From contig NW_003146267.1 of NCBI RefSeq assembly GCF_000003605.2, positions 16,860 through 80,859 on the forward strand: a stretch of 64,000 nucleotides of DNA. The letters are read 5' to 3'. Shown piece after piece: positions 1-64,000 of the stretch (positions within the stretch are counted from its first letter, which is position 1; the number at the start of each line of letters is the position of its first letter). Both the position numbers and the translations under genes were made by a program. The notes under the pieces were generated by a model, which saw only the letters and a program-made list of their open reading frames with translations, did not search any database and was not told where the DNA came from. The DNA comes from Saccoglossus kowalevskii. Lineage: Eukaryota; Hemichordata; Enteropneusta; Harrimaniidae.

Positions 1-172
1 TAGTTTGTGCTCGATATGACATTTAATTTTCTTCGTGTTTAGTCGTGGTTTCAACATTGACAGTAGTTTCGTTTAGTTTCCTTTACAAATACTGAACCGG
101 GATTACTCATTGTATTTCATGACATTTACGATAAACTGGACTATTCATACAAGTTGCGGATTGCAGAATGTC

Positions 173-244
173 AGCAGCGTTGCGCAGCGGAAGCGTGCTG
201 GGCCCATAACCCAGAGGTCCCTGGATCGAAACCAGCCGCTGCTA
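173..244 (+). tRNA. tRNA-iMet (CAT), unit 1
   Basis: Full length with two changes: G9T, and G65C, which leaves a C49/C65 mismatch at the foot of the T-stem. Probably weaker than the consensus gene. T5 terminator at 256-260. Confidence 0.8.
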
Positions 245-438
245 TGAAATTGAAGTTTTTAACCGTTAATTCTCAAACAACCTGTTGCTGCGAGTTATGT
301 GCCTTAAAAGTTTGCTTTATTCATCCGGAACATTAGTGATTCGCAATCTGCCAAGCGTAACAAATTATGAATGACGAGTAAGTAGGTTGGCAATAACAAT
401 AATTATTAACTGGCGCAAAATTTGAGTTGCAAGTAACT

Positions 439-565
439 GTCAGGATGGCCGAGCGGTCTAAGGCGCCAGACTCAAGGATTTGACACCTTTCCCTTATTTC
501 AGGGTTATTTATGGGAGATTTCTGGTCCACGAATGTGGGCGTGGGTTCGAATCCCACTTCTGACA
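439..565 (+). tRNA. tRNA-Leu (CAA), unit 1, intron 477-519
   Basis: Exons match consensus. In the intron CCTTG reads CCTTT, which removes one pair from the anticodon-intron helix; unit 11 shares this. T4 terminator at 572-575. Confidence 0.9.
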
Positions 566-775
566 ATATTATTTTACCTTTAGTAACTTAGCAAATTCTC
601 GCCTAGTTTGTGCTCGATATGACATTTAATTATCTTCGTGTTCAGTCGAGATTCAACATTGACAGTAGTTTCGTTTAGTTTCAATTTACAAATACTGAAC
701 CGAGATTACGCATTATATTTCATGACATTTACGATAAACTGGACTATTCATACAAGTTGCGTATTGCAGAATGTC

Positions 776-847
776 AGCAGCGTGGCGCAGCGGAAGCGTG
801 CTGGGCCCATAACCCAGAGGTCCCTGTATCGAAACCAGGCGCTGCTA
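776..847 (+). tRNA. tRNA-iMet (CAT), unit 2, G53T
   Basis: G53T breaks the G53-C61 pair and the B box. The downstream terminator reads TTCTT, so no T4 is present before the end of the next Leu gene. Confidence 0.75.
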
Positions 848-1041
848 TGAAATTGAAGTTCTTAACCGTTAATTCTCAAACAACCTGTTGCTGCGAGTTA
901 TGTGCCTTAAAAGTTTGCTTTATTCATTCGGAACATTCGTGATTCGCAATCTGCCAAGCGTAACAAATTATGAATGACGAGTAAGTAGGTTGGCAATAAC
1001 AATAATTATTAACTGGCGCAAAATTTGAGTTGCAAATAACT

Positions 1042-1168
1042 GTCAGGATGGCCGAGCGGTCTAAGGCGCCAGACTCAAGGATTTGACACCTTGCCCTTAT
1101 TTCAGGGTTATTTATGGGAGATTTCTGGTCCACGAATGTGGGCGTGGGTTCGAATCCCACTTCTGACA
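1042..1168 (+). tRNA. tRNA-Leu (CAA), unit 2, intron 1080-1122
   Basis: This gene decodes UUG. The acceptor stem GTCAGGA/TTCTGAC pairs fully with one G:T, discriminator base A73, anticodon CAA at 1076-1078, a class II variable arm with CCAC/GTGG stem and GAAT loop, T-stem GTGGG/CCCAC and T-loop TTCGAAT. The mature form is 84 nt, normal for eukaryotic tRNA-Leu, and no CCA is encoded. Exons and intron are consensus. If the iMet terminator of this unit fails, this gene would form the 3' half of a two-tRNA transcript. Confidence 0.95.
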
Positions 1169-1379
1169 ATGTTATTTTACCTTTAGTAACTTAGCAAATT
1201 CTCGCCTAGTTTGTGCTCGGATATGACATTTAATTATCTTAGTGTTTCGTCGTGATTCAACATTGACAGTAGTTTCGATTAGTTTCAATTTACAAATACT
1301 GAACCGAGATTACGCATTATATTTCATGACATTTATGATAAACTGGACTATTCATACAAGTTGCATACTGCAGAATGTC

Positions 1380-1451
1380 AGCAGCGTGGCTCAGCGGAAT
1401 CGTGCTGGGCCCATAACCCAGAGGTCCCTGAATCGAAACCAGGCGCTGCTA
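1380..1451 (+). tRNA. tRNA-iMet (CAT), unit 3, degenerate
   Basis: G12T and G22T both weaken the D-stem and G53A breaks the T-stem and B box. Likely inactive or poorly active. Confidence 0.6.
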
Positions 1452-1645
1452 TGAAATTCAAGTTTTTAACCGTTAATTCTCAAACAACCTGTTGCTGCGA
1501 GTTATGTGCTTTAACAGTTTGCTTTATTCATCTGAAACATTCGTGATTCGCAATCTGCCAAGCGTAACAAATTAAGAATGACGAGTAAGTAGGTTGGCAA
1601 TAACAATAATTATTAACTGGCGCAAAATTTGAGTTGTAAGTAACT

Positions 1646-1772
1646 GTCTGGATGGCCGAGCGGTATAAGGCGCCAGACTCAAGGACTTTTGACACCTTGC
1701 CTTATTTCAGGGTTATTTATGGGAGATTTCTGGTCCACGAATCTTGGCGTGGGTTCGAATCCCCTTATGACA
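1646..1772 (+). pseudogene. tRNA-Leu (CAA) pseudogene, unit 3
   Basis: The acceptor stem has A4T and a damaged 3' strand (CCCCTTATGACA for CCCACTTCTGACA, one base short), the variable arm is altered (CTTG for GTGG), and the 44-nt intron holds a T4 run at 1687-1690 that should stop pol III. Confidence 0.8.
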
Positions 1773-1982
1773 ATGTTATTTTACCTTTAGTAACTTAGTA
1801 AATTCTCGCCAAGTTTGTGCTCGATATGACATTTAATTTTCGTCGTGTTTAGTCGTGATTCAACATTGACAGTAGTTTCGTTTAGTTTCAATTTACAAAT
1901 ACTGAACCGAGATTACGCATTATATTTCATGACATTTACGATAAACTGGACTATTCATACAAGTTGCATATTGCAGAATGTC

Positions 1983-2054
1983 AGCAGCGTGGCGCAGCGG
2001 AATCGTGCTGGGCCCATAACCCAGAGGTCCCTGAATCGAAACCAGACCCTGCTA
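1983..2054 (+). pseudogene. tRNA-iMet (CAT), unit 4, degenerate
   Basis: Carries G22T, G53A, G65A and G67C, so the D-stem, T-stem (two pairs) and acceptor stem (C6/C67) are all hit. Units 5, 77 and 103 share this haplotype. Confidence 0.7.
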
Positions 2055-2248
2055 TGAAATTCAAGTTTTTAACCGTTAATTCTCAAACAACCTGTTGCTG
2101 CGAGTTATGTGCCTTAAAAGTTTGCTTTATTCATCCGAAACATTCGTGATTCGCAATCTGCCAAGCGCAACAAATTAAGAATGACGAGTAAGTAGGTTGG
2201 CAATAACAATAATTATTAACTGGCGCAAAATTTGAGTTGTAAGTCGCT

Positions 2249-2375
2249 GTCAGGATGGCCGAGCGGTCTAAGGCGCCAGATTCAAGGATTTGACACCTTG
2301 CCCTTATTTCAGGGTTATTTATGGGAGATTTCTGGTCCACGAATGTGGGCGTGGGTTCGAATCCCACTTCTGATA
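2249..2375 (+). tRNA. tRNA-Leu (CAA), unit 4
   Basis: C32T in the anticodon loop and C72T, which leaves a G1:T72 wobble at the end of the acceptor stem. Confidence 0.82.
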
Positions 2376-2585
2376 ATGTTATTTTACCTTTAGTAACTTA
2401 GCAAATTCTCGCCTAGTTTGTGCTCGATATGACAATTAATTTTCTTCGTGTTTAGTCGTGATTCAACATTGACAGTAGTTTCGGTTAGTTTCAATTTACA
2501 AATACTGAACCGAGATTACGCATTATATTTCATGACATTTACGATAAACTGGACTATTCATACAAGTTGCATATTGTAGAATGTC

Positions 2586-2657
2586 AGCAGCGTGGCGCAG
2601 CGGAATCGTGCTGGGCCCATAACCCAGAAGTCCCTGAATCGAAACCAGACCCTGCTA
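2586..2657 (+). pseudogene. tRNA-iMet (CAT), unit 5, degenerate
   Basis: Has the unit 4 changes plus G45A in the variable loop. Confidence 0.7.
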
Positions 2658-2851
2658 TGAAATTCAAGTTTTTAACCGTTAATTCTCAAACAACCTGTTG
2701 CTGCGAGTTATGTGCCTTAAAAGTTTGCTTTATTCATCCGAAACATTCGTGATTCGCAATCTGCCAAGCGCAACAACTTAAGAATGACGAGTAAGTAGGT
2801 TGGCAATAACAATAATTATTAACTGGCGCAAAATTTGAGTTGTAAGTCGCT

Positions 2852-2978
2852 GTCAGGATGGCTGAGCGGTCTAAGGCAACAGATTCAAGGATTTGACCCC
2901 TTGCCCTTATTTCAGGGTTATTTGTGGGAGATTTCTGGTCCACGAATGTGGGCGTGGGTTCGAATCCTACTTCTGACA
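2852..2978 (+). tRNA. tRNA-Leu (CAA), unit 5, degenerate
   Basis: C12T, GCAACAGA for GCGCCAGA (hits position 26 and breaks pair 27-43), C32T, and C63T. Intron has GACCCC and TTTGTGG. The same gene recurs in unit 95. Confidence 0.6.
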
Positions 2979-3177
2979 ATGTTATTTTACCTTTAGTAAC
3001 TTAGCAAATTCTCGCCTAGTTTGTGCTCGATATGACATTTAATTATCTTCGTGTTTAGTCGTGATTCAACATTGACAGTAGTTTCGTTTAGTTTCAATTT
3101 ACCGAGATTACGCATTATATTTCATGACATTTACGATAAACTGGACTATTCATACAAGTTGCATACAGCAGAATGTC

Positions 3178-3249
3178 AGCAGCGTGGCGCAGCGGAAGCG
3201 TGCTGGGCCCATAACCCAGAGGTCCCTGGATCGAAACCAGGCGCTGCTA
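3178..3249 (+). tRNA. tRNA-iMet (CAT), unit 6
   Basis: Consensus initiator tRNA, which brings the first methionine to the ribosomal P site with eIF2. Stems pair fully: acceptor AGCAGCG/CGCTGCT, D-stem GCGC/GCGT with one G:T, anticodon stem CTGGG/CCCAG with the three G:C pairs typical of initiators, T-stem CCTGG/CCAGG. The loop CCCATAA has C33 and anticodon CAT; the T-loop ATCGAAA has A54 and A60; A1:T72 and A73 complete the initiator hallmarks. Length is the usual 72 nt and no CCA is encoded. Upstream, 11 bp of spacer are missing in this unit (AAATACTGAAC lost after CAATTTAC), as in unit 96. Confidence 0.95.
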
Positions 3250-3443
3250 TGAAATTGAAGTTTTTAACCGTTAATTCTCAAACAACCTGTTGCTGCGAGT
3301 TATGTGCCTTAAAAGTTTGCTTTATTAATCCGGAACATTCGTGATTCGCAATCTGCCAAGCGTAACAAATTATGAATGACGAGTAAGTAGGTTGGCAATA
3401 ACAATAATTATTAACTGGCGCAAAATTTCAGATGCAAGTAACT

Positions 3444-3570
3444 GTCAGGATGGCCGAGCGGTCTAAGGCGCCAGACTTAAGGATTTGACACCTTGCCGTT
3501 ATTTCAGGGTTATTTATGGGAGATTTCTGGTCCACGAATGTGGGCGTGGGTTCGAATCCCACTTCTGACA
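3444..3570 (+). tRNA. tRNA-Leu with TAA anticodon, unit 6
   Basis: C34T turns CAA into TAA, so the product would read UUA and, by wobble, UUG. All stems are consensus. The intron reads CCTTGCCGTT, which keeps CCTTG but breaks the inner CCCT/AGGG hairpin. Units 92, 94 and 96 share it. Confidence 0.88.
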
Positions 3571-3780
3571 ATGTTATTTTACCTTTAGTAACTTAGCAAA
3601 TTCTCGCCTAGTTTGTGCTCGATATGACATTTAATTATCTTCGTGTTTAGTCGTGATTCAACATTGACAGTAGTTTCGTTTAGTTTCAATTTACAAATAC
3701 TGAACCGAGATTACGCATTATATTTCATGACATTTACGATAAACTGGACTATTCATACAAGTTGCATACTGCAGAATGTC

Positions 3781-3852
3781 AGCAGCGTGGCGCATCGGAA
3801 GCGTGCTGGGCCCATAACCCAGAGGTCCCTGGATCGAAACCAGGCGCTGCTA
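3781..3852 (+). tRNA. tRNA-iMet (CAT), unit 7
   Basis: G15T in the D-loop, which alters the A box and the 15-48 tertiary pair. Confidence 0.82.
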
Positions 3853-4046
3853 TGAAATTGAAGTTTTTAACCGTTAATTCTCAAACAACCTGTTGCTGCG
3901 AGTTATGTGCCTTAAAAGTTTGCTTTATTAATCCGGAACATTCGTGATTCGCAATCTGCCAAGCGTAACAAATTATGAATGACGAGTAAGTAGGTTGGCA
4001 ATAACAATAATTATTAACTGGCGCAAAATTTGAGTTGCAAGTAACT

Positions 4047-4173
4047 GTCAGGATGGCCGAGCGGTCTAAGGCGCCAGACTCAAGGATTTGACACCTTGCC
4101 CTTATTTCAGGGTTATTTATGGGAGATTTCTGGTCCACGAATGTGGGCGTGGGTTCGAATTCCACTTCTGACA
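4047..4173 (+). tRNA. tRNA-Leu (CAA), unit 7
   Basis: C61T leaves a G53:T61 wobble and changes the B box end. Confidence 0.82.
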
Positions 4174-4382
4174 ATGTTATTTTACCTTTAGTAACTTAGC
4201 AAATTCTCGCCTAGTTTGTGCTCGATATGACATTTAATTATCTTCGTGTTTAGTCGTGATTCAACATTGACAGTAGTTTCGTTTAGTTTCAATTTACAAA
4301 TACTGAACCGAGATTACGCATTATATTTCATGACATTTACGATAAACTGGACTATCATACAAGTTGCATACTGCAGAATGTC

Positions 4383-4454
4383 AGCAGCGTGGCGCAGCGG
4401 AAGCGTGCTGGGCCCATAACCCAGAGGTCCCTGGATCGAAACCAGGCGCTGCTA
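4383..4454 (+). tRNA. tRNA-iMet (CAT), unit 8
   Basis: Consensus gene; the flank lost one T (CTATCATAC), so the unit step is 602 bp. Confidence 0.94.
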
Positions 4455-4648
4455 TGAAATTGAAGTTTTTAACCGTTAATTTTCAAACAACCTGTTGCTG
4501 CGAGTTATGTGCCTTAAAAGTTTGCTTTATTCATCCGGAACATTCGTGATTCGCAAAATGCCAAGCGTAACAAATTATGAATGACGAGTAAGTAGGTTGG
4601 CAATAACAATAATTATTAACTGGCGCAAAATTTCAGTTGCAAGTAACT

Positions 4649-4775
4649 GTCAGCATGGCCGAGCGGTCTAAGGCGCCAGACTCAAGGATTTGACACCTTG
4701 CCCTTATTTCAGGGTTATTTATGGGAGATTTCTGGTCCACGAATGTGGGCGTGGGTTCGAATCCCACTTCTGACA
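4649..4775 (+). tRNA. tRNA-Leu (CAA), unit 8
   Basis: G6C leaves a C6/T67 mismatch in the acceptor stem. Confidence 0.8.
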
Positions 4776-4985
4776 ATGTTATTTTACCTTTAGTAACTTA
4801 GCAAATTCTCGCCTAGTTTGTGCTCGATATGACATTTAATTATCTTCGTGTTTAGTCGTGATTCAACATTGACAGTAGTTTCGTTTAGTTTCAATTTACA
4901 AACACTGAACCGAGATTACGCATTATATTTCATGACATTTACGATAAACTGGACTATTCATACAAGTTGCATACTGCAGAATGTC

Positions 4986-5057
4986 AGCAGCGTGGCGCAG
5001 CGGAAGCGTGCTGGGCCCATAACCCAGAGGTCCCTGGATCGAAACCAGGCGCTGCTA
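4986..5057 (+). tRNA. tRNA-iMet (CAT), unit 9
   Basis: Consensus. Confidence 0.95.
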
Positions 5058-5251
5058 TGAAATTGAAGTTTTTAACCGTTAATTTTCAAACAACCTGTTG
5101 CTGCGAGTTATGTGCCTTAAAAGTTTGCTTTATTCATCCGGAACATTCGTGATTCGCAATCTGCCAAGCGTAACAAATTATGAATGAAGAGTAAGTAGGT
5201 TGGCAATAACAATAATTATTAACTGGCGCAAAATTTGAGTTGCAAGTAACT

Positions 5252-5378
5252 GTCAGGATGGCCGAGCGGTCTCAGGCGCCAGACTCAAGGATTTGACACG
5301 TTGCCCTTAGTTCAGGGTTATTTTTGGGAGATTTCTGGTCCACGAATGTGGGCGTGGGTTCGAATCCCACTTCTGACA
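5252..5378 (+). tRNA. tRNA-Leu (CAA), unit 9, T5 in intron
   Basis: D-loop reads TCTCAGG. The intron has CGTTG for CCTTG, which damages the anticodon-intron helix, and a T5 run at 5321-5325 expected to stop pol III before exon 2. Unit 35 is the same allele. Confidence 0.65.
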
Positions 5379-5588
5379 ATGTTATTTTACCTTTAGTAAC
5401 TTAGCAAATTCTCGCCTAGTTTGTGCTCGATATGACATTTAATTATCTTCGTGTTTAGTCGTGATTCAACATTGACAGTAGTTTCGTTTAGTTTCAATTT
5501 ACAAATACTGAACCGAGATTACGCATTATATTTCATGACATTTACGATAAACTGGACTATTCATACAAGTTGCATACTGCAGAATGTC

Positions 5589-5660
5589 AGCAGCGTGGCG
5601 CAGCGGAAGCGTGCTGGGCCCATAACCCAGAGGTCCCTGGATCGAAACCAGGCGCTGCTA
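5589..5660 (+). tRNA. tRNA-iMet (CAT), unit 10
   Basis: Consensus. Confidence 0.95.
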
Positions 5661-5854
5661 TGAAATTGAAGTTTTTAACCGTTAATTCTCAAACAATCTG
5701 TTGCTGCGAGTTATGTGCCTTAAAAGTTTGCTTTATTCATCCGGAACATTCGTGATTCGCAATCTACCAAGCGTAACAAATTATGAATGACGAGTAAGTA
5801 GGTTGGCAATAACAATAATTATTAACTGGCGCAAAATTTGAGTTGCAAGTAACT

Positions 5855-5981
5855 GTCAGGATGGCCGAGCGGTCTAAGGCGCCAGACTCAAGGATTTGAC
5901 ACCTTGCTCTTATTTCAGGGTTATTTATGGGAGATTTCTGGTCCACGAATGTGGGCGTGGGTTCGAATCCCACTTCTGACA
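5855..5981 (+). tRNA. tRNA-Leu (CAA), unit 10
   Basis: Exons consensus; intron CCCT reads CTCT, weakening the inner hairpin. Confidence 0.92.
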
Positions 5982-6191
5982 ATGTTATTTTACCTTTAGT
6001 AACTTAGCAAATTCTCGCCTAGTTTGTGCTCGATATGACATTTAATTATCTTAGTGTTTAGTCGTGATTCAACATTGACAGTAGTTTCGTTTAGTTTCAA
6101 TTTACAAATACTGAACCGAGATTACGCATTATATTTCATGACATTTACGATAAACTGGACTATTCATACAAGTTGCATACTGCAGAATGTC

Positions 6192-6263
6192 AGCAGCGTG
6201 GCGCAGCGGAAGCGTGCTGGGCCCATAACCCAGAGGTCCCTGGATTGAAACCAGGCGCTGCTA
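6192..6263 (+). tRNA. tRNA-iMet (CAT), unit 11
   Basis: C56T removes the base that pairs with G19 and hits the B box. Confidence 0.78.
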
Positions 6264-6457
6264 TGAAATTGAAGTTTTTAACCGTTAATTCTCAAACAAC
6301 CTGTTGCTGCGAGTTATGTGCCTTAAAAGTTTGCTTTATTCATCCGGAACATTAGTGATTCGCAATCTGCCAAGCGTAACAAATTATGAATGACGAGTAA
6401 GTAGGTTGGCAATAACAATAATTATTAACTGGCGCAAAATTTGAGTTGCAAGTAACT

Positions 6458-6584
6458 GTCAGGATGGCCGAGCGGTCTAAGGCGCCAGACTCAAGGATTT
6501 GACACCTTTCCCTTATTTCAGGGTTATTTATGGGAGATTTCTGGTCCACGAATGTGGGCGTGGGTTCGAATCCCACTTCTGACA
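6458..6584 (+). tRNA. tRNA-Leu (CAA), unit 11
   Basis: Exons consensus; intron CCTTT as in unit 1. Confidence 0.9.
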
Positions 6585-6794
6585 ATGTTATTTTACCTTT
6601 AGTAACTTAGCAAATTCTCGCCTAGTTTGTGCTCGATATGACATTTAATTATCTTCGTGTTCAGTCGAGATTCAACATTGACAGTTGTTTCGTTTAGTTT
6701 CAATTTACAAATACTGAACCGAGATTACGCATTATATTTCATGACATTTACGATAAACTGGACTATTCATACAAGTTGCATATTGCGGAATGTC

Positions 6795-6866
6795 AGCAGC
6801 GTGGCGCAGCGGAAGCGTGCTGGGCCCATAACCCAGAGGTCCCTGGATCGAAACCAGGCGCTGCTA
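6795..6866 (+). tRNA. tRNA-iMet (CAT), unit 12
   Basis: Consensus. Confidence 0.95.
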
Positions 6867-7060
6867 TGAAATTGAAGTTTTTAACCGTTAATTCTCAAAC
6901 AACCTGTTGCTGCGAGTTATGTGCCTTAAAAGTTTGTTTTATTCATCCGGAACATTCGTGATTCGCAATCTGCCAAGCGTAACAAATTATGAATGACGAG
7001 TAAGTAGGTTGGCAATAACAATAATTATTAACTGGCGCAAAATTTGAGTTGCAAATAACT

Positions 7061-7187
7061 GTCAGGATGGCCGAGCGGTCTAAGGCGCCAGACTCAAGGA
7101 TTTGACACCTTGCCCTTATTTCAGGGTTATTTATGGGAGATTTCTGGTCCACGAATGTGGGCGTGGGTTCGAATCCCACTTCTGACA
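7061..7187 (+). tRNA. tRNA-Leu (CAA), unit 12
   Basis: Consensus exons and intron; 5' flank AAATAACT in place of AAGTAACT. Confidence 0.95.
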
Positions 7188-7398
7188 ATGTTATTTTACC
7201 TTTAGTAACTTAGCAAATTCTCGCCTAGTTTGTGCTCGGATATGACATTTAATTATCTTAGTGTTTAGTCGTGATTCAACATTGACAGTAGTTTCGTTTA
7301 GTTTCAATTTACAAATACTGAACCGAGATTACGCATTATATTTCATGACATTTACGATAAACTGGACTATTCATACAAGTTACATACTGCAGAATGTC

Positions 7399-7470
7399 AG
7401 CAGCGTGGCGCAGCGGAAGCGTGCTGGGCCCATAACCCAGAGGTCCCTGGATCGAAACCAGGCGCTGCTA
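7399..7470 (+). tRNA. tRNA-iMet (CAT), unit 13
   Basis: Consensus; flank has an extra G (GCTCGGATATG) and GTTACAT. Confidence 0.95.
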
Positions 7471-7664
7471 TGAAATTGAAGTTTTTAACCGTTAATTCTC
7501 AAACAACCTGTTGCTGCGAGTTATGTGCCTTAAAAGTTTGCTTTATTCATCCGGAACATCCGTGATTCGCAATCTGCCAAGCGTAACAAATTATGAATGA
7601 CGAGTAAGTAGGTTGGCAATAACAATAATTATTAACTGGCGCAAAATTTGAGTTGCAAGTAACT

Positions 7665-7777
7665 GTCAGGATGGCCGAGCGGTCTAAGGATTTGACACCT
7701 TGCCCTTATTTCAGGGTTATTTATGGGAGATTTCTGGTCCACGAATGTGGGCGTGGGTTCGAATCCCACTTCTGACA
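7665..7777 (+). pseudogene. tRNA-Leu pseudogene lacking anticodon, unit 13
   Basis: A 14-bp deletion joins TCTAAGG to ATTTGAC, removing the 5' anticodon stem, the anticodon and base 37. The ends of the lost piece share AAGG, which points to replication slippage or recombination at that short repeat. Confidence 0.92.
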
Positions 7778-7983
7778 ATGTTATTTTACCTTTAGTAACT
7801 TAGCAAATTCTCGCCTAGTTTGTGCTCGATATGACATTTAATTATCTTCGTGTTTAGTCGTGATCAACATTGACAGTAGTTTCGTTAGTTTCAATTTACA
7901 AATACTGAACCGAGATTACGCATTATATTCATGACATTACGATAAACTGGACTATTCATACAAGTTGCATATTGCAGAATGTC

Positions 7984-8055
7984 AGCAGCGTGGCGCAGCG
8001 GAAGCGTGCTGGGCCCATAACCCAGAGGTCCCTGGATCGAAACCAGGCGCTGCTA
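7984..8055 (+). tRNA. tRNA-iMet (CAT), unit 14
   Basis: Consensus gene with T4 terminator class. Its upstream spacer (7861-7945) has four single-base deletions. Confidence 0.93.
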
Positions 8056-8249
8056 TGAAATTGAAGTTTTAAACCGTTAATTCTCGAACAACCTGTTGCT
8101 CCGAGTTATGTGCCTTAAAAGTTTGCTTTATTAATCCGGAACATTCGTGATTCGCAATCTGCCAAGCGTAACAAATTATGAATGACGAGTAAGTAGGTTG
8201 GCAATAACAATAATTATTAACTGGCGCAAAATTTGAGTTGCAAGTAACT

Positions 8250-8376
8250 GTCAGGATGGCCGAGCGGTCTAAGGCGCCAGACTCAAGGATTTGACACCTT
8301 GCCCTTATTTCAGGGTTATTTATGGGAGATTTCTGGTCCACGAATGTGGGCGTGGGTTCGAATCCCACTTCTGACA
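8250..8376 (+). tRNA. tRNA-Leu (CAA), unit 14
   Basis: Consensus. Confidence 0.95.
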
Positions 8377-8587
8377 ATGTTATTTTACCTTTAGTAACTT
8401 AGCAAATTCTCGCCTAGTTTGTGCTCGGATATGACATTTAATTATCTTAGTGTTTAGTCGTGATTCAACATTGACAGTAGTTTCGTTTAGTTTCAATTTA
8501 CAAATACTGAACCGAGATTACGCATTATATTTCATGACATTTACGATAAACTGGACTATTCATACAAGTTACATACTGCAGAATGTC

Positions 8588-8659
8588 AGCAGCGTGGCGC
8601 AGCGGAAGCGTGCTGGGCCCATAACCCAGAGGTCCCTGGATCGAAACCAGGCGCTGCTA
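8588..8659 (+). tRNA. tRNA-iMet (CAT), unit 15
   Basis: Consensus. Confidence 0.95.
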
Positions 8660-8853
8660 TGAAATTGAAGTTTTTAACCGTTAATTCTCAAACAACCTGT
8701 TGCTGCGAGTTATGTGCCTTAAAAGTTTGTTTTATTCATCCGGAACATTCGTGATTCGCAATCTGCCAAGCGTAACAAATTATGAATGACGAGTAAGTAG
8801 GTTGGCAATAACAATAATTATTAACTGGCGCAAAATTTGAGTTGCAAATAACT

Positions 8854-8980
8854 GTCAGGATGGCCGAGCGGTCTAAGGCGCCAGACTCAAGGATTTGACA
8901 CCTTGCCCTTATTTCAGGGTTATTTATGGGAGATTTCTGGTCCACGAATGTGGGCGTGGGTTCGAATCCCACTTCTGACA
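8854..8980 (+). tRNA. tRNA-Leu (CAA), unit 15
   Basis: Consensus. Confidence 0.95.
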
Positions 8981-9191
8981 ATGTTATTTTACCTTTAGTA
9001 ACTTAGCAAATTCTCGCCTAGTTTGTGCTCGGATATGACATTTAATTATCTTAGTGTTTAGTCGTGATTCAACATTGACAGTAGTTTCGTTTAGTTTCAA
9101 TTTACAAATACTGAACCGAGATTACGCATTATATTTCATGACATTTACGATAAACTGGACTATTCATACAAGTTACATACTGCAGAATGTC

Positions 9192-9263
9192 AGCAGCGTG
9201 GCGCAGCGGAAGCGTGCTGGGCCCATAACCCAGAGGTCCCTGGATCGAAACCAGGCGCTGCTA
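9192..9263 (+). tRNA. tRNA-iMet (CAT), unit 16
   Basis: Consensus. Confidence 0.95.
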
Positions 9264-9457
9264 TGAAATTGAAGTTTTTAACCGTTAATTCTCAAACAAC
9301 CTGTTGCTGCGAGTTATGTGCCTTAAAAGTTTGCTTTATTCATCCGGAACATCCGTGATTCGCAATCTGCCAAGCGTAACAAATTATGAATGACGAGTAA
9401 GTAGGTTGGCAATAACAATAATTATTAACTGGCGCAAAATTTGAGTTGCAAGTAACT

Positions 9458-9584
9458 GTCAGGATGGCCGAGCGGTCTAAGGCGCCAGACTCAAGGATTT
9501 GACACCTTGCCCTTATTTCAGGGTTATTTATGGGAGATTTCTGGTCCACGAATGTGGGCGTGGGTTCGAATCCCACTTCTGACA
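9458..9584 (+). tRNA. tRNA-Leu (CAA), unit 16
   Basis: Consensus. Confidence 0.95.
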
Positions 9585-9794
9585 ATGTTATTTTACCTTT
9601 AGTAACTTAGCAAATTCTCGCCTAGTTTGTGCTCGATATGACATTTAATTATCTTCGTGTTTAGTCGTGATTCAACATTGACAGTAGTTTCGTTTAGTTT
9701 CAATTTACAAATACTGAACCGAGATTACGCATTATATTTCATGACATTTACGATAAACTGGACTATTCATACAAGTTGCATATTGCAGAATGTC

Positions 9795-9866
9795 AGCAGC
9801 GTGGCGCAGCGGAAGCGTGCTGGGCCCAAAACCCAGAGGTCCCTGGGTCGAAACCAGGCGCCGCTA
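9795..9866 (+). tRNA. Initiator-body tRNA with CAA anticodon, unit 17
   Basis: T36A gives loop CCCAAAA, so the anticodon is CAA (reads UUG). Also A54G in the T-loop and T69C, which leaves A4/C69 in the acceptor stem. T4 terminator class. The body is otherwise that of an initiator. Confidence 0.75.
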
Positions 9867-10060
9867 TGAAATTGAAGTTTTAAACCGTTAATTCTCGAAC
9901 AACCTGTTGCTCCGAGTTATGTGCCTTAAAAGTTTGCTTTATTAATCCGGAGCATTCGTGATTCGCAATCTGCCAAGCGTAACAAATTATGAATGACGAG
10001 TAAGTAGGTTGGCAATAACAATAATTATTAACTGGCGCAAAATTTGAGTTGCAAGTAACT

Positions 10061-10187
10061 GTCAGGATGGCCGAGCGGTCTAAGGCGCCAGACTCAAGGA
10101 TTTGATACCTTGCCCTTATTTCAGGGTTATTTATGGGAGATTTCTGGTCCACGAATGTGGGCGTGGGTTCGAATCCCACTTCTGACA
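10061..10187 (+). tRNA. tRNA-Leu (CAA), unit 17
   Basis: Exons consensus; intron GATTTGATACC. Confidence 0.93.
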
Positions 10188-10397
10188 ATGTTATTTTACC
10201 TTTAGTAACTTAGCAAATTCTCGCCTAGTTTGTGCTCGATATGACATTTAATTATCTTCGTGTTTAGTCGTGATTCAACATTGACAGTAGTTTCGTTTAG
10301 TTTCAATTTACAAATACTGAACCGAGATTACGCATTATATTTCATGACATTTACGATAAACTGGACTATTCATACAAGTTGCATACTGCAGAATGTC

Positions 10398-10469
10398 AGC
10401 AGCGTGGCGCAGCGGAAGCGTGCTGGGCCCATAACCCAGAGGTCCCTGGATCGAAACCAGGCGCTGCTA
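10398..10469 (+). tRNA. tRNA-iMet (CAT), unit 18
   Basis: Consensus. Confidence 0.95.
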
Positions 10470-10663
10470 TGAAATTGAAGTTTTTAACCGTTAATTTTCA
10501 AACAACCTGTTGCTGCGAGTTATGTGCCTTAAAAGTTTGCTTTATTCATCCGGAACATTCGTGATTCGCAATCTGCCAAGCGTAACAAATTATGAATGAA
10601 GAGTAAGTAGGTTGGCAATAACAATAATTATTAACTGGCGCAAAATTTGAGTTGCAAGTAACT

Positions 10664-10790
10664 CTCAGCATGGCCGAGCGGTCTAAGGCGCCAGACTCAA
10701 GGATTTGACACCTTGCCCTTATTTCAGGGTTATTTATGGGAGATTTCTGGTCCACGAATGTAGGCGTGGGTTCGAATCCCACTTCTGACA
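10664..10790 (+). pseudogene. tRNA-Leu (CAA), unit 18, acceptor stem broken
   Basis: G1C and G6C give two acceptor mismatches (C1/C72 and C6/T67), and the variable arm reads GTAG for GTGG. RNase P and tRNase Z processing should suffer. Confidence 0.65.
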
Positions 10791-11000
10791 ATGTTATTTT
10801 ACCTTTAGTAACTTAGCAAATTCTCGCCTAGTTTGTGCTCGATATGACATTTAATTATCTTCGTGTTTAGTCGTGATTCAACATTGACAGTAGTTTCGTT
10901 TAGTTTCAATTTACAAATACTGAACCGAGATTACGCATTATATTTCATGACATTTACGATAAACTGGACTATTCATACAAGTTGCATATTGCAGAATGTC

Positions 11001-11072
11001 AGCAGCGTGGCGCAGCGGAAGCGTGCTGGGCCCATAACCCAGAGGTCCCTGGATCAAAACCAGGCGCTGCTA
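11001..11072 (+). tRNA. tRNA-iMet (CAT), unit 19, G57A
   Basis: Single change G57A in the T-loop; purine 57 is kept, so it may work. Confidence 0.88.
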
Positions 11073-11266
11073 TGAAATTGAAGTTTTTAACCGTTAATTC
11101 TCAAACAACCTGTTGCTGCGAGTTATGTGCCTTAAAAGTTTGCTTTATTCATCCGGAACATCCGTGATTCGCAAAATGCCAAGCGTAACAAATTATAAAT
11201 GACGAGTAAGTAGGTTGGCAATAACAATAATTATTAACTGGCGCAAAATTTGAGTTGCAAGTAACT

Positions 11267-11394
11267 GTCAGGATGGCCGAGCGGTCTAAGGCGCCAGACT
11301 CAATGATTTGACACCTTGCCCTTATTTCAGGTTTATTTATGGGAGATTTCTGGTCCACGAATGTGGGCGTGGGTTCGAATCCCCACTTCTGACA
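11267..11394 (+). pseudogene. tRNA-Leu (CAA), unit 19, T-arm insertion
   Basis: G37T next to the anticodon and an extra C in the 3' T-stem (CCCCAC), making the gene 128 bp. Intron CAGGTTTATT. Confidence 0.65.
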
Positions 11395-11603
11395 ATGTTA
11401 TTTTACCTTTAGTACTTAGCAAATTCTCGCCTAGTTTGTGCTCGATATGACATTTAAATATCTTAGTGTTTAGTCGTGATTCAACATTGACAGTAGTTTC
11501 GTTTAGTTTCAATTTACAAATACTGAACCGAGATTACGCATTATATTTCATGACATTTACGATAAACTGGACTATTCATACAAGTTACATATTGCAGAAT
11601 ATC

Positions 11604-11675
11604 AGCAGCGTGGCGCAGCGGAAGCGTGCTGGGCCCGTAACCCAGAGGTCCCTGTATCGAAACCAGGCGCTGCTA
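11604..11675 (+). tRNA. Initiator-body tRNA with CGT anticodon, unit 20
   Basis: A35G turns CAT into CGT (would read ACG, Thr). It also carries G53T, so transcription may be weak. Confidence 0.72.
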
Positions 11676-11869
11676 TGAAATTGAAGTTTTTAACCGTTAA
11701 TTTTCAAACAACCTGTTGCTGCGAGTTATGTGCCTTAAAAGTTTGCTTTATTCATCCGGAACATTCGTGATTCGCAATCTGCCAAGCGTAACAAATTATG
11801 AATGACGAGTAAGTAGGTTGGCAATAACAATAATTATTAACTGGCGCAAAATTTCAGTTGCAAGTAACT

Positions 11870-11996
11870 GTCAGCATGGCCGAGCGGTCTAAGGCGCCAG
11901 ACTCAAGGATTTGACACCTTGCCCTTATTTCAGGGTTATTTATGGGAGATTTCTGGTCCACGAATGTGGGCGTGGGTTCGAATCCCACTTCTGACA
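11870..11996 (+). tRNA. tRNA-Leu (CAA), unit 20
   Basis: G6C mismatch as in unit 8. Confidence 0.8.
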
Positions 11997-12206
11997 ATGT
12001 TATTTTACCTTTAGTAACTTAGCAAATTCTCGCCTAGTTTGTGCTCGATATGACATTTAATTATCTTCGTGTTTAGTCGTGATTCAACATTGACAGTAGT
12101 TTCGTTTAGTTTCAATTTACAAATACTGAACCGAGATTACGCATTATATTTCATGACATTTACGATAAACTGGACTATTCATACAAGTTGCATACTGCAA
12201 AATGTC

Positions 12207-12278
12207 AGCAGCGTGGCGCAGCGGAAGCGTGCTGGGCCCATAACCCAGAGGTCCATGGATCGAAACCAGGCGCTGCTA
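12207..12278 (+). tRNA. tRNA-iMet (CAT), unit 21
   Basis: C50A leaves A50/G64 in the T-stem. Confidence 0.78.
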
Positions 12279-12472
12279 TGAAATTGAAGTTTTTAACCGT
12301 TAATTCTCAAACAACCTGTTGCTGCGAGTTATGTGCCTTAAAAGTTTGCTTTATTCATCCGGAACATTAGTGATTCGCAATCTGCCAAGCGTAACAAATT
12401 ATGAATGACGAGTAAGTAGGTTGGCAATAACAATAATTATTAACTGGCGCAAAATTTGAGTTGCAAGTAACT

Positions 12473-12599
12473 GTCAGGATGGCCGAGCGGTCTAAGGCGC
12501 CAGACTCAAGGATTTGACACCTTGCCCTTATTTCAGAGTTATTGATGGGAGATTTCTGGTCCACGAATGTGGGCGTGGGTTCGAATCCCACTTCTGACA
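12473..12599 (+). tRNA. tRNA-Leu (CAA), unit 21
   Basis: Exons consensus; intron reads CAGAGTTATTGATGG. Confidence 0.92.
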
Positions 12600-12809
12600 A
12601 TGTTATTTTACCTTTAGTAACTTAGCAAATTCTCGCCTAGTTTGTGCTCGATATGACATTTAATTATCTTCGTGTTTAGTCGTGATTCAACATTGACAGT
12701 AGTTTCGTTTAGTTTCAATTTACAAATACTGAACCGAGATTACGCATTATATTTCATGACATTTACGATAAACTGGACTATTCATACAAGTTGCATACTG
12801 CAGAATATC

Positions 12810-12881
12810 TGCAGCGTGGCGCAGCGGAAGCGTGCTGGGCCCATAACCCAGAGGTCCCTGGATCGAAACCAGGCGCTGCTA
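12810..12881 (+). tRNA. tRNA-iMet (CAT), unit 22
   Basis: A1T removes the A1:T72 pair that marks eukaryotic initiators (T1/T72 mismatch). Confidence 0.75.
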
Positions 12882-13075
12882 TGAAATTGAAGTTTTTAAC
12901 CGTTAATTCTCAAACAACCTGTTGCTGCGAGTTATGTGCCTTAAAAGTTTGCTTTATTCATCCGGAACATCCGTGATTCGCAATCTGCCAAGCGTAACAA
13001 ATTATAAATGACGAGTAAGTAGGTTGGCAATAACAATAATTATTAACTGGCGCAAAATTTGAGTTGCAAGTACCT

Positions 13076-13202
13076 GTCAGGATGGCCGAGCGGTCTAAGG
13101 CGCCAGACTCAAGGATTTGACACCTTGCCCTTAATTCAGGGTTATTTATGGGAGATTTCTGGTCCACGAATGTGGGCGTGGGTTCGAATCCCACTTCTGA
13201 CA
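13076..13202 (+). tRNA. tRNA-Leu (CAA), unit 22
   Basis: Exons consensus; intron CCCTTAATTC. Confidence 0.93.
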
Positions 13203-13412
13203 ATGTTATTTTACCTTTAGTAACTTAGCAAATTCTCGCCTAGTTTGTGCTCGATATGACATTTAATTATCTTCGTGTTTAGTCGTGATTCAACATTGAC
13301 AGTAGTTTCGTTTAGTTTCAATTTACAAATACTGAACCGAGATTACGCATTATATTTCATGACATTTACGATAAACTGGACTATTCATACAAGTTGCATA
13401 TTGCAGAATGTC

Positions 13413-13484
13413 AGCAGCGTGGCGCAGCGGAAGCGTGCTGGGCCCATAACCCAGAGGTCCCTGGATCGAAACCAGCCGCTGCTA
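13413..13484 (+). tRNA. tRNA-iMet (CAT), unit 23
   Basis: G65C leaves C49/C65. T4 class. Unit 57 is the same allele. Confidence 0.8.
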
Positions 13485-13678
13485 TGAAATTGAAGTTTTA
13501 AACCGTTAATTCTCGAACAACCTGTTGCTGCGAGTTATGTGCCTTAAAAGTTTGCTTTATTCATCCGGAACATTCGTGATTCGCAATCTGCCAAGCGTAA
13601 CAAATTATGAATGACGAGTAAGTAGGTTGGCAATAACAATAATTATTAACTGGCGCAAAATTTGAGTTGCAAGTAACT

Positions 13679-13805
13679 GTCAGGATGGCCGAGCGGTCTA
13701 AGGCGCCAGACTCAAGGATTTGACACCTTGCCCTTATTTCAGGGTTATTTATGGGAGATTTCTGGTCCACGAATGTGGGCGTGGGTTCGAATCCCACTTC
13801 TGACA
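13679..13805 (+). tRNA. tRNA-Leu (CAA), unit 23
   Basis: Consensus. Confidence 0.95.
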
Positions 13806-14015
13806 ATGTTATTTTACCTTTAGTAACTTAGCAAATTCTCGCCTAGTTTGTGCTCGATATGACATTTAATTATCTTCGTGTTTAGTCGTGATTCAACATT
13901 GACAGTAGTTTCGTTTAGTTTCAATTTACAAATACTGAACCGAGATTACGCATTATATTTCATGACATTTACGATAAACTGGACTATTCATACAAGTTGC
14001 ATACTGCAGAATGTC

Positions 14016-14087
14016 AGCAGCGTGGCGCAGCGGAAGCGTACTGGGCCCATAACCCAGAGGTACCTGGATCGAAACCAGGCGCTGCTA
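14016..14087 (+). tRNA. tRNA-iMet (CAT), unit 24
   Basis: G26A and C48A; stems intact. Unit 58 is the same allele. Confidence 0.82.
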
Positions 14088-14281
14088 TGAAATGGAAGTT
14101 TTTAACCGTTAATTCTCAATAAACCTGTTGCTGCGAGTTATGTGCCTTAAAAGTTTGCTTTATTAATCCGGAACATTCGAGATTTGCAATCTGCCAAGCG
14201 TAACAAATTATGAATGACAACTAAGTAGGTTGGCAATAACAATAATTATTAACTGGCGCAAAATTTGAGTTGCAAGTAACT

Positions 14282-14408
14282 GTCAGGATGGCCGAGCGGT
14301 CTAAGGCGCCAGACTCAAGGATTTGACACCTTGCCCTTATTTCAGGGTTATTTATGGGAGATTTCTGGTCCACGAATGTGGGCGTGGGTTCGAATCCCAC
14401 TTCTGACA
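14282..14408 (+). tRNA. tRNA-Leu (CAA), unit 24
   Basis: Consensus. Confidence 0.95.
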
Positions 14409-14618
14409 ATGTTATTTTACCTTTAGTAACTTAGCAAATTCTCGCCTAGTTTGTGCTCGATATGACATTTAATTATCTTCGTGTTTAGTCGTGATTCAAC
14501 ATTGACAGTAGTTTCGTTTAGTTTCAATTTACAAATACTGAACCAAGATTACGCATTATATTTCATGACATTTACGATAAACTGGACTATTCATACAAGA
14601 TGCATATTGCAGAATGTC

Positions 14619-14690
14619 AGCAGCGTGGCGCAGCGGAAGCGTGCTGGGCCCATAACCCAGAGGTCCCTGGATCGAAACCAGGCGCTGCTA
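14619..14690 (+). tRNA. tRNA-iMet (CAT), unit 25
   Basis: Consensus; T4 class. Confidence 0.95.
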
Positions 14691-14884
14691 TGAAATTGAA
14701 GTTTTAAACCGTTAATTCTCGAACAACCTGTTGCTCCGAGTTATGTGCCTGAAAAGTTTGCTTTATTAATCCGGAACATTCGTGATTCGCAATCTGCCAA
14801 GCGTAACAAATTATGAATGACGAGTAAGTAGGTTGGCAATAACAATAATTATTAACTGGCGCAAAATTTGAGTTGCAAGTAACT

Positions 14885-15011
14885 GTCAGGATGGCCGAGC
14901 GGTCTAAGGCGCCAGACTCAAGGATTTGACACCTTGCCCTTATTTCAGGGTTATTTATGGGAGATTTCTGGTCCACGAATGTGGGCGTGGGTTCGAATCC
15001 CACTTCTGACA
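14885..15011 (+). tRNA. tRNA-Leu (CAA), unit 25
   Basis: Consensus. Confidence 0.95.
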
Positions 15012-15221
15012 ATGTTATTTTACCTTTAGTAACTTAGCAAATTCTCGCCTAGTTTGTGCTCGATATGACATTTAATTATCTTCGTGTTTAGTCGTGATTC
15101 AACATTGACAGTAGTTTCGTTTAGTTTCAATTTACAAATACTGAACCGACATTACGCATTATATTTCATGACATTTACGATAAACTGGACTATTCATACA
15201 AGTTGCATACAGCAGAATTTC

Positions 15222-15293
15222 AGCAGCGTGGCGCAGCGGAAGCGTGCTGGGCCCATAACCCAGAGGTCCCTGGATCGAAACCAGGCGCTGCTA
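15222..15293 (+). tRNA. tRNA-iMet (CAT), unit 26
   Basis: Consensus gene; flank haplotype GAACCGACATT and CAGAATTTCAG, shared with units 85 and 100. Confidence 0.95.
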
Positions 15294-15487
15294 TGAAATT
15301 GAAGTTTTTAACTGTTAATTCTCAAACAACCTGTTGCTGCGAGTTATGTGCCTTAAAAGTTTGCTTTATTCATCCGGAACATCCGTGATTCGCAATCTGC
15401 CAAGCGTAACAAATTATGAATGACGAGTAAGTAGGTTGGCAATAACAATAATTATTAACTGGCGCAAAATTTGAGTTGCAAGTAACT

Positions 15488-15614
15488 GTCAGGATGGCCG
15501 AGCGGTCTAAGGCGCCAGATTCAAGGATTTGACACCTTGCCCTTATTTCAGGGTTATTTATGGGAGATTTCTGGTCCACGAATGTGGGCGTGGGTTTGAA
15601 TCCCACTTCTGGCA
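15488..15614 (+). tRNA. tRNA-Leu (CAA), unit 26
   Basis: C32T, C56T (loses the 19-56 contact and alters the B box) and A71G (T2:G71 wobble). Confidence 0.7.
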
Positions 15615-15824
15615 ATGTTATTTTACCTTTAGTAACTTAGCAAATTCTCGCCTAGTTTGTGCTCGATATGACATTTAATTATCTTCGTGTTCAGTCGAGA
15701 TTCAACATTGACAGTAGTTTCGTTTAGTTTCAATTTACAAATACTGAACCTAGATTACGCATTATATTTCATGACATTTACGATAAACTGGACTATTCAT
15801 ACTAGTTGCATATTGCAGAATGTC

Positions 15825-15896
15825 AGCAGCGTGGCGCAGCGGAAGCGTGCTGGGCCCATAACCCAGAGGTCCCTGGTTCGAAACCAGGCGCTGCTA
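15825..15896 (+). tRNA. tRNA-iMet (CAT), unit 27, T54
   Basis: A54T gives TTCGAAA, an elongator-type T-loop start and a better B box (GGTTCGAAACC). The other initiator marks remain. Confidence 0.88.
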
Positions 15897-16090
15897 TGAA
15901 ATTGACGTTTTTAACCGTTAATTCTCAAACAACCTGTTGCTGCGAGTTATGTGCCTTAAAAGTTTGCTTTATTCATCCGGAACATTCGTGATTCGCAATC
16001 TGCCAAGCGTAACAAATTATGAATGACGAGTAAGTAGGTTGGCAATAACAATAATTATTAACTGGCGCAAAATTTGAGTTGCAAGTAACT

Positions 16091-16218
16091 GTCAGGATGG
16101 CCGAGCGGTCTAAGGCGCCAGACTCAAGGATTTGACACCTTGCCCCTTATTTCAGGGTTATTTATGGGAGATTTCTGGTCCACGAATGTGGGCGTGGGTT
16201 CGAATCCCACTTCTGACA
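16091..16218 (+). tRNA. tRNA-Leu (CAA), unit 27
   Basis: Exons consensus; intron 44 nt with an extra C (GCCCCTT). Confidence 0.92.
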
Positions 16219-16428
16219 ATGTTATTTTACCTTTAGTAACTTAGCAAATTCTCGCCTAGTTTGTGCTCGATATGACATTTAATTATCTTCGTGTTTAGTC
16301 GTGATTCAACATTGACAGTAGTTTCGTTTAGTTTCAATTTACAAATACTGAACCGAGATTACGCATTATATTTCATGACATTTACGATAAACTGGACTAT
16401 TCATACAATTTGCATACTGCAGAATGTC

Positions 16429-16500
16429 AGCAGCGTGGCGCAGCTGAAGCGTGCTGGGCCCATAACCCAGAGGTCCCTGGATCGAAACCAGGCGCTGCTA
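16429..16500 (+). tRNA. tRNA-iMet (CAT), unit 28
   Basis: G18T removes one of the two conserved D-loop G bases. Confidence 0.78.
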
Positions 16501-16694
16501 TGAAATTGAAGTTTTTAACCGTTAATTCTCAAACAACCTGTTGCTGCGAGTTATATGCCTTAAAAGTTTGCTTTATTAATCCGGAATATTCGTGATTCGC
16601 AATCTGCCAAGCGTAACAAATTAAGAATGACGAGTAAGTAGGTTGGCAATAACAATAATTATTAACTGGCGCAAAATTTGAGTTGCAAGTAACT

Positions 16695-16821
16695 GTCAGG
16701 ATGGCCGAGCGGTCTAAGGCGCCAGACTCAAGGATTTGACACCTTGCCCTTATTTCAGGGTTATTTATGGGAGATTTCTGGTCCACGAATGTGGGCATGG
16801 GTTCGAATCCCACTTCTGACA
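16695..16821 (+). tRNA. tRNA-Leu (CAA), unit 28
   Basis: G49A leaves A49/C65 in the T-stem. Confidence 0.8.
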
Positions 16822-17031
16822 ATGTTATTTTACCTTTAGTAACTTAGCAAATTCTCGCCTAGTTTGTGCTCGATATGACATTTAATTATCTTAGTGTTTA
16901 GTCGTGATTCAACATTGACAGTAGTTTCGTTTAGTTTCAATTTACAAATACTGAACCGAGATTACGCATTATATTTCATGACATTTACGATAAACTGGAC
17001 TATTCATACAAGTTGCATACTGCAGAATGTC

Positions 17032-17103
17032 AGCAGCGTGGCGCAGCGGAAGCGTGCTGGGCCCATAACCCAGAGGTCCCTGGATCGAAACCAGGCGCTG
17101 CTA
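17032..17103 (+). tRNA. tRNA-iMet (CAT), unit 29
   Basis: Consensus. Confidence 0.95.
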
Positions 17104-17297
17104 TGAAATTGAAGTTTTTAACCGTTAATTCTCAAACAACCTGTTGCTGCGAGTTATGTGCCTTAAAAGTTTGCTTTATTCATCCGGAACATTCGTGATT
17201 CGCAATCTGCCAAGCGTTAGAAATTATAAATGACGAGTAAGTTGGTTGGCAATAACAATAATTATTAACTGGCGCAAAATTTGAGTTGCAAGTAACT

Positions 17298-17424
17298 GTC
17301 AGGATGGCCGAGCGGTCTAAGGCGCCAGACTCAAGGATTTGACACCTTGCCCTTATTTCAGGGTTATTTATGGGAGATTTCTGGTCCACGAATGTGGGCG
17401 TGGGTTCGAATCCCACATCTGACA
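17298..17424 (+). tRNA. tRNA-Leu (CAA), unit 29
   Basis: T66A leaves A7/A66 at the inner end of the acceptor stem. Confidence 0.8.
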
Positions 17425-17634
17425 ATGTTATTTTACCTTTAGTAACTTAGCAAATTCTCGCCTAGTTTGTGCTCGATGTGACATTTGTTTATCTTAGTGT
17501 TTAGTCGTGATTCAACATTGACAGTAGTTTCGTTTAGTTTCAATTTACAAATACTGAACCGAGATTACGCATTATATTTCATGACATTTACGATAAACTG
17601 GACTATTCATACAAGTTGCATACTGCAGAATGTC

Positions 17635-17706
17635 AGCAGCGTGGCGCAGCGGAAGCGTGCTGGGCCCATAACCCAGAGGTCCCTGGATCGAAACCAGGCG
17701 CTGCTA
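17635..17706 (+). tRNA. tRNA-iMet (CAT), unit 30
   Basis: Consensus. Confidence 0.95.
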
Positions 17707-17900
17707 TGAAATTGAAGTTTTTAACCGTTAATTCTCAAACAACCTGTTGCTCGGAGTTATGTGCCTTAAAAGTTTGCTTTATTCATCCGGAACATACGTG
17801 ATTCGCAATCTGCCAAGCGTAACAAATTATAAATGACGAGTAAGTAGGTTGGCAATAACAATAATTATTAACTGGCGCAAAATTTGAGTTGCAAGTAACT

Positions 17901-18027
17901 GTCAGGATGGCCGAGCGGTCTAAGGCGCCAGACTCAAGGATTTGACACCTTGTCCTTATTTCAGGGTTATTTATGGGAGATTTCTGGTCCACGAATGTGG
18001 GCGTGGGTTCGAATCCCACTTCTGACA
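17901..18027 (+). tRNA. tRNA-Leu (CAA), unit 30
   Basis: Exons consensus; intron CCTTGTCC. Confidence 0.93.
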
Positions 18028-18237
18028 ATGTTATTTTACCTTTAGTAACTTAGCAAATTCTCGCCTAGTTTGTGCTCGATATGACATTTAATTATCTTCG
18101 TGTTTAGTCGTGATTCAACATTGACAGTAGTTTCGTTTAGTTTCAATTTACAAATACTGAACCGAGATTACGCATTATATTTCATGACATTTACGATAAA
18201 CTGGACTATTCATACAAGTTGCGTATTGCAGAATGTC

Positions 18238-18309
18238 AGCAGCGTGGCGCAGCGGAAGCGTGCTGGGCCCATAACCCAGAGGTCCCTGTATCGAAACCAG
18301 GCGCTGCTA
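18238..18309 (+). tRNA. tRNA-iMet (CAT), unit 31, G53T
   Basis: G53T, and terminator reduced to TTCTT as in unit 2. Confidence 0.75.
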
Positions 18310-18503
18310 TGAAATTGAAGTTCTTAACCGTTAATTCTCAAACAACCTGTTGCTGCGAGTTATGTTCCTTAAAAGTTTGCTTTATTCATTCGGAACATTC
18401 GTGATTCGCAATCTGCCAAGCGTAACAAATTATGAATGACGAGTAAGTAGGTTGGCAATAACAATAATTATTAACTGGCGCATAATTTGAGTTGCAAATA
18501 ACT

Positions 18504-18630
18504 GTCAGGATGGCCGAGCGGTCTAAGGCGCCAGACTCAAGGATTTGACACCTTGCCCTTATTTCAGGGTTATTTATGGGAGATTTCTGGTCCACGAATG
18601 TGGGCGTGGGTTCGAATCCCACTTCTGACA
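18504..18630 (+). tRNA. tRNA-Leu (CAA), unit 31
   Basis: Consensus; flank GCGCATAATTTGAG. Confidence 0.95.
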
Positions 18631-18841
18631 ATGTTATTTTACCTTTAGTAACTTAGCAAATTCTCGCCTAGTTTGTGCTCGGATATGACATTTAATTATC
18701 TTAGTGTTTAGTCGTGATTCAACATTGACAGTAGTTTCGTTTAGTTTCAATTTACAAATACTGAACCGAGATTACGCATTATATTTCATGACATTTACGA
18801 TAAACTGGACTATTCATACAAGTTACATACTGCAGAATGTC

Positions 18842-18913
18842 AGCAGCGTGGCGCAGCGGAAGCGTGCTGGGCCCATAACCCAGAGGTCCCTGGATCGAAA
18901 CCAGGCGCTGCTA
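18842..18913 (+). tRNA. tRNA-iMet (CAT), unit 32
   Basis: Consensus. Confidence 0.95.
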
Positions 18914-19107
18914 TGAAATTGAAGTTTTTAACCGTTAATTCTCAAACAACCTGTTGCTGCGAGTTATGTGCCTTAAAAGTTTGCTTTATTCATCCGGAAC
19001 ATCCGTGATTCGCAATCTGCCAAGCGTAACAAATTATAAATGACGAGTAAGTAGGTTGGCAATAACAATAATTATTAACTGGCGCATAATTTGAGTTGCA
19101 AATAACT

Positions 19108-19234
19108 GTCAGGATGGCCGAGCGGTCTAAGGCGCCAGACTCAAGGATTTGACACCTTGCCCTTATTTCAGGGTTATTTATGGGAGATTTCTGGTCCACG
19201 AATGTGGGCGTGGGTTCGAATCCTACTTCTGACA
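19108..19234 (+). tRNA. tRNA-Leu (CAA), unit 32
   Basis: C63T leaves a G51:T63 wobble. Confidence 0.87.
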
Positions 19235-19445
19235 ATGTTATTTTACCTTTAGTAACTTACCAAATTCTCGCCTAGTTTGTGCTCGGATATGACATTTAAT
19301 TATCTTAGTGTTTAGTCGTGATTCAACATTGACAGTAGTTTCGTTTAGTTTCAATTTACAAATAGTGAACCGAGATTACGCATTATATTTCATGACATTT
19401 ACGATAAACTGGACTATTCATACAAGTTGCATATTGCAGAATGTC

Positions 19446-19517
19446 AGCAGCGTGGCGCAGCGGAAGCGTGCTGGGCCCATAACCCAGAGGTCCCTGGATC
19501 GAAACCAGGCGCTGCTA
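19446..19517 (+). tRNA. tRNA-iMet (CAT), unit 33
   Basis: Consensus. Confidence 0.95.
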
Positions 19518-19711
19518 TGAAATTGAAGTTTTTAACCGTTAATTCTCAAACAACCTGTTGCTGCGAGATATGCGCCTTAAAAGTTTGCTTTATTCATCCG
19601 GAACATTCGTGATTCGCAATCTGCCAAGCGTAACAAATTATGAATGACGAGTAAGTAGGTTGGCAATAACAATAATTATTAACTGGCGCAAAATTTGAGT
19701 TGCAAGTAACT

Positions 19712-19838
19712 GTCAGGATGGCCGAGCGGTCTAAGGCGCCAGACTCAAGGTTTTGACACCTTGCCCTTATTTCAGGGTTATTTATGGGAGATTTCTGGTC
19801 CACGAATGTGGGCGTGGGTTCGAATCCCACTTCTGACA
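19712..19838 (+). tRNA. tRNA-Leu (CAA), unit 33, T4 in intron
   Basis: Exons consensus, but GGATTTGAC became GGTTTTGAC, creating T4 at 19751-19754 just after the anticodon. Confidence 0.72.
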
Positions 19839-20048
19839 ATGTTATTTTACCTTTAGTAACTTAGCAAATTCTCGCCTAGTTTGTGCTCGATATGACATTT
19901 AATTATCTTCGTGTTTAGTCGTGATTCAACATTGACAGTAGTTTCGTTTAGTTTCAATTTACAAATACTGAACCGAGATTACGCATTATATTTCATGACA
20001 TTTACGATAAACTGGACTATTCATACAAGTTGCATATTGCAGAATGTC

Positions 20049-20120
20049 AGCAGCGTGGCGCAGCGGAAGCGTGCTGGGCCCATAACCCAGAGGTCCCTGG
20101 ATCGAAACCAAGCGCTGCTA
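20049..20120 (+). tRNA. tRNA-iMet (CAT), unit 34
   Basis: G64A leaves C50/A64. Confidence 0.8.
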
Positions 20121-20314
20121 TGAAATTGAAGTTTTTAACCGTTAATTCTCAAACAACCTGTTGCTGCGAGTTATGTGCCTTAAAAGTTTGCTTTATTCAT
20201 CCGGAACATCCGTGATTCGCAATCTGCCAAGCGTAACAAATTATAAATGACGAGTAAGTAGGTTGGCAATAACAATAATTATTAACTGGCGCAAAATTTG
20301 AGTTGCAAGTAACT

Positions 20315-20439
20315 GTCAGGATGGCCGAGCGGTCTAAGGCGCCTACTCAAGGATTTGACACCTTGCCCTTATTTCAGGGTTATTTATGGGTATTTCTGGT
20401 CCACGAATGTGGGCGTGAGTTCGAATCCTACTTCTGACA
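20315..20439 (+). pseudogene. tRNA-Leu pseudogene, unit 34
   Basis: The 5' anticodon stem lost a base (CCTA for CCAGA), one base is lost at the intron end, and the T-stem reads GTGAG/CCTAC. Total 125 bp. Confidence 0.8.
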
Positions 20440-20649
20440 ATGTTATTTTACCTTTAGTAACTTACCAAATTCTCGCCTAGTTTGTGCTCGATATGACATT
20501 TAATTATCTTCGTGTTTAGTCGTGATTCAACATTGACAGTAGTTTCGTTTAGTTTCAATTTACAAATAGTGAACCGAGATTACGCATTATATTTCATGAC
20601 ATTTACGATAAACTGGACTATTCATACAAGTTGCATATTGCAGAATGTC

Positions 20650-20721
20650 AGCAGCGTGGCGCAGCGGAAGCGTGCTGGGCCCATAACCCAGAGGTCCCTG
20701 GATCGAAACCAGGCGCTGCTA
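20650..20721 (+). tRNA. tRNA-iMet (CAT), unit 35
   Basis: Consensus. Confidence 0.95.
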
Positions 20722-20915
20722 TGAAATTGAAGTTTTTAACCGTTAATTTTCAAACAACCTGTTGCTGCGAGTTATGTGCCTTAAAAGTTTGCTTTATTCA
20801 TCCGGAACATTCGTGATTCGCAATCTGCCAAGCGTAACAAATTATGAATGAAGAGTAAGTAGGTTGGCAATAACAATAATTATTAACTGGCGCAAAATTT
20901 GAGTTGCAAGTAACT

Positions 20916-21042
20916 GTCAGGATGGCCGAGCGGTCTCAGGCGCCAGACTCAAGGATTTGACACGTTGCCCTTAGTTCAGGGTTATTTTTGGGAGATTTCT
21001 GGTCCACGAATGTGGGCGTGGGTTCGAATCCCACTTCTGACA
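20916..21042 (+). tRNA. tRNA-Leu (CAA), unit 35, T5 in intron
   Basis: Same allele as unit 9: TCTCAGG, intron CGTTG and TTAGTTC, and T5 at 20985-20989. Confidence 0.65.
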
Positions 21043-21252
21043 ATGTTATTTTACCTTTAGTAACTTAGCAAATTCTCGCCTAGTTTGTGCTCGATATGAC
21101 ATTTAATTATCTTCGTGTTTAGTCGTGATTCAACATTGACAGTAGTTTCGTTTAGTTTCAATTTACAAATACTGAACCGAGATTACGCATTATATTTCAT
21201 GACATTTACGATAAACTGGACTATTCATACAAGTTGCATATTGCAGAATGTC

Positions 21253-21324
21253 AGCAGCGTGGCGCAGCGGAAGCGTGCTGGGCCCATAACCCAGAGGTCC
21301 CTGGATCAAAACCAGGCGCTGCTA
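21253..21324 (+). tRNA. tRNA-iMet (CAT), unit 36, G57A
   Basis: Only G57A differs from consensus. Confidence 0.88.
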
Positions 21325-21518
21325 TGAAATTGAAGTTTTTAACCGTTAATTCTCAAACAACCTGTTGCTGCGAGTTATGTGCCTTAAAAGTTTGCTTTAT
21401 TCATCCGGAACATCCGTGATTCGCAAAATGCCAAGCGTAACAAATTATAAATGACGAGTAAGTAGGTTGGCAATAACAATAATTATTAACTGGCGCAAAA
21501 TTTGAGTTGCAAGTAACT

Positions 21519-21645
21519 GTCAGGATGGCCGAGCGGTCTAAGGCGCCAGACTCAAGGATTTGACACCTTGCCCTTATTTCAGGGTTATTTATGGGAGATT
21601 TCTGGTCCACGAATGTGGGCGTGGGTTCGAATCCCACTTCTGACA
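21519..21645 (+). tRNA. tRNA-Leu (CAA), unit 36
   Basis: Consensus. Confidence 0.95.
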
Positions 21646-21855
21646 ATGTTATTTTACCTTTAGTAACTTAGCAAATTCTCGCCTAGTTTGTGCTCGATAT
21701 GACATTTAATTATCTTCGTGTTTAGTCGTGATTCAACATTGACAGTAGTTTCGTTTAGTTTCAATTTACAAATACTGAACCGAGATTACGCATTATATTT
21801 CATGACATTTACGATAAACTGGACTATTCATACAAGTTGCATACTGCAGAATGTC

Positions 21856-21927
21856 AGCAGCGTGGCGCAGCGGGAGCGTTCTGGGCCCATAACCCAGAGG
21901 TCCCTGTATCGAAACCAGGCGCTGCTA
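21856..21927 (+). tRNA. tRNA-iMet (CAT), unit 37, G53T
   Basis: A20G, G26T and G53T; units 38 and 81 are identical. Confidence 0.72.
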
Positions 21928-22121
21928 TGAAATTGAAGTTTTTAACCGTTAATTCTCAAACAACCTGTTGCTGCGAGTTATGTGCCTTAAAAGTTTGCTT
22001 TATTCATCCGGAACATCCGTGATTCGCAAAATGCCAAGCGTAACAAATTATAAATGACGAGTAAGTAGGTTGGCAATAACAATAATTATTAACTGGCGCA
22101 AAATTTGAGTTGCAAGTAACT

Positions 22122-22248
22122 GTCAGGATGGCCGAGTGGTCTAAGGCGCCAGACTCAAGGATTTGACACCTTGCCCTTATTTCAGGGTTATTTATGGGAG
22201 ATTTCTGGTCCACGAATGTGGGCGTGGGTTCGAATCCCACTTCTGACA
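22122..22248 (+). tRNA. tRNA-Leu (CAA), unit 37
   Basis: D-loop GAGTGG (C to T), the form seen in vertebrate tRNA-Leu. Confidence 0.93.
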
Positions 22249-22458
22249 ATGTTATTTTACCTTTAGTAACTTAGCAAATTCTCGCCTAGTTTGTGCTCGA
22301 TATGACATTTAATTATCTTCGTGTTTAGTCGTGATTCAACATTGACAGTAGTTTCGTTTACTTTCAATTTACAAATACTGAACCGAGATTACGCATTATA
22401 TTTCATGACATTTACGATAAACTGGACTATTCATACAAGTTGCATACTGCAGAATGTC

Positions 22459-22530
22459 AGCAGCGTGGCGCAGCGGGAGCGTTCTGGGCCCATAACCCAG
22501 AGGTCCCTGTATCGAAACCAGGCGCTGCTA
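22459..22530 (+). tRNA. tRNA-iMet (CAT), unit 38, G53T
   Basis: Same allele as unit 37, next door, so a recent single-unit duplication is likely. Confidence 0.72.
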
Positions 22531-22724
22531 TGAAATTGAAGTTTTTAACCGTTAATTCTCAAACAACCTGTTGCTGCGAGTTATGTGCCTTAAAAGTTTG
22601 CTTTATTCATCCGGAACATCCGTGATTCGCAAAATGCCAAGCGTAACAAATTATAAATGACGAGTAAGTAGGTTGGCAATAACAATAATTATTAACTGGC
22701 GCAAAATTTGATTTGCAAGTAACT

Positions 22725-22851
22725 GTCAGGATGGCCGAGTGGTCTAAGGCGCCAGACTCAAGGATTTGACACCTTGCCCTTATTTCAGGGTTATTTATGG
22801 GAGATTTCTGGTCCACGAATGTGGGCGTGGGTTCGAATCCCACTTCTGACA
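22725..22851 (+). tRNA. tRNA-Leu (CAA), unit 38
   Basis: D-loop GAGTGG; flank TTTGATTTGC. Confidence 0.93.
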
Positions 22852-23061
22852 ATGTTATTTTACCTTTAGTAACTTAGCAAATTCTCGCCTTGTTTGTGCT
22901 CGATATGACATTTAATTATCTTCGTGTTTAGTCGTGATTCAACATTGACAGTAGTTTCGTTTAGTTTCAATTTACAAATACTGAACCGAGATTACGTATT
23001 ATATTTCATGACATTTACGATAAACTGGACTATTCATACAAGTTGCATACTGCAGAATGTC

Positions 23062-23132
23062 AGCAGCGTGGCGCAGCGGAAGCGTGCTGGCCCATAACCC
23101 AGAGGTCCCTGTATCGAAACCAGGCGCTGCTA
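23062..23132 (+). pseudogene. tRNA-iMet, unit 39, anticodon stem short
   Basis: One G or C of GGGCCC is missing, so the anticodon stem/loop is one base short (71 nt). Also G53T. Confidence 0.7.
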
Positions 23133-23326
23133 TGAAATTGAAGTTTTTAACCGTTAATTCTCAAACAACCTGTTGCTGCGAGTTATGTGCCTTAAAAGTT
23201 TGCTTTATTCATCCGGAACATCCGTGATTCGCAAAATGCCAAGCGTAACAAATTATAAATGACGAGTAAGTAGGTTGGCAATAACAATAATTATTAACTG
23301 GCGCAAAATTTGAGTTGCAAGTAACT

Positions 23327-23453
23327 GTCAGGATGGCCGAGCGGTGTAAGGCGCCAGACTCAAGGATTTGACACCTTGCCCTTATTTCAGGGTTATTTAT
23401 GGGAGATTTCTGGTCCACGAATGTGGGCGTTGGTTCGAATCCCACTTCTGACA
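23327..23453 (+). tRNA. tRNA-Leu (CAA), unit 39
   Basis: D-loop TGTAAGG, and G51T gives a T51/C63 mismatch. Confidence 0.78.
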
Positions 23454-23663
23454 ATGTTATTTTACCTTTAGTAACTTAGCAAATTCTCGCCTAGTTTGTG
23501 CTCGATATGACATTTAATTATCTTCGTGTTTAGTCGTGATTCAACATTGACAGTAGTTTCGTTTAGTTTCAATTTACAAATACTGAACCGAGATTACGCA
23601 TTATATTTCATGACATTTACGATAAACTGGACTATTCATACAAGTTGCATACTGCAGAATGTC

Positions 23664-23735
23664 AGCAGCGTGGCGCAGCGGAAGCGTGCTGGGCCCATAA
23701 CCCAGAGGTCCCTGGATCGAAACCAGGCGCTGCTA
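23664..23735 (+). tRNA. tRNA-iMet (CAT), unit 40
   Basis: Consensus. Confidence 0.95.
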
Positions 23736-23920
23736 TGAAATTGAAGTTTTTAACCGTTAATTCTCAAACAACCTGTTGCTGCGAGTTATGTGCCTTAAAA
23801 GTTTGCTTTATTCATCCGCAACATCCGTGATTCGCAAAATGCCAAGCGTAACAAATTATAAATGACGAGTAAGTAGGTTGGCAATAACAATAATTATTAA
23901 CTGGCGCAAAATTTGAGTTG

Positions 23921-23995
23921 CCCTTATTTCAGGGTTATTTATGGGAGATTTCTGGTCCACGAATGTGGGCGTGGGTTCGAATCCCACTGCTGACA
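23921..23995 (+). pseudogene. 5'-truncated tRNA-Leu, unit 40
   Basis: A 61-bp deletion joins GAGTTGC to CCTTATTTC. It removes exon 1, the anticodon and half the intron; TTGC at both ends marks the join. Exon 2 remains with the B box but has ACTGCTGACA at its end. Confidence 0.92.
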
Positions 23996-24205
23996 CTGTT
24001 ATTTTACCTTTAGTAACTTAGCAAATTCTCGCCTAGTTTGTGCTCGATATGACATTTAATTATCTTCGTGTTTAGTCGTGATTCAACATTGACAGTAGTT
24101 TCGTTTAGTTTCAATTTACAAATACTGAACCGAGATTACGCATTATATTTCATGACATTTACGATAAACTGGACTATTCATACAAGTTGCATATTGCAGA
24201 ATGTC

Positions 24206-24277
24206 AGCAGCGTGGCGCAGCGGAAGCGTGCTGGGCCCATAACCCAGAGGTCCCTGGATCGAAACCAGGCGCTGCTA
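24206..24277 (+). tRNA. tRNA-iMet (CAT), unit 41
   Basis: Consensus; T4 class. Confidence 0.95.
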
Positions 24278-24470
24278 TGAAATTGAAGTTTTAAACCGTT
24301 AATTCTCAAACAACCTGTTGCTCCGAGTTATGTGCCTTAAAAGTTTGCTTTATTCATCCGGAATTTCGTGATTCGCAATCTGCCAAGCGTAACAAATTAT
24401 GAATGACGAGTAAGTAGGTTGGCAATAACAATAATTATTAACTGGCGCAAAATTTGAGTTGCAAGTAACT

Positions 24471-24597
24471 GTCAGGATGGCCGAGCGGTCTAAGGCGCCA
24501 GACTCAAGGATTTGACACCTTGCCCTTATTTCAGGGTTATTTATGGGAGATTTCTGGTCCACGAATGTGGGCGTGGGTTCGAATCCCACTTCTGACA
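24471..24597 (+). tRNA. tRNA-Leu (CAA), unit 41
   Basis: Consensus. Confidence 0.95.
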
Positions 24598-24807
24598 ATG
24601 TTATTTTACCTTTAGTAACTTAGCAAATTCTCGCCTAGTTTGTGCTCGATATGACATTTAATTATCTTCGTGTTTAGTCGTGATTCAACATTGACAGTAG
24701 TTTCGTTTAGTTTCAATTTACAAATACTGAACCGAGATTACGCATTATATTTCATGACATTTACGATAAACTGGACTATTCATACAAGTTGCATACTGCA
24801 GAATGTC

Positions 24808-24879
24808 AGCAGCGTGGCGCAGCGGAAGCGTGCTGGGCCCATAACCCAGAGGTCCCTGTATCGAAACCAGGCGCTGCTA
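24808..24879 (+). tRNA. tRNA-iMet (CAT), unit 42, G53T
   Basis: Only G53T differs from consensus. Confidence 0.8.
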
Positions 24880-25073
24880 TGAAATTGAAGTTTTTAACCG
24901 TTAATTCTCAAACAACCTGTTGCTGCGAGTTATGTGCCTTAAAAGTTTGCTTTATTCATCCGGAACATCCGTGATTCGCAAAATGCCAAGCGTAACAAAT
25001 TATAAATGACGAGTAAGTAGGTTGGCAATAACAATAATTATTAACTGGCGCAAAATTTGAGTTGCAAGTAACT

Positions 25074-25200
25074 GTCAGGATGGCCGAGCGGTCTAAGGCG
25101 CCAGACTCAAGGATTTGACACCTTGCCCTTATTTCAGGGTTATTTATGGGAGATTTCTGGTCCACGAATGTGGGCGTGGGTTCGAATCCCACTTCTGACA
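25074..25200 (+). tRNA. tRNA-Leu (CAA), unit 42
   Basis: Consensus. Confidence 0.95.
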
Positions 25201-25410
25201 ATGTTATTTTACCTTTAGTAACTTAGCAAATTCTCGCCTAGTTTGTGCTCGATATGACATTTAATTATCTTCGTGTTTAGTCGTGATTCAACATTGACAG
25301 TAGTTTCGTTTAGTTTCAATTTACAAATACTGAACCGAGATTACGTATTATATTTCATGACATTTACGATAAACTGGACTATTCATACAAGTTGCATACT
25401 GCAGAATGTC

Positions 25411-25480
25411 AGCAGCGTGGCGCAGCGGAAGCGTGCTGGGCCCATAACCCAGAGGTCCCTGTATCGAAACAGCGCTGCTA
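25411..25480 (+). pseudogene. tRNA-iMet, unit 43, T-arm deleted bases
   Basis: Two bases are missing from the 3' T-stem (ACAGCG for ACCAGGCG), plus G53T. The next 70 bp lose many single bases and the terminator is only TTT. This may be a sequence-quality seam instead of biology. Confidence 0.65.
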
Positions 25481-25660
25481 GAATGAAGTTTAAACCGTAA
25501 TCTCGACACTGTGCTGCGAGTATGTGCTTAAAAGTCGCTTTATCATCCGGAACATTAGTGATTCGCAATCTGCCAAGCGCAACAAATTAAGAATGACGAG
25601 TAAGTAGGTTGGCAATAACAATAATTATTAACTGGCGCAAAATTTGAGTTGTAAGTCGCT

Positions 25661-25787
25661 GTCAGGATGGCCGAGCGGTCTAAGGCGCCAGATTCAAGGA
25701 TTTGACACCTTGCCCTTATTTCAGGGTTATTTGTGGGAGATTTCTGGTCCACGAATGTGGGCGTGGGTTCGAATCCCACTTCTGACA
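25661..25787 (+). tRNA. tRNA-Leu (CAA), unit 43
   Basis: C32T; intron TTTGTGG. Confidence 0.9.
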
Positions 25788-25997
25788 ATGTTATTTTACC
25801 TTTAGTAACTTAGCAAATTCTCGCCTAGTTTGTGCTCGATATGACATTTAATTATCTTCGTGTTTAGTCGTGATTCAACATTGACAGTAGTTTCGTTTAG
25901 TTTCAATTTACAAATACTGAACCGAGATTACGCATTATATTTCATGACATTTACGATAAACTGGACTATTCATACAAGTTGCATACAGCAGAATGTC

Positions 25998-26069
25998 AGC
26001 AGCGTGGCGCAGCGGAAGCGTGCTGGGCCCATAACCCAGAGGTCCCTGGATCGAAACCAGGCGCTGCTA
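25998..26069 (+). tRNA. tRNA-iMet (CAT), unit 44
   Basis: Consensus. Confidence 0.95.
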
Positions 26070-26263
26070 TGAAATTGAAGTTTTTAACCGTTAATTCTCA
26101 AACAACCTGTTGCTGCGAGTTATGTGCCTTAAAAGTTTGCTTTATTCATCCGAAACATTCGTGATTCGCAATCTGCCAAGCGCAACAAATTAAGAATGAC
26201 GAGTAAGTAGGTTGGCAATAACAATAATTATTAACTGGCGCAAAATATGAGTTGTAAGTCGCT

Positions 26264-26387
26264 GTCAGATGGCCGAGCGGTCTAAGCGCCAGATTCAAGG
26301 ATTTGATACCTTGCTCTTATTTCAGGTTATTTGTGGGAGATTTCTGGTCCACGAATGCGGGCGTGGGTTCGAATCCCACTTCTGACA
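26264..26387 (+). pseudogene. tRNA-Leu, unit 44, three 1-bp deletions
   Basis: Single G bases are missing from GTCAGGA, TAAGGCG and CAGGGTT, so acceptor and D regions are short (124 bp). The variable arm reads GCGG. All three losses are in homopolymers, so sequencing error is possible. Confidence 0.65.
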
Positions 26388-26596
26388 TGTTATTTTACCT
26401 TTAGTAACTTAGCAAATTCTCGCCTAGTTTGTGCTCGATATGACATTTAATTATCTTCGCGTTTAGTCGTGATTCAACATTGACAGTAGTTTCGTTTAGT
26501 TTCAATTTACAAATACTGAACCGAGATTACGCATTATATTTCATGACATTTACGATAAACTGGACTATTCATACAAGTTGCATATTGCAGAATGTC

Positions 26597-26668
26597 AGCA
26601 GCGTGGCGCAGCGGAAGAGTGCTGGGCCAATAACCCAGAGGTCCCTGGATCGAAACCAGGCGCTGCTA
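26597..26668 (+). tRNA. Initiator-body tRNA with AAT anticodon, unit 45
   Basis: C34A gives loop CCAATAA and anticodon AAT (would read AUU, Ile). C23A also breaks a D-stem pair. T4 class. Confidence 0.7.
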
Positions 26669-26862
26669 TGAAATTGGAGTTTTAAACCGTTAATTTTCGA
26701 ACAACCTGTTGCTCCGAGTTATGTGCCTTAAAACTTTGCTTTATTAATCCGGAGCATTCGTGATTCGCAATCTGCCAAGCGTAACAAATTATGAATGACG
26801 AGTAAGTAGGTTGGCAATAACAATAATTATTAACTGGCGCAAAATTTGAGTTGCAAGTAACT

Positions 26863-26989
26863 GTTAGGATGGCCGAGCGGTCTAAGGCGCCAGACTCAAG
26901 GATTTGACACCTTGCCCTTATTTCAGGGTTATTTATGGGAGATTTCTGGTCCACGAATGTGGGCGTGGGTTCGAATCCCACTTCTGACA
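26863..26989 (+). tRNA. tRNA-Leu (CAA), unit 45
   Basis: C3T leaves a T3:G70 wobble. Confidence 0.88.
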
Positions 26990-27199
26990 ATGTTATTTTA
27001 CCTTTAGTAACTTAGCAAATTCTCGCCTAGTTTGTGCTCGATATGACATTTAATTATCTTCGTGTTTAGTCGTGATTCAACATTGACAGTAGTTTCGTTT
27101 AGTTTCAATTTACAAATACTGAACCGAGATTACGCATTATATTTCATGACATTTACGATAAACTGGACTATTCATACAAGTTGCATATTGCAGAATGTC

Positions 27200-27271
27200 A
27201 GCAGCGTGGCGCAGCGGAAGCGTGCTGGGCCCATAACCCAGAGGTCCCTGGATCAAAACCAGGCGCTGCTA
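27200..27271 (+). tRNA. tRNA-iMet (CAT), unit 46, G57A
   Basis: Only G57A differs from consensus. Confidence 0.88.
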
Positions 27272-27465
27272 TGAAATTGAAGTTTTTAACCGTTAATTCT
27301 CAAACAACCTGTTGCTGCGAGTTATGTGCCTTAAAAGTTTGCTTTATTCATCCGGAACATCCGTGATTCGCAAAATGCGAAGCGTAACAAATTATAAATG
27401 ACGAGTAAGTAGGTTGGCAATAACAATAATTATTAACTGGCGCAAAATTTGAGTTGCAAGTAACT

Positions 27466-27592
27466 GTCAGGATGGCCGAGCGGTCTAAGGCGCCAGACTC
27501 AAGGATTTGACACCTTGCCCTTATTTCAGGGTTATTTATGGGAGATTTCTGGTCCACGAATGTGGGCGTGGGTTCGAATCCCACTTCTGACA
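27466..27592 (+). tRNA. tRNA-Leu (CAA), unit 46
   Basis: Consensus. Confidence 0.95.
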
Positions 27593-27802
27593 ATGTTGTT
27601 TTACCTTTAGTAACTTAGCAAATTCTCGCCTAGTTTGTGCTCGATATGACATTTAATTATCTTCGTGTTTAGTCGTGATTCAACATCGACAGTAGTTTTG
27701 TTTAGTTTCAATTTACAAATACTGAACCGAGATTACGCATTATATTTCATGACATTTACGATAAACTGGACTATTCATACAAGTTGCATATAGCAGAATG
27801 TC

Positions 27803-27874
27803 AGCAGCGTGGCGCAGCGGAAGCGTGCTGGGCCCATAACCCAGAGGTCCCTGGATCGAAACCAGGCGCTGCTA
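27803..27874 (+). tRNA. tRNA-iMet (CAT), unit 47
   Basis: Consensus. Confidence 0.95.
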
Positions 27875-28068
27875 TGAAATTGAAGTTTTTAACCGTTAAT
27901 TCTCAAACAACCTGTTGCTGCGAGTTATGTGCCTTAAAAGTTTGCTTTATTCATCCGGAACATCCGTGATTCGCAAAATGCCAAGCGTAACAAATTATAA
28001 ATGATGAGTAAGTAGGTTGGCAATAACAATAATTATTAACTGGCGCAAAATTTGATTTGCAAGTAACT

Positions 28069-28195
28069 GTCAGGATGGCCGAGCGGTCTAAGGCGCCAGA
28101 CTCAAGGATTTGACACCTTGCCCTTATTTCAGGGTTATTTATGGGAGATTTCTGGTCCACGAATGTGGGCGTGGGTTCGAATCCCACTTCTGACA
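28069..28195 (+). tRNA. tRNA-Leu (CAA), unit 47
   Basis: Consensus. Confidence 0.95.
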
Positions 28196-28405
28196 ATGTT
28201 ATTTTACCTTTAGTAACTTAGCAAATTCTCGCCTAGTTTGTGCTCGATATGACATTTAATTATCTTCGTGTTTAGTCGTGATTCAACATTGACAGTAGTT
28301 TCGTTTAGTTTCAATTTACAAATACTGAACCGAGATTACGCATTATATTTCATGACATTTACGATAAACTGGACTATTCATACAAGTTGCATATTGCAGA
28401 ATGTC

Positions 28406-28477
28406 AGCAGCGTGGCGCAGCGGAAGCGTGCTGGGCCCATAACCCAGAGGTCCCTGGATCGAAACCAGGCGCTGCTA
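28406..28477 (+). tRNA. tRNA-iMet (CAT), unit 48
   Basis: Consensus; the following spacer has AACCATTAATTC and CAACCTTTTGC, shared with unit 89. Confidence 0.95.
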
Positions 28478-28671
28478 TGAAATTGAAGTTTTTAACCATT
28501 AATTCTCAAACAACCTTTTGCTGCGAGTTATGTGCCTTAAAAGTTTGCTTTATTCATCCGGAACATTAGTGATTCGCAATCTGCCAAGCGTAACAAATTA
28601 TGAATGACGAGTAAGTAGGTTGGCAATAACAATAATTATTAACTGGCGCAAAATTTGAGTTGCAAGTAACT

Positions 28672-28796
28672 GTCAGGATGGCCGAGCGGTCTAAGAGCAG
28701 ACTCAAGGATTTGACACCTTGCCCTTATTTCAGGGTTATTTATGGGAGATTTCTGGTCCACGAATGTGGGCGTGGGTTCGAATCCCACTTCTGACA
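28672..28796 (+). pseudogene. tRNA-Leu (CAA), unit 48, 2 bp lost
   Basis: TAAGAGCAGAC replaces TAAGGCGCCAGAC: two bases are lost between D- and anticodon stems and C27 is gone. Unit 89 is the same allele. Confidence 0.72.
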
Positions 28797-29006
28797 ATGT
28801 TATTTTACCTTTAGTAACTTAGCAAATTCTCGCCTAGTTTGTGCTCGATATGACATTTAATTATCTTCGTGTTTAGTCGTGATTCAACATTGACAGTAGT
28901 TTCGTTTAGTTTCAATTTACAAATACTGAACCGAGATTACGCATTATATTTCATGACATTTACGATAAACTGGACTATTCATACAAGTTGCATACTGCAG
29001 AATGTC

Positions 29007-29078
29007 AGCAGCGTGGTGCAGCGGAAGCGTGCTGGGCCCATAACCCAGAGGTCCCTGGATCGAAACCAGGCGCTGCTA
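29007..29078 (+). tRNA. tRNA-iMet (CAT), unit 49
   Basis: C11T leaves a T11:G24 wobble. Confidence 0.88.
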
Positions 29079-29272
29079 TGAAATTGAAGTTTTTAACCGT
29101 TAATTCTCAAACAACCTGTTGCTGCGAGTTATGTGCCTTAAAAGTTTGCTTTATTCATCCGGAACATTCGTGATTCGCAATCTGCCAAGCGTAACAAATT
29201 ATGAATGACGAGTAAGTAGGTTGGCAATAACAATAATTATTAACTGGCGCAAAATTTGAGTTGCAAGTAACT

Positions 29273-29399
29273 GTCAGGATGGCCGAGCGGTCTAAGGCGC
29301 CAGACTCAAGGATTTGACACCTTGCCCTTATTTCAGGGTTATTTATGGGAGATTTCTGGTCCACGAATGTGGGCGTGGTTTCGAATCCCACTTCTGACA
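29273..29399 (+). tRNA. tRNA-Leu (CAA), unit 49
   Basis: G53T breaks the last T-stem pair and the B box. Confidence 0.78.
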
Positions 29400-29609
29400 A
29401 TGTTATTTTACCTTTAGTAACTTAGCAAATTCTCGCCTAGTTTGTGCTCGATATGACATTTAAATATCTTCGTGTTTAGTCGTGATTCAACATTGACAGT
29501 AGTTTCGTTTAGTTTCAATTTACAAATACTGAACCGAGATTACGCATTATATTTCATGACATTTACGATAAACTGGACTATTCATACAAGTTGCATATTG
29601 CAGAATGTC

Positions 29610-29681
29610 AGCAGCGTGGCGCAGCGGAAGCGTGCTGGGCCCATAACCCAGAGGTCCCTGGATCGAAACCAGGCGCTGCTA
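29610..29681 (+). tRNA. tRNA-iMet (CAT), unit 50
   Basis: Consensus. Confidence 0.95.
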
Positions 29682-29875
29682 TGAAATTGAAGTTTTTAAC
29701 CGTTAATTCTCAAACAACCTGTTACTGCGAGTTATGTGCCTTAAAAGTTTGCTTTATTCATCCGGAACATCCGTGATTCGCAAAATGCGAAGCGTAACAA
29801 ATTATAAATGACGAGTAAGTAGGTTGGCAATAACAATAATTATTAACTGGCGCAAAATTTGAGTTGCAAGTAACT

Positions 29876-30002
29876 GTCAGGATGGCCGAGCGGTCTAAGG
29901 CGCCAGACTCAAGGATTTGACACCTTGCCCTTATTTCAGGGTTATTTATGGGAGATTTCTGGTCCACGAATGTGGGCGTGGGTTCGAATCCCACTTCTGA
30001 CA
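29876..30002 (+). tRNA. tRNA-Leu (CAA), unit 50
   Basis: Consensus. Confidence 0.95.
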
Positions 30003-30212
30003 ATGTTGTTTTACCTTTAGTAACTTAGCAAATTCTCGCCTAGTTTGTGCTCGATATGACATTTAATTATCTTCGTGTTTAGTCGTGATTCAACATTGAC
30101 AGTAGTTTCGTTTAGTTTCAATTTACAAATACTGAACCGAGATTACGCATTATATTTCATGACATTTACGATAAACTGGACTATTCATACAAGTTGCATA
30201 TTGCAGAATGTC

Positions 30213-30284
30213 AGCAGCGTGGCGCAGCGGAAGCGTGCTGGGCCCATAACCCAGAGGTCCCTGGATCAAAACCAGGCGCTGCTA
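30213..30284 (+). tRNA. tRNA-iMet (CAT), unit 51, G57A
   Basis: First of three adjacent G57A units. Confidence 0.88.
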
Positions 30285-30478
30285 TGAAATTGAAGTTTTT
30301 AACCGTTAATTCTCAAACAACCTGTTGCTGCGAGTTATGTGCCTTAAAAGTTTGCTTTATTCATCCGGAACATCCGTGATTCGCAAAATGCCAAGCGTAA
30401 CAAATTATAAATGACGAGTAAGTAGGTTGGCAATAACAATAATTATTAACTGGCGCAAAATTTGAGTTGCAAGTAACT

Positions 30479-30605
30479 GTCAGGATGGCCGAGCGGTCTA
30501 AGGCGCCAGACTCAAGGATTTGACACCTTGCCCTTATTTCAGGGTTATTTATGGGAGATTTCTGGTCCACGAATGTGGGCGTGGGTTCGAATCCCACTTC
30601 TGACA
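30479..30605 (+). tRNA. tRNA-Leu (CAA), unit 51
   Basis: Consensus. Confidence 0.95.
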
Positions 30606-30815
30606 ATGTTGTTTTACCTTTAGTAACTTAGCAAATTCTCGCCTAGTTTGTGCTCGATATGACATTTAATTATCTTCGTGTTTAGTCGTGATTCAACATT
30701 GACAGTAGTTTCGTTTAGTTTCAATTTACAAATACTGAACCGAGATTACGCATTATATTTCATGACATTTACGATAAACTGGACTATTCATACAAGTTGC
30801 ATATTGCAGAATGTC

Positions 30816-30887
30816 AGCAGCGTGGCGCAGCGGAAGCGTGCTGGGCCCATAACCCAGAGGTCCCTGGATCAAAACCAGGCGCTGCTA
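30816..30887 (+). tRNA. tRNA-iMet (CAT), unit 52, G57A
   Basis: Second of three adjacent G57A units. Confidence 0.88.
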
Positions 30888-31081
30888 TGAAATTGAAGTT
30901 TTTAACCGTTAATTCTCAAACAACCTGTTGCTGCGAGTTATGTGCCTTAAAAGTTTGCTTTATTCATCCGGAACATCCGTGATTCGCAAAATGCCAAGCG
31001 TAACAAATTATAAATGACGAGTAAGTAGGTTGGCAATAACAATAATTATTAACTGGCGCAAAATTTGAGTTGCAAGTAACT

Positions 31082-31208
31082 GTTAGGATGGCCGAGCGGT
31101 CTAAGGCGCCAGACTCAAGGATTTGACACCTTGCCCTTATTTCAGGGTTATTTATGGGAGATTTCTGGTCCACGAATGTGGGCGTTGGTTCGAATCCCAC
31201 TTCTGACA
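31082..31208 (+). tRNA. tRNA-Leu (CAA), unit 52
   Basis: C3T wobble, and G51T gives a T51/C63 mismatch. Confidence 0.78.
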
Positions 31209-31418
31209 ATGTTATTTTACCTTTAGTAACTTAGCAAATTCTCGCCTAGTTTGTGCTCGATATGACATTTAATTATCTTCGTGTTTAGTCGTGATTCAAC
31301 ATTGACAGTAGTTTCGTTTAGTTTCAATTTACAAATACTGAACCGAGATTACGCATTATATTTCATGACATTTACGATAAACTGGACTATTCATACAAGT
31401 TGCATATTGCAGAATGTC

Positions 31419-31490
31419 AGCAGCGTGGCGCAGCGGAAGCGTGCTGGGCCCATAACCCAGAGGTCCCTGGATCAAAACCAGGCGCTGCTA
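31419..31490 (+). tRNA. tRNA-iMet (CAT), unit 53, G57A
   Basis: Third of three adjacent G57A units. Confidence 0.88.
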
Positions 31491-31684
31491 TGAAATTGAA
31501 GTTTTTAACCGTTAATTCTCAAACAACCTGTTGCTGCGAGTTATGTGCCTTAAAAGTTTGCTTTATTCATCCGGAACATCCGTGATTCGCAAAATGCCAA
31601 GCGTAACAAATTATAAATGACGAGTAAGTAGGTTGGCAATAACAATAATTATTAACTGGCGCAAAATTTGAGTTGCAAGAAACT

Positions 31685-31811
31685 GTCAGGATGGCCGAGC
31701 GGTCTAAGGCGCCAGACTCAAGGATTTTACACCTTGCCCTTATTTCAGGGTTATTTATGGGAGATTTCTGGTCCACGAATGTGGGCGTGGGTTCGAATCC
31801 CACTTCTGGCA
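31685..31811 (+). tRNA. tRNA-Leu (CAA), unit 53, T4 in intron
   Basis: Intron GATTTTAC holds T4 at 31725-31728, which should cut the transcript short. A71G leaves a T2:G71 wobble. Confidence 0.7.
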
Positions 31812-32021
31812 ATGTTATTTTACCTTTAGTAACTTAGCAAATTCTCGCCTAGTTTGTGCTCGATATGACATTTAATTATCTTCGTGTTCAGTCGAGATTC
31901 AACATTGACAGTAGTTTCGTTTAGTTTCAATTTACAAATACTGAACCGAGATTACGCATTATATTTCATGACATTTACGATAAACTGGACTATTCATACA
32001 AGTTGCATATTGCAGAATGTC

Positions 32022-32093
32022 AGCAGCGTGGCGCAGCGGAAGCGTGCTGGGCCCATAACCCAGAGGTCCCTGGATCGAAACCAGGCGCTGCTA
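32022..32093 (+). tRNA. tRNA-iMet (CAT), unit 54
   Basis: Consensus. Confidence 0.95.
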
Positions 32094-32287
32094 TGAAATT
32101 GAAGTTTTTAACCGTTAATTCTCAAACAACCGGTTGCTGCGAGTTATGTGCCTTAAAAGTTTGCTTTATTCATCCGGAACATTCGTGATTCGCAATCTGC
32201 CAAGCGTAACAAATTATGAATGACCAGTAAGTAGGTTGGCAATAACAATAATTATTAACTGGCGCAAAATTTGAGTTGCAAGTAACT

Positions 32288-32414
32288 GTCAGGATGGCCG
32301 AGCGGTCTAAGGCGCCAGACTCAAGGATTTGACACCTTGCCCTTATTTCAGGGTTATTTATGGGAGATTTCTGGTCCACGAATGTGGGCGTGGGTTCGAA
32401 TCCCACTTCTGACA
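32288..32414 (+). tRNA. tRNA-Leu (CAA), unit 54
   Basis: Consensus. Confidence 0.95.
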
Positions 32415-32624
32415 ATGTTATTTTACCTTTAGTAACTTAGCAAATTCTCGCCTAGTTTGTGCTCGATATGACATTTAATTATCTTCGTGTTTAGTCGTGA
32501 TTCAACATTGACAGTAGTTTCGTTTAGTTTCAATTTACAAATACTGAACCGAGATTACGCATTATATTTCATGACATTTACGATAAACTGGACTATTCAT
32601 ACAAGTTGCATACTGCAGAATGTC

Positions 32625-32696
32625 AGCAGCGTGGCGCAGCGGAAGCGTGCTGGGCCCATAACCCAGATGTCCCTGAATCGAAACCAGGCGCTGCTA
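32625..32696 (+). tRNA. tRNA-iMet (CAT), unit 55, G53A
   Basis: G45T and G53A. Confidence 0.75.
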
Positions 32697-32890
32697 TGAA
32701 ATTGAAGTTTTTAACCGTTAATTCTCAAACAACCTGTTGCTGCGAGTTATGTGCCTTAAAAGTTTGCTTTATTCATCCGGAACATCCGTGATTCGCAATC
32801 TGCCAAGCGTAACAAATTATAAATGACGAGTAAGTAGGTTGGCAATAACAATAATTATTAACTGGCGCAAAATTTGAGTTGCAAGTAACT

Positions 32891-33017
32891 GTCAGGATGG
32901 CCGAGCGGTCTAAGGCGCCAGACTCAAGGATTTGACACCTTGCCCTTATTTCAGGGTTATTTATGGGAGATTTCTGGTCCACGAATGTGGGCGTGGGTTC
33001 GAATCCCACTTATGACA
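32891..33017 (+). tRNA. tRNA-Leu (CAA), unit 55
   Basis: C68A leaves G5/A68 in the acceptor stem. Confidence 0.8.
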
Positions 33018-33227
33018 ATGTTATTTTACCTTTAGTAACTTAGCAAATTCTCGCCTAGTTTGTGCTCGATATGACATTTAATTATCTTCGTGTTTAGTCG
33101 TGATTCAACATTGACAGTAGTTTCGTTTAGTTTCAATTTACAAATACTGAACCGAGATTACGCATTATATTTCATGACATTTACGATAAACTGGACTATT
33201 CATACAAGTTGCATACTGCAGAATGTC

Positions 33228-33299
33228 AGCAGCGTGGCGCAGCGGAAGCGTGCTGGGCCCATAACCCAGAGGTCCCTGGATCGAAACCAGGCGCTGCTA
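33228..33299 (+). tRNA. tRNA-iMet (CAT), unit 56
   Basis: Consensus. Confidence 0.95.
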
Positions 33300-33493
33300 T
33301 GAAATTGAAGTTTTTAACCGTTAATTCTCAAACAACCTGTTGCTGCGAGTTATGTGCCTTAAAAGTTTGCTTTATTCATCCGGAACATTAGTGATTCGCA
33401 ATCTGCCAAGCGTAACAAATTATGAATGACGAGTAAGTAGGTTGGCAATAACAATAATTATTAACTGGCGCAAAATTTGAGTTAGAAGTAACT

Positions 33494-33620
33494 GTCAGGA
33501 TGGCCGAGCGGTCTAAGGCGCCAGACTCAAGGATTTGACACCTTGCCCTTAGTTCAGGGTTATTTATGGGAGATTTCTGGTCCACGAATGTGGCCGTGGG
33601 TTCGAATCCCACTTCTGGCA
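33494..33620 (+). tRNA. tRNA-Leu (CAA), unit 56
   Basis: Variable arm end GGCC for GGGC, A71G wobble; intron CCCTTAGTTC. Confidence 0.82.
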
Positions 33621-33830
33621 ATGTTATTTTACCTTTAGTAACTTAGCAAATTCTCGCCTAGTTTGTGCTCGATATGACATTTAATTATCTTCGTGTTCAG
33701 TCGAGATTCAACATTGACAGTAGTTTCGTTTAGTTTCAGTTTACAAATACTGAACCGAGATTACGCATTATATTTCATGACATTTACGATAAACTGGACT
33801 ATTCATACAAGTTGCATATTGCAGAATGTC

Positions 33831-33902
33831 AGCAGCGTGGCGCAGCGGAAGCGTGCTGGGCCCATAACCCAGAGGTCCCTGGATCGAAACCAGCCGCTGC
33901 TA
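33831..33902 (+). tRNA. tRNA-iMet (CAT), unit 57
   Basis: G65C, T4 class; same as unit 23. Confidence 0.8.
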
Positions 33903-34096
33903 TGAAATTGAAGTTTTAAACCGTTAATTCTCGAACAACCTGTTGCTGCGAGTTATGTGCCTTAAAAGTTTGCTTTATTCATCCGGAACATTCGTGATTC
34001 GCAATCTGCCAAGCGTAACAAATTATGAATGACGAGTAAGTAGGTTGGCAATAACAATAATTATTAACTGGCGCAAAATTTGAGTTGCAAGTAACT

Positions 34097-34223
34097 GTCA
34101 GGATGGCCGAGCGGTCTAAGGCGCCAGACTCAAGGATTTGACACCTTGCCCTTATTTCAGGGTTATTTATGGGAGATTTCTGGTCCACGAATGTGGGCGT
34201 GGGTTCGAATCCCACTTCTGACA
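34097..34223 (+). tRNA. tRNA-Leu (CAA), unit 57
   Basis: Consensus. Confidence 0.95.
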
Positions 34224-34435
34224 ATGTTATTTTACCTTTAGTAACTTAGCAAATTCTCGCCTAGTTTGTGCTCGATATGACATTTAATTATCTTCGTGTT
34301 TAGTCGTGATTCAACATTGACAGTAGTTTCGTTTAGTTTCAATTTACAAATACTGAACCGAGATTACGCATTTTATATTTCATGACATTTACGATAAACT
34401 GGACTATTCATACAAGTTGCATACTGCAGAATGTC

Positions 34436-34507
34436 AGCAGCGTGGCGCAGCGGAAGCGTACTGGGCCCATAACCCAGAGGTACCTGGATCGAAACCAGGC
34501 GCTGCTA
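34436..34507 (+). tRNA. tRNA-iMet (CAT), unit 58
   Basis: G26A and C48A as in unit 24; the upstream spacer gained TT (GCATTTTATATTTC). Confidence 0.82.
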
Positions 34508-34701
34508 TGAAATGGAAGTTTTTAACCGTTAATTCTCAATAAACCTGTTGCTGCGAGTTATGTGCCTTAAAAGTTTGCTTTATTAATCCGGAACATTCGA
34601 GATTTGCAATCTGCCAAGCGTAACAAATTATGAATGACAAGTAAGTAGGTTGGCAATAACAATAATTATTAACTGGCGCAAAATTTGAGTTGCAAGTAAC
34701 T

Positions 34702-34828
34702 GTCAGGATGGCCGAGCGGTCTAAGGCGCCAGACTCAAGGATTTGACACCTTGCCCTTATTTCAGGGTTATTTATGGGAGATTTCTGGTCCACGAATGTG
34801 GGCGTGGGTTCGAATCCCACTTCTGACA
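34702..34828 (+). tRNA. tRNA-Leu (CAA), unit 58
   Basis: Consensus. Confidence 0.95.
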
Positions 34829-35038
34829 ATGTTGTTTTACCTTTAGTAACTTAGCAAATTCTCGCCTAGTTTGTGCTCGATATGACATTTAATTATCTTC
34901 GTGTTTAGTCGTGATTCAACATTGACAGTAGTTTCGTTTAGTTTCAATTTACAAATACTGAACCGAGATTACGCATTATATTTCATGACATTTACGATAA
35001 ACTGGACTATTCATACAAGTTGCATATTGCAGAATGTC

Positions 35039-35110
35039 AGCAGCGTGGCGCAGCGGAAGCGTGCTGGGCCCATAACCCAGAGGTCCCTGGATCAAAACCA
35101 GGCGCTGCTA
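35039..35110 (+). tRNA. tRNA-iMet (CAT), unit 59, G57A
   Basis: Only G57A differs from consensus. Confidence 0.88.
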
Positions 35111-35304
35111 TGAAATTGAAGTTTTTAACCGTTAATTCTCAAACAACCTGTTGCTGCGAGTTATGTGCCTTAAAAGTTTGCTTTATTCATCCGGAACATC
35201 CGTGATTCGCAAAATGCCAAGCGTAACAAATTATAAATGACGAGTAAGTAGGTTGGCAATAACAATAATTATTAACTGGCGCAAAATTTGAGTTGCAAGT
35301 AACT

Positions 35305-35431
35305 GTCAGGATGGCCGAGCGGTCTAAGGCGCCAGACTCAAGGATTTGACACCTTGCCCTTATTTCAGGGTTATTTATGGGAGATTTCTGGTCCACGAAT
35401 GTGGGCGTGGGTTCGAATCCCACTTCTGACA
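35305..35431 (+). tRNA. tRNA-Leu (CAA), unit 59
   Basis: Consensus. Confidence 0.95.
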
Positions 35432-35641
35432 ATGTTATTTTACCTTTAGTAACTTAGCAAATTCTCGCCTAGTTTGTGCTCGATATGACATTTAATTATC
35501 TTCGTGTTTAGTCGTGATTCAACATTGACAGTAGTTTCGTTTAGTTTCAATTTACAAATACTGAACCGAGATTACGCATTATATTTCATGACATTTACGA
35601 TAAACTGGACTATTCATACAAGTTGCATACTGCTGAATGTC

Positions 35642-35713
35642 AGCAGCGTGGCGCAGCGGAAGCGTGCTGGGCCCATAACCCAGAGGTCCCTGGATCGAAA
35701 CCAGGCGCTGCTA
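35642..35713 (+). tRNA. tRNA-iMet (CAT), unit 60
   Basis: Consensus. Confidence 0.95.
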
Positions 35714-35907
35714 TGAAATTGAAGTTTTTAACCGTTAATTCTCAAACAACCTGTTGCTGCGAGTTATGTGCCTTAAAAGTTTGCTTTATTCATCCGAAAC
35801 ATTCGTGATTCGCAATCTGCCAAGCGCAACAAATTAAGAATGACGAGTAAGTAGGTTGGCAATAACAATAATTATTAACTGGCGCAAAATTTGAGTTGCA
35901 AGTAACT

Positions 35908-36034
35908 GTCAGGATGGCCGAGCGGTCTAAGGCGCCAGACTCAAGGATTTGACACCTTGCCCTTATTTCAGGGTTATTTATGGGAGATTTCTGGTCCACG
36001 AATGTGGGCGTGGGTTCGAATCCCACTTCTGACA
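35908..36034 (+). tRNA. tRNA-Leu (CAA), unit 60
   Basis: Consensus. Confidence 0.95.
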
Positions 36035-36244
36035 ATGTTATTTTACCTTTAGTAACTTAGCAAATTCTCGCCTAGTTTGTGCTCGATATGACATTTAATT
36101 ATCTTAGTGTTTAGTCGTGATTCAACATTGACAGTAGTTTCGTTTAGTTTCAATTTACAAATACTGAACCGAGATTACGCATTATATTTCATGACATTTA
36201 CGATAAACTGGACAATTCATACAAGTTGCATATTGCAGAATGTC

Positions 36245-36316
36245 AGCAGCGTGGCGCAGCGGAAGCGTGCTGGGCCCATAACCCAGAGGTCTCTGGATCG
36301 AAACCAGGCGCTGCTA
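36245..36316 (+). tRNA. tRNA-iMet (CAT), unit 61
   Basis: C49T leaves a T49:G65 wobble. Confidence 0.88.
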
Positions 36317-36510
36317 TGAAATTGAAGTTTTTAACCGTTAATTCTCAAACAACCTGTTGCTGCGAGTTATGTGCCTTAAAAGTTTGCTTTATTCATCCGA
36401 AACATTCGTGATTCGCAATCTGCCAAGCGCAACAAATTAAGAATGACGAGTAAGTAGGTTGGCAATAACAATAATTATTAACTGGCGCAAAATTTGAGTT
36501 GTAAGTCGCT

Positions 36511-36637
36511 GTCAGGATTGCCGAGCGGTCTAAGGCGCCAGATTCAAGGATTTGACACCTTGCCCTTATTTCAGGGTTATTTGTGGGAGATTTCTGGTCC
36601 ACGAATGTGGGCGTGGGTTCGAATCCCACTTCTGACA
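36511..36637 (+). tRNA. tRNA-Leu (CAA), unit 61
   Basis: G9T (A box changed) and C32T; intron TTTGTGG. Confidence 0.82.
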
Positions 36638-36847
36638 ATGTTATTTTACCTTTAGTAACTTAGCAAATTCTCGCCTAGTTTGTGCTCGATATGACATTTA
36701 ATTATCTTCGTGTTTAGTCGTGATTCAACATTGACAGTAGTTTCGTTTAGTTTCAATTTACAAATACTGAACCGAGATTACGCATTATATTTCATGACAT
36801 TTACGATAAACTGGACTATTCATACAAGTTGCATACTGCAGAATGTC

Positions 36848-36919
36848 AGCAGCGTGGCGCAGCGGAAGCGTGCTGGGCCCATAACCCAGAGGTCCCTGGA
36901 TCGAAACCAGGCGCTGCTA
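36848..36919 (+). tRNA. tRNA-iMet (CAT), unit 62
   Basis: Consensus. Confidence 0.95.
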
Positions 36920-37113
36920 TGAAATTGAAGTTTTTAACCGTTAATTCTCAAACAACCTGTTGCTGCGAGTTATGTGCCTTAAAAGTTTGCTTTATTCATG
37001 CGGAACATTCGTGATTCGCAATCTACCAAGCGTAACAAATTATGAATGACGAGTAAGTAGGTTGGCAATAACAATAATTATTAACTGGCGCAAAATTTGA
37101 GTTGCAAGTAACT

Positions 37114-37241
37114 GTCAGGATGGCCGAGCGGTCTAAGGCGCCACACTCAAGGATTTGACACCTTGCCCCTTATTTCAGGGTTATTTATGGGAGATTTCTG
37201 GTCCACGAATGTGGGCGTGGGTTCGAATCCCACTTCTGACA
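37114..37241 (+). tRNA. tRNA-Leu (CAA), unit 62
   Basis: G30C leaves C30/C40 in the anticodon stem; intron 44 nt. Confidence 0.77.
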
Positions 37242-37451
37242 ATGTTATTTTACCTTTAGTAACTTAGCAAATTCTCGCCTAGTTTGTGCTCGATATGACA
37301 TTTAATTATCTTCGTGTTTAGTCGTGATTCAACATTGACAGAAGTTTCGTTTAGTTTCAATTTACAAATACTGAACCGAGATTACGCATTATATTTCATG
37401 ACATTTACGATAAACTGGACTATTCATACAAGTTGCATACTGCAGAATGTC

Positions 37452-37523
37452 AGCAGCGTGGTGCAGCGGAAGCGTGCTGGGCCCATAACCCAGAGGTCCC
37501 TGGATCGAAACCAGGCGCTGCTA
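37452..37523 (+). tRNA. tRNA-iMet (CAT), unit 63
   Basis: C11T wobble as in unit 49. Confidence 0.88.
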
Positions 37524-37717
37524 TGAAATTGAAGTTTTTAACCGTTAATTCTCAAACAACCTGTTGCTGCGAGTTATGTGCCTTAAAAGTTTGCTTTATT
37601 CATCCGGAACATCCGTGATTCGCAAAATGCCAAGCGTAACAAATTATAAATGACGAGTAAGTAGGTTGGCAATAACAATAATTATTAACTGGCGCAAAAT
37701 TTGATTTGCAAGTAACT

Positions 37718-37844
37718 GTCAGGATGGCCGAGTGGTCTAAGGCGCCAGACTCAAGGATTTGACACCTTGCCCTTATTTCAGGGTTATTTATGGGAGATTT
37801 CTGGTCCACGAATGTGGGCGTGGGTTCGAATCCCACTTCTGACA
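37718..37844 (+). tRNA. tRNA-Leu (CAA), unit 63
   Basis: D-loop GAGTGG and flank TTTGATTTGC, matching unit 38. Confidence 0.93.
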
Positions 37845-38054
37845 ATGTTATTTTACCTTTAGTAACTTAGCAAATTCTCGCCTAGTTTGTGCTCGATATG
37901 ACATTTAATTATCTTCGTGTTTAGTCGTGATTCAACATTGACAGTAGTTTCGTTTAGTTTCAATTTTCAAATACTGAACAGAGATTACGCATTATATTTC
38001 ATGACATTTACGATAAACTGGACTATTCATACAAGTTGCTTATTGCAGAATGGC

Positions 38055-38126
38055 AGCAGCGTGGCGCATCGGAAGCGTGCTGGGCCCATAACCCAGAGGT
38101 CCCTGGATCGAAACCAGGCGCTGCTA
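38055..38126 (+). tRNA. tRNA-iMet (CAT), unit 64
   Basis: G15T; same allele as units 7 and 67. Confidence 0.82.
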
Positions 38127-38320
38127 TGAAATTGAAGTTTTTAACCGTTAATTCTCAAACAACCTGTTGCTGCGAGTTATGTGCCTTAAAAGTTTGCTTT
38201 ATTCATCCGGAACATTCGTGATTCGCAATCCGCCAAACGTAACAAATTATGAATGACGAGTAAGTAGGTTGGCAATAACAATAATTATTAACTGGCGCAA
38301 AATTTGAGTTGCAAGTAACT

Positions 38321-38447
38321 GTCAGGATGGCCGAGCGGTCTAAGGCGCCAGACTCAAGGATTTGACACCTTGCCCTTATTTCAGGGTTATTTATGGGAGA
38401 TTTCTGGTCCACGAATGTGGGCGTGGGTTCGAATTCCACTTCTGACA
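38321..38447 (+). tRNA. tRNA-Leu (CAA), unit 64
   Basis: C61T wobble, as in unit 7. Confidence 0.82.
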
Positions 38448-38619
38448 ATGTTATTTTACCTTTAGTAACTTAGCAAATTCTCGCCTAGTTTGTGCTCGAT
38501 ATGACATTTAATTATCTTCGTGTTTAGTCGTGATTCAACATTGACAGTAGTTTCGTTTAGTTTCAATTTACAAATACTGAACCGAGATTACGCATTATAT
38601 TTCATGACATTTACGATAA

Positions 38620-38642
38620 ACTGGACTATTCATACAAGTTGC
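38620..38642 (+). promoter_or_regulatory. ACTGG/GTTGC upstream pair of iMet (unit 65)
   Basis: ACTGG (38620-38624) and GTTGC (38638-38642) lie 38 and 20 bp upstream of iMet. The same two words occur upstream of Leu (38894-38898 and 38911-38915) with start-to-start spacing of 18 and 17 bp. Shared use by two unrelated tRNA genes suggests a common upstream element, but chance or shared origin of the flanks is possible. Confidence 0.35.
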
Positions 38643-38664
38643 ATACTGCAGAATGTCAGCAGCG

Positions 38665-38675
38665 TGGCGCAGCGG
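38665..38675 (+). promoter_or_regulatory. A box of iMet (unit 65)
   Basis: TGGCGCAGCGG fits the pol III A-box consensus TRGYNNARNNG at tRNA positions 8-19. It is the TFIIIC A-block site inside the gene. Confidence 0.85.
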
Positions 38676-38707
38676 AAGCGTGCTGGGCCCATAACCCAGA
38701 GGTCCCT

Positions 38708-38718
38708 GGATCGAAACC
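38708..38718 (+). promoter_or_regulatory. B box of iMet (unit 65)
   Basis: GGATCGAAACC is the initiator form of the B box, with A54 in place of the usual T54. The G53T and G53A subfamilies change its second G, a base that TFIIIC normally needs and that also pairs with C61. Confidence 0.85.
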
Positions 38719-38740
38719 AGGCGCTGCTATGAAATTGAAG

Positions 38741-38745
38741 TTTTT
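38741..38745 (+). terminator. Pol III terminator of iMet (unit 65), T5
   Basis: A run of five T lies 12 bp after the gene. Across the array this site is T5 in most units, T4 followed by AAA in a linked minority class, T6 in unit 87, and broken (TTCTT or TTT) in units 2, 31, 43 and 93. Confidence 0.85.
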
Positions 38746-38871
38746 AACCGTTAATTCTCAAACAACCTGTTGCTGCGAGTTATGTGCCTTAAAAGTTTGC
38801 TTTATTCATCCGGAACATCCGTGATTCGCAAAATGCCAAGCGTAACAAATTATAAATGACGAGTAAGTAGG

Positions 38872-38902
38872 TTGGCAATAACAATAATTATTAACTGGCG
38901 CA
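38872..38902 (+). promoter_or_regulatory. Invariant AT-rich block upstream of Leu (unit 65)
   Basis: This 31-bp block lies 22-52 bp upstream of Leu. It contains the palindrome AATAATTATT (38883-38892) and ends with ACTGGCGCA. I found no change in it in any of the 106 units that precede a Leu gene or its start, while bases on either side vary (for example TTGGC is preceded by AGG, ATG or AGT, and GCGCA is followed by AAA or TAA). Position and AT content fit a TATA-like upstream element for pol III. The function is inferred. Confidence 0.6.
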
Positions 38903-38930
38903 AAATTTGAGTTGCAAGTAACTGTCAGGA

Positions 38931-38941
38931 TGGCCGAGCGG
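38931..38941 (+). promoter_or_regulatory. A box of Leu (unit 65)
   Basis: TGGCCGAGCGG fits the A-box consensus and lies in exon 1. Confidence 0.85.
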
Positions 38942-38961
38942 TCTAAGGCGCCAGACTCAAG

Positions 38962-39004
38962 GATTTGACACCTTGCCCTTATTTCAGGGTTATTTATGGG
39001 AGAT
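38962..39004 (+). other. 43-nt intron of tRNA-Leu (unit 65)
   Basis: The intron sits directly 3' of position 37, the canonical eukaryotic site. Its CCTTG (38971-38975) is complementary to the anticodon plus next two bases, CAAGG (38958-38962), which gives the anticodon-intron helix used by the splicing endonuclease. CCCT (38976-38979) and AGGG (38986-38989) can form an inner hairpin. It contains only T3 runs, so pol III can cross it. Confidence 0.85.
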
Positions 39005-39028
39005 TTCTGGTCCACGAATGTGGGCGTG

Positions 39029-39039
39029 GGTTCGAATCC
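39029..39039 (+). promoter_or_regulatory. B box of Leu (unit 65)
   Basis: GGTTCGAATCC is a perfect B box in exon 2, set further from the A box than usual because of the intron and the long variable arm. Confidence 0.9.
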
Positions 39040-39056
39040 CACTTCTGACAATGTTA

Positions 39057-39060
39057 TTTT
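39057..39060 (+). terminator. Pol III terminator of Leu (unit 65), T4
   Basis: Four T follow 6 bp after the gene. The T4 is kept in every unit I read; nearby ATGTTATTTT becomes ATGTTGTTTT in a few units (46, 50, 51, 58) without loss of the run. Confidence 0.8.
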
Positions 39061-39260
39061 ACCTTTAGTAACTTAGCAAATTCTCGCCTAGTTTGTGCTC
39101 GATATGACATTTAATTATCTTCGTGTTTAGTCGTGATTCAACATTGACAGTAGTTTCGTTTAGTTTCAATTTACAAATACTGAACCGAGATTACGCATTA
39201 TATTTCATCACATTTACGATAAACTGGACTATTCATACAAGTTGCATATTGCAGAATGTC

Positions 39261-39323
39261 AGCAGCGTGGCGCAGCGGAAGCGTGCTGGGCCCATAACCC
39301 TGGATCGAAACCAGGCGCTGCTA
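39261..39323 (+). pseudogene. tRNA-iMet with 9-bp deletion, unit 66
   Basis: AGAGGTCCC is missing after CATAACCC, removing the end of the anticodon stem, the variable loop and the start of the T-stem. CCC at both ends marks the join. T4 class. Confidence 0.92.
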
Positions 39324-39517
39324 TGAAATTGACGTTTTAAACCGTTAATTCTCAAACAACCTGTTGCTGCGAGTTATGTGCCTTAAAAGTTTGCTTTATT
39401 AATCCGGAACATTCGTGATTCGCAATCTGCCAAGCGTAACAAATTAAGAATGACGAGTAAGTAGGTTGGCAATAACAATAATTATTAACTGGCGCAAAAT
39501 TTGAGTTGCAAGTAACT

Positions 39518-39644
39518 GTCAGGATGGCCGAGCGGTCTAAGGCGCCAGACTCAAGGATTTGACACCTTGCCCTTATTTCAGGGTTATTTATGGGAGATTT
39601 CTGGTCCACGAATGTGGGCGTGGGTTCGAATCCCACTTCTGACA
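39518..39644 (+). tRNA. tRNA-Leu (CAA), unit 66
   Basis: Consensus. Confidence 0.95.
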
Positions 39645-39854
39645 ATGTTATTTTACCTTTAGTAACTTAGCAAATTCTCGCCTAGTTTGTGCTCGATATG
39701 ACATTTAATTATCTTCGTGTTTAGTCGTGATTCAACATTGACAGTAGTTTCGTTTAGTTTCAATTTACAAATACTGAACCGAGATTACGCATTATATTTC
39801 ATGACATTTACGATAAACTGGACTATTCATACAAGTTGCATACTGCAGAATGTC

Positions 39855-39926
39855 AGCAGCGTGGCGCATCGGAAGCGTGCTGGGCCCATAACCCAGAGGT
39901 CCCTGGATCGAAACCAGGCGCTGCTA
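39855..39926 (+). tRNA. tRNA-iMet (CAT), unit 67
   Basis: G15T. Confidence 0.82.
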
Positions 39927-40120
39927 TGAAATTGAAGTTTTTAACCGTTAATTCTCAAACAACCTGTTGCTGCGAGTTATGTGCCTTAAAAGTTTGCTTT
40001 ATTCATCCGGAACATCCGTGATTCGCAAAATGCCAAGCGTAACAAATTATAAATGACGAGTAAGTAGGTTGGCAATAACAATAATTATTAACTGGCGCAA
40101 AATTTGAGTTGCAAGTAACT

Positions 40121-40247
40121 GTCAGGATGGCCGAGCGGTCTAAGGCGCCAGACTCAAGGATTTGTCACCTTGCCCTTATTTCAGGGTTATTTATGGGAGA
40201 TTTCTGGTCCACGAATGTGGGCGTGGGTTCGAATCCCACTTCTGACA
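40121..40247 (+). tRNA. tRNA-Leu (CAA), unit 67
   Basis: Exons consensus; intron GATTTGTCACC. Confidence 0.93.
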
Positions 40248-40457
40248 ATGTTATTTTACCTTTAGTAACTTAGCAAATTCTCGCCTAGTTTTGTGCTCGA
40301 TATGACATTTAATTATCTTCGTGTTTAGTCGTGATTCACATTGACAGTAGTTTCGTTTAGTTTCAATTTACAAATACTGAACCGAGATTACGCATTATAT
40401 TTCATGACATTTACGATAAACTGGACTATTCATACAAGTTGCATACTGTAGAATGTC

Positions 40458-40529
40458 AGCAGCGTGGCGCAGCGGAAGCGTGCTGGGCCCATAACCCAGA
40501 GGTCCCTGGATCGAAACCATGCGCTGCTA
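40458..40529 (+). tRNA. tRNA-iMet (CAT), unit 68
   Basis: G64T leaves C50/T64. Confidence 0.8.
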
Positions 40530-40723
40530 TGAAATTGAAGTTTTTAACCGTTAATTCTCAAACAACCTGTTGCTGCGAGTTATGTGCCTTAAAAGTTTGC
40601 TTTATTCATCCGGAACATTCGTGATTCGCAATCTGCCAAGCGTAACAAATTATAAATGACGAGTAAGTAGGTTGGCAATAACAATAATTATTAACTGGCG
40701 CAAAATTTGAGTTGCAAGTAACT

Positions 40724-40850
40724 GTCAGGATGGCCGAGCGGTCTAAGGCGCCAGACTCAAGGATTTGACACCTTGCCCTTATTTCAGGGTTATTTATGGG
40801 AGATTTCTGGTCCACGAATGTGGGCATGGGTTCGAATCCCACTTCTGACA
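40724..40850 (+). tRNA. tRNA-Leu (CAA), unit 68
   Basis: G49A mismatch, as in unit 28. Confidence 0.8.
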
Positions 40851-41060
40851 ATGTTATTTTACCTTTAGTAACTTAGCAAATTCTCGCCTAGTTTGTGCTC
40901 GATATGACATTTAATTATCTTAGTGTTTAGTCGTGATTCAACATTGACAGTAGTTTCGTTTAGTTTCAATTTACAAATACTGAACCGAGATTACGCATTA
41001 TATTTCATGACATTTACGATAAACTGGACTATTCATACAAGTTGCATACTGCAGAATGTC

Positions 41061-41132
41061 AGCAGCGTGGCGCAGCGGAAGCGTGCTGGGCCCATAACCC
41101 AGAGGTCCCTGGATCGAAACCAGGCGCTGCTA
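41061..41132 (+). tRNA. tRNA-iMet (CAT), unit 69
   Basis: Consensus. Confidence 0.95.
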
Positions 41133-41326
41133 TGAAATTGAAGTTTTTAACCGTTAATTCTCAAACAACCTGTTGCTGCGAGTTATGTGCCTTAAAAGTT
41201 TGCTTTATTCATCCGGAACATGAGTGATTCGCAATCTGCCAAGCGTAACAAATTATGAATGACGAGTAAGTAGGTTGGCAATAACAATAATTATTAACTG
41301 GCGCAAAATTTGAGTTGCAAGTAACT

Positions 41327-41453
41327 GTCAGGATGGCCGAGCGGTCTAAGGCGCCAGACTCAAGGATTTGACACCTTGCCCTTATTTCAGGGTCATTTAT
41401 GGGAGATTTCTGGTCCACGAATGTGGGCGTGGGTTCGAATCCCACTTCTGACA
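41327..41453 (+). tRNA. tRNA-Leu (CAA), unit 69
   Basis: Exons consensus; intron GGGTCATTT. Confidence 0.93.
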
Positions 41454-41663
41454 ATGTTATTTTACCTTTAGTAACTTAGCAAATTCTCGCCTAGTTTGTG
41501 CTCGATATGACATTTAATTATCTTCGTGTTCAGTCGAGATTCAACATTGACAGTAGTTTCGTTTAGTTTCAATTTACAAATACTCAACTGAGATTACGCA
41601 TTATATTTCATGACATTTACGATAAACTGGACTATTCATACAAGTTGCATATTGCAGAATGTC

Positions 41664-41735
41664 AGCAGCGTGGCGCAGCGGAAGCGTGCTGGGACCATAA
41701 CCCAGAGGTCCCTGGATCGAAACCAGGCGCTGCTA
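41664..41735 (+). tRNA. tRNA-iMet (CAT), unit 70
   Basis: C32A in the anticodon loop (ACCATAA); anticodon unchanged. Confidence 0.84.
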
Positions 41736-41929
41736 TGAAATTGAAGTTTTTAACCGTTAATTCTCAAACAACCTGTTGCTGCGAGTTATGTGCCTTAAAA
41801 GTTTGCTTTATTCATCCGGAACATTCGTGATTCGCAATCTGCCAAGCGTAACAAATTATGAATGACGAGTAAGTAGGTTGGCAATAACAATAATTATTAA
41901 CTGGCGCAAAATTTGAGTTGTAAGTCGCT

Positions 41930-42056
41930 GTCAGGATGGCCGAGCGGTCTAAGGCGCCAGATTCAAGGATTTGACACCTTGCCCTTATTTCAGGGTTATT
42001 TGTGGGAGATTTCTGGTCCACGAATGTGGGCGTGGGTTCGAATCCCACTTCTGACA
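41930..42056 (+). tRNA. tRNA-Leu (CAA), unit 70
   Basis: C32T; intron TTTGTGG. Confidence 0.9.
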
Positions 42057-42266
42057 ATGTTATTTTACCTTTAGTAACTTAGCAAATTCTCGCCTAGTTT
42101 GTGCTCGATATGACATTTAATTATCTTAGTGTTTAGTCGTGATTCAACATTGACAGTAGTTTCGTTTAGTTTCAATTTACAAATACTGAACCGAGATTAC
42201 GCATTATATTTCATGACATTTACGATAAACTGGACTATTCATACAAGTTGCATACAGCAGAATGTC

Positions 42267-42338
42267 AGCAGCGTGGCGCAGCGGAAGCGTGCTGGGCCCA
42301 TAACCCAGAGGTCCCTGGATCGAAACCAGGCGCTGCTA
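42267..42338 (+). tRNA. tRNA-iMet (CAT), unit 71
   Basis: Consensus. Confidence 0.95.
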
Positions 42339-42532
42339 TGAAATTGAAGTTTTTAACCGTTAATTCTCAAACAACCTGTTGCTGCGAGTTATGTGCCTTA
42401 AAAGTTTGCTTTATTAATCCGGAACATTCCTGATTCGCAATCTGCCAAGCGTAACAAATTATGAATGACGAGTAAGTAGGTTGGCAATAACAATAATTAT
42501 TAACTGGCGCAAAATTTGAGTTGCAAGTAACT

Positions 42533-42659
42533 GTCAGGATGGCCGAGCGGTCTAAGGCGCCAGACTCAAGGATTTGACACCTTGCCCTTATTTCAGGGTT
42601 ATTTATGGGAGATTTCTGGTCCACGAATGTGGGCGTGGGTTCGAATCCCACTTCTGACA
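42533..42659 (+). tRNA. tRNA-Leu (CAA), unit 71
   Basis: Consensus. Confidence 0.95.
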
Positions 42660-42869
42660 ATGTTATTTTACCTTTAGTAACTTAGCAAATTCTCGCCTAG
42701 TTTGTGCTCGATATGACATTTAATTATCTTCGTGTTTAGTCGTGATTCAACATTGACAGTAGTTTCGTTTAGTTTCAATTTACAAATACTGAACCGAGAT
42801 TACGCATTATATTTCATGACATTTACGATAAACTGGACTATTCATACAAGTTGCATACAGCAGAATGTC

Positions 42870-42941
42870 AGCAGCGTGGCGCAGCGGAAGCGTGCTGGGC
42901 CCATAACCCAGAGGTCCCTGGATCAAAACCAGGCGCTGCTA
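42870..42941 (+). tRNA. tRNA-iMet (CAT), unit 72, G57A
   Basis: Only G57A differs from consensus. Confidence 0.88.
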
Positions 42942-43134
42942 TGAAATTGAAGTTTTTAACTGTTAATTCTCAAACAACCTGTTGCTGCGTGTTATGTGCC
43001 TTAAAAGTTTGCTTTATTAATCCGGAACATTCGTGATTCGCAATCTGCAAGCGTAACAAATTATGAATGACGAGTAAGTATGTTGGCAATAACAATAATT
43101 ATTAACTGGCGCAAAATTTGAGTTTCAAGTAACT

Positions 43135-43261
43135 GTCAGGATGGCCGAGCGGTCTAAGGCGCCAGACTCAAGGATTTGACACCTTGCCCTTATTTCAGGG
43201 TTATTTATGGGAGATTTCTGGTCCACGAATGTGGGCGTGGGTTCGAATCCCACTTCTGACA
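43135..43261 (+). tRNA. tRNA-Leu (CAA), unit 72
   Basis: Consensus; upstream spacer CTGCAAGCG and GTATGTTGG, shared with units 83, 100 and 102. Confidence 0.95.
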
Positions 43262-43471
43262 ATGTTATTTTACCTTTAGTAACTTAGCAAATTCTCGCCT
43301 AGTTTGTGCTCGATATGACATTTAATTATCTTCGTGTTTAGTCGTGATTCAACATTGACAGTAATTTCGTTTAGTTTCAATTTACAAATACTGAACCGAG
43401 ATTACGCATTATATTTCATAACATTTACGATAAACTGGACTATTCATACAAGTTGCATACTGCAGAATGTC

Positions 43472-43543
43472 AGCAGCGTGGCGCAGCGGAAGCGTGCTGG
43501 GCCCATAACCCAGAGGTCCCTGTATCGAAACCAGGCGCTGCTA
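43472..43543 (+). tRNA. tRNA-iMet (CAT), unit 73, G53T
   Basis: Only G53T differs from consensus. Confidence 0.8.
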
Positions 43544-43737
43544 TGAAATTGAAGTTTTTAACCGTTAATTCTCAAACAACCTGTTGCTGCGAGTTATGTG
43601 CCTTAAAAGTTTGCTTTATTCATCCGGAACATCCGTGATTCGCAAAATGCCAAGCGTAACAAATTATAAATGACGAGTAAGTAGGTTGGCAATAACAATA
43701 ATTATTAACTGGCGCAAAATTTGAGTTGCAAGTAACT

Positions 43738-43864
43738 GTCAGGATGGCCGAGCGGTCTAAGGCGCTAGACTCAAGGATTTGACACCTTGCCCTTATTTCA
43801 GGGTTATTTATGGGAGATTTCTGGTCCACGAATGTGGGCGTGGGTTCGAATCCCACTTCTGACA
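43738..43864 (+). tRNA. tRNA-Leu (CAA), unit 73
   Basis: C28T leaves a T28:G42 wobble. Confidence 0.88.
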
Positions 43865-44074
43865 ATGTTATTTTACCTTTAGTAACTTAGCAAATTCTCG
43901 CCTAGTTTGTGCTCGATATGACATTTAATTATCTTCGTGTTTAGTCGTGATTCAACATTGACAGTAGTTTCGTTTAGTTTCAATTTACAAATACTGAACC
44001 GAGATTACGCATTATATTTCATGACATTTACGATAAACTGGACTATTCATACAAGTTGCATACTGCAGAATGTC

Positions 44075-44146
44075 AGCAGCGTGGCGCAGCGGAAGCGTGC
44101 TGGGCCCATAACCCAGAGGTCCCTGTATCGAAACCAGGCGCTGCTA
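44075..44146 (+). tRNA. tRNA-iMet (CAT), unit 74, G53T
   Basis: Only G53T differs from consensus. Confidence 0.8.
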
Positions 44147-44340
44147 TGAAATTGAAGTTTTTAACCGTTAATTCTCAAACAACCTGTTGCTGCGAGTTAT
44201 GTGCCTTAAAAGTTTGCTTTATTCATCCGGAACATCCGTGATTCGCAAAATGCCAAGCGTAACAAATTATAAATGACGAGTAAGTAGGTTGGCAATAACA
44301 ATAATTATTAACTGGCGCAAAATTTGAGTTGCAAGTAACT

Positions 44341-44466
44341 GCCAGGATGGCCGAGCGGACTAAGGCGCCAGACTCAAGGATTTGACACTTGCCCTTATTT
44401 CAGGGTTATTTATGGGAGATTTCTGGTCCACGAATGTGGGCGTGGGTTCGAATCCCACTTCTGACA
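44341..44466 (+). tRNA. tRNA-Leu (CAA), unit 74
   Basis: T2C leaves C2/A71; D-loop GGACTAAGG; intron one base short (GACACTTG), which cuts into CCTTG. Confidence 0.7.
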
Positions 44467-44676
44467 ATGTTATTTTACCTTTAGTAATTTAGCAAATTCT
44501 CGCCTAGTTTGTGCTCGATATGACATTTAATTATCTTCGTGTTTAGTCGTGATTCAACATTGACAGTAGTTTCGTTTAGTTTCAATTTACAAATACTGAA
44601 CCGAGATTACGCATTATATTTCATGACATTTACGATAAACAGGACTATTCATACAAGTTGCATATTGCAGAATGTC

Positions 44677-44748
44677 AGCAGCGTGGCGCAGCGGAAGCGT
44701 GCTGGGCCAATAACCCAGAGGTCCCTGGATCGAAACCAGGCGCTGCTA
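44677..44748 (+). tRNA. Initiator-body tRNA with AAT anticodon, unit 75
   Basis: C34A is the only change, so a well-folded initiator body carries anticodon AAT. T4 class. Confidence 0.8.
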
Positions 44749-44942
44749 TGAAATTGAAGTTTTAAACCGTTAATTCTCGAACAACCTGTTGCTCCGAGTT
44801 ATGTCCCTTAAAAGTTTGCTTTATTAATCCGGAACATTCGTGATTCGCAATCTGCCAAGCGTAACAAATTATGAATGACGAGTAAGTAGGTTGGCAATAA
44901 CAATAATTATTAACTGGCGCAAAATTTGAGTTGCAAGTAACT

Positions 44943-45069
44943 GTCAGGATGGCCGAGCGGTCTAAGGCGCCAGACTCAAGGATTTGACACCTTGCCCTTA
45001 TTTCAGGGTTATTTATGGGAGATTTCTGGTCCACGAATGTGGGCGTGGGTTCGAATCCCACTTCTGACA
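44943..45069 (+). tRNA. tRNA-Leu (CAA), unit 75
   Basis: Consensus. Confidence 0.95.
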
Positions 45070-45279
45070 ATGTTATTTTACCTTTAGTAACTTAGCAAAT
45101 TCTCGCCTAGTTTGTGCTCGATATGACATTTAATTATCTTCGTGTTTAGTCGTGATTCAACATTGACAGTAGTTTCGTTTAGTTTCAATTTACAAATACT
45201 GAACCGAGATTACGCGTTATATTTCATGACATTTACGATAAACTGGACTATTCATACAAGTTGCATATTGCAGAATGTC

Positions 45280-45351
45280 AGCAGCGTGGCGCAGCGGAAG
45301 CGTGCTGGGCCCATAACCCAGAGGTCCCTGGATCGAAACCAGGCGCTGCTA
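45280..45351 (+). tRNA. tRNA-iMet (CAT), unit 76
   Basis: Consensus; T4 class. Confidence 0.95.
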
Positions 45352-45545
45352 TGAAATTGAAGTTTTAAACCGTTAATTCTCGAACAACCTGTTGCTCCGA
45401 GTTATGTGCCTTAAAAGTTTGCTTTATTAATCCGGAACATTCGTGATTCGCAATCTGCCAAGCGTAACAAATTATGAATGACGAGTAAGTAGGTTGGCAA
45501 TAACAATAATTATTAACTGGCGCAAAATTTAAGTTGCAAGTAACA

Positions 45546-45672
45546 GTCAGGATGGCCGAGCGGTCTAAGGCGCCAGACTCAAGGATTTGACACCTTGCCC
45601 TTATTTCAGGGTTATTTATGGGAGATTTCTGGTCCACGAATGTGGGCGTGGGTTCGAATCCCACTTCTGACA
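45546..45672 (+). tRNA. tRNA-Leu (CAA), unit 76
   Basis: Consensus; 5' flank TAACA. Confidence 0.95.
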
Positions 45673-45882
45673 ATGTTATTTTACCTTTAGTAACTTAGCA
45701 AATTCTCGCCTAGTTTGTGCTCGATATGACATTTAATTATCTTCGTGTTTAGTCGTGATTCAACATTGACAGTAGTTTCGTTTAGTTTCAATTTACAAAT
45801 ACTGAACCGAGATTACGCATTATATTTCATGACATTTACGATAAACTGGACTATTCATACAAGTTGCATATTGCAGAATGTC

Positions 45883-45954
45883 AGCAGCGTGGCGCAGCGG
45901 AATCGTGCTGGGCCTACAACCCAGAGGTCCCTGAATCGAAACCAGACCCTGCTA
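45883..45954 (+). pseudogene. Initiator-body copy with TAC anticodon, unit 77
   Basis: Loop CCTACAA gives anticodon TAC (would read GUA, Val). The rest has the unit 4 haplotype with broken D-, T- and acceptor pairs. Confidence 0.68.
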
Positions 45955-46148
45955 TGAAATTCAAGTTTTTAACCGTTAATTCTCAAACAACCTGTTGCTG
46001 CGAGTTATGTGCCTTAAAAGTTTGCTTTATTCATCCGAAACATTCGTGATTCGCAATCTGCCAAGCGCAACAAATTAAGAATGACGAGTAAGTAGGTTGG
46101 CAATAACAATAATTATTAACTGGCGCAAAATTTGAGTTGTAAGTCGCT

Positions 46149-46275
46149 GTCAGGATGGCCGAGCGGTCTAAGGCGCCAGATTCAAGGATTTGACACCTTG
46201 CCCTTATTTCAGGGTTATTTATGGGAGATTTCTGGTCCACGAATGTGGGCGTGGGTTCGAATCCCACTTCTGACA
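46149..46275 (+). tRNA. tRNA-Leu (CAA), unit 77
   Basis: C32T only. Confidence 0.92.
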
Positions 46276-46485
46276 ATGTTATTTTACCTTTAGTAACTTA
46301 GCAAATTCTCGCCTAGTTTGTGCTCGATATGACATTTAATTATCTTCGTGTTTAGTCGTGATTCAACATTGACAGTAGTTTCGTTTAGTTTCAATTTACA
46401 AATACTGAACCGAGATTACGCATTATATTTCATGACATTTACGATAAACTGGACTATTCATACAAGTTGCATACTGCAGAATGTC

Positions 46486-46537
46486 AGCAGCGTGGCGCAG
46501 CGGAAGCGTGCTGGGCCCATAACCCAGAGGTCCCTGA
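46486..46537 (+). pseudogene. 3'-truncated tRNA-iMet, unit 78
   Basis: A 104-bp deletion runs from position 53 of the gene into the spacer (join CCCTGAAACATTAG). T-arm, acceptor 3' strand, B box and terminator are lost. Unit 107 has the same join. Confidence 0.92.
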
Positions 46538-46647
46538 AACATTAGTGATTCGCAATCTGCCAAGCATAACAAATTATGAATGACTAGTAAGTAGGTTGGC
46601 AATAACAATAATTATTAACTGGCGCAAAATTTGAGTTGCATGTAACT

Positions 46648-46774
46648 GTCAGGATGGCCGAGCGGTCTAAGGCGCCAGACTCAAGGATTTGACACCTTGC
46701 CCTTATTTCAGGGTTATTTATGGGATATTTCTGGTCCACGAATGTGGGCGTGGGTTCGAATCCCACTTCTGACA
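46648..46774 (+). tRNA. tRNA-Leu (CAA), unit 78
   Basis: Exons consensus; intron end GGGATAT. Confidence 0.93.
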
Positions 46775-46984
46775 ATGTTATTTTACCTTTAGTAACTTAG
46801 CAAATTCTCGCCTAGTTTGTGCTCGATATGACATTTAATTATCTTCGTGTTCAGTCGAGATTCAACATTGACAGTAGTTTCGTTTAGTTTCAATTTACAA
46901 ATACTGAACCGAGATTACGCATTATATTTCATGACATTTACGATAAACTGGACTATTCATACAAGTTGCATATTGCAGAATGTC

Positions 46985-47056
46985 AGCAGCGTGGCGCAGC
47001 GGAAGCGTGCTGGGCCCATAACCCAGAGGTCCCTGGATCGAAACCAGGCGCTGCTA
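46985..47056 (+). tRNA. tRNA-iMet (CAT), unit 79
   Basis: Consensus. Confidence 0.95.
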
Positions 47057-47250
47057 TGAAATTGAAGTTTTTAACCGTTAATTCTCAAACAACCTGTTGC
47101 TGCGAGTAATGTGCCTTAAAAGTTTGCTTTATTCATCCGGAACATCCGTGATTCGCAATCTGCCAAGCGTAACAAATTATAAAAGACGAGTAAGTAGGTT
47201 GGCAATAACAATAATTATTAACTGGCGCAAAATTTGAGTTGCAAGTAACT

Positions 47251-47377
47251 GTCAGGATGGCCGAGCGGTCTAAGGCGCCAGACTCAAGGATTTGACACCT
47301 TGTTCTTATTTCAGGGTTATTTATGGGAGATTTCTGGTCCACGAATGTGGGCGTGGGTTCGAATCCCACTTCTGACA
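47251..47377 (+). tRNA. tRNA-Leu (CAA), unit 79
   Basis: Exons consensus; intron CCTTGTTCTT. Confidence 0.93.
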
Positions 47378-47587
47378 ATGTTATTTTACCTTTAGTAACT
47401 TAGCAAATTCTCGCCTAGTTTGTGCTCGATATGACATTTAATTATCTTCGTGTTTAGTCGTGATTCAACATTGACAGTAGTTTCGTTTAGTTTCAATTTA
47501 CAAATACTGAACCGAGATTACGCATTATATTTCATGACATTTACGATAAACTGGACTATTCATACAAGTTGCATACTGCAGAATGTC

Positions 47588-47659
47588 AGCAGCGTGGCGC
47601 AGCGGAAGCGTGCTGGGCCCATAACCCAGAGGTCCCTGTATCGAAACCAGGCGCTGCTA
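47588..47659 (+). tRNA. tRNA-iMet (CAT), unit 80, G53T
   Basis: Only G53T differs from consensus. Confidence 0.8.
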
Positions 47660-47853
47660 TGAAATTGAAGTTTTTAACCGTTAATTCTCAAACAACCTGT
47701 TGCTGCGAGTTATGTGCCTTAAAAGTTTGCTTTATTCATCCGGAACATCCGTGATTCGCAAAATGCCAAGCGTAACAAATTATAAATGACGAGTAAGTAG
47801 GTTGGCAATAACAATAATTATTAACTGGCGCAAAATTTGAGTTGCAAGTAACT

Positions 47854-47980
47854 GTCAGGATGGCCGAGCGGTCTAAGGCGCCAGACTCAAGGATTTGACA
47901 CCTTGCCCTTATTTCAGGGTTATTTATGGGAGATTTCTGGTCCACGAATGTGGGCGTGGGTTCGAATCCCACTTCTGACA
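47854..47980 (+). tRNA. tRNA-Leu (CAA), unit 80
   Basis: Consensus. Confidence 0.95.
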
Positions 47981-48190
47981 ATGTTATTTTACCTTTAGTA
48001 ACTTAGCAAATTCTCGCCTAGTTTGTGCTCGATATGACATTTAATTATCTTCGTGTTTAGTCGTGATTCAACATTGACAGTAGTTTCGTTTAGTTTCAAT
48101 TTACAAATACTGAACCGAGATTACGCATTATATTTCATGACATTTACGATAAACTGGACTATTCATACAAGTTGCATACTGCAGAATGTC

Positions 48191-48262
48191 AGCAGCGTGG
48201 CGCAGCGGGAGCGTTCTGGGCCCATAACCCAGAGGTCCCTGTATCGAAACCAGGCGCTGCTA
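48191..48262 (+). tRNA. tRNA-iMet (CAT), unit 81, G53T
   Basis: A20G, G26T and G53T, as in units 37 and 38, about 26 kb away. Confidence 0.72.
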
Positions 48263-48455
48263 TGAAATTGAAGTTTTTAACCGTTAATTCTTCAAACAAC
48301 CTGTTGCTGCGAGTTATGTGCCTAAAAGTTTGCTTTATTCATCGCAACATCCGTGATTCGCAAAATGCCAAGCGTAACAAATTATAAATGACGAGTAAGT
48401 AGGTTGGCAATAACAATAATTATTAACTGGCGCAAAATTTGAGTTGCAAGTAACT

Positions 48456-48581
48456 GCCAGGATGGCCGAGCGGACTAAGGCGCCAGACTCAAGGATTTGA
48501 CACTTGCCCTTATTTCAGGGTTATTTATGGGAGATTTCTGGTCCACGAATGTGGGCGTGGGTTCGAATCCCACTGCTGACA
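48456..48581 (+). pseudogene. tRNA-Leu (CAA), unit 81, acceptor broken
   Basis: 5' half matches unit 74 (T2C, GGACTAAGG, GACACTTG) and the 3' end matches unit 40 (ACTGCTGACACTG), giving C2/A71 and G6/G67 mismatches. Confidence 0.68.
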
Positions 48582-48791
48582 CTGTTATTTTACCTTTAGT
48601 AACTTAGCAAATTCTCGCCTAGTTTGTGCTCGATATGACATTTAATTATCTTCGTGTTTAGTCGTGATTCAACATTGACAGTAGTTTCGTTTAGTTTCAA
48701 TTTACAAATACTGAACCGAGATTACGCATTATATTTCATGACATTTACGATAAACTGGACTATTCATACAAGTTGCATATTGCAGAATGTC

Positions 48792-48863
48792 AGCAGCGTG
48801 GCGCAGCGGAAGCGTGCTGGGCCCATAACCCAGAGGTCCCTGGATCGAAACCAGGCGCTGCTA
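48792..48863 (+). tRNA. tRNA-iMet (CAT), unit 82
   Basis: Consensus; T4 class. Confidence 0.95.
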
Positions 48864-49057
48864 TGAAATTGAAGTTTTAAACCGTTAATTCTCGAACAAC
48901 CTGTTGCTCCGAGTTATGTGCCTTAAAAGTTTGCTTTATTAATCCGGAACATTCGTGATTCGCAATCTGCCAAGCGTAACAAATTATGAATGACGAGTAA
49001 GTAGTTTGGCAATAACAATAATTATTAACTGGCGCAAAATTTGAGTTGCAAGTAACT

Positions 49058-49184
49058 GTCAGGATGGCCGAGCGGTCTAAGGCGCCAGACTCAAGGATTT
49101 GACACCTTGCCCTTATTTCAGGGTTATTTATGGGAGATTTCTGGTCCACGAATGTGGGCGTGGGTTCGAATCCCACTTCTGACA
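49058..49184 (+). tRNA. tRNA-Leu (CAA), unit 82
   Basis: Consensus. Confidence 0.95.
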
Positions 49185-49394
49185 ATGTTATTTTACCTTT
49201 AGTAACTTAGCAAATTCTCGCCTAGTTTGTGCTCGATATGACATTTAATTATCTTCGTGTTTAGTCGTGATTCAACATTGACAGTAGTTTCGTTTAGTTT
49301 CAATTTACAAATACTGAACCGAGATTACGCATTATATTTCATGACATTTACGATAAACTGGACTATTCATACAAGTTGCATACTGCAGAATGTC

Positions 49395-49466
49395 AGCAGC
49401 GTGGCGCAGCGGAAGCGTGCTGGGCCCATAACCCAGAGGTCCCTGGATCGAAACCAGGCGCTGCTA
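49395..49466 (+). tRNA. tRNA-iMet (CAT), unit 83
   Basis: Consensus. Confidence 0.95.
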
Positions 49467-49659
49467 TGAAATTGAAGTTTTTAACTGTTAATTCTCAAAC
49501 AACCTGTTGCTGCGTGTTATGTGCCTTAAAAGTTTGCTTTATTAATCCGGAACATTCGTGATTCGCAATCTGCAAGCGTAACAAATTATGAATGACGAGT
49601 AAGTATGTTGGCAATAACAATAATTATTAACTGGCGCAAAATTTGAGTTGCAAGTAACT

Positions 49660-49786
49660 GTCAGGATGGCTGAGCGGTCTAAGGCGCCAGACTCAAGGAT
49701 TTGACACCTTGCCCTTATTTCAGGGTTATTTATGGGAGATTTCTGGTCCACGAATGTGGGCGTGGGTTCGAATCCCACTTCTGACA
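49660..49786 (+). tRNA. tRNA-Leu (CAA), unit 83
   Basis: C12T in the D-stem. Confidence 0.88.
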
Positions 49787-49996
49787 ATGTTATTTTACCT
49801 TTAGTAACTTAGCAAATTCTGGCCTAGTTTGTGCTCGATATGACATTTAATTATCTTCGTGTTTAGTCGTGATTCAACATTGACAGTAGTTTCGTTTAGT
49901 TTCAATTTACAAATACTGAACCGAGATTACGCATTATATTTCATGACATTTACGATAAACTGGACTATTCATACAAGTTGCATACTGCAGAATGTC

Positions 49997-50068
49997 AGCA
50001 GCGTGGCGCAGCGGAAGCGTGCTGGGCCCATAACCCAGAGGTCCCTGGATCGAAACCAGGCGCTGCTA
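49997..50068 (+). tRNA. tRNA-iMet (CAT), unit 84
   Basis: Consensus; T4 class. Confidence 0.95.
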
Positions 50069-50262
50069 TGAAATTGAAGTTTTAAACCGTTAATTCTCGA
50101 ACAACCTGTTGCTCCGAGTTATGTGCCTTAAAAGTTTGCTTTATTAATCCGGAACATTCGTGATTCGCAATCTGCCAAGCGTAACAAATTATGAATGACG
50201 AGTAAGTAGGTTGGCAATAACAATAATTATTAACTGGCGCAAAATTTGAGTTGCAAGTAACT

Positions 50263-50389
50263 GTCAGGATGGCCGAGCGGTCTAAGGCGCCAGACTCAAG
50301 GATTTGACACCTTGCCCTTATTTCAGGGTTATTTATGGGAGATTTCTGGTCCACGAATGTGGGCGTGGGTTCGAATCCCACTTCTGACA
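50263..50389 (+). tRNA. tRNA-Leu (CAA), unit 84
   Basis: Consensus. Confidence 0.95.
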
Positions 50390-50599
50390 ATGTTATTTTA
50401 CCTTTAGTAACTTAGCAAATTCTCGCCTAGTTTGTGCTCGATATGACATTTAATTATCTTCGTGTTTAGTCGTGATTCAACATTGACAGTAGTTTCGTTT
50501 AGTTTCAAATTACAAATGCTGAACCGACATTACGCATTATATTTCATGACATTTACGATAAACTGGACTATTCATACAAGTTGCATACAGCAGAATTTC

Positions 50600-50671
50600 A
50601 GCAGCGTGGCGCAGCGGAAGCGTGCTGGGCCCATAACCCAGAGGTCCCTGGATCGAAACCAGGCGCTGCTA
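50600..50671 (+). tRNA. tRNA-iMet (CAT), unit 85
   Basis: Consensus gene; the following 120 bp lose six single bases. Confidence 0.93.
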
Positions 50672-50859
50672 TGAATTGAAGTTTTTAACTGTTAATTCTC
50701 AACAACCTGTTGCTGCGAGTTATGTGCCTTAAAAGTTTGCTTTATTCATCCGCACATCCGTGATTCGCAAATGCCAGCGTACAAATTATAAATGACGAGT
50801 AAGTAGGTTGGCAATAACAATAATTATTAACTGGCGCAAAATTTGAGTTGCAAGTAACT

Positions 50860-50986
50860 GTCAGGATGGCCGAGCGGTCTAAGGCGCCAGACTCAAGGAT
50901 TTGACACCTTGCCCTTATTTCAGGGTTATTTATGGGAGATTTCTGGTCCACGAATGTGGGCGTGGGTTCGAATCCCACTTCTGACA
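50860..50986 (+). tRNA. tRNA-Leu (CAA), unit 85
   Basis: Consensus. Confidence 0.95.
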
Positions 50987-51196
50987 ATGTTATTTTACCT
51001 TTAGTAACTTAGCAAATTCTCGCCTAGTTTGTGCTCGATATGACATTTAATTATCTTCGTGTTTAGTCGTGATTCAACATTGACAGTAGTTTCGTTTAGT
51101 TTCAATTTACAAATACTGAACCGAGATTACGTATTATATTTCATGACATTTACGATAAACTGGACTATTCATACAAGTTGCATACTGCAGAATGTC

Positions 51197-51265
51197 AGCA
51201 GCGTGGCGCAGCGGAAGCGTGCTGGGCCCATAACCCAGAGGTCCCTGTATCGAAACCAGGCGCTG
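51197..51265 (+). pseudogene. tRNA-iMet with 3' end lost, unit 86
   Basis: CTATG is missing after GCGCTG, so acceptor bases 71-73 are replaced by AAA and the end of the stem cannot pair. Also G53T. Confidence 0.85.
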
Positions 51266-51457
51266 AAATTGAAGTTTTTAACCGTTAATTCTCAAACAAC
51301 CTGTTGCTGCGAGTTATGTGCCTTAAAAGTTTGCTTTATTCATCCGGAACATCCGTGATTCGCAAAATGCCAAGCGTAACAAATTATAAATGACGAGTAA
51401 GTAGGTTGGCAATAACAATAATTATTAACTGGCGCAAAATTTGAGATGCAAGTAACT

Positions 51458-51584
51458 GTCAGGATGGCCGAGCGGTCTAAGGCGCCAGACTCAAGGATTT
51501 GACACCTTGCCCTTATTTCAGGATTATTTATGGGAGATTTCTGGTCCACGAATGTGGGCGTGGGTTCGAATCCCACTTCTGACA
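51458..51584 (+). tRNA. tRNA-Leu (CAA), unit 86
   Basis: Exons consensus; intron CAGGATTATT, shared with unit 97. Confidence 0.93.
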
Positions 51585-51794
51585 ATGTTATTTTACCTTT
51601 AGTAACTTAGCAAATTCTCGCCTAGTTTGTGCTCGATATGACATTTAATTATCTTCGTGTTTAGTCGTGATTCAACATTGACAGTAGTTTCGTTTAGTTT
51701 CAATTTACAAATACTGAACCGAGATTACGTATTATATTTCATGACATTTACGATAAACTGGACTATTCATACAAGTTGCATACTGCAGAATGTC

Positions 51795-51866
51795 AGCAGC
51801 GTGGCGCAGCGGAAGCGTGCTGGGCCCATAACCCAGAGGTCCCTGTATCGAAACCAGGCGCTGCTA
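51795..51866 (+). tRNA. tRNA-iMet (CAT), unit 87, G53T
   Basis: G53T; terminator extended to T6. Confidence 0.8.
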
Positions 51867-52060
51867 TGAAATTGAATTTTTTAACCGTTAATTCTCAAAC
51901 AACCTGTTGCTCCGAGTTATGTGCCTTAAAATTTTGCTTTATTAATCCGGAACATTCGTGATTCGCAATCTGCCAAGCGTAACAAATTATGAATGACGAG
52001 TAAGTAGGTTGGCAATAACAATAATTATTAACTGGCGCAAAATTTGAGTTGCAAGTAACT

Positions 52061-52187
52061 GTCAGGATGGCCGAGCGGTCTAAGGCGCCAGACTCAAGGA
52101 TTTGACACCTTGCCCTTATTTCAGGGTTATTTATGGGAGATTTCTGGTCCACGAATGTGGGCGTGGGTTCGAATCCCACTTCTGACA
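52061..52187 (+). tRNA. tRNA-Leu (CAA), unit 87
   Basis: Consensus. Confidence 0.95.
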
Positions 52188-52397
52188 ATGTTATTTTACC
52201 TTTAGTAACTTAGCAAATTCTCGCCTAGTTTGTGCTCGATATGACATTTAATTATCTTCGTGTTTAGTCGTGATTCAACATTGACAGTAGTTTCGTTTAG
52301 TTTCAATTTACAAATACTGAACCGAGATTACGCATTATATTTCATGACATTTACGATAAACTGGACTATTCATACAAGTTGCATACTGCAGAATGTC

Positions 52398-52469
52398 AGC
52401 AGCGTGGCGCAGCGGAAGCGTGCTGGGCCCATAACCCAGAGGTCCCTGTATCGAAACCAGGCGCTGCTA
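52398..52469 (+). tRNA. tRNA-iMet (CAT), unit 88, G53T
   Basis: Only G53T differs from consensus. Confidence 0.8.
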
Positions 52470-52662
52470 TGAATTGAGTTTTTAACCGTTAATTCTCAAA
52501 CAACCTGTTGCTGCGAGTTATGTGCCTTAAAAGTTTGCTTTATTCATCCGGGAACATTAGCGATTCGCAATCTGCCAAGCGTAACAAATTATGAATGACG
52601 AGTAAGTAGGTTGGCAATAACAATAATTATTAACTGGCGCAAAATTTGATTTGCAAGTAACT

Positions 52663-52789
52663 GTCAGGATGGCCGAGCGGTCTAAGGCGCCAGACTCAAG
52701 GATTTGACACCTTGCCCTTATTTCAGGGTTATTTATGGGAGATTTCTGGTCCACGATTGTGGGCGTGGGTTCGAATCCCACTTCTGACA
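52663..52789 (+). tRNA. tRNA-Leu (CAA), unit 88
   Basis: One change in the variable-arm loop (GATT for GAAT). Confidence 0.93.
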
Positions 52790-52999
52790 ATGTTATTTTA
52801 CCTTTAGTAACTTAGCAAATTCTCGCCTAGTTTGTGCTCGATATGACATTTAATTATCTTCGTGTTCAGTCGAGATTCAACATTGACAGTAGTTTCGTTT
52901 AGTTTCAATTTACAAATACTGAACCGAAATTACGCATTATATTTCATGACATTTACGATAAACTGGACTATTCATACAAGTTGCATATTGCAGAATGTC

Positions 53000-53071
53000 A
53001 GCAGCGTGGCGCAGCGGAAGCGTGCTGGGCCCATAACCCAGAGGTCTCTGGATCGAAACCAGGCGCTGCTA
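53000..53071 (+). tRNA. tRNA-iMet (CAT), unit 89
   Basis: C49T wobble, as in unit 61. Confidence 0.88.
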
Positions 53072-53265
53072 TGAAATTGAAGTTTTTAACCATTAATTCT
53101 CAAACAACCTTTTGCTGCGAGTTATGTGCCTTAAAAGTTTGCTTTATTCATCCGGAACATTAGTGATTCGCAATCTGCCAAGCGTAACAAATTATGAATG
53201 ACGAGTAAGTAGGTTGGCAATAACAATAATTATTAACTGGCGCAAAATTTGAGTTGCAAGTAACT

Positions 53266-53390
53266 GTCAGGATGGCCGAGCGGTCTAAGAGCAGACTCAA
53301 GGATTTGACACCTTGCCCTTATTTCAGGGTTATTTATGGGAGATTTCTGGTCCACGAATGTGGGCGTGGGTTCGAATCCCACTTCTGACA
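53266..53390 (+). pseudogene. tRNA-Leu (CAA), unit 89, 2 bp lost
   Basis: Same TAAGAGCAGAC allele as unit 48. Confidence 0.72.
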
Positions 53391-53600
53391 ATGTTATTTT
53401 ACCTTTAGTAACTTAGCAAATTCTCGCCTAGTTTGTGCTCGATATGACATTTAATTATCTTCGTGTTTAGTCGTGATTCAACATTGACAGTAGTTTCGTT
53501 TAGTTTCAATTTACAAATACTGAACCGAGATTACGCATTATATTTCATGACATTTACGATAAACTGGACTATTCATACAAGTTGCATACTGCAGAATGTC

Positions 53601-53673
53601 AGCAGCGTGGCGCAGCGGAAGCGTGCTGGGCCCATAACCCAGAGGTCCCTGGGATCGAAACCAGGCGCTGCTA
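53601..53673 (+). pseudogene. tRNA-iMet, unit 90, T-loop insertion
   Basis: An extra G (CCTGGGATCG) makes an 8-base T-loop; 73 bp. The B box itself survives, so it may be transcribed. Confidence 0.65.
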
Positions 53674-53866
53674 TGAAATTGAAGTTTTTAACCGTTAATT
53701 CTCGAACAACTGTTGCTGCGAGTTATGTGCCTTAAAAGTTTGCTTTATTAATCCGGAGCATTCGTGATTCGCAATCTGCCAAGCGTAACAAATTATGAAT
53801 GACGAGTAAGTAGGTTGGCAATAACAATAATTATTAACTGGCGCAAAATTTGAGTTGCAAGTAACT

Positions 53867-53993
53867 GTCAGGATGGCCGAGTGGTCTAAGGCGCCAGACT
53901 CAAGGATTTGATACCTTGCCCTTATTTCAGGGTTATTTATGGGAGATTTCTGGTCCACGAATGTGGGCGTGGGTTCGAATCCCACTTCTGACA
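53867..53993 (+). tRNA. tRNA-Leu (CAA), unit 90
   Basis: D-loop GAGTGG; intron GATTTGATACC. Confidence 0.92.
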
Positions 53994-54203
53994 ATGTTAT
54001 TTTACCTTTAGTAACTTAGCAAATTCTCGCCTAGTTTGTGCTCGATATGACATTTAATTATCTTCGTGTTTAGTCGTGATTCAACATTGACAGTAGTTTC
54101 GTTTAGTTTCAATTTACAAATACTGAACCGAGATTACGCATTATATTTCATGACATTTACGATAAACTGGACTATTCATACAAGTTGCATACTGCAGAAT
54201 GTC

Positions 54204-54275
54204 AGCAGCGTGGCGCAGCGGAAGCGTGCTGGGCCCATAACCCAGAGGTCCCTGGATCGAAACCAGGCGCTGCTA
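54204..54275 (+). tRNA. tRNA-iMet (CAT), unit 91
   Basis: Consensus. Confidence 0.95.
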
Positions 54276-54469
54276 TGAAATTGAAGTTTTTAACCGTTAA
54301 TTTTCAAACAACCTGTTGCTGCGAGTTATGTGCCTTAAAAGTTTGCTTTATTCATCCGGAACATTCGTGATTCGCAATCTGCCAAGCGTAACAAATTATG
54401 AATTAAGAGAAAGTAGGTTGGCAATAACAATAATTATTAACTGGCGCAAAATTTGAGTTGCAAGTAACT

Positions 54470-54596
54470 GTCAGGATGGCCGAGCGGTCTAAGGCGCCAG
54501 ACTCAAGGATTTGACACCTTGCCCTTATTTCAGGGTTATTTATGGGAGATTTCTGGTCCACGAATGTGGGCGTGGGTTCGAATCCCACTTCTGACA
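54470..54596 (+). tRNA. tRNA-Leu (CAA), unit 91
   Basis: Consensus. Confidence 0.95.
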
Positions 54597-54806
54597 ATGT
54601 TATTTTACCTTTAGTAACTTAGCAAATTCTCGCCTAGTTTGTGCTCGATATGACATTTAAATATCTTCGTGTTTAGTCGTGATTCAACATTGACAGTAGT
54701 TTCGTTTAGTTTCAATTTACAAATACTGAACCGAGATTACGCATTATATTTCATGACATTTACGATAAACTGGACTATTCATACAAGTTGCATATTGCAG
54801 AAAGTC

Positions 54807-54878
54807 AACAGCGTGGTGCATCGGAAGCGTGCTGGGCCCATAACCCAGAGGTCCCTGGATCGAAACCAGGCGCAGCTA
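54807..54878 (+). pseudogene. tRNA-iMet (CAT), unit 92, acceptor broken
   Basis: G2A and T69A give A2/C71 and A4/A69; also C11T and G15T. Confidence 0.7.
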
Positions 54879-55070
54879 TGAATTGAAGTTTTAACCGTTA
54901 ATTCTCAAACAACCTGTTGCTGCGAGTTATGTGCCTTAAAAGTTTGCTTTATTAATCCGGAGCATTCGTGATTCGCAATCTGCCAAGCGTAACAAATTAT
55001 GAATGACGAGTAAGTAGGTTGGCAATAACAATAATTATTAACTGGCGCAAAATTTGAGTTGCAAGTAACT

Positions 55071-55197
55071 GTCAGGATGGCCGAGCGGTCTAAGGCGCCA
55101 GACTTAAGGATTTGACACCTTGCCGTTATTTCAGGGTTATTTATGGGAGATTTCTGGTCCACGAATGTGGGCGTGGGTTCGAATCCCACTTCTGACA
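55071..55197 (+). tRNA. tRNA-Leu with TAA anticodon, unit 92
   Basis: C34T with intron CCTTGCCGTT, the unit 6 allele; exons otherwise consensus. Confidence 0.88.
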
Positions 55198-55407
55198 ATG
55201 TTATTTTACCTTTAGTAACTTAGCAAATTCTCGCCTAGTTTGTGCTCGATATGACATTTAATTATCTTCGTGTTTAGTCGTGATTCCACATTGACAGTAG
55301 TTTCGTTTAGTTTCAATTTACAAATACTGAACCGAGATTACGCATTATATTTCAGGACATTTACAATAAACTGGAATATTCATACAAGCTGCATATTGCA
55401 GAATGTC

Positions 55408-55478
55408 AACAGCGTGGTGCATCGGAAGCGTGCTGGGCCCATAACCCAGAGGTCCGGGATCGAAACCAGGCGCTGCTA
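55408..55478 (+). pseudogene. tRNA-iMet, unit 93, T-stem short
   Basis: G2A, C11T and G15T as in unit 92, and GGTCCGGGATCG for GGTCCCTGGATCG, one base short. Terminator reads TTCTT. Confidence 0.75.
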
Positions 55479-55672
55479 TGAAATTGAAGTTCTTAACCGT
55501 TAATTCTCAAACAACCTGTTGCTGCGAGTTATGTTCCTTAAAAGTTTGCTTTATTCATTCGGAACATTCGTGATTCGCAATCTGCCAAGCGTAACAAATT
55601 ATGAATGACGAGTAAGTAGGTTGGCAATAACAATAATTATTAACTGGCGCATAATTTGAGTTGCAAATAACT

Positions 55673-55799
55673 GTCAGGATGGCCGAGCGGTCTAAGGCGC
55701 CAGACTCAAGGATTTGACACCTTGCCCTTATTTCAGGGTTATTTATGGGAGATTTCTGGTCCACGAATGTGGGCGTGGGTTCGAATCCCACTTCTGACA
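55673..55799 (+). tRNA. tRNA-Leu (CAA), unit 93
   Basis: Consensus; flanks match unit 31. Confidence 0.95.
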
Positions 55800-56010
55800 A
55801 TGTTATTTTACCTTTAGTAACTTAGCAAATTCTCGCCTAGTTTGTGCTCGGATATGACATTTAATTATCTTAGTGTTTAGTCGTGATTCAACATTGACAG
55901 TAGTTTCGTTTAGTTTCAATTTACAAATACTGAACCGAGATTACGCATTATATTTCATGACATTTACGATAAACTGGACTATTCATACAAGTTACATACT
56001 GCAGAATGTC

Positions 56011-56082
56011 AGCAGCGTGGCGCAGCGGAAGCGTGCTGGGCCCATAACCCAGAGGTCCCTGGATCGAAACCAGGCGCTGCTA
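56011..56082 (+). tRNA. tRNA-iMet (CAT), unit 94
   Basis: Consensus; flanks match unit 32. Confidence 0.95.
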
Positions 56083-56276
56083 TGAAATTGAAGTTTTTAA
56101 CCGTTAATTCTCAAACAACCTGTTGCTGCGAGTTATGTGCCTTAAAAGTTTGCTTTATTAATCCGGAACATTCGTGATTCGCAATCTGCCAAGCGTAACA
56201 AATTATGAATGACGAGTAAGTAGGTTGGCAATAACAATAATTATTAACTGGCGCAAAATTTCAGATGCAAGTAACT

Positions 56277-56403
56277 GTCAGGATGGCCGAGCGGTCTAAG
56301 GCGCCAGACTTAAGGATTTGACACCTTGCCGTTATTTCAGGGTTATTTATGGGAGATTTCTGGTCCACGAATGTGGGCGTGGGTTCGAATCCCACTTCTG
56401 ACA
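56277..56403 (+). tRNA. tRNA-Leu with TAA anticodon, unit 94
   Basis: Unit 6 allele, including 5' flank TTTCAGATGC. Confidence 0.88.
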
Positions 56404-56613
56404 ATGTTATTTTACCTTTAGTAACTTAGCAAATTCTCGCCTAGTTTGTGCTCGATATGACATTTAATTATCTTCGTGTTTAGTCGTGATTCAACATTGA
56501 CAGTAGTTTCGTTTAGTTTCAATTTACAAATACTGAACCGAGATTACGCATTATATTTCATGACATTTACGATAAACTGGACTATTCATACAAGTTGCAT
56601 ACTGCAGAATGTC

Positions 56614-56685
56614 AGCAGCGTGGCGCAGCGGAAGCGTGCTGGGCCCATAACCCAGAGGTCCCTGGATCGAAACCAGGCGCTGCTA
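56614..56685 (+). tRNA. tRNA-iMet (CAT), unit 95
   Basis: Consensus. Confidence 0.95.
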
Positions 56686-56879
56686 TGAAATTGAAGTTTT
56701 TAACCGTTAATTTTCAAACAACCTGTTGCTGCGAGTTATGTGCCTTAAAAGTTTGCTTTATTCATCCGAAACATTCGTGATTCGCAATCTGCCAAGCGCA
56801 ACAACTTAAGAATGACGAGTAAGTAGGTTGGCAATAACAATAATTATTAACTGGCGCAAAATTTGAGTTGTAAGTCGCT

Positions 56880-57006
56880 GTCAGGATGGCTGAGCGGTCT
56901 AAGGCAACAGATTCAAGGATTTGACCCCTTGCCCTTATTTCAGGGTTATTTGTGGGAGATTTCTGGTCCACGAATGTGGGCGTGGGTTCGAATCCTACTT
57001 CTGACA
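56880..57006 (+). tRNA. tRNA-Leu (CAA), unit 95, degenerate
   Basis: Same allele as unit 5 (C12T, GCAACAGA, C32T, C63T, intron GACCCC). Confidence 0.6.
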
Positions 57007-57205
57007 ATGTTATTTTACCTTTAGTAACTTAGCAAATTCTCGCCTAGTTTGTGCTCGATATGACATTTAATTATCTTCGTGTTTAGTCGTGATTCAACAT
57101 TGACAGTAGTTTCGTTTAGTTTCAATTTACCGAGATTACGCATTATATTTCATGACATTTACGATAAACTGGACTATTCATACAAGTTGCATACAGCAGA
57201 ATGTC

Positions 57206-57277
57206 AGCAGCGTGGCGCAGCCGAAGCGTGCTGGGCCCATAACCCAGAGGTCCCTGGATCGAAACCAGGCGCTGCTA
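57206..57277 (+). tRNA. tRNA-iMet (CAT), unit 96
   Basis: G18C in the D-loop. The spacer has the 11-bp deletion of unit 6. Confidence 0.8.
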
Positions 57278-57471
57278 TGAAATTGAAGTTTTTAACCGTT
57301 AATTCTCAAACAACCTGTTGCTGCGAGTTATGTGCCTTAAAAGTTTGCTTTATTAATCCGGAACATTCGTGATTCGCAATCTGCCAAGCGTAACAAATTA
57401 TGAATGACGAGTAAGTAGGTTGGCAATAACAATAATTATTAACTGGCGCAAAATTTCAGATGCAAGTAACT

Positions 57472-57599
57472 GTCAGGATGGCCGAGCGGTCTAAGGCGCC
57501 AGACTTAAGGATTTGACACCTTGCCGTTATTTCAGGGTTATTTATGGGAGATTTTCTGGTCCACGAATGTGGGCGTGGGTTCGAATCCCACTTCTGACA
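57472..57599 (+). tRNA. tRNA-Leu with TAA anticodon, unit 96, T4 inside
   Basis: Unit 6 allele plus one extra T at the intron/exon 2 border, giving T4 at 57552-57555 and 128 bp. Pol III should stop there. Confidence 0.68.
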
Positions 57600-57809
57600 A
57601 TGTTATTTTACCTTTAGTAACTTAGCAAATTCTCGCCTAGTTTGTGCTCGATATGACATTTAATTATCTTCGTGTTTAGTCGTGATTCAACATTGACAGT
57701 AGTTTCGTTTAGTTTCAATTTACAAATACTGAACCGAGATTACGCATTATATTTCATGACATTTACGATAAACTGGACTATTCATACAAGTTGCATACTG
57801 CAGAATGTC

Positions 57810-57881
57810 AGCAGCGTGGCGCAGCGGAAGCGTGCTGGGCCCATAACCCAGAGGTCCCTGTATCGAAACCAGGCGCTGCTA
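57810..57881 (+). tRNA. tRNA-iMet (CAT), unit 97, G53T
   Basis: Only G53T differs from consensus. Confidence 0.8.
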
Positions 57882-58075
57882 TGAAATTGAAGTTTTTAAC
57901 CGTTAATTCTCAAACAACCTGTTGCTGCGAGTTATGTGCCTTAAAAGTTTGCTTTATTCATCCGGAACATCCGTGATTCGCAAAATGCCAAGCGTAACAA
58001 ATTATAAATGACGAGTAAGTAGGTTGGCAATAACAATAATTATTAACTGGCGCAAAATTTGAGATGCAAGTAACT

Positions 58076-58202
58076 GTCAGGATGGCCGAGCGGTCTAAGG
58101 CGCCAGACTCAAGGATTTGACACCTTGCCCTTATTTCAGGATTATTTATGGGAGATTTCTGGTCCACGAATGTGGGCGTGGGTTCGAATCCCACTTCTGA
58201 CA
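58076..58202 (+). tRNA. tRNA-Leu (CAA), unit 97
   Basis: Exons consensus; intron CAGGATTATT and flank GAGATGC as in unit 86. Confidence 0.93.
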
Positions 58203-58412
58203 ATGTTATTTTACCTTTAGTAACTTAGCAAATTCTCGCCTAGTTTGTGCTCGATATGACATTTAATTATCTTCGTGTTTAGTCGTGATTCAACATTGAC
58301 AGTAGTTTCGTTTAGTTTCAATTTACAAATACTGAACCGAGATTACGCATTATATTTCATGACATTTACGATAAACTGGACTATTCATACAAGTTGCATA
58401 TTGCAGAATGTC

Positions 58413-58484
58413 AGCAGCGTGGCGCAGCGGAAGCGTGCTGGGCCCATAACCCAGAGGTCCCTGGATCGAAACCAGGCGCTGCTA
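58413..58484 (+). tRNA. tRNA-iMet (CAT), unit 98
   Basis: Consensus; T4 class. Confidence 0.95.
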
Positions 58485-58678
58485 TGAAATTGAAGTTTTA
58501 AACCGTTAATTCTCGAACAACCTGTTGCTCCGAGTTATGTGCCTTAAAATTTTGCTTTATTAATCCGGAACATTCGTGATTCGCAATCTGCCAAGCGTAA
58601 CAAATTATGAATGACGAGTAAGTAGGTTGGCAATAACAATAATTATTAACTGGCGCAAAATTTGAGTTGCAAGTAACT

Positions 58679-58805
58679 GTCAGGATGGCCGAGCGGTCTA
58701 AGGCGCCAGACTCAAGGATTTGACACCTTGCCCTTATTTCAGGGTTATTTATGGGAGATTTCTGGTCCACGAATGTGGGCGTGGGTTCGAATCCCACTTC
58801 TGACA
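58679..58805 (+). tRNA. tRNA-Leu (CAA), unit 98
   Basis: Consensus. Confidence 0.95.
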
Positions 58806-59015
58806 ATGTTATTTTACCTTTAGTAACTTAGCAAATTCTCGCCTAGTTTGTGCTCGATATGACATTTAATTATCTTCGTGTTTAGTCGTGATTCAACATT
58901 GACAGTAGTTTCGTTTAGTTTCAATTTACAAATACTGAACCGAGATTACGCATTATATTTCATGACATTTACGATAAACTGGACTATTCATACAAGTTGC
59001 ATACTGCAGAATGTC

Positions 59016-59087
59016 AGCAGCGTGGCGCAGCGGAAGCGTGCTTGGCCCATAACCCAGAGGTCCCTGGATCGAAACCAGGCGCTGCTA
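59016..59087 (+). tRNA. tRNA-iMet (CAT), unit 99
   Basis: G29T breaks one of the three G:C pairs that direct initiator tRNA to the P site. Confidence 0.78.
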
Positions 59088-59281
59088 TGAAATTGAAGTT
59101 TTAAACCGTTAATTCTCGAACAACCTGTTGCTCCGAGTTATGTGCCTTAAAAGTTTGCTTTATTAATCCGGAACATTCGTGATTCGCAATCTGCCAAGCG
59201 TAACAAATTATGAATGACGAGTAAGTAGGTTGGCAATAACAATAATTATTAACTGGCGCAAAATTTGAGTTGCAAGTAACT

Positions 59282-59408
59282 GTCAGGATGGCCGAGCGGT
59301 CTAAGGCGTCAGACTCAAGGATTTGACACCTTGCCCTTATTTCAGGGTTATTTATGGGAGATTTCTGGTCCACGAATGTGGGCGTGGGTTCGAATCCCAC
59401 TTCTGACA
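59282..59408 (+). tRNA. tRNA-Leu (CAA), unit 99
   Basis: C27T leaves a T27:G43 wobble. Confidence 0.88.
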
Positions 59409-59618
59409 ATGTTATTTTACCTTTAGTAACTTAGCAAATTCTCGCCTAGTTTGTGCTCGATATGACATTTAATTATCTTCGTGTTTAGTCGTGATTCAAC
59501 ATTGACAGTAGTTTCGTTTAGTTTCAATTTACAAATACTGAACCGACATTACGCATTATATTTCATGACATTTACGATAAACTGGACTATTCGTACAAGT
59601 TGCATACAGCAGAATTTC

Positions 59619-59690
59619 AGCAGCGTGGCGCAGCGGAAGCGTGCTGGGCCCATAACCCAGAGATCCCTGGATCGAAACCAGGCGCTGCTA
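59619..59690 (+). tRNA. tRNA-iMet (CAT), unit 100
   Basis: G46A in the variable loop. Confidence 0.86.
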
Positions 59691-59884
59691 TGAAATTGAA
59701 GTTTTTAACTGTTAATTCTCAAACAACCTGTTGCTGCGTGTTATGTGCCTTAAAAGTTTGCTTTATTAATCCGGGAACATTCGTGATTCGCAATCTGCAA
59801 GCGTAACAAATTATGAATGACGAGTAAGTATGTTGGCAATAACAATAATTATTAACTGGCGCAAAATTTGAGTTGCAAGTAACT

Positions 59885-60011
59885 GTCAGGATGGCCGAGC
59901 GGTCTAAGGCGCCAGACTCAAGGATTTGACACCTTGCCCTTATTTCAGGGTTATTTATGGGAGATTTCTGGTCCACGAATGTGGGCGTGGGTTCGAATCC
60001 CACTTCTGACA
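59885..60011 (+). tRNA. tRNA-Leu (CAA), unit 100
   Basis: Consensus. Confidence 0.95.
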
Positions 60012-60221
60012 ATGTTATTTTACCTTTAGTAACTTAGCAAATTCTCACCTAGTTTGTGCTCGATATGACATTTAATTATCTTCGTGTTTAGTCGTGATTC
60101 AACATTGACAGTAGTTTCGTTTAGTTTCAATTTACAAATACTGAACCAAGATTACGCATTATATTTCATGACATTTACGATAAACTGGACTATTCATACA
60201 AGTTGCATATTGCAGAATGTC

Positions 60222-60293
60222 AGCAGCGTGGCGCAGCGGAAGCGTGCTGGGCCTATAACCCAGAGGTCCCTGGATCGAAACCAGGCGCTGCTA
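60222..60293 (+). tRNA. Initiator-body tRNA with TAT anticodon, unit 101
   Basis: C34T is the only change: loop CCTATAA, anticodon TAT (would read AUA, Ile). T4 class. Confidence 0.8.
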
Positions 60294-60487
60294 TGAAATT
60301 GAAGTTTTAAACCGTTAATTCTCGAACAACCTGTTGCTCCGAGTTATGTGCCTTAAAAGTTTGCTTTATTAATCCGGAACATTCGTGATTCGCAATCTGC
60401 CAAGCGTAACAAATTATGAATGACGAGTAAGTAGGTTGGCAATAACAATAATTATTAACTGGCGCAAAATTTGAGTTGCAAGTAACT

Positions 60488-60614
60488 GTCAGGATGGCCG
60501 AGCGGTCTAAGGCGCCAGACTCAAGGATTTGACACCTTGCCCTTATTTCAGGGTTATTTATGGGAGATTTCTGGTCCACGAATGTGGGCGTGGGTTCGAA
60601 TCCCACTTCTGACA
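60488..60614 (+). tRNA. tRNA-Leu (CAA), unit 101
   Basis: Consensus. Confidence 0.95.
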
Positions 60615-60824
60615 ATGTTATTTTACCTTTAGTAACTTAGCAAATTCTCGCCTAGTTTGTGCTCGATATGACATTTAATTATCTTCGTGTTTAGTCGTGA
60701 TTCAACATTGACAGTAGTTTCGTTTAGTTTCAATTTACAAATACTGAACCGACATTACGCATTATATTTCATGACATTTACGATAAACTGGACTATTCAT
60801 ACAAGTTGCATATTGCAGAATGTC

Positions 60825-60896
60825 AGCAGCGTGGCGCAGCGGAAGCGTGCTGGGCCCATAACCCAGAGGTCCACGGATCGAAACCAGGCGCTGCTA
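60825..60896 (+). tRNA. tRNA-iMet (CAT), unit 102
   Basis: C50A and T51C break two T-stem pairs. Confidence 0.68.
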
Positions 60897-61089
60897 TGAA
60901 ATTGAAGTTTTTAACTGTTAATTCTCAAACAACCTGTTGCTGCGTGTTATGTGCCTTAAAAGTTTGCTTTATTAATCCGGAACATTCGTGATTCGCAATC
61001 TGCAAGCGTAACAAATTATGAATGACGAGTAAGTATGTTGGCAATAACAATAATTATTAACTGGCGCAAAATTTGAGTTGCAAGTAACT

Positions 61090-61216
61090 GTCAGGATGGC
61101 CGAGCGGTCTAAGGCGCCAGACTCAAGGATTTGACACCTTGCCCTTATTTCAGGGTTATTTATGGGAGATTTCTGGTCCACGAATGTGGGCGTGGGTTCG
61201 AATCCCACTTCTGACA
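61090..61216 (+). tRNA. tRNA-Leu (CAA), unit 102
   Basis: Consensus. Confidence 0.95.
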
Positions 61217-61425
61217 ATGTTATTTTACCTTTAGTAACTTAGCAAATTCTCACCTAGTTTGTGCTCGATATGACATTTAATTATCTTCGTGTTTAGTCGT
61301 GATTCAACATTGACAGTAGTTTCGTTTAGTTTCAATTTACAAATACTGAACCGAGATTACGCATTATATTTCATGACATTTACGATAAACTGGACTATCA
61401 TACAAGTTGCATATTGCAGAATATC

Positions 61426-61497
61426 AGCAGCGTGGCGCAGCGGAATCGTGCTGGGCCCATAACCCAGAGGTCCCTGAATCGAAACCAGACCCTGCTA
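61426..61497 (+). pseudogene. tRNA-iMet (CAT), unit 103, degenerate
   Basis: Unit 4 haplotype (G22T, G53A, G65A, G67C). Confidence 0.7.
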
Positions 61498-61691
61498 TGA
61501 AATTCAAGTTTTTAACCGTTAATTCTCAAACAACCTGTTGCTGCGAGTTATGTGCCTTAAAAGTTTGCTTTATTCATCCGAAACATTCGTGATTCGCAAT
61601 CTGCCAAGCGCAACAAATTAAGAATGACGAGTAAGTAGGTTGGCAATAACAATAATTATTAACTGGCGCAAAATTTGAGTTGTAAGTCGCT

Positions 61692-61818
61692 GTCAGGATG
61701 GCCGAGCGGTCTAAGGCGCCAGATTCAAGGATTTGACACCTTGCCCTTATTTCAGGGTTATTTGTGGGAGATTTCTGGTCCACGAATGTGGGCGTGGGTT
61801 TGAATCCCACTTCTGACA
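61692..61818 (+). tRNA. tRNA-Leu (CAA), unit 103
   Basis: C32T and C56T; intron TTTGTGG. Confidence 0.78.
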
Positions 61819-62028
61819 ATGTTATTTTACCTTTAGTAACTTAGCAAATTCTCGCCTAGTTTGTGCTCGATATGACATTTAATTATCTTCGTGTTTAGTC
61901 GTGATTCAACATTGACAGTAGTTTCGTTTAGTTTCAATTTACAAATACTGAACCGAGATTACGCATTATATTTCATGACATTTACGATAAACTGGACTAT
62001 TCATACAAGTTGCATACTGCAGAATGTC

Positions 62029-62100
62029 AGCAGCGTGGCGCAGCGGAAGCGTGCTGGGCCCATAACCCAGAGGTCTTTGAATCGAAACCAGGCGCTGCTA
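62029..62100 (+). tRNA. tRNA-iMet (CAT), unit 104, G53A
   Basis: C49T, C50T and G53A: two wobbles and one broken pair in the T-stem. Confidence 0.68.
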
Positions 62101-62294
62101 TGAAATTGAAGTTTTTAACCGTTAATTCTCAAACAACCTGTTGCTGCGAGTTATGTGCCTTAAAAGTTTGCTTTATTCATCCGGAACATCCGTGATTCGC
62201 AATCTGCCAAGCGTAACAAATTATAAATGACGAGTAAGTAGGTTGGCAATAACAATAATTATTAACTGGCGCAAAATTTGAGTTGCAAGTAACT

Positions 62295-62421
62295 GTCAGG
62301 ATGGCCGAGCGGTCTAAGGCGCCAGACTCAAGGATTTGACACCTTGCCCTTATTTCAGGGTTATTTATGGGAGATTTCTGGTCCACGAATGTGGGCGTGG
62401 GTTCGAATCCCACTTCTGACA
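62295..62421 (+). tRNA. tRNA-Leu (CAA), unit 104
   Basis: Consensus. Confidence 0.95.
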
Positions 62422-62631
62422 ATGTTATTTTACCTTTAGTAACTTAGCAAATTCTCGCCTAGTTTGTGCTCGATATGACATTTAATTATCTTCGTGTTTA
62501 GTCGTGATTCAACATTGACAGTAGTTTCGTTTAGTTTCAATTTACAAATACTGAACCGAGATTACGCATTATATTTCATGACATTTACGATAAACTGGAC
62601 TATTCATACAAGTTGCATACTGCAGAATGTC

Positions 62632-62703
62632 AGCAGCGTGGCGCAGCGGAAGCGTGCTGGGCCCATAACCCAGAGGTCCCTGAATCGAAACCAGGCGCTG
62701 GTA
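62632..62703 (+). tRNA. tRNA-iMet (CAT), unit 105, G53A
   Basis: G53A, and C71G leaves G2/G71 in the acceptor stem. Confidence 0.68.
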
Positions 62704-62897
62704 TGAAATTGAAGTTTTTAACCGTTAATTCTCAAACAACCTGTTGCTGCGAGTTATGTGCCTTAAAAGTTTGCTTTATTCATCCGGAACATCCGTGATT
62801 CGCAATCTGCCAAGCGTAACAAATTATAAATGACGAGTAAGTAGGTTGGCAATAACAATAATTATTAACTGGCGCAAAATTTGAGTTGCAAGTAACT

Positions 62898-63024
62898 GTC
62901 AGGATGGCCGAGCGGTCTAAGGCGCCAGACTCAAGGATTTGACACCTTGCCCTTAGTTCATGGTTATTTATGGGAGATTTCTGGTCCATGAATGTGGGCG
63001 TGGGTTCGAATCCCACTTCAGACA
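62898..63024 (+). tRNA. tRNA-Leu (CAA), unit 105
   Basis: T69A leaves A4/A69; variable arm CCAT; intron TTAGTTCATGG. Confidence 0.72.
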
Positions 63025-63234
63025 ATGTTATTTTACCTTTAGTAACTTAGCAAATTCTCGCCTAGTTTGTGCTCGATATGACATTTAATTATCTTCGTGT
63101 TCAGTCGTGATTCAACATTGACAGTAGTTTCGTTTAGTTTCAATTTACAAATACTGAACCGAGATTACGCATTATATTTCATGACATTTACGATAAACTG
63201 GACTATTCATACTAGTTGCATATTGCAGAATGTC

Positions 63235-63306
63235 AGCAGCGTGGCGCAGCGGAAGCGTGCTGGGCCCATAACCCAGAGGTCCCTGGATCGAAACCAGGCG
63301 CTGCTA
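63235..63306 (+). tRNA. tRNA-iMet (CAT), unit 106
   Basis: Consensus; T4 class. Confidence 0.95.
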
Positions 63307-63500
63307 CGAAATTGAAGTTTTAAACCGTTAATTCTCGAACAACCTGTTGCTCCGAGTTATGTGCCTTAAAAGTTTGCTTTATTAATCCGGAACATTCGTG
63401 ATTCGCAATCTGCCAAGCGTAACAAATTATGAATGACGAGTAAGTAGGTTGGCAATAACAATAATTATTAACTGGCGCAAAATTTGAGTTGCAAGTAACT

Positions 63501-63627
63501 GTCAGGATGGCCGAGCGGTCTAAGGCGCCAGACTCAAGGATTTGACACCTTGCCCTTATTTCAGGGTTATTTATGGGAGATTTCTGGTCCGCGAATGTGG
63601 GCGTGGGTTCGAATCCCACTTCTGACA
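63501..63627 (+). tRNA. tRNA-Leu (CAA), unit 106
   Basis: Variable-arm CCGC for CCAC (wobble with GTGG). Confidence 0.92.
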
Positions 63628-63837
63628 ATGTTATTTTACCTTTAGTAACTTAGCAAATTCTCGCCTAGTTTGTGCTCGATATGACATTTAATTATCTTCG
63701 TGTTTAGTCGTGATTCAACATTGACAGTAGTTTCGTTTAGTTTCAATTTACAAATACTGAACCGAGATTACGCATTATATTTCATGACATTTACGATAAA
63801 CTGGACTATTCATACAAGTTGCATATTGCAGAATGTC

Positions 63838-63889
63838 AGCAGCGTGGCGCAGCGGAATCGTGCTGGGCCCATAACCCAGAGGTCCCTGA
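63838..63889 (+). pseudogene. 3'-truncated tRNA-iMet, unit 107
   Basis: Same 104-bp deletion join as unit 78, with G22T in addition. Confidence 0.92.
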
Positions 63890-63997
63890 AACATTAGTGA
63901 TTCGCAATCTGCCAAGCATAACAAATTATGAATGACTAGTAAGTAGTTGGCAATAACAATAATTATTAACTGGCGCAAATTTGAGTTGCATGTTACT

Positions 63998-64000
63998 GTC
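63998..64000 (+). tRNA. tRNA-Leu, unit 107, cut by window edge
   Basis: Only GTC, the first three bases, is inside the window; placed from its spacing to the invariant upstream block. Confidence 0.6.

Follow-up and report, generated by a model that had tools for sequence, protein, structure and literature searches.

A head-to-tail array of 603-bp units carrying initiator tRNA-Met and tRNA-Leu(CAA) genes, many of them decayed, in the acorn worm genome

The window analysed here (the whole 64,000-bp stretch, corresponding to bases 16860-80859 of the 80,859-bp contig C3681) consists of 106 full 603-bp units and one partial unit, arranged head to tail, with all aligned copies on the + strand. The period of 603 bp was the exact length of 71 of the 107 pieces, and the end piece was 335 bp long. 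The array runs leftward beyond the start of the window and up to both ends of the contig, which is array from end to end (134 units) and stops inside the array at the right edge of the window. The preliminary description of this DNA, an unbroken array of at least 64 kb with about 106 units of approximately 603 bp, each with one initiator Met (iMet) and one Leu(CAA) gene, was borne out by these counts and by the cloverleafs and Rfam matches obtained for the two genes. The principal features are as follows.

1..64000, + strand: the tandem tDNA array as a whole (106 complete units of about 603 bp, plus a partial one)
5417..6019, + strand: representative unit (unit 10; three substitutions relative to the consensus)
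5589..5660, + strand: initiator tRNA-Met (CAT) of the representative unit, 72 nt (ARAGORN; Rfam, 56.9 bits)
5672..5676, + strand: T5 run past iMet, presumed pol III terminator (position from the consensus)
5855..5981, + strand: tRNA-Leu(CAA) gene of the representative unit, 127 nt (Rfam, 47.1 bits)
5893..5935, + strand: 43-nt intron of tRNA-Leu(CAA), past anticodon-loop position 37 (boundaries inferred from the anticodon stem)
5988..5991, + strand: T4 run past Leu, presumed pol III terminator (position from the consensus)
46314..46812, + strand: 499-bp variant unit, in which a 104-bp deletion takes the 3' end of iMet and spacer
63666..64000, + strand: partial unit sharing the 104-bp deletion of the unit at 46314..46812

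The deletion junction is common to the last two of these pieces. No ATG-initiated ORF of at least 100 amino acids was found in the window, no other Rfam family was present among the matches listed (150 of 201), and a permissive Rfam scan of about two units yielded no other family at its gathering score.

Eukaryotic initiator tRNA-Met is characterized by an A1:U72 pair, a GGG/CCC anticodon stem, a CAU anticodon and A54 and A60 in the T loop. The iMet of the consensus unit (positions 173-244; anticodon CAT, A1:U72, T loop ATCGAAA) has all of these hallmarks. Likewise, the Leu gene (439-565, with a 43-nt intron) displays all the hallmarks of a eukaryotic tRNA-Leu(CAA), namely a CAA anticodon, a long variable arm and an intron after position 37. 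Cloverleaf pairing is complete in both consensus genes, each of which has internal A and B boxes and a presumed T-run terminator, the elements of putative pol III genes. A T run of at least four residues past iMet was kept in 101 of the 106 window units, and the T4 run past Leu in all 106. ARAGORN reported 93 tRNAs in the window, none of which was the intron-bearing Leu gene. The head-to-tail repetition of a unit with complete tRNA genes defines a tandem tDNA array, and this array is a real component of a genome whose mitochondrial contig points to Saccoglossus, the animal being most likely this acorn worm or a close relative.

Many of the copies are decayed. Sequences identical to the consensus were found for 42 iMet and 54 Leu copies among the 106 window units; 67 iMet and 82 Leu copies had neither a broken stem pair nor an indel, and both genes were sound in 53 units. 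The earlier count of more than 200 pol III loci holds as a number of matches (201 to RF00005 above the gathering score), but it includes decayed copies, with a broken stem pair or indel in 39/106 iMet and 24/106 Leu copies. An altered anticodon was present in the iMet body of six of the 106 window units (7/134 in C3681), at the following positions.

9795..9866, + strand: iMet-bodied copy with anticodon CAA
11604: iMet-bodied copy with anticodon CGT
26597 and 44677: iMet-bodied copies with anticodon AAT
about 45883: iMet-bodied copy with anticodon TAC
60222: iMet-bodied copy with anticodon TAT

On a second contig, C341, two of 49 units carried such a change (both CGT), giving nine of 183 units for the two contigs together. 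Methylation-driven decay was rejected as an explanation: the CpG observed/expected ratio of the unit was 1.08, with no sign of CpG loss, and CpG sites were only slightly more often variable than other G/C sites (33/56 vs 92/177).

The C341 contig (61,167 bp) begins and ends inside the array and appears to be built in the same way; the C3681 consensus and one derived from 49 C341 units differed at one of 603 sites. A third contig contained a decayed array end, with units 89-93% identical to the consensus, adjoining a different satellite, whose copies recur about every 935 bp. Of 172 exact iMet cores in the genome, 14 fell on neither of the two array contigs; three of these were on a contig that carries an iMet-Asn repeat. 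The pairing of iMet with Leu(CAA) is therefore not exclusive, as iMet is also found with Asn(GTT) in a repeat of approximately 1.9 kb, and in further places, in the same genome. The 72-nt iMet consensus occurs letter for letter in unrelated surroundings (C2143 twice, C848 once), which identifies the array iMet as the worm's own conserved sequence. For Leu(CAA), 40 of 292 candidate loci were scored, and all 40 were in C3681 or C341. Searches of the GTDB and IMG/VR collections with DNA patterns gave no matches in either.

The mean pairwise distance between whole window units was 2.4%. Neighbouring units were weakly closer (2.26% at lag 1, z = -4.4), but similarity was nearly uniform at all distances, and the nearest relative of a unit was often tens of units away. 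Spacers were homogenised along with the genes, the pattern of concerted evolution. Pairwise unit distances led us to reject higher-order repeats of fixed period, and the divergent units 1-5 were rejected as an array edge, since the array continues leftward in C3681.

The tRNA bodies were no better conserved than the spacers in the window, in C3681, in C341 or in the pooled data. With substitutions counted against the majority consensus, and with p-values that are approximate because linked variants are not independent, variable sites numbered 70/156 in tRNA and 164/404 in spacer in the window (p = 0.39), 89 and 179, respectively, in the 134 units of C3681 (p = 0.008), 68 and 122 in 49 units of C341 (p = 0.004), and 112 and 212 in both contigs pooled. 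Base composition accounts for some of the excess variability in the tRNA bodies: no difference between tRNA and spacer was found in the window within G/C sites (CpG left out) or A/T sites (p = 0.88 each), or for C3681-private variants within the same two site classes (p = 0.50 and 0.11). Purifying selection preserving single copies intact, as expected of a dosage array, was thus not detected in these comparisons. There are hints of weak selection, in that variants present in at least five copies were somewhat rarer in tRNA (6/87 vs 27/199 in spacer; p = 0.11) and Leu loops had few variants (eight alleles at 32 loop sites vs 36 at 52 stem sites); iMet displayed no such contrast (21 alleles at 30 loop sites and 22 at 42 stem sites).

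A 30-bp TATA-like block just upstream of Leu (unit positions 387-416) was considered as a constrained element. It was identical in 136/136 C3681 copies, and none of 5000 permutations gave an equally invariant window over the 134 C3681 units, in a test that assumes independent sites, an assumption violated by linked variants. This candidate failed in C341, which had 93 exact copies of the block vs nine intervals with a unit missing the exact block, through several independent changes; when 49 C341 units were compared, it came 193rd among the 603 windows. Three further candidate zones did not hold up, two of them hot (-22..-1 relative to iMet and -21..-1 relative to Leu) and one cold (-45..-23 relative to iMet): in none of the three did the C341-private variants depart significantly from expectation. 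At positions 1-127 these variants were sparse (7, against an expectation of 19.4; p = 0.001), and Leu exon 1 was dense in them (17, against an expectation of 7.4; p = 0.002); both values are uncorrected for the 13 regions compared, and we base no conclusion on them.

We consider it probable that the array is a real, multiplied 603-bp iMet and Leu(CAA) segment whose redundant copies are under weak individual selection and whose gene pairing is accidental. The founder would have been a 603-bp segment with one iMet and one intron-containing Leu(CAA) gene, both equipped with internal A and B boxes and a T-run terminator; head-to-tail multiplication would have followed, probably through unequal exchange and gene conversion. 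Redundancy would make selection on each copy too weak to see, so that broken copies would accumulate and homogenisation would either propagate or eliminate them. That these two genes are paired most likely reflects chance in the makeup of the founder and not a system of matched dosage.

The absence of visible constraint could also mean that the copies are mostly dead instead of redundant. A present state as mostly satellite DNA of tRNA-gene origin, largely silenced and persisting by recombination or drive, with cellular tRNAs supplied by other copies, is unlikely. The junction with the 935-bp satellite, the iMet cores outside the array contigs and the fact that a structurally sound iMet with CAT accompanies a sound Leu gene in only 60 of the 134 C3681 units are consistent with such a state, but 80/134 iMet and 98/134 Leu genes in that contig remain paired and ungapped, the Leu terminator is kept throughout the window, and methylation-driven CpG loss is not seen. 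Also unlikely is a dosage role, in which the array would be retained to meet a simultaneous demand for very large numbers of iMet and Leu(CAA) tRNAs at a stage such as oogenesis or early cleavage; a role of this kind has been proposed for developmentally regulated tDNA repeats. The many complete gene copies would suit this role; the lack of extra conservation in the tRNA bodies, the persistence of iMet copies with altered anticodons and the different iMet partner elsewhere in the genome argue against it. The equal dosage of two functional tRNAs originally suggested is not supported, in view of the same conservation and anticodon data and of the unequal numbers of sound iMet and Leu genes.

We regard as very improbable a mixed, error-bearing tRNA pool, in which initiator bodies with altered anticodons would be transcribed and would permit initiation at non-AUG codons, with transcription raising the mutation rate of tRNA bodies above that of spacers. 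The duplication of a few units by the assembler seems the remotest of these readings. Both C3681 and C341 begin and end inside the array, so the assembly broke there, and the two contigs may represent alternative haplotypes of a single locus. Nevertheless, the longest exact repeat was 902 bp within C3681 and 678 bp when C3681 was compared with the initial 30 kb of C341, only three unit pairs among the 106 window units were without a substitution difference, and an array end is present on a separate contig. The 902-bp limit and the scarcity of substitution-free pairs indicate that the array is not a few units copied repeatedly; the artefact envisaged in the preliminary description is addressed to this extent, and in part only.

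The array belongs to a known class, that of tandem tDNA arrays. The 3.18-kb tandem repeat of a vertebrate, Xenopus laevis, includes Met and Leu genes among about eight tRNA genes, and is a larger unit than the two-gene, 603-bp unit of the acorn worm. The hydroid Hydractinia has tRNAs among its evenly spaced arrays, in which near-identical copies separated by similar spacers number in the tens or hundreds, and tRNA tandem arrays are also described in the anemone Nematostella (PMC11067881), which has more than 17,000 tDNAs, 89% of them clustered, mostly as heterogeneous pairs, with clusters of fifty and more (PMC2888827). These resemble the acorn worm array in their tandem tRNA copies, but in a different phylum, and the passages on these two animals mention no iMet and Leu(CAA) pair unit and describe no copy decay relative to spacers (PMC11067881, PMC2888827). 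Tandem multi-tRNA units, with concerted evolution proposed, are found in Entamoeba; in E. histolytica, almost all tRNA genes lie in such arrays and are separated by short repeats, and the authors saw no clear evidence of pseudogene copies (PMC2652664), whereas many acorn worm copies are broken. The Arabidopsis Ser-Tyr-Tyr cluster has two-isotype tandem repeats with pseudogenes and variable regions, but in a plant and with demonstrated cell-specific expression (PMC12308677). The human 1q23.3 variable-number tandem repeat is also a large tandem repeat with tRNA genes, but differs in its 7.3-kb, GC-rich, CTCF-binding unit, with 9-43 copies per allele (PMC4041453). Among the matches listed in a literature search joining both topics, no title concerned a hemichordate tRNA array. 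Given its placement in an acorn worm, the locus would add hemichordates to the groups with long tandem tDNA arrays. Its 183 aligned copies (134 and 49) provide a means of measuring how tRNA genes mutate, become homogenised and tolerate redundancy, and together with the iMet-Asn repeat elsewhere in this genome they offer a test of whether tDNA arrays are retained for tRNA supply or behave like satellites.

The window consists of 106 complete head-to-tail units followed by an end piece of 335 bp, as determined by aligning one unit against the whole window, and 71 of these 107 pieces are exactly 603 bp long. The two genes lie at the following positions of the 603-bp consensus unit:

173-244, initiator tRNA-Met (iMet) gene
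439-565, tRNA-Leu(CAA) gene, with an internal intron of 43 nt

The tandem iMet-Leu(CAA) array proposed in the preliminary description was confirmed by these units and by the 201 tRNAs of the window scoring above the Rfam gathering threshold (150 among the matches listed). ARAGORN made 93 tRNA calls in the window, none of them for the intron-bearing Leu gene. No ATG-started ORF of 100 aa was found in the window, and when about two units were scanned permissively against Rfam, nothing beyond three tRNA matches reached the threshold; the sub-threshold matches were one to a tmRNA model, overlying a Leu gene, and two to a plastid model.

The genome examined comprises 572 Mb in 4,830 contigs, with the window occupying bases 16860-80859 of contig C3681. 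The array, initially put at 64 kb or more, extends beyond this length: array also fills the 16,859 bp preceding the window in C3681, both ends of C3681 fall within a unit, and a second contig, C341 (61,167 bp), has array at both ends and a 30-bp unit marker all along it (sequence examined: the first 30 kb and eleven partly overlapping pieces). Genome-wide, this marker has 230 copies: 136 in C3681, 93 in C341 and one in a third contig, C183. The latter contains about 2.2 units, with 89-93% identity to the consensus, and these units pass into another tandem repeat at 2469, indicating that an array end lies in this contig. The second repeat (positions 2470-5827 of the stretch L010), with a period of 890 according to TRF and a copy spacing of about 935 bp according to self-alignment, directly abuts the decayed array end, with the break at unit position 341. 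At position 6992 of C3681 (within the stretch L008), one unit lacks the whole Leu gene, with a short TAACTTAG repeat alongside.

Units of the window differ by a mean of 2.4%, adjacent units being slightly closer (2.26%), and the closest relatives of a unit are often tens of units away. A 104-bp deletion with an identical junction sequence occurs at window positions 46314 and 63666, and five further 499-bp units of this kind are found, three in the left part of C3681 and two in C341, within its first 30 kb. The distant nearest relatives and the recurring junction fit an exchange of units over long distances, which would proceed through gene conversion or unequal crossing over. It had been envisaged that the array might be an assembly copy of a few units, but simple duplication is disfavoured by the length of the longest exact repeats, 902 bp within C3681 and 678 bp when C3681 is compared with the initial 30 kb of C341. 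CpG depletion was sought in the window units and not found.

Many gene copies are altered. In the window, 42/106 iMet and 54/106 mature Leu sequences are identical to the consensus, both being so in 23 units. At least one stem pair is broken in 37 iMet and 22 Leu copies, and the inclusion of indels raises these numbers to 39 and 24, respectively. The last T-stem pair and B box of iMet are disrupted in 24 of the 106 copies (G-to-T in 16, G-to-A in eight). The anticodon is altered in six window iMet copies (CAA, CGT, two AAT, TAC at about 45883 in unit 77, and TAT), and four window Leu copies carry TAA. No compensatory double changes were seen in the window tRNA copies. Paired and ungapped genes number 80 (iMet) and 98 (Leu) among the 134 units of C3681, with both, and a CAT anticodon, in 60; the corresponding values for 49 units of C341 are 30, 31 and 19.

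Variable sites were about as frequent in tRNA bodies as in spacers in the window (70/156 versus 164/404, p=0.39), with no difference for non-CpG G/C or A/T sites considered apart (both p=0.88). The proportion was higher in tRNA in the 134 units of C3681, window included (89/156 versus 179/404, p=0.008), in the 49 units of C341 (68/156 versus 122/404, p=0.004) and in the pooled data (112/156 versus 212/404, p=4e-5), for which the excess was clear at G/C sites (77/96 versus 89/137, p=0.013) and less so at A/T sites (35/60 versus 123/267, p=0.09). Variants private to C341 were also in excess in tRNA (41, versus 47 in spacers, p=5e-5; G/C p=0.0008, A/T p=0.14), the excess being weaker for those private to C3681 (63 versus 121, p=0.02; G/C p=0.50, A/T p=0.11). 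Removal of the 15 most divergent units from the window gave 58/156 versus 119/404 (p=0.085). On these counts, no purifying selection on individual copies is visible, and the suggestion that the array ensures an equal supply of both tRNAs for a stage of high translation is not borne out by the sequence. The tRNA bodies may mutate faster than the spacers, partly via base composition; transcription-linked mutation would likewise predict faster change in these bodies. Some signs in the window nevertheless point the other way: common variants occur slightly less often in tRNA than in spacers (p=0.11), Leu loops are poor in variants (8 alleles at 32 sites, versus 36 alleles at 52 stem sites), and all 106 units retain the Leu T4 run.

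A 30-bp block ahead of Leu (unit positions 387-416) is invariant in 136/136 copies in C3681. It was considered as a constrained promoter element and rejected, its invariance being refuted by C341, in which nine units are altered, versus 93 exact copies. It is kept only as a point on which the two contigs differ.

A 28-base iMet core has 172 matches in the genome, 99 in C3681, 59 in C341 and 14 elsewhere, as follows:

C285, one core
C848, two cores
C2143, three cores
C3574, one core
reverse strand, seven further places outside the matches listed

With 40 of 263 candidates scored, the full 72-nt iMet is matched exactly by two copies in C2143 and by one in C848, all with differing flanks. In C2143 (L044, C2143:2200-6500), iMet and tRNA-Asn(GTT) form a tandem unit of about 1.9 kb, with one additional, mildly diverged iMet copy. 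With these loci, iMet has sources other than the iMet-Leu array, and its partners in arrays of this genome number at least two, Leu(CAA) and Asn(GTT). For Leu(CAA), the 40 candidates scored out of 292 all fall within C3681 or C341. On the opposite strand of C2143, ARAGORN alone called a Ser(ACT), without Rfam support.

Contig C4830 (17,037 bp; stretches L024 and L028) is a mitochondrial genome in which COX1 is encoded on the opposite strand, ND2 precedes ND1 and ND5 adjoins CYTB; its tRNA-Lys has a TTT anticodon. An ND5 motif has AAA at a position where lysine would be expected, and no AGG codons occur among the eight genes counted. The best PDB matches of the COX1 protein are mitochondrial COX1 chains, with the bovine structure 1occ among the top ones. 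For S. kowalevskii mitochondria, one report describes a COX1 inversion, an ND1 or ND2 transposition, and a code with AAA as Lys, AGG absent and a UUU anticodon (PMC3121625). Another report places nd5 and cob adjacent in the two hemichordates it compares (PMC2697986). The gene order and code marks of C4830 agree with those published for S. kowalevskii and point to Saccoglossus or a near relative as the probable source. A long repeat in the stretch L017 (C3680:1-10000) stays open in each of the three forward frames and has a motif like GCHFTFTQ.

Tandem tRNA arrays are known in Xenopus. A search of the literature with hemichordate and tRNA-array terms gave no title on such an array among the matches listed. 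Other reports describe tandem tRNA arrays in Hydractinia and Nematostella (PMC11067881, PMC2888827), Entamoeba (PMC2652664) and Arabidopsis (PMC12308677). Within the passages compared, a hemichordate host, the iMet-Leu(CAA) pair with a 603-bp unit, and measured decay were not found; the layout is common to the S. kowalevskii array and to those of Hydractinia, Nematostella, Entamoeba, Arabidopsis and Xenopus.
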